Assembly: GCF_032854445.1 (NCBI RefSeq)
Contig: NC_088297.1
Coordinates: forward strand, 10,626,163-10,690,162
Source of the DNA: Liolophura sinensis
Lineage: Eukaryota > Mollusca > Polyplacophora > Chitonida > Chitonidae
Direction of reading: 5' to 3'
DNA length: 64,000 nt
Under the pieces are notes generated by a model, which was not told the origin of the DNA, searched no databases, and saw only the letters and a list, made by a program, of their open reading frames with translations. Shown piece after piece: positions 1-64,000 of this stretch. Every line of letters starts with the position of its first letter. Positions within the stretch are counted from its first letter, which is position 1. Both the position numbers and the translations under genes were made by a program.

Positions 1-173
1 ACTATCCACATGAGCGTCATAATACAAGGTCAAAGGTGACCACACAACATGTGGAAATACAATATAGAAATTTCACCCCACAGAAAGTATCCTACAGACT
101 TAGAGATGCAACACATTCCCCTCCTTTCCCTTCCTCTCTCCATGTCACCCTCAGCACTGAAGTATTTGCATAC

Positions 174-288
174 CTGGTCGAGTTCCCGCCATGCTGGGGG
201 AGCCATACAATCCACCTGGCCATTCTGCATAGGTAAAGATTTGGTGCTTTCTGAGCTCTTCATTTCGGTACATGACAACACTGGCTCC
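174..288 (-). CDS. SGPL1: SGPL1 exon (last one inside the window)
   Basis: Acceptor TTGCAG|GGAGCC, donor GACCAG|GTATGC. Encodes [18 protein letters not shown] then [21 protein letters not shown], the conserved W-x-GG-x-Y-x-SP-x-x-AG-x-RPG block. Remaining C-terminal exons must lie left of position 1. Confidence 0.94.
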
Positions 289-3200
289 CTGCAACACAAT
301 GATTTGCTGACTTGAACTGGAAGGCTATCGATTAACATGGCAGCAAGAAACTGGATAGAGCTTGGATAAGGCTATGATAAAATAATACAAGGTCACAGGT
401 CAGCTTCCATGGGCACAACGGTGTCTTTATATCATATCCATCTTGCAAAGTATGGGGTTTCCCCAGTGTGAAACAGCTTGAATCGAATGAATGAATAAAT
501 AAACAAACGAGTTGTAAAAAATACTATCACACCCTTCTCATTTTATAATATTCTAAAATTTGGATCATGGGTCCTTGAGCAATCATTTTATCACAGAGAT
601 CATCAATTTATTTATCTGAATGGTGCTTTACACCGTACTCAAAAATATTTCACTTATACAATGACTATCAGCACTGTGGTGGGTGGAAACCAGGCAGAGC
701 CAGGGGGAAACCAGGTAGAGCCAGGGAGAAACAAGACAGAGGCAGGGGGAAACCAGGCCAAGCCAAGGGAAATCCACAACCAACTGCAAACATGAGCTTG
801 ACTTTAATTCACAAAGATACCATTGGATAGACATAATCAAAATCTTTACTTTGTAATGCTCTAGTGTGAATTTAAAGGGTTACCTTGACAACATATCCGT
901 ATTTGTGAATATCCGCTGATATTGAGGTGACCCCGGGCACACGGAAGTCCCAGTCTGGAACTGAGTAACCTAACTTTTCTACCCTGAAATTCATAGCACA
1001 CAAACTTTAAAGGGGCAAGCAAAAAAAAAAAAAATTCATGTTAATTTACAAGACTGAAAAGAATTTAAAAAGCAAATTAAAATGTTTGGAATGTGGTACA
1101 CATGTAGACGGCTATGATCTATTGCTGTATGCACTTTGTCAAAGTGCGCTTAAGAAAATTGATAAATACCTGTATTTCAAAAAATAAATTCAATAAAACA
1201 TTGCCTGCAGCTAATTTCTGTTCACTGAGGTATGAACGGAAAAAAACCCCAAAACAACAAACACTGAGCAAACTGTAGGAGATTGCTTTGCGGCTCACAC
1301 AAAAGTAAAAGAACAAATTAAAATGTGTGTGACATGGAGTGTGATATGGATGTGCCCCGTGGCTATGAGTTATTGCTACAGGTAATTTGTCTAAGTGATC
1401 AGCCACAAGTAGGCTTAACAATGGAACAAATACATGCATTTCAAATAAATAAATAAATAAGGAAGGAAGGAAAGAAAGAAGAAAGCAAAAAAAGAAACAA
1501 AAGTATAAAGAAATAATATGGCACTGAGCAGAACTGAAGGGTTGACATGCGTACATGCACATCAGCATACACATTGCACCCACGCTGATGAAAAAAACCA
1601 AGTCACAAGATATACTTCTGACCCTGAAGACAATGAAATAGTCTATGATAAATGTTATCATCAACATGAACCTAGTACATTAATGTACACATACTGTACA
1701 CATACAATAATTTTTCCGTCATATGACAGTGAGGAGTCATTAAGTGTTTTTACCAATATTGTTTCTACTTGTGGCAGGGCAAGTGCATGTCGCCAAAGTG
1801 CTGCAGACACTGAAGAAACCAGACATGACACCCCACCCGGTCACATTATGCTGAAACTGGGCCAACCAGCCTTGCTTCCTTGCCCTAATCTCTTAGTGCT
1901 CGGCAACAATGTGTATTTTTGCCATCTTTGATATCATGTCAAATGCAATGTACATACCACGGCAGCATGAATCCCCCAAAACAGGCGTCGATGTGAAGTG
2001 GAAGTCCACGTCTTACAGCCAGCTCTGACACCTTGTCTATAGGATCTACAATGCCGTGACAGAACTGGGGGGCAGATGAGGCCAGCAGAATTGTATTGGG
2101 GGTGATCAGCTGTGGACAGAGGGAGGTGGGCTTAAGTAATGTGACAATACACCCATTACCATACATCTTTTATTTATATATTTGATTATTATATTCAACT
2201 TCAGACTGAAATTTTGCCATACATGTGATCCTGTAACCAAAAAAGTTTTTTGTGATGTTTTTTTTTGATTACAGGAACACATGGCAAAATTTGTTTTTCA
2301 TCACAACGATGTCAAATGATGTCACTTTTCTTTCGTACCCAACATAATGATGGCTGTCATTGTAAAGGTGAAGTATTCTTGAGTACAGCGCCCAACCCCA
2401 ATCAAATAAATTCATGATTTCTGACATTTTTGTGGGACTACACCTTCAGAATGATTTTGGTGGTGATGTTGATCTTGAGTAATAACTTCAAAAAATGACC
2501 TTGAGAACTGACTCAACAAGATGACCCTGTGTATTGACCTCACAAGATGACCTTGTGTATCGACTTCACTATATGTCATCGTGTATTAAATGACTTCACA
2601 AGAGGACCTTGAGAATTGACTTTGCAAGATGATCTTGAGTCTTGATTTCCCAAGATGACCTTGAGAAATGACTTAACAAGATGAACTTGTGTATTGACTT
2701 CACAAGATGACCTTATGTACTGATTTTGCAAGATGACCTTGAATTGGCTTCTTGTGTTGATGTCATTGTTAAATATCCATAACATTACAACAAAGGTGAA
2801 ACAAACTGAAATAATGTAATAATGACAACAATCCTTCACTGACACCTTTAATATCCACTGGAGACTCACCTTTTCCATGGCCTGGACATCCACCCTGAAG
2901 TCTGGTCCCACTGGGGCGTGATAAACCTTCAAGCCAAAGTAATGGGCAGCTTTCTCCATCACGGGGTGAATGGTAATAGGAGCCACCTGGGTGTACACAG
3001 AGTAGTCTTACAGGTGCATGCACATCTACATGTATGTGAAATAAACCACCAACCCTTGGCAAGATACTGATAAACTTCGTAATGTAAAGATGTGCACATC
3101 ATATTAGCAGGGATTAACGCTACACTGCACGAGCTGTCATGCGAGCATCAATCCCAAATCAACAAATTCCCTGCCCAATACCCAGTTAAAGCCCGCACTA

Positions 3201-6200
3201 TGTGTGTCTTAGCAATCGGAATGCAAGCATCTCTACATGCTCTACCCGATGGCCCGCTCCGTCCTACAATGTAGAGTTACTCCATGTTGGAATTCTCAAA
3301 TCATAGACACACTATATTCGGATTTTATTAATACAAGAGAAAAAAAGTCTAGCTATTTTCTAGTCAAATCAATAGACTACAGTCCTTAGTTTCATACACC
3401 AATCATGTGAAAAACCTTTAGGAGACGATCGACTTTCAATTTCAATCAAAAAACTGTGTTTTCAATTTCTCACTCACGATATTAGGTTCTTTGATGTGAG
3501 GGAAAAGTTTGCGTGCCCGATCTCTGTAAGTCTTGACAGCCATCAGGACACTTTCTGTCCCACCTGAGGTGAGGAAGCCAGTTGCATTCTCATTACCGTT
3601 CAACATGGCAGCAGCCATGCTCACGACCTCCGTCTCAAAACGCCTACATCAATAAAAATTTCACATGTTATGAACATGACAGGGAAATCTGATTGGGAAA
3701 CCTTTAAACCAAATCCATGTAATATGGCCCTGGAATTTTTGAAACACACCTTATGTGCAAAATGGTATAGCCCAAGGAACCTCGCTCCAGTAGAATACAA
3801 CATGGACACATGGGTCGTACCACTTTCTCCAAAGGGTTGTTGTTGACTGTGGCACTTATCTGAAGGCTTGTAAACGGAATTCCACAATTTATCATATTCA
3901 CAAGGTGATGCCGCATTTTTACCTGTACCAGGCTGCTGCATTATGTACTCACACAAAGCTGCAGACGGATTTATTTGATTGGTGTTTTACGCCGTACTCA
4001 CTTATACTTATATTTCACTTATACAATGGCCACCAGCATTCTGTTGGGAGGAAACCGGGCAGAGCCTTTGAGAAACCTGCAACCATCAGTATCGTTGCTG
4101 GCGAACCATTCCACTTACAGCCGGAGAGGAAGCAAGCATGAGCTGGACTTGAACTCACAACAACCACATTGGTGAGAGGCTCCTGGGTCATTAACTGTAC
4201 TACAGCGCTATCCAACCTGGGCCATGGAGGCCCCAAGCTGCATACGGAGCTGTTTGTTTTATATTTTCAGTGTTAAAGCACTATCTAATGAGATATCTGA
4301 CAATATAATTCCAAAAAGAAAAAAAAAATATAAAAACATTATTTCTGTTAATATGTGCCCAAACTTTGTCTCATTATTTTCCTTACATTTCCTTCTTGTT
4401 TGACACCGTCCCAAGTTTTATGGGTGGATGAAGCCAGCCTGAGAGTGTCTGGCGAAAACCACCAGCCTGTGGCAAGTTACTGACAAACTTTCCCTATGAT
4501 GGAGAGGTTGGGGGACATCTTTACTGCTTTATTGACTGCTTTAAGGGCCCATGAAGAATAAGAGTGTTGAGGTGAATCCACAAATTTCCTGTCAAAGGCT
4601 TGATCTGAACCTGCATCTTGTGAGGCGGCCTCCATGGCTCAGTTGGTTAGCGCGCTAGTGCAGCCTAATGACCCAGGAGTCTCTCACCAGTGCGGTCGCT
4701 GTTAGTTCAAGTCCAGCTCATGATGGCTTCCTCTCCGGCCATAAGTGAGAAGGTCTGTCAGCAACCTGTGGATGGTTGTGGGTTTCCTCGGGGCTCCGCC
4801 TGGTTTCCACCCACCATAATGCTGACCGTCGTCGTATAAGTGAAATATTCTTGAGTACGGCATAAAACACCAATCAAAAAAAAAAAAAAAAACAACTGCA
4901 TCTTGTGAGACCAAGAGAATGACCTGATCACCACCTTTGCTCTGAAGGCAACAAATAAAACACAACTCAAACAACATGTCATCTCAAAAGTGAAACTGAA
5001 ACTCAGACTAACCTGAGGCTTGGATAAATCATGGGGTTGAGGGCATTCTCATGAAGGAAGGCTTGATGAAATAGGCTGACTAAAGCATCATGGTTCTCAG
5101 AATACCCTGCTTTTTCTGAAACAACAGATCAAGTGAGAACAGCCTCTGGTAAAAGTGTACAAGATACCATGATTCTGAAAACATTCCATGGTTACAACCA
5201 GGTGTTCAACATAACCTGTTAATAACATAGGTGTGCTTACAAACAGGTGTACAAGTATATGTATGTGTATATACTGGGCTCTGTATGAACAGCTCCACAT
5301 GTACATATATATGTACAGTAGAATGCCTGGTGTACCACCATGCATGCTTACAACTTTACTAAAAGATGTGAACATGTTTCCGACAGTGTACACTCGGGTG
5401 TCATTGTGTATATATGGATGTGACAATGTTCACATGGCCAATGGGCGTGACAGTATTCAAATGAATGTGACAGTGTACATACAGGGATGACAGTGTACAC
5501 ACGGGTGTGACAGTGTTGATATACATATGGTAATGTACGCATGGGTGTGACAGTGTACATAAAGGTATTGCAGTGCACAAATGGGTGTGACAGCCTACAC
5601 AAGGGTGTGACAGTGTACACATGGGTGTGACAGTGTACACAAGGGTGTGACAGTGTACACAAGGGTGTGACAGTGTACACATGGGTGTGACAGTGTACAC
5701 ACGAGTGTGACAGTGTACAAATAAGTTTGACAGAGTACATATATGCATGGCAGTGCACACAAGGGTGTGACAGTGAACGCAATGGTGTGACAGTGTACAC
5801 ATGAGGGTGACAGTGTACACAAGGGGGAGACAGTGTACATAAAGATATGACGGTGAATTCTGAATATGCATGCAGAGAACCCAGTATCATGGTAATACCC
5901 AAACATCTTAAACACTCTTATCTAAACATCTTAGGTATGACCCGGTTATTAGCCCAACAGAACACAAATCTTCTCCTTGTGAACCCTCTAGATTGCTCAG
6001 CCAACACAGGAAGTCATTTATGATCAAACAGTCTATCCCAAAAATCAGATGTATATGTATACCTCCAAATATTTTAAAACAATCCTTCTGTAGCTGGAAA
6101 TGTTCATCAAACAGCGTGTAAGTGTAGGCAAATATTTTCCCTTCCACATGGTTTGTCTCGGCTGCCTTGAATTTGGCCATGGCTTCACGAAGCTCATCAT

Positions 6201-8823
6201 AAGGAATACCTGTGAATGAGAGTATGTGATAAAGTACAACAGTAATGAGAGTATGCGATATAGTACAATAGTAATGGGAGTATGTGATATAGTACAATAG
6301 TAATGGGAGTATATGATATAGTACAATAGTAATGGGAGTATGTGATATAGTACAATAGTAATGGGAGTATGTGATATAGTACAATAGTAATGGGAGTATG
6401 GGATATAGTACAATAGTAATGGGAGTATGTGATATAGTACAATAGTAATGGGAGTATGTGGTATAGTACAATAGTAATGGGAGTATGTGATATAGTACAA
6501 TAGTAATGGAAGTATGTGATATAGTACAATAGTAATGGGAGTATGGGATATAGTACAATAGTAATGGGAGTATGTGATATAGTACAATAGTAATGGGAGT
6601 ATGTGATATAGTACAATAGTAATGGGAGTATGTGATATAGTACAATAGTAATGGAAGTATGTGATATAGTACAATAGTAATGGGAGTATGGGATATAGTA
6701 CAATAGTAATGGGAGTATGTGATATAGTACAATAGTAATGGGAGTATGTGATATAATACAATGGTAATGAGAGTATGTGATATAGTACAATAGTAATGGG
6801 AGTATATGATATAGTACAACAGTAATGAGAGTATGTGATATGGTACGATAGTAATGGGAGTATATGATATAGTACAATAGTAATGGGAGTATGTGATATA
6901 GTACAATAGTAATGGGAGTATATGATATAGTACAATAGTAATAGGAGTATGGGATATAGTACAATAGTAATGGGAGTATGTGATATAGTACAATAGTAAT
7001 GGGAGTATGTGATATAGTACAATGGTAATGAGAGTATGTGATATAGTACAATAGTAATGGGAGTATGTGATATAGTACAATAGTAATGAGAGTATGTGAT
7101 ATAGTACAATAGTAATGAGAGTATGTGATATAGTACAATAGTAATGAGAGTATGTGATATAGTACAATAGTAATGAGAGTATGTGATATAGTACAATAGT
7201 AATGGGAGTATGTGATATAGTACAACAGTTACAGGTGCTGTGATCATAATGCATATAAATGTATATTTCAACTAGATAGGAGTTCTAAGATCGAACTATT
7301 TTGCCGCTAAAGGTACTGAAAAAAATCATATCCTACTCTATCATGCGACTTGTTTTGAAATTTCAACTTTTGCTGAAATTAATTTACCAATCACTTGTCA
7401 TCACATGGTACAGAAGGGGCTATTAACCTTCAGCAATAAAGAAGTTTCAACTCGAAACTCCCGTATTCAGGCCAAGAATATTTGGGGCCTGAAAAGTTAA
7501 CAAGAATCACAACAACAGGCACTTGCTCCCAAAACAAAATTTACTACTTTTCACATGAGAATATATATTTATTTATTTCATTGGTGTTTTACGCTGTACT
7601 CAAGAACATTTCATTTATATGGTCAGAGGGAATCAGGTTGCTGGTAGACCTTCCCATATACAACTGGGGGAGGAAATCAGCATGAACTGGACTTCAACTC
7701 ACATTGATCACAATGGTGGTAAATTCCTGGATCCATGTGTTGCGCTAGCACACTATAACCACTTGGCCATGATGGCTCCTACTTATGAATAATCCTAAAA
7801 TTAATTTCTTCTTTTGGACAATTTGGAGACACTTTTCTCGCCAGGACACACACGGGTGTGGGTTCAATGACAAGTCTTGAGACAGGAAATTTCTGATCTC
7901 TGGCTTGTTAATGGCAACATTAAGTGGCAGATGATATGTGTGTTTGGCTGTTTTTGCAGACTGAAGTTCATGTATGGGTTATATCTGTACGGGACACATG
8001 CATGGGGAAGTTCGTCACTAGTTTGCCAAATGGTTTACCCTGGGCGCTTCTGTTTCCTCTAGCCATCAGACTGAATGCTATGGCATACATGTAAGTGAAA
8101 AATTCTTGAGTATTGTGTTAAACAGGAATCAAATAAATATATAAATCAATTATTACAGTAAATCTAAAATATAATTTATGTTTGTGTATTTACTGATCTG
8201 ATTGGTGTTTTATGCTGTACTCAAGAATATTTCACTTATACGACGGCAGCCAGCATTATGATGGGAGGAAACCGGGCAAAGCACTGGGGAAACCCACGAC
8301 CATTCATGGTTGCTGACAGGTCATCCCACGTACGGCTGGAGAGGAAGGCAACATGAGCTGCACTTGAACTCACAGTGAACACATTGGTGAGAGGTTCCTG
8401 GGTCATTACGCTGTGCTGGGCTGCTAACGAATTAAAATTTATGGGGTAATGTGTAAATGGTTAATTAACATTCTGTGGTATGGACAAACAACATTTGGTG
8501 GGCCACAGCTATCAATAAACAGAACCCCATGCAAGTTCTCCCCAATTGGGTTTGAATCATGTTCACTTACCTTTTTTGGGTATCACAACACGTGGGGGTC
8601 TCTTGCCACCTTTTGTTGTCTCATCCAGGTTCACCTGCTTGACAAAGTTAGTTACCTCCCCTTTCAGAACTCGGCTGATCAAGCCCTGCATACCTGGCAG
8701 GGACTTAAGACCAAGTAAAAGTATCCTGAAGAATTCCTCTCTGCCCTTGTTCATGTATATGCTGATCAAGACAGCCAGGAATAGGGTAACTATTACATGT
8801 TCCAAAAGAGACAGGCAATCCAT
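174..8823 (-). CDS. SGPL1: Sphingosine-1-phosphate lyase, 5' eight coding exons (gene runs off left edge)
   Basis: PLP-dependent lyase of the endoplasmic reticulum membrane that cleaves sphingosine-1-phosphate to a fatty aldehyde and phosphoethanolamine, the exit step of sphingolipid breakdown. Exons (minus strand order): 8823-8571, 6209-6063, 5115-5013, 3643-3478, 2986-2870, 2109-1958, 983-884, 288-174. All are bounded by AG/GT and join in phase, giving about 384 residues; the 3' end lies outside the window. Visible: one hydrophobic segment at residues ~6-24 (membrane anchor), TSGGTES (~193-199), HIDACFGGF, and [11 protein letters not shown], whose Lys (~340) is the family's Schiff-base lysine. 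ATG at 8823 was chosen because its context (ACCAACATGG) is good. The exon's open frame continues 5 codons upstream to a splice acceptor, so an additional upstream coding exon is possible; animal SGPL1 normally has a longer lumenal N-terminus. Confidence 0.93.
607..826 (-). mobile_element. SINE family A, diverged copy
   Basis: Reverse orientation copy with the conserved 3' domain (GGTGCTTTACACCGTACTC, then ATATTTCACTTATAC). The central part carries an expansion of a GGCAGAGCCAGGGGGAAACC-like unit, repeated about four times with changes. The tRNA-like head is eroded. Confidence 0.75.
884..983 (-). CDS. SGPL1: SGPL1 exon with PLP lysine
   Basis: Acceptor TTTCAG|GGTAGA, donor GTCAAG|GTAACC. Encodes [20 protein letters not shown] then [13 protein letters not shown]; the Lys after His is the PLP Schiff-base lysine (about residue 340 of the window's translation). 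Confidence 0.94.
1440..1495. repeat. AAAT/GGAA/GAAA simple repeat
   Basis: Runs of AAAT, then GGAA and GAAA tetranucleotides inside an SGPL1 intron. The rest of this intron (984-1957) shows no gene, only a diverged dispersed repeat at 1723-1862. Confidence 0.8.
1723..1862 (+). repeat. Dispersed repeat R, copy 1
   Basis: Similar by eye to 9138-9300: both begin near TCATATGACA, share GAGTCATT, GCCAAAGTGCTGC, the following CACTGAA and ACCAGACAT, and end near a CAC-rich stretch. No coding potential recognised; probably an old interspersed element. Confidence 0.5.
1958..2109 (-). CDS. SGPL1: SGPL1 exon (HIDACFGGF)
   Basis: Acceptor CCACAG|CTGATC, donor CCGTG|GTATGT. Encodes [30 protein letters not shown] and [16 protein letters not shown]. 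The Asp in HIDAC is the residue that pairs with the PLP pyridine nitrogen in this fold. Confidence 0.94.
2344..2413 (+). mobile_element. SINE family A, 3' fragment
   Basis: Only the terminal domain remains: GTGAAGTATTCTTGAGTACAG followed by CAATCAAATAAATT. It sits in an SGPL1 intron. Confidence 0.7.
2464..2751. repeat. Minisatellite, 26-bp unit
   Basis: About ten to eleven imperfect copies of a 26-bp unit beginning AAGATGACCTTG, with one copy lengthened to 30 bp. Lies in the SGPL1 intron between 2109 and 2870. Confidence 0.88.
2870..2986 (-). CDS. SGPL1: SGPL1 exon
   Basis: Exactly 39 codons, acceptor CACCCAG|GTGGCT, donor GAAAAG|GTGAGT. Encodes [20 protein letters not shown]... to ...[10 protein letters not shown], the segment with the family's S/T-x-H-x-A/V-x-x-KAA-x-YF pattern. 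Confidence 0.93.
3040..3225 (-). mobile_element. SINE family B, diverged copy
   Basis: Shares CCACCA.CC.TGGCAAG.TACTGA.AAACTT with 4446-4500 and has the family's AATTCCCTG... element towards its right end. Head (tRNA-like) is on the right, so minus orientation. Old and eroded. Confidence 0.45.
3478..3643 (-). CDS. SGPL1: SGPL1 exon (TSGGTES motif)
   Basis: Acceptor GATGTAG|GCG, donor AATATC|GTGAGT. Encodes [16 protein letters not shown], then [23 protein letters not shown]. The SGGTES loop contacts the PLP phosphate in this fold. The exon ends on a codon boundary. Confidence 0.94.
3969..4233 (-). mobile_element. SINE family A with target-site duplication
   Basis: Full-length element, 3' end on the left (TTTATTTGATTGGTG...), tRNA-like head on the right ending GGCCATGGAGGCC. 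Flanked by a 14-bp direct repeat AAGCTGCAGACGGA / AAGCTGCATACGGA (one mismatch). Confidence 0.9.
4400..4624 (-). mobile_element. SINE family B copy
   Basis: Reverse copy with GGGTGGATGAAGCC and ACCACCAGCCTGTGGCAAG near its 3' side. At its right end, read on the minus strand, is a B-box-like GGTTCAGATCAAG. It ends at the target site used by the neighbouring family A element. Confidence 0.6.
4625..4893 (+). mobile_element. SINE family A with target-site duplication
   Basis: Forward copy: tRNA-like head GCGGCCTCCATGGCTCAGTT, B-box-like GTTCAAGTCCAGC, 3' domain ending ACACCAATCAAAAAA. Flanked by CTGCATCTTGTGAG on both sides (14 bp), so it inserted into the end of the older family B copy. Confidence 0.92.
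5013..5115 (-). CDS. SGPL1: SGPL1 exon (start of PLP-fold domain)
   Basis: Acceptor TTTCAG|AAAAAGC, donor CCTCAG|GTTAGT. Encodes [18 protein letters not shown] then [13 protein letters not shown], matching the conserved N-L-H/N-P-x-I-x-P-x-L-R stretch of the family. Confidence 0.9.
5390..5850. repeat. Minisatellite, 20-bp unit
   Basis: Some 20 or more copies of a 20-bp unit GTGACAGTGTACACAAGGGT with substitutions. Lies in the SGPL1 intron 5116-6062. Long minus-strand open frames here are a by-product of the repeat. Confidence 0.92.
6063..6209 (-). CDS. SGPL1: SGPL1 exon (linker before catalytic domain)
   Basis: Acceptor CACAG|GTATTCC, donor TTTGGAG|GTATAC. Encodes [17 protein letters not shown]... 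to ...[10 protein letters not shown]. This corresponds to the helix-rich segment between membrane anchor and PLP domain in the family. Phase 1 in, phase 1 out. Confidence 0.9.
6216..7228. repeat. Minisatellite, 29-bp unit, ~35 copies
   Basis: About 1 kb of a 29-bp unit starting TACAATAGTAATGGGAGTAT. Variation between copies is a few positions (GGG/GAG/GGA, TGTG/TATG/TGGG). It starts only ~7 bp from an SGPL1 exon acceptor. The minus-strand unit has no stop codon in any frame, and 29 is not divisible by 3. Three overlapping open frames of several hundred codons result; these are not genes. Confidence 0.97.
7567..7780 (-). mobile_element. SINE family A, diverged copy
   Basis: Reverse copy: TTTATTTCATTGGTGTTTTA on the left, ACTGGACTTCAACTCACA and GCCATGATGGCTCC on the right. 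Central region shortened. Confidence 0.8.
7835..8147 (+). mobile_element. SINE family B copy
   Basis: Forward copy with GTGGGTTCAATGACAAG (B-box-like), AGGAAATTTCTGATC, TTTGCCAAATGGTTTACCC and TTTCCTCTAGCCATCAGACT. It finishes with the shared 3' end GTGAAAAATTCTTGAGTA and AATCAAATAAATATA. Confidence 0.6.
8186..8418 (-). mobile_element. SINE family A copy
   Basis: Reverse copy with GATTGGTGTTTTATGCTGTAC on the left and TGAACTCACAGTGAAC, then GGTGAGAGGTTCCTGGGTCA on the right. Sits just downstream (gene sense) of the SGPL1 start exon. Confidence 0.88.
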
Positions 8824-8838
8824 GTTGGTAAACTGTTC
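8571..8838 (-). CDS. SGPL1: SGPL1 exon with start codon and membrane anchor
   Basis: Acceptor ACAG|GAACAG at 8839-8840 and donor AAAAAG|GTAAGT at 8570. Encodes the start methionine (8823), the hydrophobic segment [19 protein letters not shown] and a basic stretch ending in IPKK. Ends one base into a Gly codon completed by the next exon. The 15 bases between the acceptor and the ATG are in frame and open. Confidence 0.88.
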
Positions 8839-9137
8839 CTGTAAGTCCCCCTATGATTTAGAAAAACTTGCCCATAAGCCAGTAATCAGGTTATATGTCC
8901 CACTCAGCTGCTCTCTGAAATAACAGCAAAGTACATACAAATCAAATACATCTTCTCACTACAAAAATATGTTAGTTTTATTTTTTGTTCATAAATTTCA
9001 TATTTTTACCTCACTAGCCCATGATAAGTACATGTTTGTACATGTGCCTTGACTGTGTAATCCAAGGGAATCCATGTGTAGTTGATTGTACACAGGTAGG
9101 TATATGTGCTTGAGGTTTTACCTTGTAATTGATAATA

Positions 9138-9300
9138 TATCATTCATATGACAACTAGGAGTCATTTGGTGTGAGGATATACAGTGTATATTCTTAGGGC
9201 TGGGAAAGTAAATGCTGCCAAAGTGCTGCCGCCACTGAAATGAAGAATCATGCCAAAGACACCAGACATCCCACGCAATCACTTTATACAGGCAACAGGA
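9138..9300 (+). repeat. Dispersed repeat R, copy 2
   Basis: Second copy of the element at 1723-1862. Lies in the presumed first intron of SGPL1; the rest of 8839-9874 shows nothing I recognise. Confidence 0.5.
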
Positions 9301-9874
9301 CATTTTTCCTATTTCTTTGCTCTACATCTCAGTGCTGAGCACAAAACGAGGCAGCAACCAGTACCAGTTTTACGGTTTTGGGTATGACCCAACATGAATT
9401 TGATCCCAGGTGTCCCAGAGGCAGACATCACAACCACAAGGCTGGAAAAGCGGTTCCAGGTCGGATTTGGAATGGCCAGAAATGCGCTCTAGACACTGTG
9501 ACATCAGACGGTGTACAATAATGTGAGTTGACAACTGAGTTTTTACAACCCTCAACTGACTGTTACATATGTAATTAGCTCATATGTACACTTCCTTGCC
9601 TGCTCCCAATTCCACAAAGCTGTTTCTGGCTTAAGTCAAAACTTGATATAACCAGGCTTACCAGCAGGGGATTTGAACTAGCGGTCTTTAGTTTCTGAGT
9701 TCGAGCCTTTACCTCTATGGATTAACTTACACATGTTGTGTACAAAGTAGCACTAGTAGGCCTTTTCAATTCACATCGAAATCCTAGCTACTATGCGATC
9801 ATACAGATGACGCAAATTACTGTATACGGTACTTTGTGACATGATGTTGGTGAATCAACAACTGACGTGCTTAC

Positions 9875-10260
9875 CCGACCCCAGTGGAAGTCAAAGAGAC
9901 AAAAACCTTTTTCAGCAGTCCACAAAACTTGCTTTCACAAGTCACAGTCAGTGTGCGCGTGTTTCGATTAGGCTACTGGCGCGATAATATTTACGGACTT
10001 TAACCAGTCGCCAATCTTTTAACCCATTTTCTGACTCTCCTTCCCGCAAGGCCAGATGTTAGATGACCTTTTAATCTAAATATCTCGCGTTCACAATCAG
10101 TAAAACCAAGAATCTGCGGCAAACAAAACTTCTCTGTCGCCCCAACTATGTGACAAACGTCGTCTGCTCAAAAACAAAACCCTGGGAAACGTCTCAGTCA
10201 GGTTATCTCCCTTTGCCGGGTTTCCGCCCATCCAGACTGCACCGACTTTGGATTTAGTCC
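9875..10260 (-). promoter_or_regulatory. Candidate non-coding first exon and promoter region of SGPL1
   Basis: A donor-like GGGTCGG|GTAAGC lies at 9874 on the minus strand. The sequence upstream of it (to ~10260) is richer in CG than its surroundings and shows no useful ATG before the donor. It is placed where a 5' untranslated exon would be expected. Inference only; transcript evidence would decide. Confidence 0.3.
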
Positions 10261-10540
10261 AGTTTGCTCATTTAGCATCTAACGCTTGACTAATAGATTT
10301 TGCTAATATCAACGAAAAGGAGTTTTGCTTGAGGATACCATGTAAGCTACACCACCTATAAAATTTTGTTTAATTTGATTTGAAAGCTGTGCACGTTACA
10401 TGCTTCGTCCGGTGGCTGTACAATTTGTGATCTTTACCAAATTTATTCCATCCTACGAAAGAAGTACATTTTATAGAAAGAAATTCAGAACAAAATATAG
10501 GGCATAATCTGTTGACTAAAAACACGCCAAATAACTGTCG

Positions 10541-10613
10541 GCCGAAATAGCTCAGTTGGGAGAGCGTTAGACTGAAGATCTAAAGGTCCCTGGTTCAATC
10601 CCGGGTTTCGGCA
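10541..10613 (+). tRNA. tRNA-Phe (GAA), solitary copy
   Basis: 73 nt, consensus sequence. Acceptor GCCGAAA/TTTCGGC, D arm GCTC...GAGC, anticodon stem TTAGA/TCTAA with loop CTGAAGA (anticodon GAA), T arm CCTGG/CCGGG, discriminator A. No CCA encoded and no intron. The 3' flank AAAGCCTACTCGGCGGCTGG is the same as in the array 3 kb away, then a T8 run (Pol III terminator). Sits near the presumed SGPL1 promoter. Confidence 0.98.
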
Positions 10614-10947
10614 AAAGCCTACTCGGCGGCTGGCACGACAAGTTTTTTTTATTTTTTTAGCTTTTGTGGACAAGTGCAGTTTATACTGAACGTAAATAAC
10701 GATCGATTGGACCTTTTAAACATGTTTTAAACGACCATATAATTAGCCTAAAAATTTGTCCTCGTTCCCTATTGCACGGTAATCATAATTCTGAGCAATT
10801 TACCCAAGTGAGAAAGATATATATACCAACATCGATGAATATCGGTGTGAAAACATTGCATAGACTACAGCTTGAGCAGTTAAGCTGCAAAGCACCCTCG
10901 GCAGTGATGGTATAGTAATACTATTTAATAGCGCTTCAAAGAATAAC
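10614..10947. other. No gene recognised
   Basis: AT-rich sequence after the solitary tRNA-Phe terminator. Nothing supported apart from AAGAATAAC near its end, which is the target-site duplication of the following SINE. Confidence 0.6.
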
Positions 10948-11202
10948 GTAGGTTAGCGCGCTAGCGCAGCGTAATGACCCAGGAGCCTCTCACCAATGCG
11001 GTCGCTGTGAGTTCAAGTCCAGCTCATGCTGGCTTCCTCTCCGGCCATACGTGGGAATGTCTGCAGCAGCCTGCGGATGGTCGTGGTTTTCGCCCGGACT
11101 CTGCCCGGTTTCCTCCCACAATAATGCTCTCTGTCGTCGTATAAGTGAAATATTCTTGAGTACGGCGTAAAACAACGATCAAATAAATAAATAAATAAAT
11201 CC
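10948..11202 (+). mobile_element. SINE family A, 5'-truncated head
   Basis: Forward copy starting at GGTTAGCGCGCTAGC (the first ~20 bases of the head are missing, as in the copies at 59695 and 63967). Runs to (AAAT)n. Short direct repeat AAGAATAAC on both sides. Confidence 0.9.
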
Positions 11203-11632
11203 AAGAATAACAATTAAATATTGTTATTACCGTGCGTCAAATATCGATGGCTTGTGCATAGTAACAGGGTGTGGATTAATCGTGTTGATTTCTGTCTGAT
11301 GATTGGAAACAGGGCTGGTGTTGTGTAATATTATAATAATGTTGCTGTGATATGTAGTTAAGAGTTAACTTCGTATAATTCCCGCAGGTATCTGAACGTA
11401 ACCGGTGAAATGTGATCAGTTGATTTAATTGTGCTCTAACTGTTCATACGTAGTAACCCATGCGCAGATATATCTCCTCCAGGGTGTATACTCCTCCAGG
11501 TCTTTTATACTTAAAACCATAAGATTTTAAGGCCTGTCGTAGAGAGAGAATGTAGAGCAGTAGGGGATGGGGTGTCGGTGGCTCTGCCGCAAACAGACAG
11601 GCGTGGCCAATTGACCAATGCATGAGACCTCT
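11203..11632. other. No gene recognised
   Basis: Non-repetitive, AT-rich. I see no open frame with protein-like composition and no RNA gene. Confidence 0.5.
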
Positions 11633-11893
11633 GAATAGCTCAGATGGTTTCTTCGGTGGTGGCTGGCTGACTTTGGGCAATTAGGTTACTTGTTCGAATC
11701 CAACTCTTGCTGTTTCTGTTTTACCGCTGTTTCAGATGCAACAGTATGTCAGACGGCTTTAAAGGTGCATGCCCAACAGTGTGGAGACTTGCGCGGGGCA
11801 CTCCGGTTTTCTCCACCCTCAAACCCCACCGCCATCATGCAAGTGATAAATTCTCGAGTAGGAGGTTGAACACAAATAAATAAATAGATAAAT
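11633..11893 (+). mobile_element. SINE family B copy
   Basis: tRNA-like head (GAATAGCTCAGATGG, then TTGTTCGAATCCAACTC as B box) unlike the family A head. Central GGCACTCCGGTTTTCTCCACC; 3' end GTGATAAATTCTCGAGTAGG and AAATAAATAAATAG, which resembles the family A 3' domain. Confidence 0.7.
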
Positions 11894-12305
11894 ATGTGTG
11901 TTGGAATCGAACTAACGCTGTTTTAGATGCAACGGTACGTCAGGTGAGTTATCAAATACCTGTAAAACACAAAATAATAAGTCAGTCAATGTCTGTTACA
12001 TGTAGCCTACGTGGAAGTGGAAGAAAAGCCGATATGAACCAATACTTAATGGTGTCAAATAGTCAAATGATTTTTTTTTTCACAGGCAGCTCATTGAAAT
12101 ATTCACTTTATTTCGTAAACGTTTGATTGTTCCCTGTACATTAGCATAAGCGTGTGCATTTTTCGATCACAAATAAGCAATATCACGCCATACACATGAA
12201 GTTTTCACTTATACGTGTGCGATGGTGGTCAGTATTTATTAGTCAAGGAAATTCATTCACATCTGTTATAAATTGAACAATACCTTTTTGGTTTATATAG
12301 CCAAA

Positions 12306-12549
12306 CAGGGATCTTAGTGGCCGAGGTGTTAAGCGTACCAGCGCGATGGCCCAGGAGCCTTTCACCAATGTGGTTGCTGTGAGTTCAAGTATATAGTGTA
12401 AGCAGGCTACCTCTCCGATGTACGTGGGAAGGTCTACTTGCGGATGGTTGTGGTTTCCCCCCCGGGGCTCTGCCCACCATAATGCAGGTCGTTGTCGTAT
12501 CATTGAAATATTCTTATGGCGTAAAACATCAATGAAACAAATAAATAAA
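12306..12549 (+). mobile_element. SINE family A with target-site duplication
   Basis: Forward copy with head TTAGTGGCCGAGGTGTTAAG, B box GAGTTCAAG and the standard 3' domain. Flanked by TATATAGCCAAA on both sides (12 bp, perfect). Confidence 0.9.
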
Positions 12550-12613
12550 TATATAGCCAAATATAAAAATACACACAGTGATACATAAAATCCAATTCTG
12601 TTGTGCAGTACTA

Positions 12614-12978
12614 TATTTGAGCACACTCAAGATTTTTTGACTTTTACGATATTGATGGCGGTCAGCGTGATGGGTGGGAAACCGGAATGTTCAGCGCGAA
12701 CCTCCGACTTTGGGCAAATTACTGATCACAAACACAACTACAAATCAATTCTCCATATGCGATGCTCAGACATGCACACCAGCCTATTAGTGAAAGACAA
12801 GTGCATGGTCTTCAACAAACGTCAGACTACATGCGCAAACGGTCATACAAGCTTAGTCGACGCCTAAATTGATAGCAAGGATCCACGTACAGTGAGGTCG
12901 GGGGAAAGTTTACCACTTATCTGCCCAACGCTTGAATTGAACCCGTACCTCGTGCATGCATCTTTGCGATGTCAAGAC
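12614..12978 (-). mobile_element. SINE family B copy
   Basis: Reverse copy: left side has CACTCAAGATTTTTTGAC, then GGCGGTCAGCGTGATGGGTG (shared 3' domain). Right side has TTGAATTGAACCCGTACC, which read on the minus strand is a B box (GGGTTCAATTCAA). Confidence 0.55.
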
Positions 12979-13001
12979 AGGCAGGCGTGAATTACTCAGT
13001 T

Positions 13002-13317
13002 ACAGTCAACCGATCCCATAACAACGTCTATACATCACAGTCAACCGCTCCCATAACAACGTCTATACATCACAGTCAACCGTTCCCATAACAACGTCTA
13101 TACCTCACATTCAACCGCTCCCATAACAACGTCGATACATCACAGTCAACCGCCCCGATTGCAATGTGTATACATCACAGTCAACCGCTTCCAAAACAAC
13201 GTCTATACATCACAGTCAGCTGGACCCATAACAACGTCTATACATCACAGTCAACCCCTCCCATAACATCGTCTTTACATCACAGTCAACCGCTCCCATA
13301 GCAATGTCTATACATTT
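13002..13317. repeat. Minisatellite, 35-bp unit, ~9 copies
   Basis: Unit begins ACAGTCAACCGCTCCCATAA and continues CAACGTCTATACATC. Copies differ at a few positions. Confidence 0.95.
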
Positions 13318-13579
13318 TTACGAGCCGACATCTGTCAGATAGCAAGGGAATGTTAGGGAATATTAGAGATCAACTGAAAGGGCCTCTGAAAATTTGGATT
13401 GGCGTTGCCACTATAGTTTGATGATATTTAGCACTCGAGGTGCTCTTGTGAACATGTGTTCATATTTAATGTTATCCCAGAATAGAACAATAGAATAACC
13501 AATTCTTCTTTAAAAAAAGGCTGATGTAATGTGTTGAAAGGTTTATTCTTGTGACTAAAATGCGGGAGAAATTTCGTCT

Positions 13580-13652
13580 GCTTAAATATCTCAGTTGGGG
13601 GAGCGTTAAACTGAAGGTCTAAAGCTTGCTGTTTCAATTCCGAATTTCGGGA
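13580..13652 (+). pseudogene. tRNA-Phe pseudogene, left array edge
   Basis: Acceptor GCTTAAA cannot pair with ATTTCGG; several further changes. It is an eroded array-edge unit whose flanks still resemble array spacer. Confidence 0.85.
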
Positions 13653-14123
13653 TAAACTTACTCGACGGCTGGCAAGACAAATATTTTTCGAGCATCTTAT
13701 GGTTTCTGGATTTGAAGCAGGTGGAGTTCATTGCTGACCCCGGAATCTGCCGGACAATGTATCCGTGCAACGAATTATGCTGAAAACTGATGATAAAATC
13801 GTGAATACCTACGTGTGCTTGCGATCATTTTTGACATGATGAAACTCATTGTTTACTTTATGAACCGAAAAAGCTGTTGTCGTATAGACAAGATATCCTT
13901 TATCGAAATAGACCTGTGAATGGGCTCTGAAAATTTGCATTGGTATGCTCATTTTAATTTGACGATACTAATACATAGCACTCGGGGTACACTTGTGAAC
14001 ATGTGTTCATGTTTGACGTTTTCCCAGAATACAAAAAAGGATGACAATCTTTTCTTGAAGAAAAGTGATGTAATGAGTTAGAAGTTCGGTTGTTGTGACT
14101 AAAATGTGTGAGAAATTTCGTCG

Positions 14124-14166
14124 GCCGAAATAGCTCAGTTAGGAGAGCGTTAGACTAAAGATCTGA
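14124..14166 (+). pseudogene. tRNA-Phe 5' half
   Basis: Gene stops after AGATCT; the T arm and 3' acceptor strand are deleted and the sequence continues in spacer at the T-rich segment. Confidence 0.85.
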
Positions 14167-14543
14167 AAAAATATGTTTCTTACAGCTTATGTTTTTCTAG
14201 ACTTTAGGCAGGTGGATTTCATTGCTGACCACGGAATCTGCCGAACAATGTATCCGTGCAACAAGTCTGGCTTAAAACTGATGCTCAGATCGTGATTCCT
14301 TTCGTGTTCTTGCGATCAGTTTTTTTCACTTTATGGACCGAAAGAACTGTTGTACGAGAGACAAGATGCCCTTTTTGAAATAGACCTGTGAATGGGCTCT
14401 GAAAATTTGCATTGGTATGGTCATTTTAATTTGTCGATATATAGCACTCGAGGTTGACTTGTGAAGATGTGTTCATATTTCAGGTTATCCCACAAGATAA
14501 AAAAAGAATGACAAATTTTTCTTGAAAAAAAAAAAAGCTAAAA

Positions 14544-14595
14544 GAGCTTTAGACTGAAGATCTATATGTCCATTGTTCAATCTTGGGTTTCGGCG
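14544..14595 (+). pseudogene. tRNA-Phe 3' half
   Basis: Begins at the GAGC of the D arm, preceded by an A-rich tract and spacer sequence; anticodon arm, T arm and acceptor strand remain. Its break point is the same tRNA position as the family-2 LINE junctions. Confidence 0.85.
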
Positions 14596-14620
14596 AAAGC
14601 TTACTCGGCGGCTGACAAGA

Positions 14621-14871
14621 TTTATTTATTTATCTATTTATTTATTTGATTGGTGTTTTACGCCGTACTCAAGAATATTTCACTTATACGACGACGGCCA
14701 ACATTATGGTGGGAGGAAACCAGGCAGAGCCCGGTGGAAACCCACGACCATCCGCAGGTTGCTGGAAGACCTCCCCACATGCGGCCGGAGAGAATGTCAG
14801 CATGAGCTGGACTTGAACTCACAACGACCTCATTGGTGAGAGGCTTCTGGGTCATTACGCTGCCCTAGCGC
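14621..14871 (-). mobile_element. SINE family A inside an array unit, with target-site duplication
   Basis: Reverse full copy, (TTTA)n on the left, head on the right. Flanked by CGGCTGACAAGA on both sides (12 bp, perfect), which is array spacer just after a tRNA-Phe 3' half. Confidence 0.95.
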
Positions 14872-15014
14872 CGGCTGACAAGACAAACACTTTTGGAGTG
14901 CGTGCTGACAGCCGAGGTGATCCGGCGAGTTTACAGAGCCCAAAGCATAATATTGTGTTGTTGTTGTTGTAGTAGTGCTGATGAATAATTGCAACTGGTG
15001 GTTCCTAGTTTCTT

Positions 15015-16295
15015 CCAGGAGCCGGGGGCCACAAGAATGAGGAAGACATTACAAAAAGGATTTCTCACTTATTGTTTGATGTTGGAGACACTGCAAAAAT
15101 TTCTGCCGAGAAAGTTATTCGAGTCGTAGATGAGGCGTGTGGACTGAACGGCTTACTGTCCTGTGTACCTAAAGGAGCTTAGAAATACAAGCTAACACTT
15201 GGGGACAAAGCATCGAATTGTTTGCTGGGTGATGGATTTGAAGTTGACGGCCAATTTTGTGCGTGTACGGGTGTGACACAAAGAATTCTTGTCGTGTCTT
15301 TTTTGCGCCTATCTGCATGTGGGGATGATGATGAAATAGTGAAGAAACTGGAGGAATTTGGCGTGGAAATCATAGGTTATTTCAGAGGTTTTATCCTGGA
15401 ACCAAAGTGGCTGACGGCACAAGGTACATGAAAGTTAAGAACATACGCCTTGAAATTTTCAACTGGAGACAATGCGGAGTTGAAGGTGTGTTCACTGTGT
15501 TTGGCAGATGACCATATATTTCGTCATTGCCCGGACTTCAGGTGCTACAAGTGCGGAGAGCAAGGACATGTAGCCCATGCCTTTAATGCGGACTGATGTG
15601 TGGGGTGTCACAAGTATGGTAGCAAGTGCTATTGTTCATAGTGTGAAGTTTGCGGGTCAAAGGACTGTAGCTGTGACACGAACTTTGTTAGCGCTGTGGT
15701 CTGGAATACTGCGAGCGTGCAGAGACGGGAAGCCTTCAGTCAGTGCCACCTTTGACTGCCAACCTAAACCCAGATGACGAGAAGAACAGTGGTGTGGATC
15801 ATAATGAAAGCGTGTAAATGGGAAGGGAGGGCGGTGGTAGGCTAGACCAGAGCATGCTCGACAGTATCCCAAACAATAGTACGGTGGAAAAATGTGAAAA
15901 CAGTTCAAGTGAGTTCAAATCGACCGATAGAAGCCAGCAAACAGATGGGTGGTCAGTGATCACGGACTCCAAATGTGGGACTACATGGAATAAGAAGTCC
16001 ACTGAATGGAAAGTCAGTTGGCTGGAACATCGACGGTGAAACAACTGTGGGGGTGACCCCAGCCATAGGAGAAATGACACAAGGCACAGGTGAGAACGAG
16101 CGCACCTTGGTTTGTTCGCAGTCTTCTGAGACTGTATTACAATCGTCTACAACTGCAAGGCGACGTAAGAATAAACTCGTGCCGAATTTGTCTCGTGCAA
16201 GAATTGTGCCTTACAACAAGCCGACCAATGAAAGCGAAGGCAATAAAATAATCTTCCCTCTCATAATGGTGCTGATTACGTCACTCAAAATGTAA
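15015..16295 (+). pseudogene. LINE family 2 (E) ORF1 remnant
   Basis: Frames broken by stops and shifts, but LTLGDKAS, TQRILVVSFLRLSA and KLEEFGVEIIGYF align with copy D's ITLSDKAS, SQRTVMVSFLHLPA and KLNGVGAEIISEF. Downstream CYKCGEQGHVAHA is a CCHC-type knuckle with its last Cys mutated, followed by further Cys-rich residues. This is probably the RNA-binding ORF1 protein of the element. Confidence 0.7.
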
Positions 16296-16299
16296 TGGA

Positions 16300-17330
16300 A
16301 GTAAGTTCGAGCGCCTGTATAATGGACTGGATGGAGATAGAATTTGCCTTCAAGAAACTGATTTTGACGATGAACTCGTAAGTAAAGTAGAACGGTTAAT
16401 TGAAGGCAAAGTCTATGCCGGTAACTCGCTGGACTGCACATATGGGCTTGCCATTATTAGTGCCAAATCCCTTATAGACAAAGTTATGGGTGTAACACCT
16501 GACAATGAGGGACGATTAATTCTAATCACTTGACTTTGGAGATAGAAGACAAAATGATAAATATTGTAAATGCTTACGTCCCTAATAGTATAGCAGAGGG
16601 ATATGACTTTGTTTTTTTTAACGAAGTGGATACATTTTTTACAAGAAATGCTAAAATATTCGTCTGGAATTGCAATCTGCTTTTCCAATCAATAGATAGG
16701 GCATCAAAGCGCCGGGAAAAGGATAAGTCCAGAGGGAAATTACAAGAGTTGATGTCAAGACATAGCCTAGTCGATATTTGGCGTGAAAGAAACCACGGTA
16801 GAATCATGTTTACGTGACACAGAACTATTGGAAAATACATTTGCGCCAGAGCCGCATAGATTCCATGTTAATCTCCAAGGAAATTGTTGTCAATTGTAAA
16901 TCTGTACAGGTGAGTAATAGGTCAAGGTGTACTCTTATATGAAGTGTGATTTTTAACCGGTTGAAATCGGTCCAGGTCTGTGTTGTTTTAACCATAGGTT
17001 GCTGGAAGATGACGAATTCTACACCAAGATGAGACGATGTATAAATGAACAGTTAACATGTCCGTTATATGTGTATGCTGGTTATGATCTCAAATACAAA
17101 CTGAAATGTTTAGCTCCGAAGTTTGGTGTAAAAAGGAGTAAAGAACGGCACTGTGAAACTAATAAGATACAAAGAGAGTTAGAGAGTGAGTATCGAAGAG
17201 CAAGTGTAATCGATAATTATGATCATAGTTTAAGTGTATACGAAGAAGAAAAATGTAATGGGGCAATTATAAGATCGAAAGCTCGATATACTCGTGAAGT
17301 GATAAAAATACTAAGTATTTTTTAAACTTA
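16300..17330 (+). pseudogene. LINE family 2 (E) ORF2 endonuclease/linker remnant
   Basis: Short pieces in several frames: NIVNAYVPNS (the IYAPN motif of AP-type endonucleases), then ELMSRHSLVDIWRERN (compare D LEDVWRVRHP). Next comes ESEYRRASVIDNYDHSL...EEEKCNGAIIRSKARY, which matches D ENGYRRASAMPEYD...EKAKCIGAILKSKSL. No reverse transcriptase follows. Confidence 0.65.
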
Positions 17331-17439
17331 GAAAACACAGACAAGGAAGAAATTTTTTTTTTACCAGAGTATTACAAGAAGTTATTTTTAGCATGGACAA
17401 AATTAAGAATTGAACTCTGTATTGAGAGCCGGGAATAGG

Positions 17440-17827
17440 TACACTGTAACAAATTTCCCTGTAATTTTACAGTGAAGAGTGCTGGCAAGTTTGTGACCAG
17501 GTTTTGTCACTGTAGATTTACACGATGTGCTGTTTAATCTTTACACCTCAAAAAGTAGTATATTTCCACCTATAACACTGATAATTAACTCCATGTTAAC
17601 TCCATTGCAAATTAATAAAATCTACATATATGCCATGAAAACCAGTGTACTGTAGTGGTTTGACCATTTACAGTGCACTTTGCTGCAAATGGTCAAACCA
17701 CTACAGTTTTACAGACAATGTTGTAAATACACGTCGACTAGAGTAATATTACACCACATCGGTGCAGAATTCCGCTGGAAAATGGTGTAAAATATTTAAG
17801 ACATGATTTAATGTAACAGTATGCAGT
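17440..17827. mobile_element. MITE-like insertion with internal hairpin
   Basis: Non-coding segment inside LINE E. Left part has ACACTGTAAC and TTTTACAGTG; right part has ATGTAACAGT. A perfect 21-bp inverted repeat lies in the middle. Ends are not certain and no target duplication was established, so this is a suggestion. Confidence 0.35.
17649..17707. repeat. Perfect 21-bp inverted repeat, 17-nt loop
   Basis: Arms 17649-17669 and 17687-17707 are exact reverse complements (left arm ACTGTAGTGGTTTGACCATT + T). Could form a stable hairpin. Confidence 0.95.
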
Positions 17828-17860
17828 GCTTCAGGCTGTAAATTTGTATTCAATTCTCAC

Positions 17861-17938
17861 GCTGGTTGCCGTCGTATAGGTGAAATATTCTTGAGTACGG
17901 CGTAAAACACCAATCTAATAAATAAATAAATAAATAAA
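17861..17938 (+). mobile_element. SINE family A, 5'-truncated, with target-site duplication
   Basis: Only the 3' domain (GCTGGTTGCCGTCGTATAGG through (AAAT)n). Flanked by TCAATTCTCAC on both sides (11 bp). 5' truncation plus target duplication indicates LINE-driven retrotransposition. Confidence 0.93.
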
Positions 17939-18169
17939 TCAATTCTCACAGGGACAGACACCATATACAGAATGATTTAAGAAACTATTCCACAGCGATA
18001 ACTCAGAATAGTAACATGATAGTGCTACTGCTTGTACATCAAGTACGAATACTGGGCCCCAACCAAATCTAAATATTAAAGGACATAGTACGCCAGTTTC
18101 AGTCTTGATAACCAAGCAATTTTACAAGCTACTTCTCACAGAAACCTTGGTAGAGCCTGCCTCAGTTCG

Positions 18170-18624
18170 GCACTGGTTAAGGGTTTTTTCCTAGCGTTGA
18201 TGTCGATCCTTTATGGAGTTTTATTGTATTGCCTGAAAAGGGGCCTGATTGTACTCAGCTGGATTTTAAAAATTGTCATAATTCTGTGTATACAACGGAG
18301 AAGCTTTTCAAAATAGGGTTTGAAGATAGTGATCTGTGTATTCTTTGCAAAACACATATGGAATCATTTATTCACTTAATGATCCATTGCCCTATGTTAA
18401 CCCAATTTATAAAATATGCTGGTGATATTACTGAAACTTTACTCAGACACACGCCGATGAGTGTCAGGTTTGAAAGTATGTTTCTCTTTGTGTATCCTTT
18501 TCGACATGCAAAGCCGTGTTTCCATTTTCTAAACATTGACTTAAGCTTTGCTAGACTAGCGATATGGAAACGGAGGGTTTTGTGGCTTGCTAACAAGCGG
18601 ATAATTTTGATGTATATGTTTTGA
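18170..18624 (+). pseudogene. LINE family 2 (E) ORF2 C-terminal remnant
   Basis: Open for ~130 codons; contains LFKIGFEDSDLCILCKTHMES, then FIHLMIHC. The C-x2-C-x7-H-x4-H/C pattern recalls the C-terminal zinc-binding region of L1/Tx1 ORF2 proteins (family 1 has VFCSGSETQDHLFVQC). Confidence 0.65.
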
Positions 18625-18756
18625 TAAAGCCCTCTTCCATAGCTATGTTATACCTGTTATATTTCTTTTTTTAAACCATAGCCACGATTTTGGATATGCG
18701 CTCTCCTATATTTCTGTATGTAAGGAAATGAAGATTTTTTCAAGAGAAAAAACAAG

Positions 18757-18808
18757 GAGCGTCAGACTAAAGCTTCAAAGGTCCCTGGTTCAATCCCGGG
18801 TTTCGGCA
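18757..18808 (+). pseudogene. tRNA-Phe 3' half at LINE E 3' junction
   Basis: Starts at tRNA nucleotide 22 (GAGCGTCAGACTAAAG...) directly after the LINE tail; T arm and acceptor strand intact, anticodon loop mutated. Confidence 0.9.
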
Positions 18809-19255
18809 AAAGCCTACTCGGCGACTGGGAAAACAAATATTTTTTTTGGTTATCTACACTTGATTAAAGTTCATTGCTAACCACGTAATGTGTCGGCCAA
18901 TGTATCATGCTTAAAAGGGATGCTCACATCGTGAAATACCTAAGTGTGCTTGCATTATTTTGGACATGCTGACATCCATTGATTATTTTATAAATGAAAA
19001 AAGCCGTTGTCGAATAGATAAGTTGTGTTTGATTAAAACAGACCTGTTACTCGTCTCTGACAATATGGATTGGTGTTGCCATTATATTTTGAAGATGTTT
19101 AGCACTCGAGGTGCACCTGTGAATATGTGTTCATAATTCAGGTTATCCCAGAATAGGAAAAAAATGATGAGAAATTGTTCTTGAAGAAATGCTAATGTAC
19201 TGGGTTGAATGTCTGTTTAGGTTGTTGTGACTAAAATGTGCGTGAAAATTCGTCG

Positions 19256-19328
19256 GCCGAAATAGCTCAGTTGGGAGAGCGTTAGACTGAAGATCTAAAG
19301 GTCCCTGGTTCAATCCCGGGTTTCGGCA
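19256..19328 (+). tRNA. tRNA-Phe (GAA)
   Basis: Consensus at all 73 positions. First intact array gene after LINE E. Confidence 0.98.
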
Positions 19329-19787
19329 AAAGCCAACTCGGCGGCTGGCAAGACAAATATTTTTCTAAGAGCTGTTGGTTTTCTATGCTTGATTCAAGTG
19401 GATTTGATTGCTGACCACGGAATGTGCCGGCCAAGGTCATGCTTAAAAGTGATGCTCACACGGTGAAATCCCCATGTGTTCTTGCAAAAAATTTGGTCAT
19501 GCTGACATCATTTGATTACTTTATAAACCAAAAGAGCCGTTTTCAAAAAGATAAGTTGTGTTTGATTAAAACAGCCCTGTTACTGGCCTCTGACAGTTTG
19601 GATTGGTGTTGCCATTATGTTTTCACGATATTTAGCAGTAGAGGTGCACCTGTGAATATGTGTCCATAATTCAGGTTATCCCAGAATAGGAAAAAGAAGA
19701 ATGAGAAATTGTTCTTGGAGAAAGGTTGATGCATTGTGTTGAAAGTCTGCATAGGTTGTTGTGACTAAAACATGCGTGAAAATTTCG

Positions 19788-19859
19788 GCCTAAATAGATC
19801 GTTGGGAGAGCGTTAGACTGAAGATCTAAAGGTCCCTGGTTCAATCCCGGTTTTCGGCA
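19788..19859 (+). pseudogene. tRNA-Phe variant, probably inactive
   Basis: 72 nt; A box damaged (TAGATCGTTGG instead of TAGCTCAGTTGG) and acceptor GCCTAAA mispairs. LINE C starts 117 nt after it. Confidence 0.85.
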
Positions 19860-20018
19860 AAAGCCTTCTCGGCGGCTGGGAAGACAAATATTTTTCTAAG
19901 AGCTGTTGGTTTTCTATGCTTGATTCAAGTGGATTTGATTGCTGATCACGGAATGTGTCCGCTAATGTATCGGAGAGGAGTTGGGTGAGCCCACAGCCTG
20001 TGAAGAAGACTGAGGAGA

Positions 20019-21176
20019 GTGAAGACGTGCTTTTTTCCAGCGCAACAAATCGGTGGCATCCTTAGGTATAGTGACATGTTTTTGTACAATTTTATGAAAT
20101 TTACTGCTCACTGGGCCCCTGATGAAATGTCAGATGATTTGATAGCGTCCGCTTTGAAACCATACAGAGAGTGCCTTAGTGTTACGAAACCACGGGTTTC
20201 TGACAAGGAATTTGCGGGCGTGCGAACTGGTATTCGAGTATATCGGTTCAGGTGCCACAAAACGCGGTATGTGCCGAACTTTATTAATCTGGGGGGTGAG
20301 GTAGTAATGTTTACATACCCTGGGCAAATCTACGAATGTAGAAAGTGTGGACAAAATGGGCATAAAGCCATGGAATGCTGTGCCTTATGGTGCGATAACT
20401 GTTCGGGGTTCTCCCTCCATGATGATCCCCACACTGTGAAGGATTGTACACGAGCGTGTCGTATGTGTGGCTCGATGGAACATGCAAGTGGTAATTGCTG
20501 TGCTCGGGCTTTAACGTATGCGCCCAAAGTGAAGAATTCTGTGCAGAATACGGCGAGCGTGCAGGGCCCCGTTGACGTTGTTGGGGGCGGTAGCGACGAT
20601 GACTTAGAGTTTCCACCTCCTGCCATGGAAATTGTTAAACTGGACAAGGACAACAACATAATTGACAACGAAGGAGAAGATGGTGATGATGTTGACGTAG
20701 ATAGTGATGATGATGGTGATAGTGGTGATGTTGATGATGATAACGACGAAACTGAGATTGACGCTACCAGAGCGGAGGATGATCCAGTGGGTGACATGGA
20801 GTGTGACAGAGGTACGCGCGTTGTACCTAATGTCACCAAAGACCGTGATGGTGTGACCAGAGATTTGTCTGATGCGATAGAAGTCGAGGCGGAAGTCCAC
20901 TGCGTGCGATCTTCAGAGCCCGTTGAGCAAAAGAGAGCAAAACTGGACAATGAACTTGAGAGGACATCATCGGCATTATGGAGCACTCTACCGCCGGATT
21001 GCGTAATGCAGGGGGACTCGCACATATCTGAAATCATGACACCCACGCCCTCTCAAGGTACTGATAAAATGTTATTAGAGTATCGGCGCAGGAAATCTTT
21101 CGCCTCTTGTTCGAGAGCGCGTAAAGACAATGAATGGATTTTACTAGGATATGTTCATGGATATGCTCCCACATGA
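20019..21176 (+). CDS. LINE family 1 (C) ORF1, zinc-knuckle protein
   Basis: 385-codon open frame; the true protein probably began upstream in sequence now deleted, so only from FTAHWAPDEMSD on is it comparable with copies A/B. Then follow an RRM-like stretch (GIRVYRFRCHKTRYVPNF) and three Cys/His knuckles: CRKCGQNGHKAMEC, CDNC...HTVKDC and CRMCGSMEHASGNC. A very acidic D/E tract comes next, and the C-terminus has KRAKLDNE, MTPTPSQ and MLLEYRRRKS, all conserved in A/B. Expected role: RNA binding and chaperoning in the LINE particle. Confidence 0.75.
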   Translation: MKTCFFPAQQIGGILRYSDMFLYNFMKFTAHWAPDEMSDDLIASALKPYRECLSVTKPRVSDKEFAGVRTGIRVYRFRCHKTRYVPNFINLGGEVVMFTYPGQIYECRKCGQNGHKAMECCALWCDNCSGFSLHDDPHTVKDCTRACRMCGSMEHASGNCCARALTYAPKVKNSVQNTASVQGPVDVVGGGSDDDLEFPPPAMEIVKLDKDNNIIDNEGEDGDDVDVDSDDDGDSGDVDDDNDETEIDATRAEDDPVGDMECDRGTRVVPNVTKDRDGVTRDLSDAIEVEAEVHCVRSSEPVEQKRAKLDNELERTSSALWSTLPPDCVMQGDSHISEIMTPTPSQGTDKMLLEYRRRKSFASCSRARKDNEWILLGYVHGYAPT

Positions 21177-21179
21177 ACA

Positions 21180-24100
21180 ATGGGTATGTACCTTCATATT
21201 TTTCTTATCTGTTTAATGTCTCTCGTATCTAACATACGTTTTGGCACTTTCAATGTTAATGGTCTGCGTGCTGTTACAAAGCAGGAGCAGGTACAACAAT
21301 TTGTTTTTGATAACAATATTGATATTTTGTTCTTACAAGAAACACATTTTCAAGATTATAAGGACGCTGGGAATTTTACAATTCCAGGGGATGCTAGGTG
21401 GCCCTACGGTTCAAGTAAAAGTTGTGGGATAGGGACTGTGATTAGATACACTGTTGACTGTGTAATACGTAATGTCGTTAGATGTCCTAACGGGCGTTAC
21501 ATAAGTGTTAACGTGACAATTAATGACACGGTTCTTAATCTGATATGTATATATGCTCCTAATAATCCACAGGATAGGAAAGAATTCATTTCTAACTTAG
21601 ACTGTGTAATGCGTGGGAGTGAATTAGTCATTCTTGGTGGGGATTTTAACTGCGTTGAAAATATTATACTGGATAGAAATGGGTCTGCAAATAATGTGAG
21701 AAATGTTGGTATTGATGAGATTAATAGTATTAAATATGATTTTGAGGTGCGTGATATTTTTAGGAAGTTTCATCCGGACAAAGGGTGCTACACCTCGTCA
21801 AGAGGCCAGTGCGCTAGTCGGCTTGATAGATTCTATCTTCCTAATGCTGTTCAGAGTTATGTTACCTTTTGTGATGTTAAACATGTCTCCTTTTCTGATC
21901 ATTCTTGTCTTATTGTTGATGTAAATTTTACGGATGTAATTACTTGGGGTCCGTTTTATTGGAAATGTAACACTTCTGTTTTGAATGACGATGAACTTGC
22001 TGTACAAATAAATGATGTCTTTGTAAGTAGTTTTTCTGATTGTGACATTTGTGATGATACTCTAGTGGACAGGTGGGAGGCTTTCAAAAAGGATTGTAAA
22101 GATGTAATACGTAATTATTGTTCCCAAGTTTCATCAAGGAAAACGAGCCAGTTGTTGGATCTACAAGATGAATTGACTGTATTAAAGACAAACCCTGTTG
22201 TAAATAGTGATAAGATTAGTAATGTAAAGAAGACTATTAATTGTTTAAATAGAGACAGACATGCGGGATCGGTTATTAGGGCTAAGGCTGTTCACTTTGA
22301 TAAGGGGGAAAAGCCTATGAAGTATTTTATTAGGAGGGAAGTGGGAAGGGGGGAAAAAGAAAATGATAAAGGGAATTAGGTGTCATGGGAATGAGCCTCA
22401 GTCCCATAAATCCCAGCATGAAATTGCTAAATGTATCAGGTCATACTACAAACAATTGAACAGCAAGCAGGATACAGGATACTTTGTGTGTCAAGACGCG
22501 TTTCTATCAGAATTACCGAAGTTAAATGATAATTGTAAGGCTTTTTATGAAGGCGCCTTGACGGAACAAGAGCTCTTGTTTGCTGTAAATAATATGTGTA
22601 AATACCGTTCACCTGGTTGTGATGGCTTACCGGCCGAGTTTTATGTAACGTGCATGGGTTAAATTACTGTACACAAAGATCTCCAGCAGTGTGATTGTAA
22701 ATGGACACATAAGTGAACAATTTAGTTTAAATAGAGGAGTCCGCCAGGGGTGTTCCCCATCTCCACTGTTGTACGTTTTATCGTTAGAGCCGTTTATATC
22801 GGCGCTTAGGAAGTCCAGTGTGATTAATGGTGTTGCCATGCCGGGAACAACTAAGCAGGCTAAGGTTTCTGCCTTTGCGGATGACACTACGGCAATTCTC
22901 TCAGATGAAAGTTCCGTGCAAGAAGTGGTTACTTTGACAGAAAATTACGGCAGGGCATCTGGGGCAAAACTGAATCTGTCCAAGACCACTGTCCCACCTA
23001 TTGGAAATTGGGATAGTTCTTTAGTGCCTGATTTAGGGTTGAATACTGTTCAGAATTCCAAAATTTGTGGAATTTTTTTTGGAAAAGACCAGGCGGAACT
23101 CAACTGTACTCGTGTCTTAAATAAAGTTTAAGAAGAAGGTAACTTCTTGGTGTGGAAGATATTTAACTCTTAGGGGGAGGGCTGTACTAATTAACACTGT
23201 CTCCCTAGCGGTTTTGTGGTTCACAGCACAATGTACTTTGGTACCTGCTAAATGTGTCACTCAATGTACGCAGATAGTATTTAAATTTTTGTGGAATAAT
23301 AAGCCTGAGAGTTTAAAGCGGGTTGTTGTACACAATAAATTTAAGAGTGGAGGTTTAAATGTTCATAATGTTGAGTGCAAAGCGAAAGCTTTAGCCGTAC
23401 GACATGTATTAAAGTTGGTTTATGGTACTGAGGCTGACTGGAAATATTTTGCGATTTACTGGTTAGGTTTATCTTTGAGGAGTGTTTGACCTGAATTTGC
23501 CAGGCACAGTGTCCCACACTCAGAACGTAGCACACTCTTCTACCAGTTTGCGATAAATGCTTTTAAGGAATTCTATAGTGGTCAAAGGTTACCTTCTGTG
23601 ATGTACCCTAGTAAAGTTATTTATGATCAGCTTGTCACCAAAGCCTTACAGGCGCCACGTGTGATGCTAACATTTCCGCAGTTGAGATGGGGTGTTGTTT
23701 GGAAAACGGTGTTCCACAAGTTTTTAGATCATAACTTGATCAATTTCTGTTTTAAGCTTGTTCATGATATTTTGCCCGTCAAAGAAAGACTACTGAGGCG
23801 TAATATCGCCACTGACGGCTCCTGTGTATTTTGTTCTGGTTCGGAAACACAGGACCATTTGTTTGTTCAATGTCATATTGTCTCTCAGGTGTTCCAGGAA
23901 TTCATCCAAGTGTTTGTTCTTTATGGTCGCGCTTTGACGAAACTTGACAAGGACACACTAATTTACAAATCAGTTAATTTTCCTCTTAGTCCGGAAGTGC
24001 GGGCTATGGTGTTATATATAATTACAGTGTTACAATTTTGTACTTGGTGTGCAAGAAACGAAGTGGTGTTTCAGAATAAGCAAAGAGATGCAAGTACGAT

Positions 24101-24245
24101 CGTTGCCTTGGCTAAAGGTATGATTAAGACAGGAATTCATGTTGATTTCTATCGGTTAAATCGGTCAATGTTTCAAAAGTATTGGTGTCACAACAAAATC
24201 TTCTGTAGGGTAGACAATGACAAGCTAGTTTATCTACTCCGCTAA
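21180..24245 (+). pseudogene. LINE family 1 (C) ORF2, endonuclease-reverse transcriptase, broken
   Basis: Starts 3 nt after the ORF1 stop. AP-type endonuclease motifs are intact: FNVNGLR, LQETHF, YAPNN, LGGDFNCV, SFSDHS. Frame is lost at ~22355 in an A/G-rich run. Between ~22650 and 22675 about 480 bp of the RT (from EFYV to the VIVNGH region) is missing. RT resumes RGVRQGCSPSPLLYVL and AFADDTTAIL. Further damage: a shift at ~23129 and a TGA at ~23487. C-terminal VFCSGSETQDHLFVQC and the end YLLR at 24245 are preserved. Confidence 0.88.
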
Positions 24246-24804
24246 CAAAGTAATATAATGATTACAAGTGTCACACAGCAGTCCCAACTTGTCTGTAATA
24301 TGTCTTGTTTTTAACTGGGCTGCGCTGTGAATCTCAATATTACTCTGTTACTGATATGTCATTGTGTATGTATGTTTTCGGTAACGTTTATTGAGAATAA
24401 ATTCAATGTTTTCAAAAAAAAAAAAAAAAAAAAAACGTATCCGAGAAAGAGTCATACTTAAAAGTGATGCTCACAAGGTGAATTCCCCATGTGTTCTTGC
24501 AAAAAAATTGGTCATGATGACATACATTGATTACTTTATAAACCGAAAGAGCCGTTGTCGAATAGATCAGTTGTGTTTGATTAAAACAGACCTGTCACTG
24601 GTCTCTGAAAATGTGGATTGGTGTTGCCATTATATTTTGTAGATGTGTAGCACTCGAGGTGCACCTGTGAAAATGTGTTCACAATTCAGGTTATCCCAAA
24701 AAAGGAAAGAAAAAAATAAGAAATTGTTCTTGGAGAAAGGCTGATGCAATGTGTTAAAAGTCTGCATAGGTTGTTGTGACTTAAACGTCTGTGAAAATTT
24801 GTCG

Positions 24805-24877
24805 GCCGAAATAGCTCAGTTGGGAGAGCGTTAGACTGAAGATCTAAAGGTCCCTGGTTCAATCCCGGGTTTCGGCA
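24805..24877 (+). tRNA. tRNA-Phe (GAA)
   Basis: Consensus throughout; first gene after LINE C. Downstream T run here is only four. Confidence 0.97.
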
Positions 24878-25350
24878 AAAGCCTACTCGGCGGCTGGCAA
24901 GACAAATGTTTTAGTAAGAGTTGTTGGATTTTTAGGCGTGACTGAGGTGGATTTGATTGCTGACCACGGAATGTGTCCGCTAAGGTATCCGAAAAAGAGT
25001 CATGTTTAAAAGTGATGCTCACAATGTGAAATCCCAACGTGTTCTTGTAATAATTTTAAACATGCGGACATCACTTGATTATTATATAAACCGAAAGAGT
25101 CGTTGTCGAATAGATAAATGTGTTCGATTAAAACAGACAAGTTACTGTCCTCTGACAATTTGGATTGGTGTTGATTTTATATTTTGACGATATTTAGCAC
25201 TCGAAGTGCACCTGTGAATATGTGTTTACAATTCAGGTTATCCCAAAAAAGGAAAAAAAGAATGAAAAATTTTTCTTGGAGAAAGGCTGATGCAATGTGT
25301 TAAAAGTCTGCATAGGTTGTTGTGACTAAAACGTGCGTGAAAATTTGTCG

Positions 25351-25423
25351 GCCGAAATAGCTCAGTTGGGAGAGCGTTAGACTGAAGATCTAAAGGTCCC
25401 TGGTTCAATCCCGGGTTTCGGCA
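25351..25423 (+). tRNA. tRNA-Phe (GAA)
   Basis: Consensus; 546 bp from the previous gene start. T5 at +32. Confidence 0.98.
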
Positions 25424-25881
25424 AAAGCCTCCTCGGCGGCTGGCAAGACAAATATTTTTGTAAGAGCTGTAAGTTTACTAGGCGTGATTGAGGTGAATTT
25501 GATTGCTGACCACGGAATGTGCCGAGAAAGAGTCAAGCTTAAAAGTGATGCTCACATGATAAAAACCCAACGTGTTGTTGCAAAATATTTGGTTATGCTG
25601 ACATCCATTAATTACTTTATAAACCGAAAGAGCCGTTGTCAAATAGATAAGTTGTCTTTGATTGAAACAGATCTATTGTTGGTCTCTGAAAATTTGGTTT
25701 GGTGTTACCATTATATTTTGAAGATGTTTAGCACTCGAGGTGCACCTGTGAATATGTGTTCATAATTCAGGCTATCCCAAAAAGGAAAAAAAGAATGAGA
25801 AATTGTTCTTGGAAAAAGGCTGATGCAATGTGTGAAAAGTCTGCATAGGTTCTTGTGACTAAAACGTGCATGAAGTCGTCG

Positions 25882-25954
25882 GCCGAAATAGCTCAGTTGG
25901 GAGAGCGTTAGACTGAAGATCTAAAGGTCCCTGGTTCAATCCCGGGTTTCGGCA
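25882..25954 (+). tRNA. tRNA-Phe (GAA)
   Basis: Consensus; spacing 531 bp, because the immediate 5' flank is shortened here. Confidence 0.98.
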
Positions 25955-26427
25955 AAAGCCTACTCGGCGGCTGGCAAGACAAAGATTTTTCTAAGAGCTG
26001 TTGGTTTTTTAGGCGTGATTGAGGTGAATTTGATTGCTGACCACGGAATGTGTCCGCTAAAGTATCGGAGAAAGAGTCATGCTTAAAAGTGATGCTCACA
26101 TGGTGAAATCCCCATGTGTTCTTGCCAAAATTTTTTACATGATAACATCCATTGATTACTTTATAAACCGAAAGAGCCGTTGTCGAATAGATAATTGTGT
26201 TTGATTGAAACAGACCTGTTAGTGGTGTCTGACAATTTGGATTGGTGTTGCCATTATAACTTGAAGATGTTTAACAATAGAGGTGCACCTGTGAAAATGT
26301 GTTCATAATTCAGCTTATCCCAGAATAGGAAAAAAAGAATGAGAAATTGTTCTTGGAGAATGGCTGATGCAATGTGTTATAAGTCTGCTTAGGTTGTTGT
26401 AACTAAAACGTGCGTGAAAATTCGTCG

Positions 26428-26500
26428 GCCGAAATAGCTCAGTTGGGAGAGCGTTAGACTGAAGATCTAAAGGTCCCTGGTTCAATCCCGGGTTTCGGCA
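26428..26500 (+). tRNA. tRNA-Phe (GAA)
   Basis: Consensus; spacing 546 bp. Confidence 0.98.
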
Positions 26501-26973
26501 AAAGCCAACTCGGCGGCTTGCAAGACAAATGTTTTACTAAGAGTTGTTGGATTTTTAGACGTGATTGAGGTGGATTTGATTGCTGACCACGGAATATGTC
26601 CGCTAACGTATCCGAGAAAGAGTCAAGCTTAAAAGTGATGCTCACATGGTGAAATCCCCATGTGTTCTTGTAATAATTTTGGACATGCCGACATCACTTG
26701 ATTATTTAATAAACCGAAAGAGCCGTTGTCGAATAGATAAATGTGTTTGATTAAAACAGACAAGTTACTGTCCTCTGACAATTTGGATTGGTGTTGATTT
26801 TATATTTTGACGATATTTAGCACTCGAGGTGCACCTGTGAATATGTGTTCATAATTCAGGCTATCCCAAAAAAGGAAAAAAAGATTGAGAAATTGTTCTT
26901 GGAGAAAGGCTGATGCAATGTGTTATAAGTCTGCTTAGGTTGTTGTAACTAAAACGTGCGTGAAAACTCGTCC

Positions 26974-27046
26974 GCCGAAATAGCTCAGTTGGGAGAGCGT
27001 TAGACTGAAGATCTAAAGTTCCCTGGTTCAATCCCGGATTTCGGCA
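26974..27046 (+). tRNA. tRNA-Phe (GAA) variant
   Basis: Two changes: AAGTT for AAGGT in the variable region, and CCGGA for CCGGG, which weakens the T stem. May be poorly functional. Confidence 0.85.
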
Positions 27047-27484
27047 AAATTCCACTCGGCGGCTGGCAAGACAAATATTTTTCTAAGAGCTGTTGGTTTT
27101 CTATGCTTGACTCATGGGGATTTGATTGCTGACCACGGAATGTGCCGAGAAAAAGTCATGCTTAAAAGTGATGCTCACATGATAAAATCCCAACGTGTTG
27201 TTGCAAAATATTTGGTTATGCTGACAACCATTAATTACTTTATAAACCGAAAGAGCCGTTGTCAAATAGATAGGTTGTGTTTGATTGAAACAGACCTATT
27301 GGTGTTGCCATTATATTTTGAAGATGTTTAGCACTCGACGTGCACCTGTGAATATGTGTTCACAATTCAGGTTATCTCAAAAAAGGAAAAAAAGAATGAA
27401 AAATTGTTCTTGGAGAAAGGCTGATGCAATGTGTTAAAAGTCTGCATAGGTTGTTGTGACTTAAACGTGCGTGAAAATTTCTCG

Positions 27485-27557
27485 GCCGAAATAGCTCATT
27501 TGGGAGAGCGTTAGACTGAAGATCTAAAGGTCCCTGGTTCAATCCCGGGCTTCGGCA
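27485..27557 (+). tRNA. tRNA-Phe (GAA) variant
   Basis: G to T in the D loop (CTCATTTGG, affecting the A box) and a T to C that breaks the last acceptor pair. Confidence 0.8.
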
Positions 27558-28030
27558 AGAGCCTACTCAGCGGATGGCAAGAGAAATATTTTTCTAAGAG
27601 CTGTTGGTTTTCTAGGCGTGATTGAGGTGAATTTGATAGCTGACCACGGAATGTGTCCGCTAACGTATCGGAGAAAGAGTCATGCTTAAAAGTGATGCTC
27701 ACATGGTGAAATCCCCACTTGTTCTTGCAATAATTTTGGACATGCTAACATCCATTGATTACTTTATAAACTGAAAGAGCCGTTGTCGAACAGATAATTG
27801 TGTTGGATTGAAACAGACCTGTTAGTGGTGTCTGACAATTTGGATTGGTGTTGCTATTATATTTTGAAGATGTTTAACAAAAGAGGTGCACCTGTGAATA
27901 TGTGTTTATAATTCAGGTTATCCCAGAAAAGAAAAAAAAATGATGAGAAATTGTTCCTGGAAAAGGCTGATGCAATGTGTTAAAAGTCTGCATAGGTTGT
28001 TGTGACTTAAACCTCCGTGAAAATTTGTCG

Positions 28031-28103
28031 GCCGAAATAGCTCAGTTGGGAGAGCGTTAGACTGAAGATCTAAAGGTCCCTTGTTCAATCCCGGGTTTCG
28101 GCA
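28031..28103 (+). tRNA. tRNA-Phe (GAA) variant
   Basis: Single change CCTTG for CCTGG opens one T-stem pair. Confidence 0.85.
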
Positions 28104-28541
28104 AGAACCTACTCTGCGGCTGGCAAGACAAATATTTTTCTAAGAGCTGTTTGTTTTCTATATTTGACTCATGTTGATTTGATTGCTAACCACGTAATGT
28201 GCCGAGAAAGAGTCATGCTTAAAAGTGATGCTCACATGATAAAATCCCAACGTGTTGTTGCAAAATATTTGGTTATGCTGACAACCATTAATTACTTTAT
28301 AAACCGAAAGAGCCGTTGTCAAATAGATAGGTTGTGTTTGATTGAAACAGACCTATTGGTGTTGCCATTATATTTTGAAGATGTTTAGCGCTCGAGGTGC
28401 ACCTGTGAATATGTGTTCACAATTCAGGTTATCCCAAAAAAGGAAGAAAAGAATGAGAAAATGTTCTTGGAGAAAGGCTGATGCAATGTGTTAAAAATCT
28501 GCATAGGTTGTTATGACTTAAATGTAAGTGAAAATTTGTCG

Positions 28542-28614
28542 GCCGAAATAGCTCAGTTGGGAGAGCGTTAAACTGAAGATCTAAAGATCCCTGATTCAAT
28601 CCCGGGTTTCGGCA
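28542..28614 (+). tRNA. tRNA-Phe (GAA) variant
   Basis: TTAAA in the anticodon stem and CTGAT in the T stem each break a pair, plus AGATC for AGGTC. Same set of changes as 30131, so the two are related copies. Confidence 0.75.
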
Positions 28615-29084
28615 AGAGCCTACTCGGCGGATGGCAAGAGAAATATTTTTCTAAGAGCTGTTGGTTTTCTAGGCGTGACTGAGGTGAATTTGATTGCTGA
28701 CCATGGAATGTGTCCGCTAACGTATCCGAGAAAGTCATGCTTAAAAGTGATGCTCACATGGTGAAATCCCCACTTGTTCTTGCAATAATTTTGGACATGC
28801 TAACATCCATTGATTACTTTATAAACCGAAAGAGCCGTTGTCGAATAGATAATTGTGTTTGATTGAAACAGACCTGTTAGTGGTGTCTGACAATTTGGAT
28901 TGGTGTTGCTATTATATTTTGAAGATGTTTAACAATAGAGGTTTACCTGTGAATATGTGTTCATAATTCAGGTTATCCCAGAATAGGAAAAAAATGATGA
29001 GAAATTGTTCCTGGAAAAGGCTGATGTAGCGTGTTAAAAGTCTGCTTAGGTTGTTGTGACTAAAACGTGCGTAAACATTCGTCG

Positions 29085-29157
29085 GCCGAAATAGCTCAGT
29101 TGGGAGAGCGTTAGACTGAAGATCTAAAGGTCCCTTGTTCAATCCCGGGTTTCGGCC
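29085..29157 (+). tRNA. tRNA-Phe (GAA) variant
   Basis: CCTTG change in the T stem; discriminator is C because the first bases of the usual 3' flank (AAAAG) are deleted. Confidence 0.8.
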
Positions 29158-29624
29158 TACTCGGCGGCTGGCAAGAGAAATATTTTTCTAAGGGCTGTTG
29201 GTTTTCTATGCCTGATTCATGTGGATTTGACTGCTGACCACGGAATGTATCTGCTAACGTATCCGAGAAAGAGTCATGCTTAAAAGTGATGCTCACATGG
29301 TGAAATCCCCATGTGTTCTTGTAATAATTTTGGACATGCGGACATCACTTGATTATTTTATAAACCGAAAGAGCCGTTGTCGAATAGATAAATGTGTTTG
29401 ATTAAAACAGACCTGTTACTGGTCTCTGACAATTTGGATTGGTGTTGATTTTATATTTTGACGATATTTAGCACTCGAGGTACACCTGTGAATATGTGTT
29501 TACAATTCAGGTTATCCCAAAAAAGGAAAAAAAGAATAAAAAATTGTTCTTGGAGAGTGGCTGATGCAATGTGTTAAAAGTCTGCATAGGTTGTTGTGAC
29601 TTAATCCTCCGTGAAAATTTGTCG

Positions 29625-29697
29625 GCCGAAATAGCTCAGTTGGGAGAGCGTTAGACTGAAGATCTAAAGGTCCCTGGTTCAATCCCGGGTTTCGGCA
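29625..29697 (+). tRNA. tRNA-Phe (GAA)
   Basis: Consensus; followed by AGAGCC instead of AAAGCC. Confidence 0.98.
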
Positions 29698-30130
29698 AGA
29701 GCCTACTCGGCGGCTGGCAAGAGAAATATTTTTCTAAGAGCTGTTGGTTTTCTAGGCGTGATTGAGGTGAATTTGATTGCTGAGCACGGAATGTGCCGAG
29801 AAAGAGTCATGCTTAAAAGTGATGCTCACATGATAAAATCACAACGTGTTGTTGCAAAATATTTGGTTATGCTGACAACCATTAATTATAAACCGAAAGA
29901 GCCGTTGTCAAATAGATAGGTTGTGTTTGATTGAAACAGACCTATTGGTGTTGCCATTATATTTTGAAGATGTTTAGCACTCGACGTGCACCTGTGAATA
30001 TTTGTTCACAATTCAGGTTATCCCAAAAAAGGAAGAAAAGAATGAGAAAATGTTCTTGGAGAAAGGCTGATGCAATGTGTTAAAAGTCTGCATAGGTTGT
30101 TGTGAATTAAATGTAAGTGAAATTTTGTCG

Positions 30131-30203
30131 GCCGAATTAGCTCAGTTTTGAGAGCGTTAAACTGAAGATCTAAAGATCCCTGATTCAATCCCGGGTTTCG
30201 GCA
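30131..30203 (+). pseudogene. tRNA-Phe variant, probably inactive
   Basis: Carries the 28542 changes plus GCCGAAT acceptor and CAGTTTTGAG D loop; several stems compromised. Confidence 0.75.
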
Positions 30204-30675
30204 AGAGCCTCCTCGGCGGATGGCAAGACAAATATTTTTCTAAGAGCTGTTGGTTTTCTAGGCGTGATTGAGGTGAATTTGATTGCTGACCACGGAATGT
30301 GTCCGCTTACGTATCGGAGAAAGAGTCATGCTTAAAAGTGATGCTCACATGGTGAAATCCCCACTTGTTCTTGCAATAATTTTGGACATGCTAACATCCA
30401 TTGATTACTTTATAAACCGAAAGAGCCGTTGTCGAATAGATAATTGTGTTTGATTGAAACAGACCTGTTAGTGGTGTCTGACAATTTGGATTGGTGTTGC
30501 TATTATATTTTGAAGATGTTTAACAAAAGAGGTGCACCTGTGAATATGTGTTTATAATTCAGGTTATCCCAGAAAAGAAAAAAAATGATGAGAAATTGTT
30601 CCTGGAAAAGGCTGATGTAGCGTGTTAAAAGTCTGCTTAGGTTGTTAAGACTAAAACGTGCATAGACATTCGTCG

Positions 30676-30748
30676 GCCGAAATAGCTCAGTTGGGAGAGC
30701 GTTAGACTGAAGATCTAAAGGTCCCTGGTTCAATCCCGGGTTTCGGCA
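30676..30748 (+). tRNA. tRNA-Phe (GAA)
   Basis: Consensus; spacing 545 bp. Confidence 0.98.
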
Positions 30749-31221
30749 AAAGCCTACTCGGCGGCTGGCAAGACAAATATTTTTCTAAGAGCTGTTTGTT
30801 TTCTATGCTTGACTCATGTGGATTTGACTGCTGACCACGGAATGTATCTACTAACGTATCCGAGAAAGAGTCATGCTTAAAAGTGATGGTCACATGGTGA
30901 AATCCCCATGTGTTCTTGTAATAATTTTGGACATGCCGACATAACTTAATTATTTTTTAAACCGAAAGAGCCGTTGTCGAACAGATAAATGTGTTTGATT
31001 AAAACAGACCTGTTACTGGTCTCTGACAATTTGGATTGGTGTTGATTTTATATTTTGACGATATTTAGCACTCGAAGTGCACCTGTGAATATGTGTTCAC
31101 AATTCAGGTTATCCCAAAAAAGGAAAAAAAGAATGAGAAATTGTTCTTGGAGAGTGGCTGACGCAATGTGTTAAAAGTCTGTATAGGTTGTTGTGACTTA
31201 AACGTGCGTGAAAATTTGTCG

Positions 31222-31294
31222 GCCGAAATAGCTCAGTTGGGAGAGCGTTAGACTGAAGATCTAAAGGTCCCTGGTTCAATCCCGGGTTTCGGCA
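31222..31294 (+). tRNA. tRNA-Phe (GAA)
   Basis: Consensus; its unit is 678 bp long because of an internal ~132-bp spacer duplication. Confidence 0.98.
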
Positions 31295-31561
31295 AGAACC
31301 TACTCTGCGGCTGGCAAGACAAATATTTTTCTAAGAGCTGTTGATTTTCTAGGCGTGATTGAGGTGAATTTGATTGCTAACCACGGAATGTGCCGAGAAA
31401 GAGTCATGCTTAAAAGTGATGCTCACATGATAAAATCCCAACGTGTTGTTGCAAAATATTTGGTTATGCTGTCATCCATTAATTACTTTTTAAACCGAAA
31501 GAGCCGTTGTCAAATAGATAAGTTGTGTTTGATTGAAACAGACCTATTATTGGTCTCTGAC

Positions 31562-31830
31562 AATTTGGATTGGTGTTGCCATTATATTTTGAAGATGTTT
31601 AGCACTCGAGGTGCACCTGTGAATATGTGTTCACAATTCAGGTTATCCCAAAAAAGGAAAAAAAGAATGAGAAATTGTTCTTGGAGAGTGGCTGTTTGAT
31701 TGAAACAGACCTATTGGTGTTGCCATTATATTTTGAAGATGTTTAGCACTCGAGGTGCACCTGTGAATATGTGTTCACAATTCAGGTTATCCCAAAAAAG
31801 GAAGAAAAGAAAGAGAAAATGTTCTTGGAG
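31562..31830. repeat. ~132-bp direct duplication inside one spacer
   Basis: The stretch from TTGATTGAAACAGACCTATT through GTTATCCCAAAAAAGGAA to the TTCTTGGAGA segment occurs twice, the second copy starting at ~31694. The second copy lacks TTGGTCTCTGACAATTTGG, as in other short type-I units, so the join is a recombination between two unit subtypes. Confidence 0.8.
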
Positions 31831-31899
31831 AAAGGCTGACGCAATGTGTTAAAAGTCTGTATAGGTTGTTGTGACTTAAACCTCCGTGAAAATTTGTCG

Positions 31900-31972
31900 G
31901 CCGAAATAGCTCAGTTGGGAGAGCGTTAGACTGAAGATCTAAAGGTCCCTGGTTCAATCCCGGGTTTCGGCA
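31900..31972 (+). tRNA. tRNA-Phe (GAA)
   Basis: Consensus. Confidence 0.98.
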
Positions 31973-32444
31973 AGAGCCTACTCGGCGGATGGCAAGACAA
32001 ATATTTTTCTAAGAGCTGTTGGTTTTTTAGGCGTGATTGAGGTGAATTTGATTGCTGACCACGGAATGTGTCCGCTAACGTATCCGAGAAGGAGTCATTC
32101 TTAAAAGTGAAGCTCACATGGTGAAATCCCCACTTGTTCTTGGAATAATTTTGGACATGCTAACATCCATTGATTACTTTATAAACCGAAAGAGCCGTTG
32201 TCGAATAGATAATTGTGTTTGATTGAAACAGACCTGTTAGTGGTGTCTGACAATTTGGATTGGTGTTGCTATTATATTTTGAAGATGTTTAACAAAAGAG
32301 GTGCACCTGTGAATATGAGTCCATAATTCAGGTTATCCCAGAAAATCAAAAAAATGATGAGAAATTGTTGCTGGAAAAGGCTGATGTAGCGTGTTAAAAG
32401 TCTGCTTAGGTTGTTGTGACTAAAACGTGCGTAAACATTCGTCG

Positions 32445-32517
32445 GCCGAAATAGCTCAGTTGGGAGAGCGTTAGACTGAAGATCTAAAGGTCCCTGGTTC
32501 AATCCCGGGTTTCGGCA
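32445..32517 (+). tRNA. tRNA-Phe (GAA)
   Basis: Consensus; spacing 545 bp. Confidence 0.98.
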
Positions 32518-32985
32518 AAAGCCTACTCGGCGGCTGGCAAGACAAATATTTTTCTAAGAGCTGTTTGTTTTCTATGCTTGACTCATGTGGATTTGATTGT
32601 TAACCACGCAATGTGCCGAGAAAGAGTCATGCTTAAAAGTGATGCTCACGTCATAAAATCCCAACGTGTTGTTGAAAAATATTTGGTTATGCTGTCATCC
32701 ACTAATTACTTTACAGACCGAAAGAGCCGTTGTCAAATAGATAAGTTGTGTTTGATTGAAACAGGCCTATTATTGGTCTCTGAAAATTTGGATTGGTGTT
32801 GCTATTATATTTTGAAGATGTTTAGCACTCGAGGTGCACCTGTGAATATGTGTTCACAATTCAGGTTATCCCAAAAAAGGAAAGAAAAGAATGAGAAATA
32901 ATTATTGTTCTTAGAGAAAGGCTGATGCAGTGTGTTAAAAGTCTGCATAGGTTGTTGTGACTTAAACCTCCGTGAAAATTTGTCG

Positions 32986-33058
32986 GCCGAAATAGCTCAT
33001 TTGGGAGAGCGTTAGACTGAAGATCTAAAGGTCCCTGGTTCAATCCCGGGTTTCGGCA
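32986..33058 (+). tRNA. tRNA-Phe (GAA) variant, upstream of LINE A
   Basis: One D-loop change (CTCATTTGG). LINE A begins 117 nt after its last base. Confidence 0.88.
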
Positions 33059-33208
33059 AAAGCCTACTCGGCTGCTGGCAAGAGAAATATTTTTCTAAGA
33101 GGTGTTGGTTTTCTATGCCTGATTCATGTGGATTTGATTGCTGACCACGGAATGTGTCCGCTAACGTATCCGAGAGGGGGAGTGTGCTAGACGCCGAAGT
33201 GAACGGAC

Positions 33209-33577
33209 GTGTCGGTTATTCTCTGCTGTTTACACATTTGTGCAACAACAACGCTTGTTTTTGAGACTGATTTTTTGGTGATCTGGGAGCCCACAGAGCT
33301 TGAGTTTGGCCAGTGGTTACTGTTTGGTGAAGGGCGTGTGCCCCGTTGGATGAGGTATGTCCAAGCCCGTGTCGTTTTCGCCTGTAAACAGGCCAAGCAG
33401 AACTTTGTCTGTGTCAATCTCTACACGAAGCAGCCCGGCATTTTCTATGGCTGTCCAGAGGGACTTTATTCCTTTTCTGTCAAGTGTGTTAAATATCAAG
33501 ACAGAGCTAATAAGTTTTCAGAAGAATTATTTAAAGAAAGACTTCTATCTCCGCGTGTCTACAGTGGCTGGGCATAA
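33209..33577 (+). CDS. LINE family 1 (A) upstream open frame, possible ORF1 N-terminus
   Basis: 122-codon frame starting near the element's 5' end, offset +1 from the 435-codon ORF1 and overlapping it. Its composition (WEPTELEFGQWLLFGEGRVP, then VVFACKQAKQNFVCVNLYTK) looks more like protein than the Ser/Pro/Arg-rich start of the other frame. The real ORF1 N-terminus may therefore lie here and be separated by an ancestral frameshift near 33530. Copy B has the same arrangement. Confidence 0.45.
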   Translation: MSVILCCLHICATTTLVFETDFLVIWEPTELEFGQWLLFGEGRVPRWMRYVQARVVFACKQAKQNFVCVNLYTKQPGIFYGCPEGLYSFSVKCVKYQDRANKFSEELFKERLLSPRVYSGWA

Positions 33578-34664
33578 TGCCCTAGTGAGTAAATCCAATG
33601 TTGTTATAAATGGAACGACGTGGTCCATTATGCCCGTGTCGTCAGTTTACCTGAATCTGACGGCCCACTGGGCACCGGATGAAATGTCAGATGACGCTAT
33701 CGAGACAGCTTTGAAACCCTATGGTGAATGCCTGGGTGTGACGAAACCCAGATTTTCAGACCCGGAGCTCTCACATGTTCGGACAGGTATTCGGATTTAC
33801 AGATTTAGGTGTCACAAAGTTCGTTATGTACCAAATTTTATTAATTTCTGTGGTGACATTGTTATGTTTACCTACCCCGGGCAAACTTATGAATGTCGGA
33901 AGTGTGGCCAAAAATCACACAAGGCGGCAGAGTGTAGAGCACTGTGGTGTTCTAACTGCGACGGTTTCTCCCCCCATGAGAATCCTCATACAGAGAAGGA
34001 CTGTACAAATCCATGCCGAATGTGTGACTCAGGGCTTCATACGGTCAGTGACTGTTGTGCGAGAGCAATGTCGTACGCGGCGCGAGTTAAGGGAAACCTA
34101 CCGACTATGCGCCAGTATAATAAGGAAGACGCCGTAAAACAAGATGACATTGATGTTGACGTCAGCGACGATGAAGACCCATTCAACGCACCTGCTATGG
34201 AACTGGTTCAAGACAGCGAGGAGAACGAAGACGAAATCGACGGGAATGGTGACGACAGCGCCGATGAAGACGTCAGCGACGACAGCGAGTCTGATAAGGA
34301 GATGGACGTCCGGGAGAATACTAAGAACACCGAAGAAGTGGATGTTGGTGATAATGAAACGTCATCAGCTGTCCCAAGGGTGAAGAATGTGGTCGTGGCT
34401 GACGTGCACGCTCCCGACGTGCGTTCACCAGTCCCAGTCGAGGAAAAGCGAGCTAAGTTGGACAATGGCAGTACAGCCGAGGAGGCAGCGTCATCTATCC
34501 CGCCCAGTTCCCATCCTACTGATTATGATGGCGTTGATGCCGATCAGTCGTCAGACTGTATGACGCCGACCCCATCTCAGGAGGGGGACACCATGCTTCT
34601 GGAATACAGGAAAAGAAAATCGCTTGCTTCTCGTGCGAGGCAGCGAATGAAAAGAGACAAATGA
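33357..34664 (+). CDS. LINE family 1 (A) ORF1, zinc-knuckle RNA-binding protein
   Basis: 435 residues in one open frame. From about residue 60: DFYLRVSTVAGHNALVSK, then LTAHWAPDEMSDDAIETALK and GIRIYRFRCHKVRYVPNF, an RRM-like module typical of L1/Tx1-type ORF1. Cys/His knuckles follow: CRKCGQKSHKAAEC, CSNC...HTEKDC, CRMCDSGLHTVSDC. The tail (about 265-350) is rich in Asp/Glu, then KRAKLDN, MTPTPSQEGD and a basic C-terminus RARQRMKRDK. The Met start is uncertain because the first ~55 codons may be a shadow of the overlapping frame. Expected to bind LINE RNA. Confidence 0.8.
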   Translation: MSKPVSFSPVNRPSRTLSVSISTRSSPAFSMAVQRDFIPFLSSVLNIKTELISFQKNYLKKDFYLRVSTVAGHNALVSKSNVVINGTTWSIMPVSSVYLNLTAHWAPDEMSDDAIETALKPYGECLGVTKPRFSDPELSHVRTGIRIYRFRCHKVRYVPNFINFCGDIVMFTYPGQTYECRKCGQKSHKAAECRALWCSNCDGFSPHENPHTEKDCTNPCRMCDSGLHTVSDCCARAMSYAARVKGNLPTMRQYNKEDAVKQDDIDVDVSDDEDPFNAPAMELVQDSEENEDEIDGNGDDSADEDVSDDSESDKEMDVRENTKNTEEVDVGDNETSSAVPRVKNVVVADVHAPDVRSPVPVEEKRAKLDNGSTAEEAASSIPPSSHPTDYDGVDADQSSDCMTPTPSQEGDTMLLEYRKRKSLASRARQRMKRDK

Positions 34665-34691
34665 GTTGTAGCGTAATTAGGACTCTCTTAT

Positions 34692-37600
34692 TTGACCACA
34701 ATGGGTATGTACGCTCTACCTTTACTTATTTGTATAATGAGCTTAAATAATATTCGTTTTGGGACTTCAAAAATTAATGGTTTACGGGATCCGTCTAAAG
34801 AAGAACATGTCAAGCAATTTGTTTTCGATAAAGGAATTGATGTACTATTCTTACAGAAATCACACTTCGAAAACTATAATGACACTAAATATTTGCAAAT
34901 CCCAGGCGATCCAAGGTGGGCGTATGGGTCAAATCGAAGTTGTGGGGTGGGAATAATTATTAGGTATACGGTAGACTGCTTTATACGGAAAATACAGAGG
35001 TGCCCTAACGGTCGCTACATAAGCCTTAGGGTTGATATCAACAACACTGCTTTAAACCTTGTTTGTGTATATGCCCCTAATAATCCAAAGGAAAGAAAAG
35101 AGTTTATTTCTAATCTAGATAATGTGATGCAGGGGAGTGAGTTGGTTATTATGGGTGGGGATATTAATTGTGTTGAGAGCATTGAATTAGATAGAGCTGG
35201 CTGTGTCACTAATGGAAGGAATGATGGAGTGGACGAAATTAATAATTTGAAAAGAGATTTTAGTATTTGTGATATTTTTAGGAAACTGCATCCAAATAAG
35301 AATTGTTACACGTGGTCTAGGCGCCAGTGTGCCAGTAGATTGGATAGATTTTATATCCCTAACGCTGTGTTTAAGTATGTAACCCAGTGTGATGCTGTAC
35401 ATGTGTCTTTTTCTGATCATTCGTGTTTGTTTTTTGACATCTCTTTTGAAGATGTCATTTCATGGGGGCCGTTCCACTGTAAGTGTAATACTTCTGTTTT
35501 AAATGACACGGAGCTTGTTGATAATATGAAATCCGTCTTCCATGATATTTTCTCTGTCTGTACAACTGGTCATGCAGATCTAATAGACAGATGGGAGACA
35601 TTTAAAAGGGAATGTAAAGACAGGATTCGGAGTTACTGTAAGGAGAAATCTATGAACAAAAAACGTGATTTGTTGGAACTTGAACAAGAATTAAATGCGT
35701 TGAAATCTAGTCCAATCATTAACTGTGAGCGTATTGACAATGTGAAAAAGACTCTAAATGCCCTTTATAAGTCGAATCAGGCGGGAGCGGTTATCCGTGC
35801 TAAAGCTGTTCATTTTGATCAGGGAGAAAAAGCAACCAAATATTTCATTAGACGAGAAGTTGGTAGGGGCAGAAAGAAGATGATCAAAAGTATTACTTGT
35901 CATAGTGATTCTTCAATATCCCATGAATCTCAGGAAGGTATTGCTAAGTGTATAAGGTCGTATTATATGAAATTGTATACTGAACAAGATACTGACTCCT
36001 CCATTCAAGATGAGTTCTTGTCATCGCTTCCGATGTTAAATGACGATTGTAAAACTGCCTGCGAAGGCCTTTTGACTGAACAGGAGTTGTTTTTTGCAGT
36101 AAAAAATATGTCTAAAAACCGTTCGCCGGGATGCGACGGTTTGCCAGCAGAGTTTTATGTACAATTTTGGCCCCTTTTTTCGGGTGTGTTTACGGATGTA
36201 GTTAATTACTGTTTTAACTTGGGTAGATTAAGTAATTCACAGCGTTCTGGGTTAATCACACTATTATGTAAGGACCCCGACAATGCCGGAAGCATAAAAA
36301 ACTGGAGGCCAGTTAGCTTACTAAATAGATTAGTAGATTTAGATTGTTTCTAAAGCTTTGTGCAATCGGTTAAAAAATGTGATCGATACAATTGTACTTC
36401 AGAATCAGACATGTGGAATACCAGGCCGAAGTATTTTCGACAACCTTCACTTATTACGAAATACATATGATTATGTTGAACAAAAAGATTTAAAAGGATG
36501 CTTTCTTAACTTAGACCAGGAGAAAGCCTTTGACAGAGTAGACTGGTCATTTTTGTTCAAATGTTTAGAGAAATTTAACTTCGGACCCTACTTTTGTAAG
36601 TGGGTGCAATTATTCTATACTGACATTACAAGTAGTGTTATTGTGAACGGGCACATAACAGAAGAATTTAAATTGAGTAGAGGTGTCTGACAGGGTTGTT
36701 CTTTGTCACCATTATTGTATGTGTTGTCCTTAGAGCCCTTTATAGCGGCCATTAGAAACAATGACGAAATTAATGGTGTACGGTTACCCGGCACAAATAA
36801 GGAAACAAGAGTGTCGGCATTTGCAGATGATACGACTGCAATTTTATCTGAAGAGAGTTCTGTTCCGCATGTAATTAAAATAGCAGAAAGTTATGGAAAA
36901 GCCTCAGGAGCAAAACTCAACTTGTTGAAAAGCACGGTTCTTCCCTTTGGTAACTGGGACGAAACTAACGTGCACAGTGGTGGGCTTAACATCACTACAA
37001 ACTCAAAGATTTGTGGGGTATTTTTTGGACCAGATCAAACAGAACTCAATTCTGAGCGTGTTTTAAGTAAGGTAAAGAAACATGTATCAGCATGGAATGG
37101 AAGATATTTGACCCTACGGGGGAGGTCTGTCTTAGTTAATACAGTTGCTTTAGCTGTCTTATGGTTTTCTGCACAGTGTACTCTGTTGCCACCTAAATGT
37201 GTCAATCAATGTTCCCAAACTGTGTTCAGATTTTTGTGGGATAACAAGCCCGAAAGTTTAAAGAGAGTTGTCGTACATAATAAAATAGGGAATGGAGGTC
37301 TAAACGTACATAATATAGAATGTAAAATAAAAGCACTTGTTATTCGGCATGTTTTAAAATTAATTCATGGAACAACAGCGGAATGGAAATACTTTGCCAT
37401 CTATTGGTTGGGTTTACCCCTAAGACATGTTTGTCGGGCATTCTGTCGTTCCAATGTCCCACATTCTGAAAACATTCCACCGTTTTATAGACTGGCCTTG
37501 AGCGCCTGGAGAGAATTTACCACAGGTGTACAGCAACCGGTAACATTGTGTTCAAGCAGGTATATTTATGAATATTTTGTAACAAAAATAGTACATTGTC

Positions 37601-38189
37601 CAAGAGCAATGGTGTCTATGCCGCATTTGGACTGGGTTAGAATATGGAAAACTGTTTTTCATCAATTCTTAGATCACAATTTGGTCAACTTCAGTTACAA
37701 GTTGGTTCATGACATTTTGCCCGTTAAGGAAAAACTTCTTAGGAGAAATGTAGCCACCGATGACTTGTGTGTTTTTTGCTCCCTGTCTGAAACTCGGCAA
37801 CATCTGTTTGTACAAATGTAAGATCGTTCAGGATGTGTTTAATGACTTTAACCGGATATTTGTTTTGTTTGCGAACTATTTACCAAATATGGACTCGAAA
37901 ACATTAATTTACAAGGTATTCAATTCCACCTTTAACCAGGAAGTTAGAGCTGTGATGGTGTATGTCATATGTGTTCTTCAGTTTAGTATTTGGTGTGCAC
38001 GCAACGACATAATATTTCAGAAAAAAGAGGGATTCTGTTGCTATTGTTAAGGCCGCCAAAGGAATAATTAAAACCCGTATTCATGTTGACTTTTTTCGAC
38101 TAGACTGGCCATCTTTCGAGAAAATCTAGTGTATAAACAAAGTCTTCTGTACAGTACGGAATGATAAATTAGTGTATTTATTGAAATGA
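34692..38189 (+). pseudogene. LINE family 1 (A) ORF2, endonuclease-reverse transcriptase with stop and shifts
   Basis: Endonuclease: SKINGLRD (FGTS.. in place of FGTL..), LQKSHF (the catalytic Glu of LQETH is replaced by Lys), YAPNN, MGGDINCV, SFSDHS. RT: RSPGCDGLPAEFY, NWRPVSLLN, CGIPGRSIFDN, NLDQEKAFDRVDW, GV*QGCSLSPLLYVL (TGA at 36688-36690 replaces the Arg codon), AFADDTTAIL at ~36814-36843. C-terminal zinc region VFCSLSETRQHLFVQ. Defects: rearranged bases around 36320-36356, the TGA, one extra base near 37817, and a shift in an A-run near 38020. Catalytically dead as read. Confidence 0.93.
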
Positions 38190-38722
38190 GCAGCTAATGT
38201 GCAATTGTTCTATTCACAAAGCAGTCATCTTTTCTGTGATATTTTATTTTAATTAAGACTGCCTTGTGATTTCAAAAGTTTGTGATAGCCGGGTATTGTT
38301 AAATCTTGTGTATTTGATGACAATCTGGGAATAAATTCAACAATTTTGAAAAAAAAAAAAAAATTGCTGACCACGGAATGTGCCGAGAAAGAGTCATGCT
38401 TAAAAGTTATGCTCACATGATAAAATCCCAACGTGTTGTTGCAAAATATTTGGTTATGCTGACAACCATTAATTACTTTATAAACCGAAAGAGCCGTTGT
38501 CAAATAGATAGGTTGTGTTTGATTGAAACAGACCTTTTGGTGTTGCCATTTAATTTTGAAGATGTTTAGCACTCGAGGTGCACCTGTGAATATGTGTTCA
38601 CAATTCAGGTTATCCCAACAAAGGAAAAAAAAAATGAGAAAATGTTCTTGGAGAAAGGCTGACGCAATGTGTTAAAAGTCTGTATAGGTTGTTGTGACTT
38701 AAACCTCCGTGAAAATTTGTCG

Positions 38723-38795
38723 GCCGAAATAGCTCAGTTGGGAGAGCGTTAGACTGAAGATCTAAAGGTCCCTGGTTCAATCCCGGGTTTCGGCA
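38723..38795 (+). tRNA. tRNA-Phe (GAA)
   Basis: Consensus; first gene after LINE A. Confidence 0.98.
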
Positions 38796-39257
38796 AGAGC
38801 ATACTCGGCGGCTGGCAAGACAAATATTTTTCTAAGAGCTGTTGGTTTACTAGGCGTGATTGAGGTAAATTTGATTGCTGACCACTTAATGTGCCGAGAA
38901 AGAGTCATGCTTAAAAGTGATCCACACATAATAAAATCCCAACGGGTTGTTGCAAAATATTTGGTTATGCTGACATCCATTAATTACTTTATAAACAGAA
39001 AGAGCCGTTGTCAAATAGATAAGTTGTGTTTGATTGAAACAAACCTATTATTGGTCTCTGAAAATTTGGATTGGTGTTGCCATTATATTTCGAAGATGTT
39101 TAGCACTCGAGGTGCACCTGTGAATATGTGTTCACAATTCAGGTTATCCCAAAAAAGGAAAGAAAAGAATGAGAAATTGTTCTTGGAGAAAGGCTGATGC
39201 AATGTGTTAAAAGTCTGCATAGGTTGTTGTGACTTAAACGTCCGTGAAATTTCGTTG

Positions 39258-39330
39258 GCTGAAATAGCTCAGTTGGGAGAGCGTTAGACTGAAGATCTAA
39301 AGGTCCCTTGTTCAATCCCGGGGTTCGGCA
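39258..39330 (+). tRNA. tRNA-Phe (GAA) variant
   Basis: GCTGAAA acceptor (G-T pair possible), GTTCGGC 3' strand and CCTTG T stem; weakened structure. Confidence 0.75.
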
Positions 39331-39802
39331 AAAGCCTACTCGGTGGCTGGCAAGAGAAATATTTTTCTAAGAGCTGTTGGTTTTCTAGGCGTGAATGACG
39401 TGAATTTGATTGCTGACCACGGAATGTGTCCGCTAACGTATGGGAGAAAGAGTCATGCTTAAAAGTGATGCTCACATGGTGAAATCCCCATGTGTTCTTG
39501 AAATAATTTTGGACATGCTAACATCCATTAATTACTTTATAAACCGAAAGAGCCGTTGTCGAATAGATAATTGTGTTTGATTGAAACAGACCTGTTAGTG
39601 GTGTCTGACAATTTGGATTGGTGTTGCTATTATATTTTGAAGATGTTTAACAAAAGAGGTGCACCTGTGAATATGTGTTCATAATTCAGGTTATCCCAGA
39701 AAAGAAAAAAAATGGTGAGAAATTGTTCCTGGAAAAGGCTGATGTAGCGTGTTAAAAGTCTGCTTAGGTTGTTGTGACTAAAACGTGCGTAAACATTTGT
39801 CG

Positions 39803-39875
39803 GCCGAAAAAGCTCAGTTGGGAGAGCGTTAGACTGAAGATCTAAAGGTCCCTGTTTCAATCCCGGGTTTCGGCA
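39803..39875 (+). tRNA. tRNA-Phe (GAA) variant
   Basis: T8 replaced by A (GCCGAAAAAGC) and CCTGT in the T stem. Confidence 0.75.
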
Positions 39876-40348
39876 AAAGCCTACTCGGCGGCTGGCAAGA
39901 GAAATATTTTTCTAAGAGCTGTTGGTTTTCTATGCCTGATTCATGTGGATTTGACTGCTGACCACGGAATGTATCTGCTAACGTATCGGAGAAAGTGTCA
40001 TGCTTAAAAGTGATGCTCACATGGTGAAATCCCCATGTGTTCTTGTAATAATTTTGGACATGCCGACATGACTTGATTATTTTATAAACCGAAAGAGCCG
40101 ATGTCGAATAGATAAATGTGTTTGATTAAAACAGACCTGTTACTGGTCTCTGACAATTTGGATTGGTGTTGATTTTATATTTTGACGATATTTAGCACTC
40201 GAAGTGCACCTGTGAATATGTGTTCACAATTCAGGTTATCCCAAAAAAGGAAAAAAAGAATGAGAAATTGTTCTTGGAGAGTGGCTGACGCAATGTGTTA
40301 AAAGTCTGTATAGGTTGTTGTGACTTAAACCTCCGTGAAAATTTGTCG

Positions 40349-40421
40349 GCCGAAATAGCTCAGTTGGGAGAGCGTTAGACTGAAGATCTAAAGGTCCCTG
40401 GTTCAATTCCGGGTTTCGGCA
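40349..40421 (+). tRNA. tRNA-Phe (GAA) variant
   Basis: One change, TTCAATT for TTCAATC in the T loop (B box). Confidence 0.88.
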
Positions 40422-40881
40422 AGAGCATACTCGGCGGCTGACATGAGAAATATTTTTCTAAGAGCTGTTGGTTTTCTAGGCGTGATTGAGGTGAATTTGA
40501 TTGCTGACCACGGAATGTGCCGAGAAAGAGCCATGCTTAAAAGTGATGCACACAAGATAAAATCCCAACGTGTTGTTGCAAAATATTTGGTTATGCTGAC
40601 ATCCATTAATTACTTTATAAACCGAAAGAGCCGTTGTCAAATAGATAATTGTGTTTGATTGAAACAGACCTGTTAGTGGTGTCTGACAATTTGGATTGGT
40701 GTTGCTATTATATTTTGAAGATGTTTAACAAAAGAGGTGCACCTGTGAATATGTGTTCATAATTCAGGTTATCCCAGAAAAGAAAAAAAAATGATGAGAA
40801 ATTGTTCCTGGAAAAGGCTGATGTAGCGTGTTAAAAGTCTGCTTAGGTTGTTGTGACTAAAACGTGCGTAAACATTTGTCG

Positions 40882-40954
40882 GCCGAAATAGCTCAGTTGG
40901 GAGAGCGTTAGACTGAAGATCTAAAGGTCCCTGGTTCAATCCCGGGTTTCGGCA
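40882..40954 (+). tRNA. tRNA-Phe (GAA), upstream of LINE B
   Basis: Consensus. LINE B begins 141 nt after its last base. Confidence 0.98.
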
Positions 40955-41128
40955 AAAGCCTACTCGGCGGCTGGCAATACAAATATTTTTCTAAGAGCTA
41001 TTGGTTTTCTATGCCTGGTTCATGTGGATTTGACTGCTGACCACGGAATGTATCTACTAACGTATCCGAGAAAGAGTCATGCTTAAAAGTGATGCGGAGG
41101 AGTGTGCTAGACGGCGAAGTGAACGGAC

Positions 41129-41491
41129 GTGTCGGTTATTCTCTGCTGTTTATACATTTGTGCAACAACAACGCTTGTTTTTGAGACTGATTTTTTGGTG
41201 AACTGGGAGCCCACAGAGCTTGAGTTTGGCCAGTGGTTACTGTTTGGTGAAGGGCGTGTGCCCCGTTGGATGAGGTATGTCCAAGCCCGTGTCGTTTTCG
41301 CCTGTAAACAGGCCAAGCAGAACTTTGTCTGTGTCAATCTCTACACGAAGCAGCCCGGCATTTTCTACGGCTGTGCAGAGGGACTTTATTCCTTTTCTGT
41401 CAAGTGTGTTAAATATCAAGACAGAGCTAATAAGTTTTCAGAAGAATTATTTAAAGAAACACTTCTATCTCCGCGTGTCTACAGTGGCTAG
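41129..41491 (+). CDS. LINE family 1 (B) upstream open frame, possible ORF1 N-terminus
   Basis: 120 codons, equivalent of 33209-33577 in copy A and again offset from the main ORF1 frame. Confidence 0.45.
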   Translation: MSVILCCLYICATTTLVFETDFLVNWEPTELEFGQWLLFGEGRVPRWMRYVQARVVFACKQAKQNFVCVNLYTKQPGIFYGCAEGLYSFSVKCVKYQDRANKFSEELFKETLLSPRVYSG

Positions 41492-42584
41492 GCATAATGC
41501 CCTAGTGAGTAAATCCAATGTTGTTATAAATGGAACGACGTGGTCCATTATGCCCGCGTCGTCAGTTTACCTGAATCTGACGGCCCACTGGGCACCGGAT
41601 AAAATGTCAGATGACACTATCGAGGCAGCTTTGAAACCCTATGGTGAATGCCTGGGTGTGACGAAACCCAGATTTTCAGACCCGGAGCTCTCACATGTTC
41701 GGACAGGTATTCGGATTTACAGATTTAGGTGTCACAAAGTTCGTTATGTACCAAATTTTATTAATTTCGGTGGTGACATTGTTATGTTTACCTACCCCGG
41801 GCAAACCTATGAATGTCGGAAGTGTGGCCAAAAATCACACAAGGCGGCAGAGTGTAGAGCACTGTGGTGTTCTAACTGCGACGGTTTCTCCCCCCATGAG
41901 AATCCTCATACAGAGAAGGACTGTACAAATCCATGCCGAATGTGTGACTCAGGGCTTCATACGGTCAGTGACTGTTGTGCGAGAGCAATGTCGTACGCGG
42001 CGCGAGTTAAGGGAAACCTACCGACTATGCGCCAGTATAATAAGGAAGACGCCGTAAAACAAGATGACATTGATGTTGACGTCAGCGACGATGAAGACCC
42101 ATTCAACGCACCTGCTATGGAACTGGTTCAAGACAGCGAGGAGAACGAAGACGAAATCGACGGGAATGGTGACGACAGCGCCGATGAAGACGTCAGCGAC
42201 GACAGCGAGTCTGATAAGGAGATGGACGTCCGGGAGAATACTAAGAACACCGAAGAAGTGGATGTTGGTGATAATGAAACGTCATCAGCTATCCCGAGGG
42301 TGAAGAATGTGGTCGTGGCTGACGTGCACGCTCCCGACGTGCGTTCACCAGTCCCAGTCGAGGAAAAGCGAGCTAAGTTGGACAATGGCAGTACAGCCGA
42401 GGAGGCAGCGTCATCTATCCCGCCCAGTTCCCATCCTGCTGATTATGATGGTGTTGATGCCGATCAGTCGTCAGACTGTATGACGCCGACTCCATCTCAG
42501 GAGGGGGACACCATGCTTCTGGAATACAGGAAAAGAAAATCGCTTGCTTCTCGTGCGAGGCAGCGAATGAAAAGAGACAAATGA
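41277..42584 (+). CDS. LINE family 1 (B) ORF1, zinc-knuckle RNA-binding protein
   Basis: 435 residues, a handful of substitutions from copy A: for example DKMSDDTIEAALK versus DEMSDDAIETALK, and FINFGGD where A has FINFCGD (older copy C has FINLGGE, supporting Gly). Same knuckles, acidic tract, KRAKLDN and MTPTPSQ. Confidence 0.8.
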   Translation: MSKPVSFSPVNRPSRTLSVSISTRSSPAFSTAVQRDFIPFLSSVLNIKTELISFQKNYLKKHFYLRVSTVARHNALVSKSNVVINGTTWSIMPASSVYLNLTAHWAPDKMSDDTIEAALKPYGECLGVTKPRFSDPELSHVRTGIRIYRFRCHKVRYVPNFINFGGDIVMFTYPGQTYECRKCGQKSHKAAECRALWCSNCDGFSPHENPHTEKDCTNPCRMCDSGLHTVSDCCARAMSYAARVKGNLPTMRQYNKEDAVKQDDIDVDVSDDEDPFNAPAMELVQDSEENEDEIDGNGDDSADEDVSDDSESDKEMDVRENTKNTEEVDVGDNETSSAIPRVKNVVVADVHAPDVRSPVPVEEKRAKLDNGSTAEEAASSIPPSSHPADYDGVDADQSSDCMTPTPSQEGDTMLLEYRKRKSLASRARQRMKRDK

Positions 42585-42611
42585 GTTGTAGCGTAATTAG
42601 GGCTCTCTTAT

Positions 42612-45600
42612 TTGACCTCAATGGGTATATATGCTCTACCTTTACTTATTTGTATAATGAGCTTAAATAATATTCGTTTTGGGACTTTAAACATTAATGG
42701 TTTACGGGATCCGTCTAAACAAGAACATGTCAAGCAATTTGTTTTCGATAAAGGAATTGATGTACTATTCTTACAGGAAACACACTTCGAAAACTATAAT
42801 GACACTAAATATTTGCAAATCCCGGGCGATGCAAGGTGGGCGTATGGGTCAAATCGAAGTTGTGGGGTGGGAATAATTATTAGGTATACGGTAGACTGCT
42901 TTATACGGAAAATACAGAGGTGCCCTAACGGTCGCTACATAAGCCTTAGGGTTGAGCTCAACAACACTGCTTTAAACCTTGTTTGTGTATATGCCCCTAA
43001 TAATCCAAAGGAAAGAAAAGAGTTTATTTCTAATCTAGATAATGTGATGCAGGGGAGTGAGTTGGTTATTATGGGTGGGGATATTAATTGTGTTGAGAGC
43101 ATTGAATTAGATAGAGCTGGCTGTGTCACTAATGGAAGGAATGATGGAGTGGACGAAATTAATAATTTGAAAAGAGATTTTGGTATTTGTGATATTTTTA
43201 GGAAACTGCATCCAAATAAGAATTTTTACACGTGGTCTAGGCACCAGTGTGCCAGTAGATTGGATAGATTTTATATCCCTAACGCTGTGTTTAAGTATGT
43301 AACCCAGTGTGATGCTGTACATGTGTCTTTTTCTGATCATTCGTGTTTGTTTTTTGATATCTCTTTTGAAGATGTCATTTCATGGGGGCCGTTCTACTGG
43401 AAGTGTAATACTTCTGTGTTAAATGACACGGAGCTTGTTGATGATATTAAATCCGTCTTCCATGATATTTTCTCTGTCTGTACAACTGGTCATGCAGATC
43501 TAATAGACAGATGGGAGACATTTAAAAGGGAATGTAAAGACAGGATTCGGAGTTACTGTAAGGAGAAATCTATGAACAAAAAACGTGATTTGTTGGAACT
43601 TGAACAAGAATTAAATGCGTTAAAATCTAGTCTAATCATTAATTGTGAGCGTATTGACAATGTGAAAAAAACTCTAAATGCCCTTTATAAGTCGAATCAT
43701 GCGGGAGCGGTTATCCGTGCTAAAGCTGTTCATTTTGATCAGGGAGAAAAAGCAACCAAATATTTCATTAGACGAGAAGTTGGTAGGGGCAGAAAGAAGA
43801 TGATCAAAAGTATTACTTGTCATAGTGATTCTTCAATATCCCATGAATCTCAGGAAGGTATTGCCAAGTGTATAAAGTCGTATTATATGAAATTGTATAC
43901 TGAACAAGATACTGACTCCTCCATTCAAGATGAGTTCTTGTCATCGCTTCCGATGTTAAATGACGATTGTAAAACTGCCTGCGAAGGCCTTTTGACTGAA
44001 CAGGAGTTGTTTTTTGCAGTGAAAAATATGTCTAAAAACCGTTCGCCGGGATGCGACGGTTTGCCAGCAGAGTTTTATGTACAATTTTGGCCCCTTTTTT
44101 CGGGTGTGTTTACGGATGTAGTTAATCACTGTTTTAACTTGGGTAGATTAAGTAATTCACAGCGTTCTGGGTTAATCACACTATTATGTAAGGACCCCGA
44201 CAATGCCGAAAGCATAAAAAACTGGAGCTTACTCCAATTAGCTTACTAAATGTAGATTATAAGATTGTTTCTAAAGCTTTGTGCAATCGGTTAAAAAATG
44301 TGATCGATACAATTGTACTTCAGAATCAGACATGTGGAATACCAGGCCGAAGTATTTTCGACAACCTTCACTTATTACGAAATACATATGATTATGTTGA
44401 ACAAAAAGATTTAAAAGGATGCTTTCTTAACTTAGACCAGGAGAAAGCCTTTGACAGAGTAGACTGGTCATTTTTGTTCAAATGTTTAGAGAAATTTAAC
44501 TTCGGACCCGACTTTTGTAAGTGGGTGCAATTATTCTATACTGACATTACAAGTAGTGTTATTGTGAACGGGCACATAACAGAAGAATTTAAACTGAGTC
44601 GAGGTGTCTGACAGGGTTGTTCTTTGTCACCATTATTGTATGTGTTGTCCTTAGAGCCCTTTATAGCGGCCATTAGAAACAATGACGAAATTAATGGTGT
44701 ACGGTTACCCGGCACAAATAAGGAAACAAGAGTGTCGGCATTTGCAGATGATACGACTGCAATTTTATCTGAAGAGAGTTCTGTTCCGCATGTAATTAAA
44801 CTAGCAGAAAGTTATGGAAAAGCCTCAGGAGCAAAACTCAACTTGTTGAAAAGCACGGTTCTTCCCATTGGTAACTGGGACGAAACTAACGTGCACAGTG
44901 GTGGGCTTAACATCACTACAAATTCAAAGATTTGTGGGGTATTTTTTGGACCAGATCAAACAGAACTCAATTCTGAGCGTGTTTTAAGTAAGGTAAAGAA
45001 ACATGTATCAGCATGGAATGGAAGATATTTGACCCTACGGGGGAGGTCTGTCCTAATTAATACAGTTGCTTTAGCTGTCTTATGGTTTTCTGCACAGTGT
45101 ACTCTGTTGCCACCTAAATGTGTCAATCAATGGTCCCAAACTGTGTTCAGATTTTTGTGCGATAACAAGCCCGAAAGTTTGAAGAGAGTTGTCGTACATA
45201 ATAAAATAGGGAATGGAGGTCTAAACGTATATAGTATAGAATGTAAAATAAAAGCACTTGTTACTCGGCATGTTTTAAAATTAATTCATGGAACAACAGC
45301 GGAATGGAAATACTTTGCCATCTATTGGTTGGGTTTACCCCTAAGGCATGTTTGTCGTGAATTCTGTCGTTCCAATGTCCCACATTCTGAAAACATTCCA
45401 CCTTTTTATAGACTGGCCTTGAGCGCCTGGAGAGAATTTTCCACTGGTGTACAGCAACCTGTAACATTGTGTTCAAGCAGGTATATTTATGAATATTTTG
45501 TAACAAAAATAGTACATTGTCCAAGAGCAATGGTGTCTATGCCGCATTTGGACTGGGTTAGAATATGGAAAACTGTTTTTCATCAATTCTTAGATCACAA

Positions 45601-46110
45601 TTTGGTCAACTTCAGTTACAAGTTGGTTCATGACATTTTGCCCGTTAAGGAAAAACTTCTTAGGAGAAATGTAGCCACCGATGACTTGTGTGTTTTTTGC
45701 TCCCTGTCTGAAACTCGGCAACATCTGTTTGCACAATGTAAAATAGTTCAGGATGTGTTTAATGACTTTAACCGGATATTTGTTTTGTTTGCGAACTACC
45801 TACCAAATATGGACTCGGAAACATTAATTTACAAGGTATTCAATTCCACCTTTAACCAGGAAGTTAGAGCGGTGATGGTGTATGTCATATGTGTTCTTCA
45901 GTTTAGTATTTGGTGTGCACGCAACGACATAATATTTCAGAAAAAAACAGGGATTCTGTTGCTATTGTTAAGGCCGCCAAAGGAATAATTAAAACCCGTA
46001 TTCATGTTGACTTTTTTCGACTAGACAGGCCATCTTTCGAGAAAATCTGGTGTATAAACAAAGTCTTCTGTACAGTACGGAATGATAAATTAGTGTATTT
46101 ATTGAAATGA
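42612..46110 (+). pseudogene. LINE family 1 (B) ORF2, endonuclease-reverse transcriptase with stop and shifts
   Basis: Endonuclease motifs are better preserved than in A: LNINGLRD, LQETHF (catalytic Glu present), YAPNN, MGGDINCV, SFSDHS. RT is interrupted by an insertion-type change at ~44225-44236, so NW is followed by a shifted frame. The same TGA as in A replaces the Arg of GVRQGC (44609-44611). AFADDTTAIL and VFCSLSETRQHLFAQC follow in frame, then a shift in the A-run near 45945; the protein end YLLK is at 46110. Fewer lesions than A, but not intact. Confidence 0.93.
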
Positions 46111-46668
46111 GCAGCTAATGTGCAATTGTTCTATTCACAAAGTAGTCATCTTTTCTGTGATATTTTATTTTAATTAAGACTGCCTTGTGATTTCAAAAGT
46201 TTGTGATAGCCGGGTGTTGTGAAATCTGTTGTGTATTTGATGACAATCTGGGAATAAATTCAACAATTTTCAACAAAAAAAAAAAAAGAATGTGTCCGCT
46301 AATGTATCGGAAAAAGTGTCATGCTTAAAAGTGATGCTCACATGATAAAATCCCCATATGTTCTTGCAATAATTTTGAACATGCTAACATCCATTGATTA
46401 CTTTATAAACCGAAAGAGCCGTTGTCGAATAGATAATTGTGTTTGATTGAAACAGACCTTTTAGTGGTGTCAGACAATTTGGATTGGTGCCGCCATTATA
46501 TTTTGAAGATGTTTAACAGTAGAGGTGCACTTGTGAATATTTGTTAGTAATTCATGTTATCCCAGAAGAGAAAAAAAAGAATGAGAAACTGATCTTGGAA
46601 AAGGGTGATGTAGCGTGTTAAAGGTCTGCTTAGGTTGTTGTGACTAAAACGTGCATGAACATTCGTCG

Positions 46669-46741
46669 GCCGAAATAGCTCAGTTGGGAGAGCGTTAGAC
46701 TGAAGATCTAAAGGTCCCTGGTTCAATCCCGGGTTTCGGCA
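46669..46741 (+). tRNA. tRNA-Phe (GAA)
   Basis: Consensus; first gene after LINE B. Confidence 0.98.
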
Positions 46742-47206
46742 AAAGCCTACTCGGCGGCTGGCAAGACAAATATTTTTCTAAGAGCTGTTGGGTTTTTAGG
46801 CGTGATTGAGGTGAATTTGATTGCTGACAACGGAATGTGCCGAGAAGGAGTCATGCTTAAAAGTGATGCTCACATGATAAAATCCCAACGTGTAGTTGCA
46901 AAATATTTGGTTATGCTGACATCCATTAATTACTTTATAAACCGAAAGAGCCGTTGTCAAATAGATAAGTTGTGTTTGATTGAAACAGACCTATTATTGG
47001 TCACAGAAAATTTGGATTGGTGTTGCCATTATATTTTGAAGATGTTTAGCACTAGATGTGCACCTATAAATATGTGTTTATAATTCATGTATCCCCCTCC
47101 CCTTCCAAAAGAAAAGAATGAGAAATTGTTCTTGGAGAAAGGCTGATGCAATGTGTTAAATGTCTGCATAGGTTGTTGTGACTTAAACGTGCGTGAACAT
47201 TCGTCG

Positions 47207-47253
47207 GCCGAAATAGCACAGTTTGTGGAGCGGTAGAATCCCGGGTTTCGGCA
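47207..47253 (+). pseudogene. tRNA-Phe with internal deletion
   Basis: GCCGAAATAGCACAG...GAGCGGTAGA is joined directly to ATCCCGGGTTTCGGCA; nucleotides ~32-59 are gone. Confidence 0.9.
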
Positions 47254-47719
47254 AAAGCTTACTCGGCGGCTGGCAAGAGAAATATTTTTCTAAGTGCTGT
47301 TGGTTTTTTTATGCGTGATTGAGATGAATTTGAATGCTGACCACGGAATGTGTCCGCTAACGTATGAGTCATGCTTAAAATTGATGCTCACGTGTTGAAT
47401 TCCCCATGTGTTCTTGCAATAATTTTGCACATGCGGACATTACTTGATTAGTTTATAAACCGAAAAAGCCGTTGTCGAATAGATAATTGTGTTTGATTAA
47501 AACAGACCTGTTACTGGTGTCTGACAATTTGGATTGGTGTTGATTTTATATTTTGACGATATTTTTCACTGGAGGTGCACCTGTAAATATGTGTTCATAA
47601 TTCACGTTATCCCAGAATAGGAAAAAAATAATGAGAATATGTTGTTGGAGAATAGCTGATGCAATGTGTTATAAGTCTGCTTAGGTTGTTGTGACTAAAA
47701 CGTGCATGAACATTCGTCG

Positions 47720-47792
47720 GCCGAAATAGCTCAGTTGGGAGAGCGTTAGACTGAAGATCTAAAGGTCCCTGGTTCAATCCCGGGTTTCGGCA
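47720..47792 (+). tRNA. tRNA-Phe (GAA)
   Basis: Consensus. Confidence 0.98.
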
Positions 47793-48266
47793 AAAGCCTA
47801 CTCGGCGGCGGGCAAGACAAATATTTTTCTAAGGGCTGTTGGGTTTTTAGGCATGATTGAGGTGAATTTGATTGCTGACCACGGAATGTGTCCGCTACCG
47901 TATCGGAGAAAGTGTCATGCTTAAAAGTGATGCTCACATGGTAAAATCCCAACATGTAGTTGCAAAATATTTGGTTATGCTGACATCCATTAATTACTTT
48001 ATAAACCGAAAGAGCCGTTGTCAGATAGATAAGTTGTGTTTGATTGAAACAGACCTATTATTGGTCACAGAAAATTTGGATTGGTGCCACCATTATATTT
48101 TGAAGATGTTTAGCACTAGATGCGCACCTGTGAATATGTGTTCATAATTCAGGTTATCCCAAAAAACCCCAAAAAGAATGAGAAATTGTTCTTGGAGAAA
48201 GGCTGATGCAATGTGTTAAATGTCTGCATAGGTTGTTGTGACTTAAACGTGCGTGAACATTTGTCG

Positions 48267-48299
48267 GCCGAAATAGCACAGTTTGGGGAGCGGTAGAAT
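48267..48299 (+). pseudogene. tRNA-Phe 5' half
   Basis: Same CACAG and GCGGTAGA changes as 47207; cut after ~nt 31 and fused to spacer AGAATAGAAAAAAAAG, only 133 bp before the next gene. Confidence 0.9.
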
Positions 48300-48399
48300 A
48301 GAAAAAAAAGAATGAGAAATTCATCTTGGAAAAGGGTGATGTAGCGTGTTAAAAGTCTGCTGAGGTTGTTGTGACTAAAACGTGCATGAACATTAGTCG

Positions 48400-48472
48400 G
48401 CCGAAATAGCTCAGTTGGGAGAGCGTTAGACTGAAGATCTAAAGGTCCCTGGTTCAATCCCGGGTTTCGGCA
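48400..48472 (+). tRNA. tRNA-Phe (GAA)
   Basis: Consensus. Confidence 0.98.
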
Positions 48473-48932
48473 AAAGCCTACTCGGCGGATGGCAAGACAA
48501 ATATTTTTCTAAGAGCTGTTGGGTTTCTATGCTTGACTCATGTGCATTTGATTGCTGACTACAAAATGTGCCGAGAAGGAGTCATGCTTAAAAGTGATGC
48601 TCACATGATAAAATCCCAACATGTAGTTGCAAAATATTTGGTTATGCTGACATCCATTAATTACTTTATAAACCGAAAGAGCCGTTGTCAAATAGATAAA
48701 CATGTTTGATTAAAACAGACCTGTTACTGGTCTCTGACAATTTGGATTGGTGTTGATTTTATATTTTGACGATATTTTTCACTGGAGGTGCACCTGTAAA
48801 TATGTGGTCATAATTCATGTTATCACAGAATAGGAAAAAAATAATGAGAATATGTTCTTGGAGAATAGCTGATGCAATGTGTTAAAAGTCTGCTTAGGTT
48901 GTTGTGACTAAAACGTGCACGAACATTCGTCG

Positions 48933-49005
48933 GCCGAAATAGCTCAGTTGGGAGAGCATTAGACTGAAGATCTAAAGGTCCCTGGTTCAATCCCGGGTTT
49001 CGGCA
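48933..49005 (+). tRNA. tRNA-Phe (GAA), G26A variant
   Basis: Only change is GAGCA for GAGCG between D and anticodon stems; likely functional. Confidence 0.93.
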
Positions 49006-49480
49006 AAAGCCTACTCGGCGGCTGGCAAGACAAATAATTTTCTAAGTGCTGTTGGGTTTTTAGGCGTGATTGAGGTGAATTTGATTACTGACCACGGAAT
49101 TTGTCCGCTACCGTATCGGAGAAAATGTCATGCTTAAAAGTGATGCTCACATGGTAAAATCCCAACATGTAGTTGCAAAATATTTGGTTATGCTGACATC
49201 CATTAATTACTTTATAAACCGAAAGAGCCGTTGTCAAATAGATAAGTTGTGTTTGATTGAAACAGACCTATTATTGGTCACAGAAAATTTGGATTGGTGT
49301 TGCCATTATATTTTGAAGATGTTTAGCACTAGAGGTGCACCTGTAAATATGTGTTCATAATTCAGGTTATCCCAAAAAAAAAAAAAAAATAATGAGAAAT
49401 TGTTCTTGGAAAAAGGCTGATGCAATGTGTTAAATGTCTGCATAGGTTCTTGTGACTTAAACGTGCGTGAACATTCGTCG

Positions 49481-49513
49481 GCCAAAATAGCACAGTTTGG
49501 GGAGCGGTAGAAT
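49481..49513 (+). pseudogene. tRNA-Phe 5' half
   Basis: Same class as 48267, with acceptor GCCAAAA; 133 bp before the next gene. Confidence 0.9.
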
Positions 49514-49613
49514 AGAAAAAAAAGAATGAGAAAGTGAACTTGGAAAAGGGTGATGTAGCGTGGGAAAAGCCTGCTGAGGTTGTTTTGACTAAAACGTGCA
49601 TGAACATTCGTCG

Positions 49614-49686
49614 GCCGAAATAGCTCAGTTGGGAGAGCGTTAGACTGAAGATCTAAAGGTCCCTGGTTCAATCCCGGGTTTCGGCA
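49614..49686 (+). tRNA. tRNA-Phe (GAA)
   Basis: Consensus. Confidence 0.98.
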
Positions 49687-50158
49687 AAAGCCTACTCGGC
49701 GGCTGGCAAGACAAATATTTTTCTAAGTGCTGTTGGGTTTTTAGGCGTGATTGAGGTGAATTTGATTGCTGACCACGGAATGTGGCCGCTAATGTATGGG
49801 AGAAAGTGTCATGCTTAAAAGTGATGCTCACATGGTAAAATCCCCATGTGTTCTTGCAATAATTTTGAACATGCTAACATCCATTGATTACTTTATAAAC
49901 CGAAAGAGCCGTTGTCGAATAGATAATTGTGTTTGATTGAAACAGACCTTTTAGTGGTGTCTGACAATTTGGATTGGTGCCACCATTATATTTTGAAGAT
50001 GTTTAACAGTAGAGGTGCACTTGTGAATATTTGTTAGTAATTTAGGTTAACCCAGAATAGAAAAAAAAGAATGAGAAATTGACCTTGGAAAAGGGTGATG
50101 TAGCGTGTTAAAAGTCTTCTGAGGTTGGTGTGACTAAAACGTGCATGAACATTCGTCG

Positions 50159-50231
50159 GCCGAAATAGCTCAGTTGGGAGAGCGTTAGACTGAAGATCTA
50201 AAGGTCCCTGGTTCAATCCCGGGTTTCGGCA
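50159..50231 (+). tRNA. tRNA-Phe (GAA)
   Basis: Consensus. Confidence 0.98.
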
Positions 50232-50691
50232 AAAGCCTACTCGGCGGCTGGCAAGACAAATATTTTTCTAAGAGCTGTTGGGTTTCTATGCTTGACTCAT
50301 GTGGATTTGATTGCTGACTACAAAATGTGCCGAGAAGGAGTCATGCTTAAAAGTGATGCTCACATGATAAAATCCCAACATGTAGTTGCAAAATATTTGG
50401 TTATGCTGACATCCATTAATTACTTTATAAACCGAAAGAGCCGTTGTCAAATAGATAAATGTGTTTGATTAAAACAAACCTGTTACTGGTCTCTGACAAT
50501 TTGGATTGGTGTTGATTTTATATTTTGACGATATTTTTCACTGGAGGTGCACCTGTAAATATGTGTTCATAATTCACGTTATCCCAGAATAGGAAAAAAA
50601 TAATGAGAATATGTTCTTGGAGAATAGCTGATGCAATGTGTTATAAGTCTGCTTAGGTTGTTGTGACTAAAACGTGCGTGAAAATCCGTCG

Positions 50692-50764
50692 GCCGAAATA
50701 GCTCAGTTGGGAGAGCGTTAGACTGAAGATCTAAAGGTCCCTGGTTCAATCCCGGGTTTCGGCA
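50692..50764 (+). tRNA. tRNA-Phe (GAA)
   Basis: Consensus; starts the second higher-order block. Confidence 0.98.
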
Positions 50765-51239
50765 AAAGCCTACTCGGCGGCTGGCAAGACAAATATTTTT
50801 CTAAGTGCTGTTGGGTTTTTAGGCGTGATTGAGGTGAATTTGATTACTGACCACGGAATTTGTCCGCTACCGTATCGGAGAAAATGTCATGCTTAAAAGT
50901 GATGCTCACATGGTAAAATCCCAACATGTAGTTGCAAAATATTTGGTTATGCTGACATCCATTAATTACTTTATAAACCGAAAGAGCCGTTGTCAAATAG
51001 ATAAGTTGTGTTTGATTGAAACAGACCTATTATTGGTCACAGAAAATTTGGATTGGTGTTGCCATTATATTTTGAAGATGTTTAGCACTAGAGGTGCACC
51101 TGTAAATATGTGTTCATAATTCAGGTTATCCCAAAAAAAAAAAAAAAATAATGAGAAATTGTTCTTGGAAAAAGGCTGATGCAATGTGTTAAATGTCTGC
51201 ATAGGTTCTTGTGACTTAAACGTGCGTGAACATTCGTCG

Positions 51240-51273
51240 GCCAAAATAGCACAGTTTGTGGAGCGGTAGAATA
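51240..51273 (+). pseudogene. tRNA-Phe 5' half
   Basis: Counterpart of 49481 in the second block (GTTTGTGGAG versus GTTTGGGGAG). Confidence 0.9.
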
Positions 51274-51372
51274 GAAAAAAAAGAATGAGAAATTGAACTT
51301 GGAAAAGGGTGATGTAGCGTGGGAAAAGCCTGCTGAGGTTGTTTTGACTAAAACGTGCATGAACATTCGTCG

Positions 51373-51445
51373 GCCGAAATAGCTCAGTTGGGAGAGCGTT
51401 AGACTGAAGATCTAAAGGTCCCTGGTTCAATCCCGGGTTTCGGCA
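51373..51445 (+). tRNA. tRNA-Phe (GAA)
   Basis: Consensus; counterpart of 49614. Confidence 0.98.
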
Positions 51446-51917
51446 AAAGCCTACTCGGCGGCTGGCAAGACAAATATTTTTCTAAGTGCTGTTGGGTTTT
51501 TAGGCGTGATTGAGGTGAATTTGATTGCTGACCACGGAATGTGGCCGCTAATGTATGGGAGAAAGTGTCATGCTTAAAAGTGATGCTCACATGGTAAAAT
51601 CCCCATGTGTTCTTGCAATAATTTTGAACATGCTAACATCCATTGATTACTTTATAAACCGAAAGAGCCGTTGTCGAATAGATAATTGTGTTTGATTGAA
51701 ACAGGCCTTTTAGTGGTGTCTGACAATTTGGATTGGTGCCACCATTATATTTTGAAGATGTTTAACAGTAGAGGTGCACTTGTGAATATTTGTTAGTAAT
51801 TTAGGTTAACCCAGAATAGAAAAAAAAGAATGAGAAATTGACCTTGGAAAAGGGTGATGTAGCGTGTTAAAAGTCTTCTGAGGTTGGTGTGACTAAAACG
51901 TGCATGAACATTCGTCG

Positions 51918-51990
51918 GCCGAAATAGCTCAGTTGGGAGAGCGTTAGACTGAAGATCTAAAGGTCCCTGGTTCAATCCCGGGTTTCGGCA
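51918..51990 (+). tRNA. tRNA-Phe (GAA)
   Basis: Consensus; counterpart of 50159. Confidence 0.98.
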
Positions 51991-52450
51991 AAAGCCTACT
52001 CGGCGGCTGGCAAGACAAATATTTTTCTAAGAGCTGTTGGGTTTCTATGCTTGACTCATGTGGATTTGATTGCTGACTACAAAATGTGCCGAGAAGGAGT
52101 CATGCTTAAAAGTGATGCTCACATGATAAAATCCCAACATGTAGTTGCAAAATATTTGGTTATGCTGACATCCATTAATTACTTTATAAACCGAAAGAGC
52201 CGTTGTCAAATAGATAAATGTGTTTGATTAAAACAAACCTGTTACTGGTCTCTGACAATTTAGATTGGTGTTGATTTTATATTTTGACGATATTTTTCAC
52301 TGGAGGTGCACCTGTAAATATGTGTTCATAATTCATGTTATCCCAGAATAGGAAAAAAATAATGAGAATATGTTCTTGGAGAATAGCTGATGCAATGTGT
52401 TATAAGTCTGCTTAGGTTGTTGTAACTAAAACGTGCGTGAAAATCCGTCG

Positions 52451-52523
52451 GCCGAAATAGCTCAGTTGGGAGAGCGTTAGACTGAAGATCTAAAGGTCCC
52501 TGGTTCAATCCCGGGTTTCGGTA
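52451..52523 (+). tRNA. tRNA-Phe (GAA) variant
   Basis: Last acceptor base C to T (TTTCGGT), giving a G-T end pair; otherwise consensus. Confidence 0.88.
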
Positions 52524-52996
52524 AATGCCTACTCGGCGGCTGGCAAGACAAATAATTTTCTAAGTGCTGTTGGGTTTTTAGGCGTGATTGAGGTGAATTT
52601 GATTACTCACCACGGAATGTGTCCGCTACCGTATTGGAGAAAGTGTCATGCTTAAAAGTGATGCTCACATGGTAAAATCCCCATGTGGTTCTTGCAATAA
52701 TTTTGAACATGCTAACATCCATTAATTACTTTATAAACCGAAAGAGCCGTTGTCGAATAGATGATTGTGTTTGATTGAAACAGACCTTTTAGTGGTGTCT
52801 GACAATTTGGATTGGTGCCACTATTATATTTTGCAGATGTTTAACAGTAGAGGTGCACTTGTGAATATTTGTTAGTAATTCAGGTTAACCCAGAATAGAA
52901 AAAAAAGAATGAGAAATTGACCTTGGAAAAGGGTGATGTAGCGTGGGAAAAGCCTGCTGAGGTTGTTTTGACTAAAACGTGCATGAACATTCGTCG

Positions 52997-53069
52997 GCCG
53001 AAATAGCTCAGTTGGGAGAGCGTTAGACTGAAGATCTAAAGGTCCCTGGTTCAATCCCGGGTTTCGGCA
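52997..53069 (+). tRNA. tRNA-Phe (GAA)
   Basis: Consensus; spacing 546 bp. Confidence 0.98.
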
Positions 53070-53543
53070 AAAGCCTACTCGGCGGCTGGCAAGACAAATA
53101 TTTTTCTAAGTGCTGTTTGGTTTTTAGGCGTGATTGAGGTGAATTTGATTACTGACCACGGAATGTGTCCGCTACCGTATCGGAGAAAATGTCATGCTTA
53201 AAAGTGATACTTACATGGTAAAATCCCAACATGTAGTTGCAAAATATTTGGTTGTGCTAACATCCATTAATTACTTTATAAACCGAAAGAGCCGTTGTCA
53301 AATAGAGAAGTTGTGTTTGATTGAAACAGACCTATTATTGGTCACAGAAAATTTGGATTGGTGTTGCCATTATATTTTGAAGATGTTTAGCACTAGAGGT
53401 GCACCTGTAAATATGTGTTCATAATTCAGGTTATCCCAAAAAAAAAAAAAAAGAATGAGAAATTGTTCTTGGAGAAAGGCTGATGCAATGTGTTAAATGT
53501 CTGCATAGGTTCTTGTGACTTAAACGTGCATGAACATTCGTCG

Positions 53544-53616
53544 GCCGAAATAGCTCAGTTGGGAGAGCGTTAGACTGAAGATCTAAAGGTCCCTGGTTCA
53601 ATCCCGGGTTTCGGCA
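53544..53616 (+). tRNA. tRNA-Phe (GAA)
   Basis: Consensus; last fully consensus gene towards the right edge. Confidence 0.98.
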
Positions 53617-54088
53617 AAAGCCTACTCGGCGGCTGGCAAGACAAATATTTTTCTAAGTGTTGTTGGGTTTTTAGGCGTGATTGAGGTGAATTTGATTGCT
53701 GACCACGGAATGTGGCCGCTAATGTATGGGAGGAAGTGTCATGCTTAAAAGTGATGCTCACATGGTAAAATCTCAATGTGTTCTTGCAATAATTTTGAAC
53801 ATGCTAACATCCATTGATTACTTTATAAACAGAAAGAGCCGTTGTCGAATAGATGATTGTGTTTGATTGAAACAGACCTTTTAGTGGTGTCTGACAATTT
53901 GGATTGGTGCCACCATTATATTTTGAAGATGTTTAACAGTAGAGGTGCACTTGTGAATATGTGTTAGTAATTCAGGTTATCCCAGAATAGAAAAAAAAGA
54001 ATGAGAAATTGATCTTGGAAAAGGGTGATGTAGCGTGTTAAAAGTCTGCTGAGGTTGTTGTGATTAAAACGTGCATGAACATTCGTTG

Positions 54089-54161
54089 GCCGAAATAGCT
54101 CAGTTGGGAGAGCGTTAGACTGAAGATCTAAAGGTCCCTGTTTCAATCCCGAGTTTCGGCA
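54089..54161 (+). tRNA. tRNA-Phe (GAA) variant
   Basis: CCTGT and CCGAG break two T-stem pairs. Confidence 0.75.
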
Positions 54162-54635
54162 AAAACCTACTCAGCGGCTGGCAAGAGAAATATTTTTCTA
54201 AGTGCTGTTGGTTTTTTATGCGTGATTGAGATGAATTTGAATGCTGACCACGGAATGTGTCCGCTAACGTATGGGTGAAAGAGTCATGCTTAAAAGTGAT
54301 GCTCACATGGTGAAATCCCCATGTGCTCTTGCAATAATTTTGGACATGCTAACATGCATTGATTACTTTATAAACCGAAAGAGCCGTTGTCGAATGGACA
54401 TTTATGTTTGATTGAAACAGACCTACTATTGGTCTCTGACAATTTGGATTGGTGTTGCGATTATAATTTTGAAGATATTTAGCACTAGAGGTGCACCTGG
54501 GAATATATGTTTATAGTTTAGCTCATCCCAGAATAGAAAAAAAATAATTAGATTTTGTTCTTGAAGAAATGGTAATGTAATGTGTTAAAAGTCTGTTTAG
54601 GGTGTTGTCCCTAAAAGGTCCGTAAAAATTTGACG

Positions 54636-54641
54636 GCCGAA

Positions 54642-54674
<33 letters not shown>

Positions 54675-54708
54675 TTAAACGTCTCTGGTTTAATCCCGGG
54701 TTTCGGCA
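54636..54708 (+). tRNA. tRNA-Phe (GAA) variant
   Basis: Changes in the anticodon stem (TCAGA/TTTAA), variable region and T stem/loop; doubtful function. Confidence 0.65.
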
Positions 54709-55179
54709 AAAACCTATTCTGCGGCTGGCAAGACAAATATTTTTCTAAGAGCTTTTGATTTTCTAAGCTGATTCAAGTGGATTTGATTGCTGACCACGTA
54801 TTGTGTCCGCTAACGTATACAATAAGGATTCATGCTTAAAAGTGATGCTCACATGGTGAAATCCCCATGTGTTCTTGCAATAATTTTGGACATGCTAACA
54901 TCCATTGCTTACTTTATAAACCGAAAGAGCCGTTGTCGAATATATAATTGTGTTTGATTGAAACAGACCTTTTAGTGGTGTCTGACAATTTGGATTGGTG
55001 TTGCTATTATATTTTGAAGATGTTTAGCACTAGAGGTGCACCTGTAAATATGTGTTCATAATTCAGGTTATCCCAGAATAGAAAAAAAAGAATGAGAAAT
55101 TGTTCCTGGAAAAGGCTGATGTACTGTGTTGAAAGTCTGCTTAGGTTGTTGTGACTAAAACGTGGGTGAAAATTCGACG

Positions 55180-55252
55180 GCCGAAATATCTCAGTTGGGA
55201 GAGCGTTAGACTGAAGATCCAAATGTCCCTGGTTCAATCCCTGTTTTCAGTA
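55180..55252 (+). pseudogene. tRNA-Phe pseudogene
   Basis: A box TATCTCAG, 3' acceptor strand TTTTCAGT cannot pair, T stem CCCTG altered. Confidence 0.8.
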
Positions 55253-55723
55253 AAAGTCTTATCGGCGGCTCGCAAAACAAATATTTTCTAAGAGCTTTTG
55301 ATTTTGTACTCTGATTCAAGTGGATTTGATTGCTGACCACGAATTGTGTCCGCTAAAATATGCGAGAAAGAGTCATGCTTAAAAGTGATGCTCACATGGT
55401 GAAATCCCCATGTGTTCTTGCAATAATTTTGCACATGCTGACATCCATTGATTACTTTATAAACCGAAAGAGCCGTTGTCGAATAGATAAATGTGTTTGA
55501 TTAAAACAAACCTGTTACTGGTCTCTGACAATTTAGATTGGTGTTGATTTTATATTTTGACGATATTTTTCACTGGAGGTGCACCTGTAAATATGTGTTC
55601 ATAATTCATGTTATCCCAGAATAGGAAAAAAATAATGAGAATATGTTCTTGGAGAATAGCTGATGCAATGTGTTAAAAGTCTGCTTAGGTTGTTGTGACT
55701 AAAACATGCGTGAAAATTCGTCG

Positions 55724-55796
55724 GCCGAAATAGCTGAGTTGGGAGAGCGTTAGACTGAAGTACTAAAGATCCCTGTTTCAGTCCCGGGTTTTGGCA
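55724..55796 (+). pseudogene. tRNA-Phe pseudogene
   Basis: Anticodon arm changed to CTGAAGTACTAA, T arm CCTGT, acceptor TTTTGGC. Confidence 0.8.
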
Positions 55797-56267
55797 AAAG
55801 CCTACTCGGCGGCTGGCAAGACAAATTTTTCTAAGTGCTGTTGGTTTTCTATTCTTGAATTATGTGGATTTGACTGCTGACCACGGAATGTGCCGGCCAT
55901 CGTATCCGAGAAAGAGTCATGCTTAAAAGTGATGCTCACATGGTGAAATCCCCATGTGTTCTTGCAATAATTTTGGACATGCTGACATCCATTGATTACT
56001 TTATTAATCGAAAGAGCCATTGTCGAATAGATAAGTTGTGTTTGATTGAAACAGACCTATTATTGGTCTCTGACAATTTGGATTGGTGTTGCCATTATAT
56101 TTTGAAGATGTTTAACAATAGAGGTGCATCTGTGAATAAGTGTTCATAATTTATGTTATCCCAGAAAAGGAAAAGACGATGAGAAATTGCTCTTGAAGAA
56201 TGACGGATGTAATATGTTGAAAGTCTGCTTAGGTTGTTGTGACTAAAACGTGCGCGAAAATTCGTCG

Positions 56268-56310
56268 GCCAAAATGGCTCAGTTGGGAGAGCTGAACATC
56301 TAAAAGTCAC
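56268..56310 (+). pseudogene. tRNA-Phe remnant with 7-nt deletion
   Basis: GCCAAAATGGCTCAGTTGGG then GAGAGC joined to TGAACATCTAAA: nucleotides 26-32 (GTTAGAC) are missing, and the T arm is lost. Confidence 0.85.
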
Positions 56311-56584
56311 TAAAAGTCATTCAAGTGGATTTGATTGCTGACCACGGAATGTGTGTCGTGTATCTAACGTATCGGAGAAAGAGTCATGCTTAAAAGTGAT
56401 GCTTACATCTTGAGAACCCTACGTTGGCTTGCAATAATTTTAGACATGCTGACAACCATTGATTACTTTATGAACCTAATGAGCCGTTTTGGAATAGATC
56501 TGTTGTGTTTGGTTGAAACAGACATGTTACTGGCCTCTGACAATATGGATTGGTGTTGCCATTATATTTTGACAATATTTAGCA

Positions 56585-57841
56585 GTCCAAAGCTGCTGTT
56601 TGCCTGGTCGAGGTATAGCGAAAACCGTAGAGAGTATTGGAGATGTTATCGATGGTGTGGCGGAGGACAATCTCGAAATGTATGTACTAAAGGTTAATCA
56701 AGAGAAAACTTTTGACAGAGTCATGCCTTATTGTTAGAAGTGCTGGATATGTTTGGCGTTTGCACGATGTTTGTCAAATAGATTAGTATGCTTTATAATG
56801 ACATTAGAAGTGCTGTAAAAGTCAACGGTTTTGTCACGCCTTTTTTAGAGTGGGGAAATCGGTCCGACAAGGCTGTCCTATCTCAGACATGTTAGATGTG
56901 TTAACTGCTGAACCACTGGGAGCCCTAATAAGAAACTGTAGTACTATAAAAGTCATTGATATTCCATTTCCCTCGTGCACGTCGCTCTGCTTTCAGCATG
57001 CAGACGATACTACCTTGACGCTAAGGGACAAAGAATCTGTAATGAAGACATTGTCAATTACTGATGCATATTGTAAAGCGTCCAACGCTAAAGTAAACAT
57101 GAGTAAAAATGAATTGCTGTATGTGGGAAATAATGAACATCAGAGCCATGTTTCAGGCATACGAGTGAAACGAGACTGTATAAAATTACTGGGTGTATGT
57201 CTAGGCCCAGACGCAATGGTGTGAAGTGAGCTCAACTGGCAAGTGGTAACTAATGATACCCATCGGCTGCTAAAGAACTGGCGACAGCGCCTTTTGACTC
57301 TATATGGTAGGGTAACCGTTATCAACTCATTGGTTGTTTCACGAGTATGGTATAAGTTACCATACAGTTATTTCAATGAATGAATACATAATAAGGATTA
57401 AAAACATTGTATGTAGATTTTTTGTGGAATGGAGGTGGCCATTTAGTAGCGTATGGCACTGTTGTTAAAACTACATGTACAACAGAAGGCGGTATAAACC
57501 TCCAAGATGTAGCTTTGAAGCAGGAAGCGTTTAGACTGAAAACATTGGTGAAATTTTTAAATCCCTGCTGTCGGGCACTGTGGAAGGAATTTTTTCCAGA
57601 TTCCAGAAGCCAGATTTGTAATAAAAAAAGAAGGCGTTTAAAGAGTTTTCATGGCATTGATATTGATATCCACAGACTATTTGTATACTGTGTTAAACAG
57701 ACGTTTGAACAGTATCATGATTACTATAGATCTAAAAGGCGGAACGGAGATTTCTCCAAACGATTTCTGCGAAACATTCATGTCATAAAATTATCTGAAT
57801 CTGGAGAACTCATGTATGCTTTTTAAATGTATACCAACTAT
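56585..57841 (+). mobile_element. LINE family 2, copy F (fragment of ORF2)
   Basis: 5'-truncated fragment entered from array spacer. It begins in the RT with CLPGRGIAKTVESIGDVIDG (compare D CIPGRDVADTICSLRDAM), then NQEKTFDRV, a degenerate RQGCPIS block, FQHADDTTLTL, YCKASNAKVNMSKNE and KLLGVCLGPDA. After a shift it continues as FLWNGGGHLVAYG. It ends at ~57826 without a recognisable 3' UTR or A-tract and abuts a tRNA-Phe gene at nucleotide 22. Confidence 0.85.
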
Positions 57842-57893
57842 GAGCGTTAGACAGAAGATCTAAAGGTCCCTGGTTCATTCCCGGGTTTCGGCA
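57842..57893 (+). pseudogene. tRNA-Phe 3' half at LINE F junction
   Basis: Begins GAGCGTTAGACAGAAGATC at tRNA nucleotide 22; T loop TTCATTC. The flanking spacer to 58351 is a decayed array unit. Confidence 0.9.
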
Positions 57894-58351
57894 AAAGCCT
57901 ACACGGTGGCTGGCAAAACAAATATTTTTCTAACAGCTTATGGTTTTCTAGACTTGATTCAGGTGGATTTTATTGCTGGCCGCTGAATGTGCCGGCCAAT
58001 GTATTCGAGCAACGAGTTGTACTTTAAAGTGATGCTCAGATCGTACGTGTGCTTGCAAAAATTTTTAACATAATGAAATTCATTATTTACTTCATGAACC
58101 GAAAGAGCTGTTGTCGAATAGATAAGTGGTTTTTGACTGAAACAGACCCGTTACTGGCCTCTGAATATTTGGATTTGTATTGCCATTGTAATTTGACGAT
58201 ATATAGCACTCGAGGTGCACCTGTGAAGATCTGTTGATATTTAAGGTTATCCCAGGCTAGAAAAATAGAATGACCAATTCTTCCTGAGAAAAAGCTGATC
58301 TTGTGTGTTGGATGTTTGATTGTTGTGACTAAAATGTGCGTGAAAATTGGT

Positions 58352-58381
58352 CGGCCGAAATAGCTCAGTCGGGAGAGCGTT
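58352..58381 (+). pseudogene. tRNA-Phe 5' half at LINE D junction
   Basis: GCCGAAATAGCTCAGTCGGG then AGAGCGTTAG (nucleotides 1-30); LINE D starts with the next base (GCGGGGACTCACTG). Right end of the array in this window. Confidence 0.92.
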
Positions 58382-59205
58382 AGGCGGGGACTCACTGTGA
58401 CTACTAGGGTGGTCGGACGTGTTTTCAGGGGCTCTCTATAACACAGTGTTGTTGTTGTAGTTCAAATATTTGCTTGAAGTTAAGCATGCATTTCCCGCAC
58501 GGCCGGAGAAGGCGGGAGAAACATTATAGTAAGGATTTTACAATCCTAGTGGATGTTGAAGATACGCAGAATGTTCCTGCGGAAAGCGTTATCCTTGTGT
58601 TGGAGGAAAGCTGTGACCTGAGTGTAGTGTTGGCATGTTTGCCGAAATCCGGGTGCAGTTATGAAATAACTCTGTCGGACAAAGCTTCATGTGACTTACT
58701 GAATGACGGACTGGAGAATGAGGGTGTAAATTATGCTTACCTGGGTGTATCGCAGAGAACTGTGATGGTCTCATTTCTACATTTACCAGCATATGTGAAG
58801 GACGATGCAATTTTGGAAAAGTTGAATGGTGTTGGAGCGGAAATAATCTCAGAGTTCAAAAGGCGTTACTATTCGGGAACACCAGTTGCGGACGGTACGA
58901 GGTATGTAAGAGTACAACTTCCACCTAACAAAAACTCACTACCGTATGCAATGAAATGTACCGGTGGAAACAGTTCGGAGTATTTTGAAGTGCTGCACGA
59001 TAACCAAAAAAAAATCTGTTCTTTCTGCCTTTGGGAGGGCCATTTGTTTTAAGTGCGGAGGTCAGGGTCATGTTGCCCGGGCGTGCCAAGCTGAAATATG
59101 TACGTACTGTTTGAGCTATGGAACCAAGCGAGGTTGTACCTTATGGGAAGTTTGTGGAGCAAAAGATTGTGCATGTGACAGTGCGGATTGTTTGTGTCGA
59201 TACTG

Positions 59206-59206
<1 letters not shown>

Positions 59207-59241
<35 letters not shown>

Positions 59242-59398
59242 TTTGATTGGTGTTTTACGCCGAATACTCAAGAATATTTTACTTATACGACGGCGGCCAG
59301 CATGAGCTGGACTTGAACTCACAGCGACCGCATTGGTGAGAGACTCTTAGGTCATTACGCTGTGCTAGCGCGCTAACCGACTGAGCCACGGAGGCTCC
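59207..59398 (-). mobile_element. SINE family A inside LINE D ORF1, with target-site duplication
   Basis: Reverse copy; (TTTA)n on the left, full head ...GAGCCACGGAGGCTCC on the right, middle deleted (GGCGGCCAGCATGAGCTGG joins 3' domain to head). Flanked by GTGTCGATACTGA (13 bp, perfect). Confidence 0.95.
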
Positions 59399-59586
59399 GT
59401 GTCGATACTGAGGGATGTTGGATTGTGGGTGCTAAAATGGCTTTGTAGAGGCCGAAATGGAGGAATTAACAGCAGGGGAAAGCCGAGAATACCTGGTAGA
59501 AAGCCCAGCCGTGAGGGAGGACACGGTTTCAAGTTCTAGTCCTAAAGACCAAGAAGCAGAACGTACACCCATGCAGACACAAAAAC

Positions 59587-59673
59587 CTGAAGTAGAAACA
59601 TCAACAGATATCGCGACGGGTGACTTATATCAGGAGGACCCCGTCTCGATATCTGTTGATGTTTCTACTTCAG
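59587..59673. repeat. Perfect 27-bp fold-back inverted repeat, 33-nt loop
   Basis: Arms 59587-59613 and 59647-59673 are exact reverse complements (left arm begins CTGAAGTAGAAACATC). The sequence GGTGACTTATATCAG follows both arms directly or nearly so, suggesting a template-switch event. Confidence 0.95.
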
Positions 59674-59694
59674 GGTGACTTATATCAGAAGGAA

Positions 59695-59914
59695 GTTAGC
59701 GCGCTAGCGTAGCGTAATGACCCAGGAGCCTCTCACCAATGCGGTCGCTGTGAGTTCAAGTCCAGCTCATGCCGGCTTCCTCTCCGGCCGTAAGTGGGAA
59801 GGTCTGACAGGAACATGCGGATGGTCGTGGGTTTCCCCCCACCATTATGCTGGCCGCCGTCGTATAAGTGAAATATTCTTGAGTACGGCGTAAAACACTA
59901 ATCAAATAAATAAA
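59695..59914 (+). mobile_element. SINE family A inside LINE D, with target-site duplication
   Basis: Forward copy starting GTTAGCGCGCTAGCG, ending ACTAATCAAATAAATAAA. Flanked by TATATCAGAAGGAA (14 bp, perfect). Confidence 0.95.
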
Positions 59915-60215
59915 TATATCAGAAGGAAATTGGCAGCGATGAAATTGGGGGACAGCATGTGTCTCAAGGGTAAATAGGGAGCGAGGAAAGTGAAGGTCCA
60001 AATCGAGGGGCAACGGGGGAGAACTGTGAGGACGGCGACACTGGCCAGGGCTGGTGTTTTGTCAAAACAAAGGGAAACGGACAAGCCACGCAAAGAAGGA
60101 GAATAATTGTGCCAGTACCGCCAAAACAAAGAACAGGAAAGCTTCTCATTCTGAGCCTGCAGATGTGGGACGCGGAGGTCTGGCCTTATAATCGACAACC
60201 AGTTTTTGCATAATT

Positions 60216-63200
60216 ATGACTATGGAGCTATGCCGCTTTCTCCTTCTTTTCATTACAATGTTCTGTTCCGGCAGTGTAAACTGTAATGGTCTTAGAAATA
60301 GTAATAAGGACCAAGAACTTGTAAATGCTGACATAAAGGCCCATGTAACAGCCTTGCAAGAAACTCATTGGGACGACGTGTATATTAACTGTGTAAAACA
60401 TATGTTAGAGCCTGATGTATATTATGGCAATTCTCGCGATAGTTACAAAGATATAGCCTTTGTTTTACGGAAAGGGATTGCTATCAGGTCTTGCGTGCAC
60501 GGTGACGCTGGACGTTGGGTAAATATCACTGGTGAGATTAATGGAAAAAGAAATTTACATTATAAATATTTATGCACCTAACTGCATAAATGAAAGAGTG
60601 AAATTTTTCCAGAACAGTGCTAAACTGCTGGCTGACAGACCTGATTTCATCACTGTGCTATATAAGGAGGATAGGTCAACAGGTGTACAAGAGAATGGTA
60701 AGTCTAGATTTGAATTACATAACCTTATGCAAAATTTCAAATTAGAGGACGTGTGGCGAGTTAGACACCCGGACAAATCGAGCTTTTCATGGCAACGAAT
60801 AGTAGAAGGGGTGTTACGCCAAAGCCGAATTGGCTATTGTTGAGTGTCTGATAAGCTATTGTCAAAGTGTCAAACTGTGAGTATAAAAATACGTCCTATA
60901 GTATCCATTCCATTGTTTACCTTAAATGTGATTTTACATATCTTTATGTTTTTAATAATACTCTCTTGTGTGATGAGGTGTTTTGTGCCGGCATTTATGA
61001 AATGATCAACAAGAAGTTGAAATGCTCACTTTATGTTAAAAATATTTCCCTTTGGTGGGACAATTCGAAATGTGAGAAAATCAATGAAATTCAGAGGCAT
61101 TTAGAGAATGGATATCGTCGAGCAAGTGCTATGCCAGAGTACGACATTAAGCGCATTCTGGAACTTGAAGCCGATTTAGAGTCCATTGAAAAGGCCAAGT
61201 GTATAGGTGCCATTTTGAAATCAAAATCCCTCTGTGTTCACGAAAGTGATAAAAATACAAAATATTTTCTTAACATGGAATTGTTTAAGCAAGAGGATAA
61301 ACTTATCACATCTTTAGCTTTGCCTGATTGTAAGATTGTAAATCGTTGTGAAGATATTTTGGATTGTTTACAAGGTTTATACTCTGATTTGTATAAAAAA
61401 GATGATATTAATGAGGAAGCTGTGGAAAGTGTATTTTCAAAAGTCAATGTTACATTGAGCGAGGAGGAAGCTAACTAGTTTGGCCAACCATTGACTTTAA
61501 ATGAAATATTTGATACTCTGAAGGGTATGTCTAAAAACAAAAGCCGTGGTAATGACGGGCTTACAGCTGAATTTTATATTCATTTTTGGGACATTTTGGG
61601 CCAAGTTTTGTACGAACTGTACAAGGAAATCTTTAACACGGGTCAACTGACAATGGTTATGAATAGCGGTGTAATGCCCTTGATGTATAAGCAAAGTGGA
61701 GATAAGCCCCAACTCAAGAACTGGAGACCAATTAGCCCACTAATGTAGAATACAATATCATCTCTAGGTGTATGGCTAACGCGCTTAAGAATGTAATGAG
61801 CACTATCGTCCGTGATTGTCAAACCTGCTGTATTCCAGGTAGAGATGTAGCAGATACTATTTGTAGTCTCAGAGATGCTATGTATTATGTTGACAATGAT
61901 AATGTGGAAGCATATTTTATAAAACTGGATCAAGAGAAAGCCTTTGATAGAGTATCACATGGATTTTTTTTGGCAACTTTAAAGCTTTTAGAATTTGGTG
62001 ATATTTTTTGCAAATGGATAAAGATTTTTTACACGGACATCAGAAGTGCTGTTAAATGCAATGGTAACGTGACAAAATATTTTCCCGTTTGTGAGTCTAT
62101 GAGACAGGGCTGCCCTATATCGACTCTGTTGTATGTACTAAGCGTTGAGCTCTTTGTGTTGCCATCGGGCAATCTGACTGTATTCATGGTGTTACTATTT
62201 CACTGGTTCACAAAAGCAGTGTTTGCTTTTCCAGCATGCTGACGATATAACTGTAACGGTAGGTGACAAGCACTCTGTCAGAAATGTTCTTGATGTTGTA
62301 AATACTTATGGTTTGGCGTCTAACGCAAAACTTAACGTGGACAAGTCCAAGATCTGGTGTTCCCGTGTGGTGAATAATGTAGTTGAGATCGAAAATGTTC
62401 CAGTTGCTGAAGACACCATTAAGGTACTTGGAGTTCATCTTGGCCAGGACACTAAAGCTTGTGATGAGTACAATTGAACCAGAAATTAAAGAAGATTAAA
62501 TCTATTGTTCATGTGTGGAAGCAACGTAAATTGTCCACCCAAAGAAAAGTGTGAATCACAATGATAGTATTAATGTCCAAACTGCGGTATAATGTAGCCG
62601 GTTCGCCCGTACCTCACACATTTATTACAGAAATGAAGAAGATTGTGTTAGATTTTCTTTGGGTTGGCAAGCCCCATCTTGTGGCGTACGGAGCTAGTCG
62701 TATTGTAGTGGTATGGGATTACCCAAAATGGCAAGCAAGGTAAAACGCATTTAGACTCAAGTTTTTGGGCAGGTTTTATAATGAAACGTACAAATCTGTT
62801 TGGAAAGTTTTTTTTTCGGTTTTTCTTGTACAGATGGAACGATTTAAATTTATGTTTGCTGTTGTTTTTATATGTCTCTATATAAATGTTTGTTGAACTC
62901 ATTGCCGGGATTTTATGCTGAGGTTATGTTAGCTTGGCCCGAGTTAAATGCATAAGTGCCATTGTGTAATAACTTTCCTCGACAACATTTTTTTATATCA
63001 GCCTATTTTGTATAATGCAGGGATTACTTTGGACGGTGAACCTCTGTTGTCAGATATTTATCTAAAATCAAAGTTGTTTTGTTTAAAAGATTTTTTGTAT
63101 ATTTTTATTCCGGGTTACTTGCAAAACACTGCTATTGTATTTATTTATTTATTTGATTGGTGTTTTACGCCGTACTCAAGAATATTTCACTAATACGACG

Positions 63201-63850
63201 GGGGCCAGCATTATGGTGGGTGGAAACCGGGTAGAGACCGGGGGAAACCCACGACCATCCGCAGATTGCTTGATGACCTTCTCACGTACGGCCGGCGAGG
63301 AAGCCAGCATGAGCTGGACTTGAACTCACAGCGACTGAATTGGTGAGAGACTCCTGGGTCATTACGCTGCGCTAACGCTTTAACCGATTGAGCCGATTGA
63401 GCCACGGAGACCCCCAGTGCTATTGTAGAGATTGTACAAGAATGTACGCAAGCTGAGCAAGAAAACATGATTAAGGAATTTGATCTTGTAAAAGCTACAG
63501 TGCCTGCAAACTGGCTGCCCAAAGTGAACGTTGGAAACAACGGCCGAATGTGAACCCTTGCTAACCGTTAAAGGAGAATCTGTCGCATTGTACTTGTTAG
63601 GGACAGGTAGTCTGTACAAGGCTATGAGGAATATACATGTTGTTGAGCCCGTGTGAGTTCAGTATTGGGGGAATGTGTTATCTCACTTAGATTTGGTAAA
63701 ATACTGGCCGGGGCTTTACTTGCCGGGGAACAGCCCGGAATCTGTTCAGATGGACTGAAAGATCACGCACAATGTAGTGTATACAAGAGAAAAGCTCTTC
63801 CGCATTGGAATAATAAATTCAAATTTATGCGTTTTTTTGTAATGCTAGCG
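60216..63850 (+). pseudogene. LINE family 2 (D) ORF2, endonuclease-reverse transcriptase, broken
   Basis: Pieces in order: endonuclease VNCNGLRN, LQETHW, (shift) IYAPNC, LEDVWRVRHPDKSSFSW; linker ENGYRRASAMPEYD, KAKCIGAILKSKSL. RT: KNKSRGNDGLTAEFY, NWRPIS, CIPGRDVADTICSL, KLDQEKAFDRV, SMRQGCPISTLLYVL, then the active-site block FQHADDITVTV at ~62221 (HADD where most elements have YADD or FADD; copy F also has HADD). Next come SNAKLNVDKSK, KVLGVHLGQD and FLWVGKPHLVAYG. The C-terminal part contains a SINE (63140-63417). At least six frame breaks. Confidence 0.85.
63140..63417 (-). mobile_element. SINE family A inside LINE D ORF2, with target-site duplication
   Basis: Reverse full copy. Head end carries a tandem duplication GATTGAGCCGATTGAGCC. 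Flanked by TGCTATTGTA (10 bp, perfect). Confidence 0.95.
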
Positions 63851-63966
63851 TAAAGGATTTATGTCATTTGTTGTGTGCCCTGCTAGAAGTAATTATATAC
63901 ACTACATTTGTGTGGTTGTAGAACATCTTTTTCAGTTTGAACATTCAAGTCTCCTAAATAATAGTC

Positions 63967-64000
63967 GGTTAGCGCGCTAGCGCAGCGTAGTGACCCAGAA
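63967..64000 (+). mobile_element. SINE family A, start only (cut by window end)
   Basis: GGTTAGCGCGCTAGCGCAGC and GTGACCCAGAA match the head of the forward copies at 10948 and 59695. Confidence 0.85.

Follow-up and report, generated by a model that had tools for sequence, protein, structure and literature searches.

Site-specific LINEs are usually bound to the sequence of a single gene family. For tRNA genes, the passages of PMC4640811 that concern them name three LINEs of the RLE type: NeSL-1_TV (tRNA-Pro), LIN15_SM (tRNA-Arg) and LIN25_SM (tRNA-Glu). The zebrafish element Dewa occupies the spacer of tRNA-Leu (PMC3706591, in part), and Dada DNA transposons use fixed sites in tRNA genes, either in the A box (nt 8–13) or around the anticodon (PMC8869645 and PMC3706591, both in part). 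Within the open-licence literature searched, no report was found of an L1-like LINE inside tRNA genes of several isotypes.

Here we describe decayed LINEs sitting within tRNA genes in a stretch of 64,000 nt from Liolophura sinensis (NC_088297.1, 10,626,163–10,690,162), termed the window in what follows. Considering these elements with their relatives elsewhere in the genome, we conclude, with a probability of about 0.85, that L1-like LINEs of one family (family 2) integrate at a single point within tRNA genes, whichever amino acid the gene serves. The A-rich 3′ end of the element runs into tRNA sequence that begins at about position 21/22, with element and tRNA in the same orientation, and genes for no fewer than five amino acids (Phe, Gly, Ala, Cys and Leu) are joined in this way. 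The features concerned, in window coordinates except where noted, are:

14543..14594, + strand, isolated tRNA-Phe fragment, nt 21–72, with its upstream side joined to spacer
14879..18756, + strand, element E, a decayed second lineage of the same kind (left boundary approximate)
18757..18808, + strand, 3′ part of tRNA-Phe (nt 22–73) behind E, from alignment
56588..57841, + strand, fragment F, from the RT region of a third copy that is more divergent (approximate left boundary)
57842..57893, + strand, 3′ part of tRNA-Phe (nt 22–73) behind F, from sequence and alignment
58354..58383, + strand, 5′ half of tRNA-Phe (nt 1–30) cut by D, from blastn (1–30, 96.7%) and sequence
58375..58383, + strand, left copy of the target duplication, GAGCGTTAG, equal to tRNA nt 22–30
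58384..64000, running on to window-equivalent 64665, + strand, element D, a decayed LINE (RT by protein search)
L008:666-674, beyond the window, right copy of the target duplication, GAGCTTTAG

Element D has broken reading frames and is interrupted by short repeats. It starts directly after nt 30 of tRNA-Phe, as the preliminary description had it, although the boundary given there (58381/58382) was two bases too low; the junction is 58383|58384. Its 3′ junction lies 665 bases beyond the window, at window-equivalent 64665|64666 (G000:C3:10690827|10690828), where it joins tRNA-Phe nt 22–73. Since the 3′ end falls at nt 22, a single element shows both junctions together with a target duplication of 9 bp, the right copy GAGCTTTAG being identical to the 5′ copy at 8 of 9 positions, and ARAGORN calls an intact tRNA-Phe when the flanks of D are joined. 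D by itself, with a 5′ junction after nt 30 and a 3′ junction before nt 22, bears out the earlier proposal of a LINE lineage that cuts within the tRNA gene.

E and F had been described as joined to tRNA-Phe at nt 22 with their left ends in spacer, and both points stand: the 3′ halves start exactly at 18757 and 57842, and the left ends were confirmed in spacer by eye. For E, that end lies ∼30–50 bases downstream of the isolated fragment at 14543–14594 (by eye), with a short repeat inserted between them at ∼14620–14870; for F, spacer homology stops near 56587. The isolated fragment may stem from a further event at this site, or from a deletion. E carries a zf-RVT domain at 18181–18624 and F an RVT_1 domain at 56808–57224 (E 4.4e-8). 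The 3′ part of F is apparently missing; F breaks off within coding sequence and has no tail, so that its junction may have arisen otherwise. Chance is no candidate for the three Phe 3′ junctions, whose flanks score 84–96 against intact tRNA when the background maximum is 82 and none of 3000 background windows reaches their scores. Family 2 comprises at least a D-type and an E-type lineage, and F is probably a third. Breaks of the array near tRNA nt 31 (48297, 49511 and 51270) were not counted as insertions; they resemble microhomology (TAGA) deletions plus one duplicated event.

Across the genome, 3′ ends were read for 14 insertion events, six tandem Ala copies being taken as one event (flanks read in all six, aligned in three). 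A 3′ tRNA part follows clearly in nine, moderately in two and weakly in three, so that the 3′ junction is nearly constant, as expected of a LINE specific for tRNA genes. The clear flanks belong to Phe, Gly-GCC, Gly-CCC, Ala, Cys and Leu-UAA, the moderate ones to Thr and Pro, and the weak ones to Ser and, questionably, Leu and Glu. Seven of the nine clear flanks show homology to their own isotype from linear nt 21–23, just behind the A box, these alignments starting 0–9 bases behind the junction as placed here. The other two are the Leu-UAA flank, which aligns to tRNA-Ser from nt 21, and the Cys flank, which aligns to tRNA-Cys only from nt 27. E-type copies lie in Ala (twice), Cys and Leu genes, and D-type ones in two Gly kinds, at a Ser 5′ half, and probably in Thr and Pro. 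The preliminary description's tRNA-Phe specificity is therefore not upheld, relatives being found at the corresponding position in these other genes. Intact tRNA genes of the matching isotype occur in the same locus for Gly-GCC, Ser, Ala and Cys, and 11–24 kb away for Gly-CCC. A-rich 3′ ends were seen in D, E, L011, L013, L014, L035, L036, L037 and the copies on C5, C6 and C13; F has none.

The strength of these assignments varies. Because the background windows for the alignment and structure tests came from the same loci and can contain genuine pieces of tRNA, the tail counts tend to err on the high side. Thr and Pro were identified by reading the anticodon arm, no intact gene from this genome serving as reference; in the alignment test they are at background level (275 and 179 of 3000 windows), and 17 of 2185 windows attain the structure score of the Thr flank (L013). 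L011, L014 and the Cys flank do not stand out in the structure test, where 116, 448 and 448 of the 2185 windows, respectively, score as high, and their assignment rests on alignment to genomic tRNAs. Among the weak flanks, Ser (L036) has an alignment score of 22, matched by 591 of 3000 windows, and 11 in the structure test; the possible Leu (L037D) has 30, matched by 34 of 3000, and 12; and C8:4.409 has a tail and a weakly Glu-like flank, read against a tRNA-Glu. Two Rfam scans were underpowered: cmscan on 100-bp junction flanks found tRNA in one of 20 at E≤1, and a second flank scan in one of five at E≤10 (Leu-UAA, E 1.7).

Two of eight pattern hits were dropped before the count, L019, which has no sequence in common with D or E, and L018, which shares just a 29-base piece with D/E and whose flank is not tRNA (as L039: 1394 of 3000 background windows). 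Four family-2 places had no readable 3′ end and were left out of the count, similarity to D or E stopping before the end: C8:38.936 (the rest of L010), L012, C8:38.850 and C1:65.219, the last two of which gave no tail in a pattern search. Among the RT matches listed (151; 150 of 1055 candidates scored), six places of at least 53% identity lie outside the junction count: C1:39.95, C10:12.19, C1:65.215, C9:13.92, C1:64.33 and C4:12.78. Junctions scattered in non-tRNA sequence, named beforehand as contrary evidence, did not appear among the 3′ ends read, 3 of 14 being weak and these six places standing outside the count; at the 5′ side, one of six D-type starts (L011) is outside tRNA.

Eight 5′ starts were assessed: four follow clear tRNA halves (D, L010, L014 and the Ala copy), two follow weak ones (L012 and L013) and two follow none (L011 and E). 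Those clearly preserved in tRNA come after linear nt 30–35, giving target duplications of 9–15 bp. The Gly-CCC copy L014 has both junctions in the same isotype and a 15-bp duplication, TCATGCAAGATTCCC; the E-type Ala copy starts after about nt 35 and resumes the tRNA from nt 21, for a duplication of ∼14–15 bp. The predicted 9-bp duplication thus holds for D, but the size is not fixed. L013 (Thr) likewise has both junctions in one copy, as read from the sequence. ARAGORN called no tRNA in the joined flanks of L013 (two variants), L014 or the Ala copy, tRNA-Phe being called for D only. For the 5′ ends of L011 (outside tRNA) and of E and F (in spacer), rearrangement must be added.

The reverse transcriptase is of LINE type, by RVT_1 domains in F and in L010 (E 1.1e-20), a relative whose RT is 78% identical to that of D in a protein search, and by the zf-RVT domain. 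The nearest solved RT is LINE-1 ORF2 (8uw3, E 7.2e-16), with R2 behind (E 7.1e-7), which, in this comparison with solved structures, does not place it on the R2/NeSL side. The A-rich 3′ tail and variable target duplication (9 and 15 bp) fit an APE-type LINE. A candidate endonuclease piece of L010 matches Exo_endo_phos_2 at E 0.0027 (score 18, below the Pfam cutoff of 27.4) and aligns with the endonuclease protein of family 1 (E 1.2e-9), which passes PF03372; an Exo_endo_phos match at L012:2376-3086 falls beyond the part that can be aligned to D. Family 1, whose insertions lie 79–141 bp downstream of tRNA-Phe genes, had been considered unrelated. This is contradicted by the pol proteins of the two families, which are homologous (35% identity, E 4.6e-23), and by the RTs of the two family-1 copies in the window, 47% and 49% identical to that of L010. 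A protein search with a family-1 query gave no clade names among its matches.

Insertion would proceed by target-primed reverse transcription. A bottom-strand nick made by the endonuclease directly after position 21 would leave a 3′-OH on the complement of nt 22, from which the LINE RNA would be reverse-transcribed; the top-strand cut would lie 9–15 nt further on. About the same point is hit in tRNA genes of different amino acids, and so the elements appear to aim at a shared feature of tRNA genes. Less surely, the nick may be placed by the A box (nt 8–21), because targets share nt 8–21 while nt 22–36 differ between isotypes. Each insertion splits and kills one tRNA gene; that several of the targets belong to repeated tRNA arrays lets copies survive.

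The site might instead be found through the RNA polymerase III machinery, with TFIIIC/TFIIIB on the gene as guide in place of DNA letters, as in Dictyostelium TRE5-A. Isotype indifference would suit a shared protein landmark, the parts of PMC3706591 on this subject set protein-guided TRE5-A against DNA-reading elements, and the position of the related family 1, 79–141 bp downstream of tRNA-Phe, resembles the TRE3 window of ∼100 bp (PMC5006619, in part). Yet the 3′ junction of family 2 is nearly constant within the gene. TFIIIC, moreover, would be expected to cover the stretch of the tRNA gene at the insertion site. Elements guided by proteins insert close to the gene and not at defined inner positions (PMC3706591, in part), and we hold this guidance to be possible but rather unlikely.

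It is quite improbable that the elements entered array spacers and that recombination within tRNA arrays later moved their ends into genes. Such recombination prefers the conserved tRNA stretch, arrays do contain truncated tRNA genes as well as duplicated junctions, and the 5′ ends of E, F and L011 are outside tRNA; recombination does not, however, readily yield a duplication of 9 or 15 bp bordering an A-rich 3′ end, or roughly the same breakpoint across isotypes, and the joined flanks of D restore an intact tRNA-Phe. Three separate copies (D, E and F) in one tRNA-Phe array would suit a Phe-specific LINE that rarely acquired other targets, a notion made scarcely credible by the non-Phe junctions of E-type (Ala, Ala, Cys and Leu) and D-type copies. 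Equally remote is the idea that the tRNA halves are the transposon's own tRNA-like ends, as in SINEs. Although tRNA-derived ends are common among retroelements, the halves here vary between copies of one lineage, their isotypes match on both sides (Phe/Phe, Gly-CCC/Gly-CCC, Ala/Ala), and six D-type copies share a start that lies behind them.

Insertion at one point of tRNA genes of many isotypes, if true, would show how LINE specificity can widen to a gene class through a shared promoter element. It makes A-box reading by the endonuclease a directly testable question, and offers a natural experiment on how a genome tolerates tRNA-gene loss within arrays. More speculatively, and at somewhat less than even odds, a whole LINE clade of this genome may live on tRNA genes: family 2, reading the A box, would cut any of them after position 21, an intact-frame family-1-like sister would settle beside them, and the shared arrays would let the generic cutter persist.

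Like NeSL-1_TV, LIN15_SM and LIN25_SM, family 2 consists of LINEs specific for tRNA genes; those elements, as the passages of PMC4640811 present them, are NeSL-related, on the restriction-like-endonuclease side and named for one tRNA kind per family, whereas the family-2 RT is nearer L1 than R2 and one lineage takes several isotypes. Dewa is a LINE tied to a tRNA array and resembles family 1 of the window; it differs from family 2 in lying in spacer, with one isotype reported in the part of PMC3706591 concerned. Dictyostelid TRE5, TRE3 and two further non-LTR elements use tRNA genes as a class, as family 2 does, but insert ∼50 bp upstream, 100 bp downstream or 4 bp upstream, in the account given in part of PMC5006619, and not inside the gene. 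Dada shares with family 2 fixed inner sites in tRNA genes and an isotype that is not always strict, and differs in its DDE transposase, its 6–7 bp duplications and its use of mostly one isotype per family (PMC8869645 and PMC3706591, in part).

In the window, tRNA-Phe genes (37 called by ARAGORN) form a tandem array with a unit of ∼540 bases, and three family-2 LINE copies (D, E and F) are joined to pieces of them. As the preliminary description had it, D starts just behind tRNA-Phe nucleotide (nt) 30, two bases further on than given there, with nt 1–30 ending at 58383 and D beginning at 58384; the joins of E and F to tRNA-Phe at nt 22 were likewise confirmed, with 3′ halves from nt 22 at 18757 (behind E) and 57842 (behind F). 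The 5′ start of E lies in spacer. D extends beyond the window; in its continuation, a fetched genome locus (L008), the last base of the element is window-equivalent 64665 and tRNA-Phe nt 22–73 comes next. D by itself therefore has both junctions. Its target duplication reads GAGCGTTAG in the left copy and GAGCTTTAG in the right, and from the joined flanks of D a tRNA-Phe gene is called (ARAGORN). Short repeats within D and E resemble a repeat known from molluscs.

Further copies were sought in 609 Mb of genome. The 5′ end of D yielded six places and its 3′ end eight; a 3′-tail pattern gave eight matches, six of them LINE ends; the 3′ end of E yielded 13 places, 11 with a readable 3′ end. Flanks were judged by an alignment test (seven genomic tRNA genes, 3000 background windows) and a structure test (2185 background windows), the backgrounds coming from the same loci and possibly containing true tRNA pieces, so that the counts tend to be too high.

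tRNA parts flanking family-2 copies (L, fetched loci; C, contigs, with place; D and the L entries are D-type, E and the C entries E-type)
L011, 3′ flank: part of tRNA Gly-GCC, score 56, 3/3000 background windows equal or above (alignment test)
L014, 3′ flank: part of tRNA Gly-CCC, score 62, 2/3000 background windows equal or above (alignment test)
L013, 3′ flank: Thr, anticodon loop with TGT, 17/2185 windows match (structure test)
L035, 3′ flank: Pro, anticodon loop with CGG and T arm, 17/2185 windows match (structure test)
L036, 3′ flank: Ser-like AAGGCGAT, weak in both tests; intact tRNA-Ser ∼0.7 kb away
L037D, 3′ flank: Leu-like, weak in both tests
E, 3′ flank: Phe
C13, 3′ flanks: Ala, six tandem copies and one separate copy (C13:6.676)
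C6, 3′ flank: Cys
C5, 3′ flank: Leu-UAA
C8:4.409, 3′ flank: Glu-like, weak; judged by comparison with tRNA-Glu
D, 5′ start: Phe, clear
L010, 5′ start: Ser nt 1–33, clear; 28/33 identical to tRNA-Ser nearby
L014, 5′ start: Gly-CCC nt 1–35, clear

By structure, the Gly flanks of L011 and L014 do not stand out (116/2185 and 448/2185 windows as high), and the Thr and Pro flanks are at background by alignment (275/3000 and 179/3000), the seven reference genes including neither isotype. Among the six D-type 5′ starts, the remaining ones are weak (L012, L013) or outside any tRNA (L011). L012 stops before reaching the 3′ end, and C8:38.936 is the 3′ part of L010, its end lost.

Among E-type copies, the C13 flanks align to intact tRNA-Ala genes from nt 21–23, and the C6 flank to intact tRNA-Cys only from nt 27, being unremarkable in the structure test (448/2185 windows). 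Intact matching genes lie 0.7–1.1 kb downstream at five of the six tandem C13 loci (Ala) and at C6 (Cys); none was called around the separate copy. For the Leu-UAA flank, alignment to tRNA-Ser begins at nt 21 and gives a score of 42 (8/3000 background windows as high); this flank folds with a UAA anticodon loop (2/2185 windows, structure test) and is the sole cmscan match in its scan (E 1.7), the match being truncated precisely at the junction. In two tandem Ala copies, a tRNA-Ala half that ends at ∼nt 35 precedes the 5′ start.

In all, the 3′ end could be read for 14 insertion events: seven of D type, six of E type (counting the six tandem copies once) and F. Nine are clear, two moderate and three weak. 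The total is a lower bound, as the matches listed contain six further RT places with an identity of 53% or more. Phe, Gly (GCC and CCC), Ala, Cys and Leu are clearly shown as targets, Thr and Pro are probable, and Ser has a weak 3′ junction (L036) and a clear 5′ junction (L010).

Six intact tRNA genes compared side by side (Phe, Gly-CCC, Gly-GCC, Ser, Ala and Cys) are broadly alike ahead of the nick (TAGCTCAGTTGGGA, TGGTGTAGTGGTA, TGGTTCAGTGGTA, TGGCCGAGTGGTT, TAGCTCAGATGGTA, TAGCTCAGTGGTA) and diverge behind it. Positions were counted linearly along each gene, and linear nt 21/22 corresponds to position 21/22 in standard tRNA numbering. The shared stretch is the A box, a part of the promoter used by RNA polymerase III; from the agreement before the nick and the difference after it we infer that the A box may set the nick position.

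The L010 RT piece matches RVT_1 (E 1.1e-20), its nearest solved structure being LINE-1 ORF2; E carries zf-RVT and F RVT_1. A family-2 endonuclease is indicated only indirectly: the corresponding piece of L010 matches Exo_endo_phos_2 below cutoff (E 0.0027) and shows homology (E 1.2e-9) with the endonuclease protein of family 1. Frames are decayed in the copies examined (D, E, F, L010, L012 and parts of two more).

Family 1 inserts at spacer unit positions 152–214, 79–141 bp behind the tRNA. Its duplications range from 11 to ∼50 bp, and the entry points of its three copies in the window are close together, not identical.

Family-1 copies in the window
19978–24434: 3′ junction at unit position 178, duplication ∼11 bp
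33175–38363: 3′ junction at unit position 152, duplication ∼37 bp
41095–46288: 3′ junction at unit position 165, duplication ∼50 bp

The two families had been described as unrelated, one destroying the gene and the other sparing it. Family 1 enters spacer, and homology links the pol proteins of the two families (35% identity, E 4.6e-23; RT 47% and 49% identity), so the contrast holds for the window, but between relatives. Among the matches listed, 22 of 135 non-family-2 RT relatives (<53% identity) lie within 100 kb of 11 family-2 places, one of them (C4) without an assigned isotype, where an even spread predicts 0.49; the 22 include two family-1 copies of the window, and six have open frames >1000 aa (1044–1214 aa). 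Family-1-like LINEs, again among the matches listed, crowd family-2 places at C8:38.90–38.92, C5:6.59–6.64, C12:24.45–24.50, C4:8.12–8.15, C13:6.56, C6:78.34 and C3:20.39. A further RT group, 39–41% identical, whose longest open frame reaches 1308 aa, is arranged in rows spaced mostly by ∼6.1 kb.

Rows of the 39–41% identical RT group
C1:91.016–91.046
C2:9.948–9.966
C5:0.298–0.310
C6:8.404–8.416

Other rearrangements were seen in the array. tRNA-Phe is cut after nt 31 and followed by spacer position 443 at 48267–48297, 49481–49511 and 51240–51270, which look like a single duplicated event; at 47207–47253 the cut after nt 31 leads to nt 57 instead. All four breaks show TAGA microhomology. At 14515–14594, near the family-2 breakpoint, an A-rich stretch links spacer directly to tRNA-Phe nt 21–72 with no element between. 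Elsewhere, L013:1260–1330 (C12) has two consecutive tRNA-Thr-like 5′ halves ahead of the LINE start, each followed by TCACGGGAGG, from either tandem duplication or an aborted earlier insertion; nearby array units have a comparable TCACGGGG stretch. At L014 (C13:25.807–25.817) a ∼400-base tandem duplication doubles the tRNA-Gly-CCC half and the first LINE part, and the locus also holds two 110-base tRNA matches that probably contain an intron.

LINEs tied to tRNA genes are already known. tRNA-Pro-, tRNA-Arg- and tRNA-Glu-specific LINEs are described from the restriction-like-endonuclease side (PMC4640811). Dewa occupies the spacer of tRNA-Leu (PMC3706591), elements of dictyostelids insert close to tRNA genes but not inside them (PMC5006619), and the Dada group of DNA transposons sits within tRNA genes (PMC8869645). 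What sets the present case apart from these systems is the use of a single inner tRNA-gene position across several isotypes by related L1-like LINE copies.
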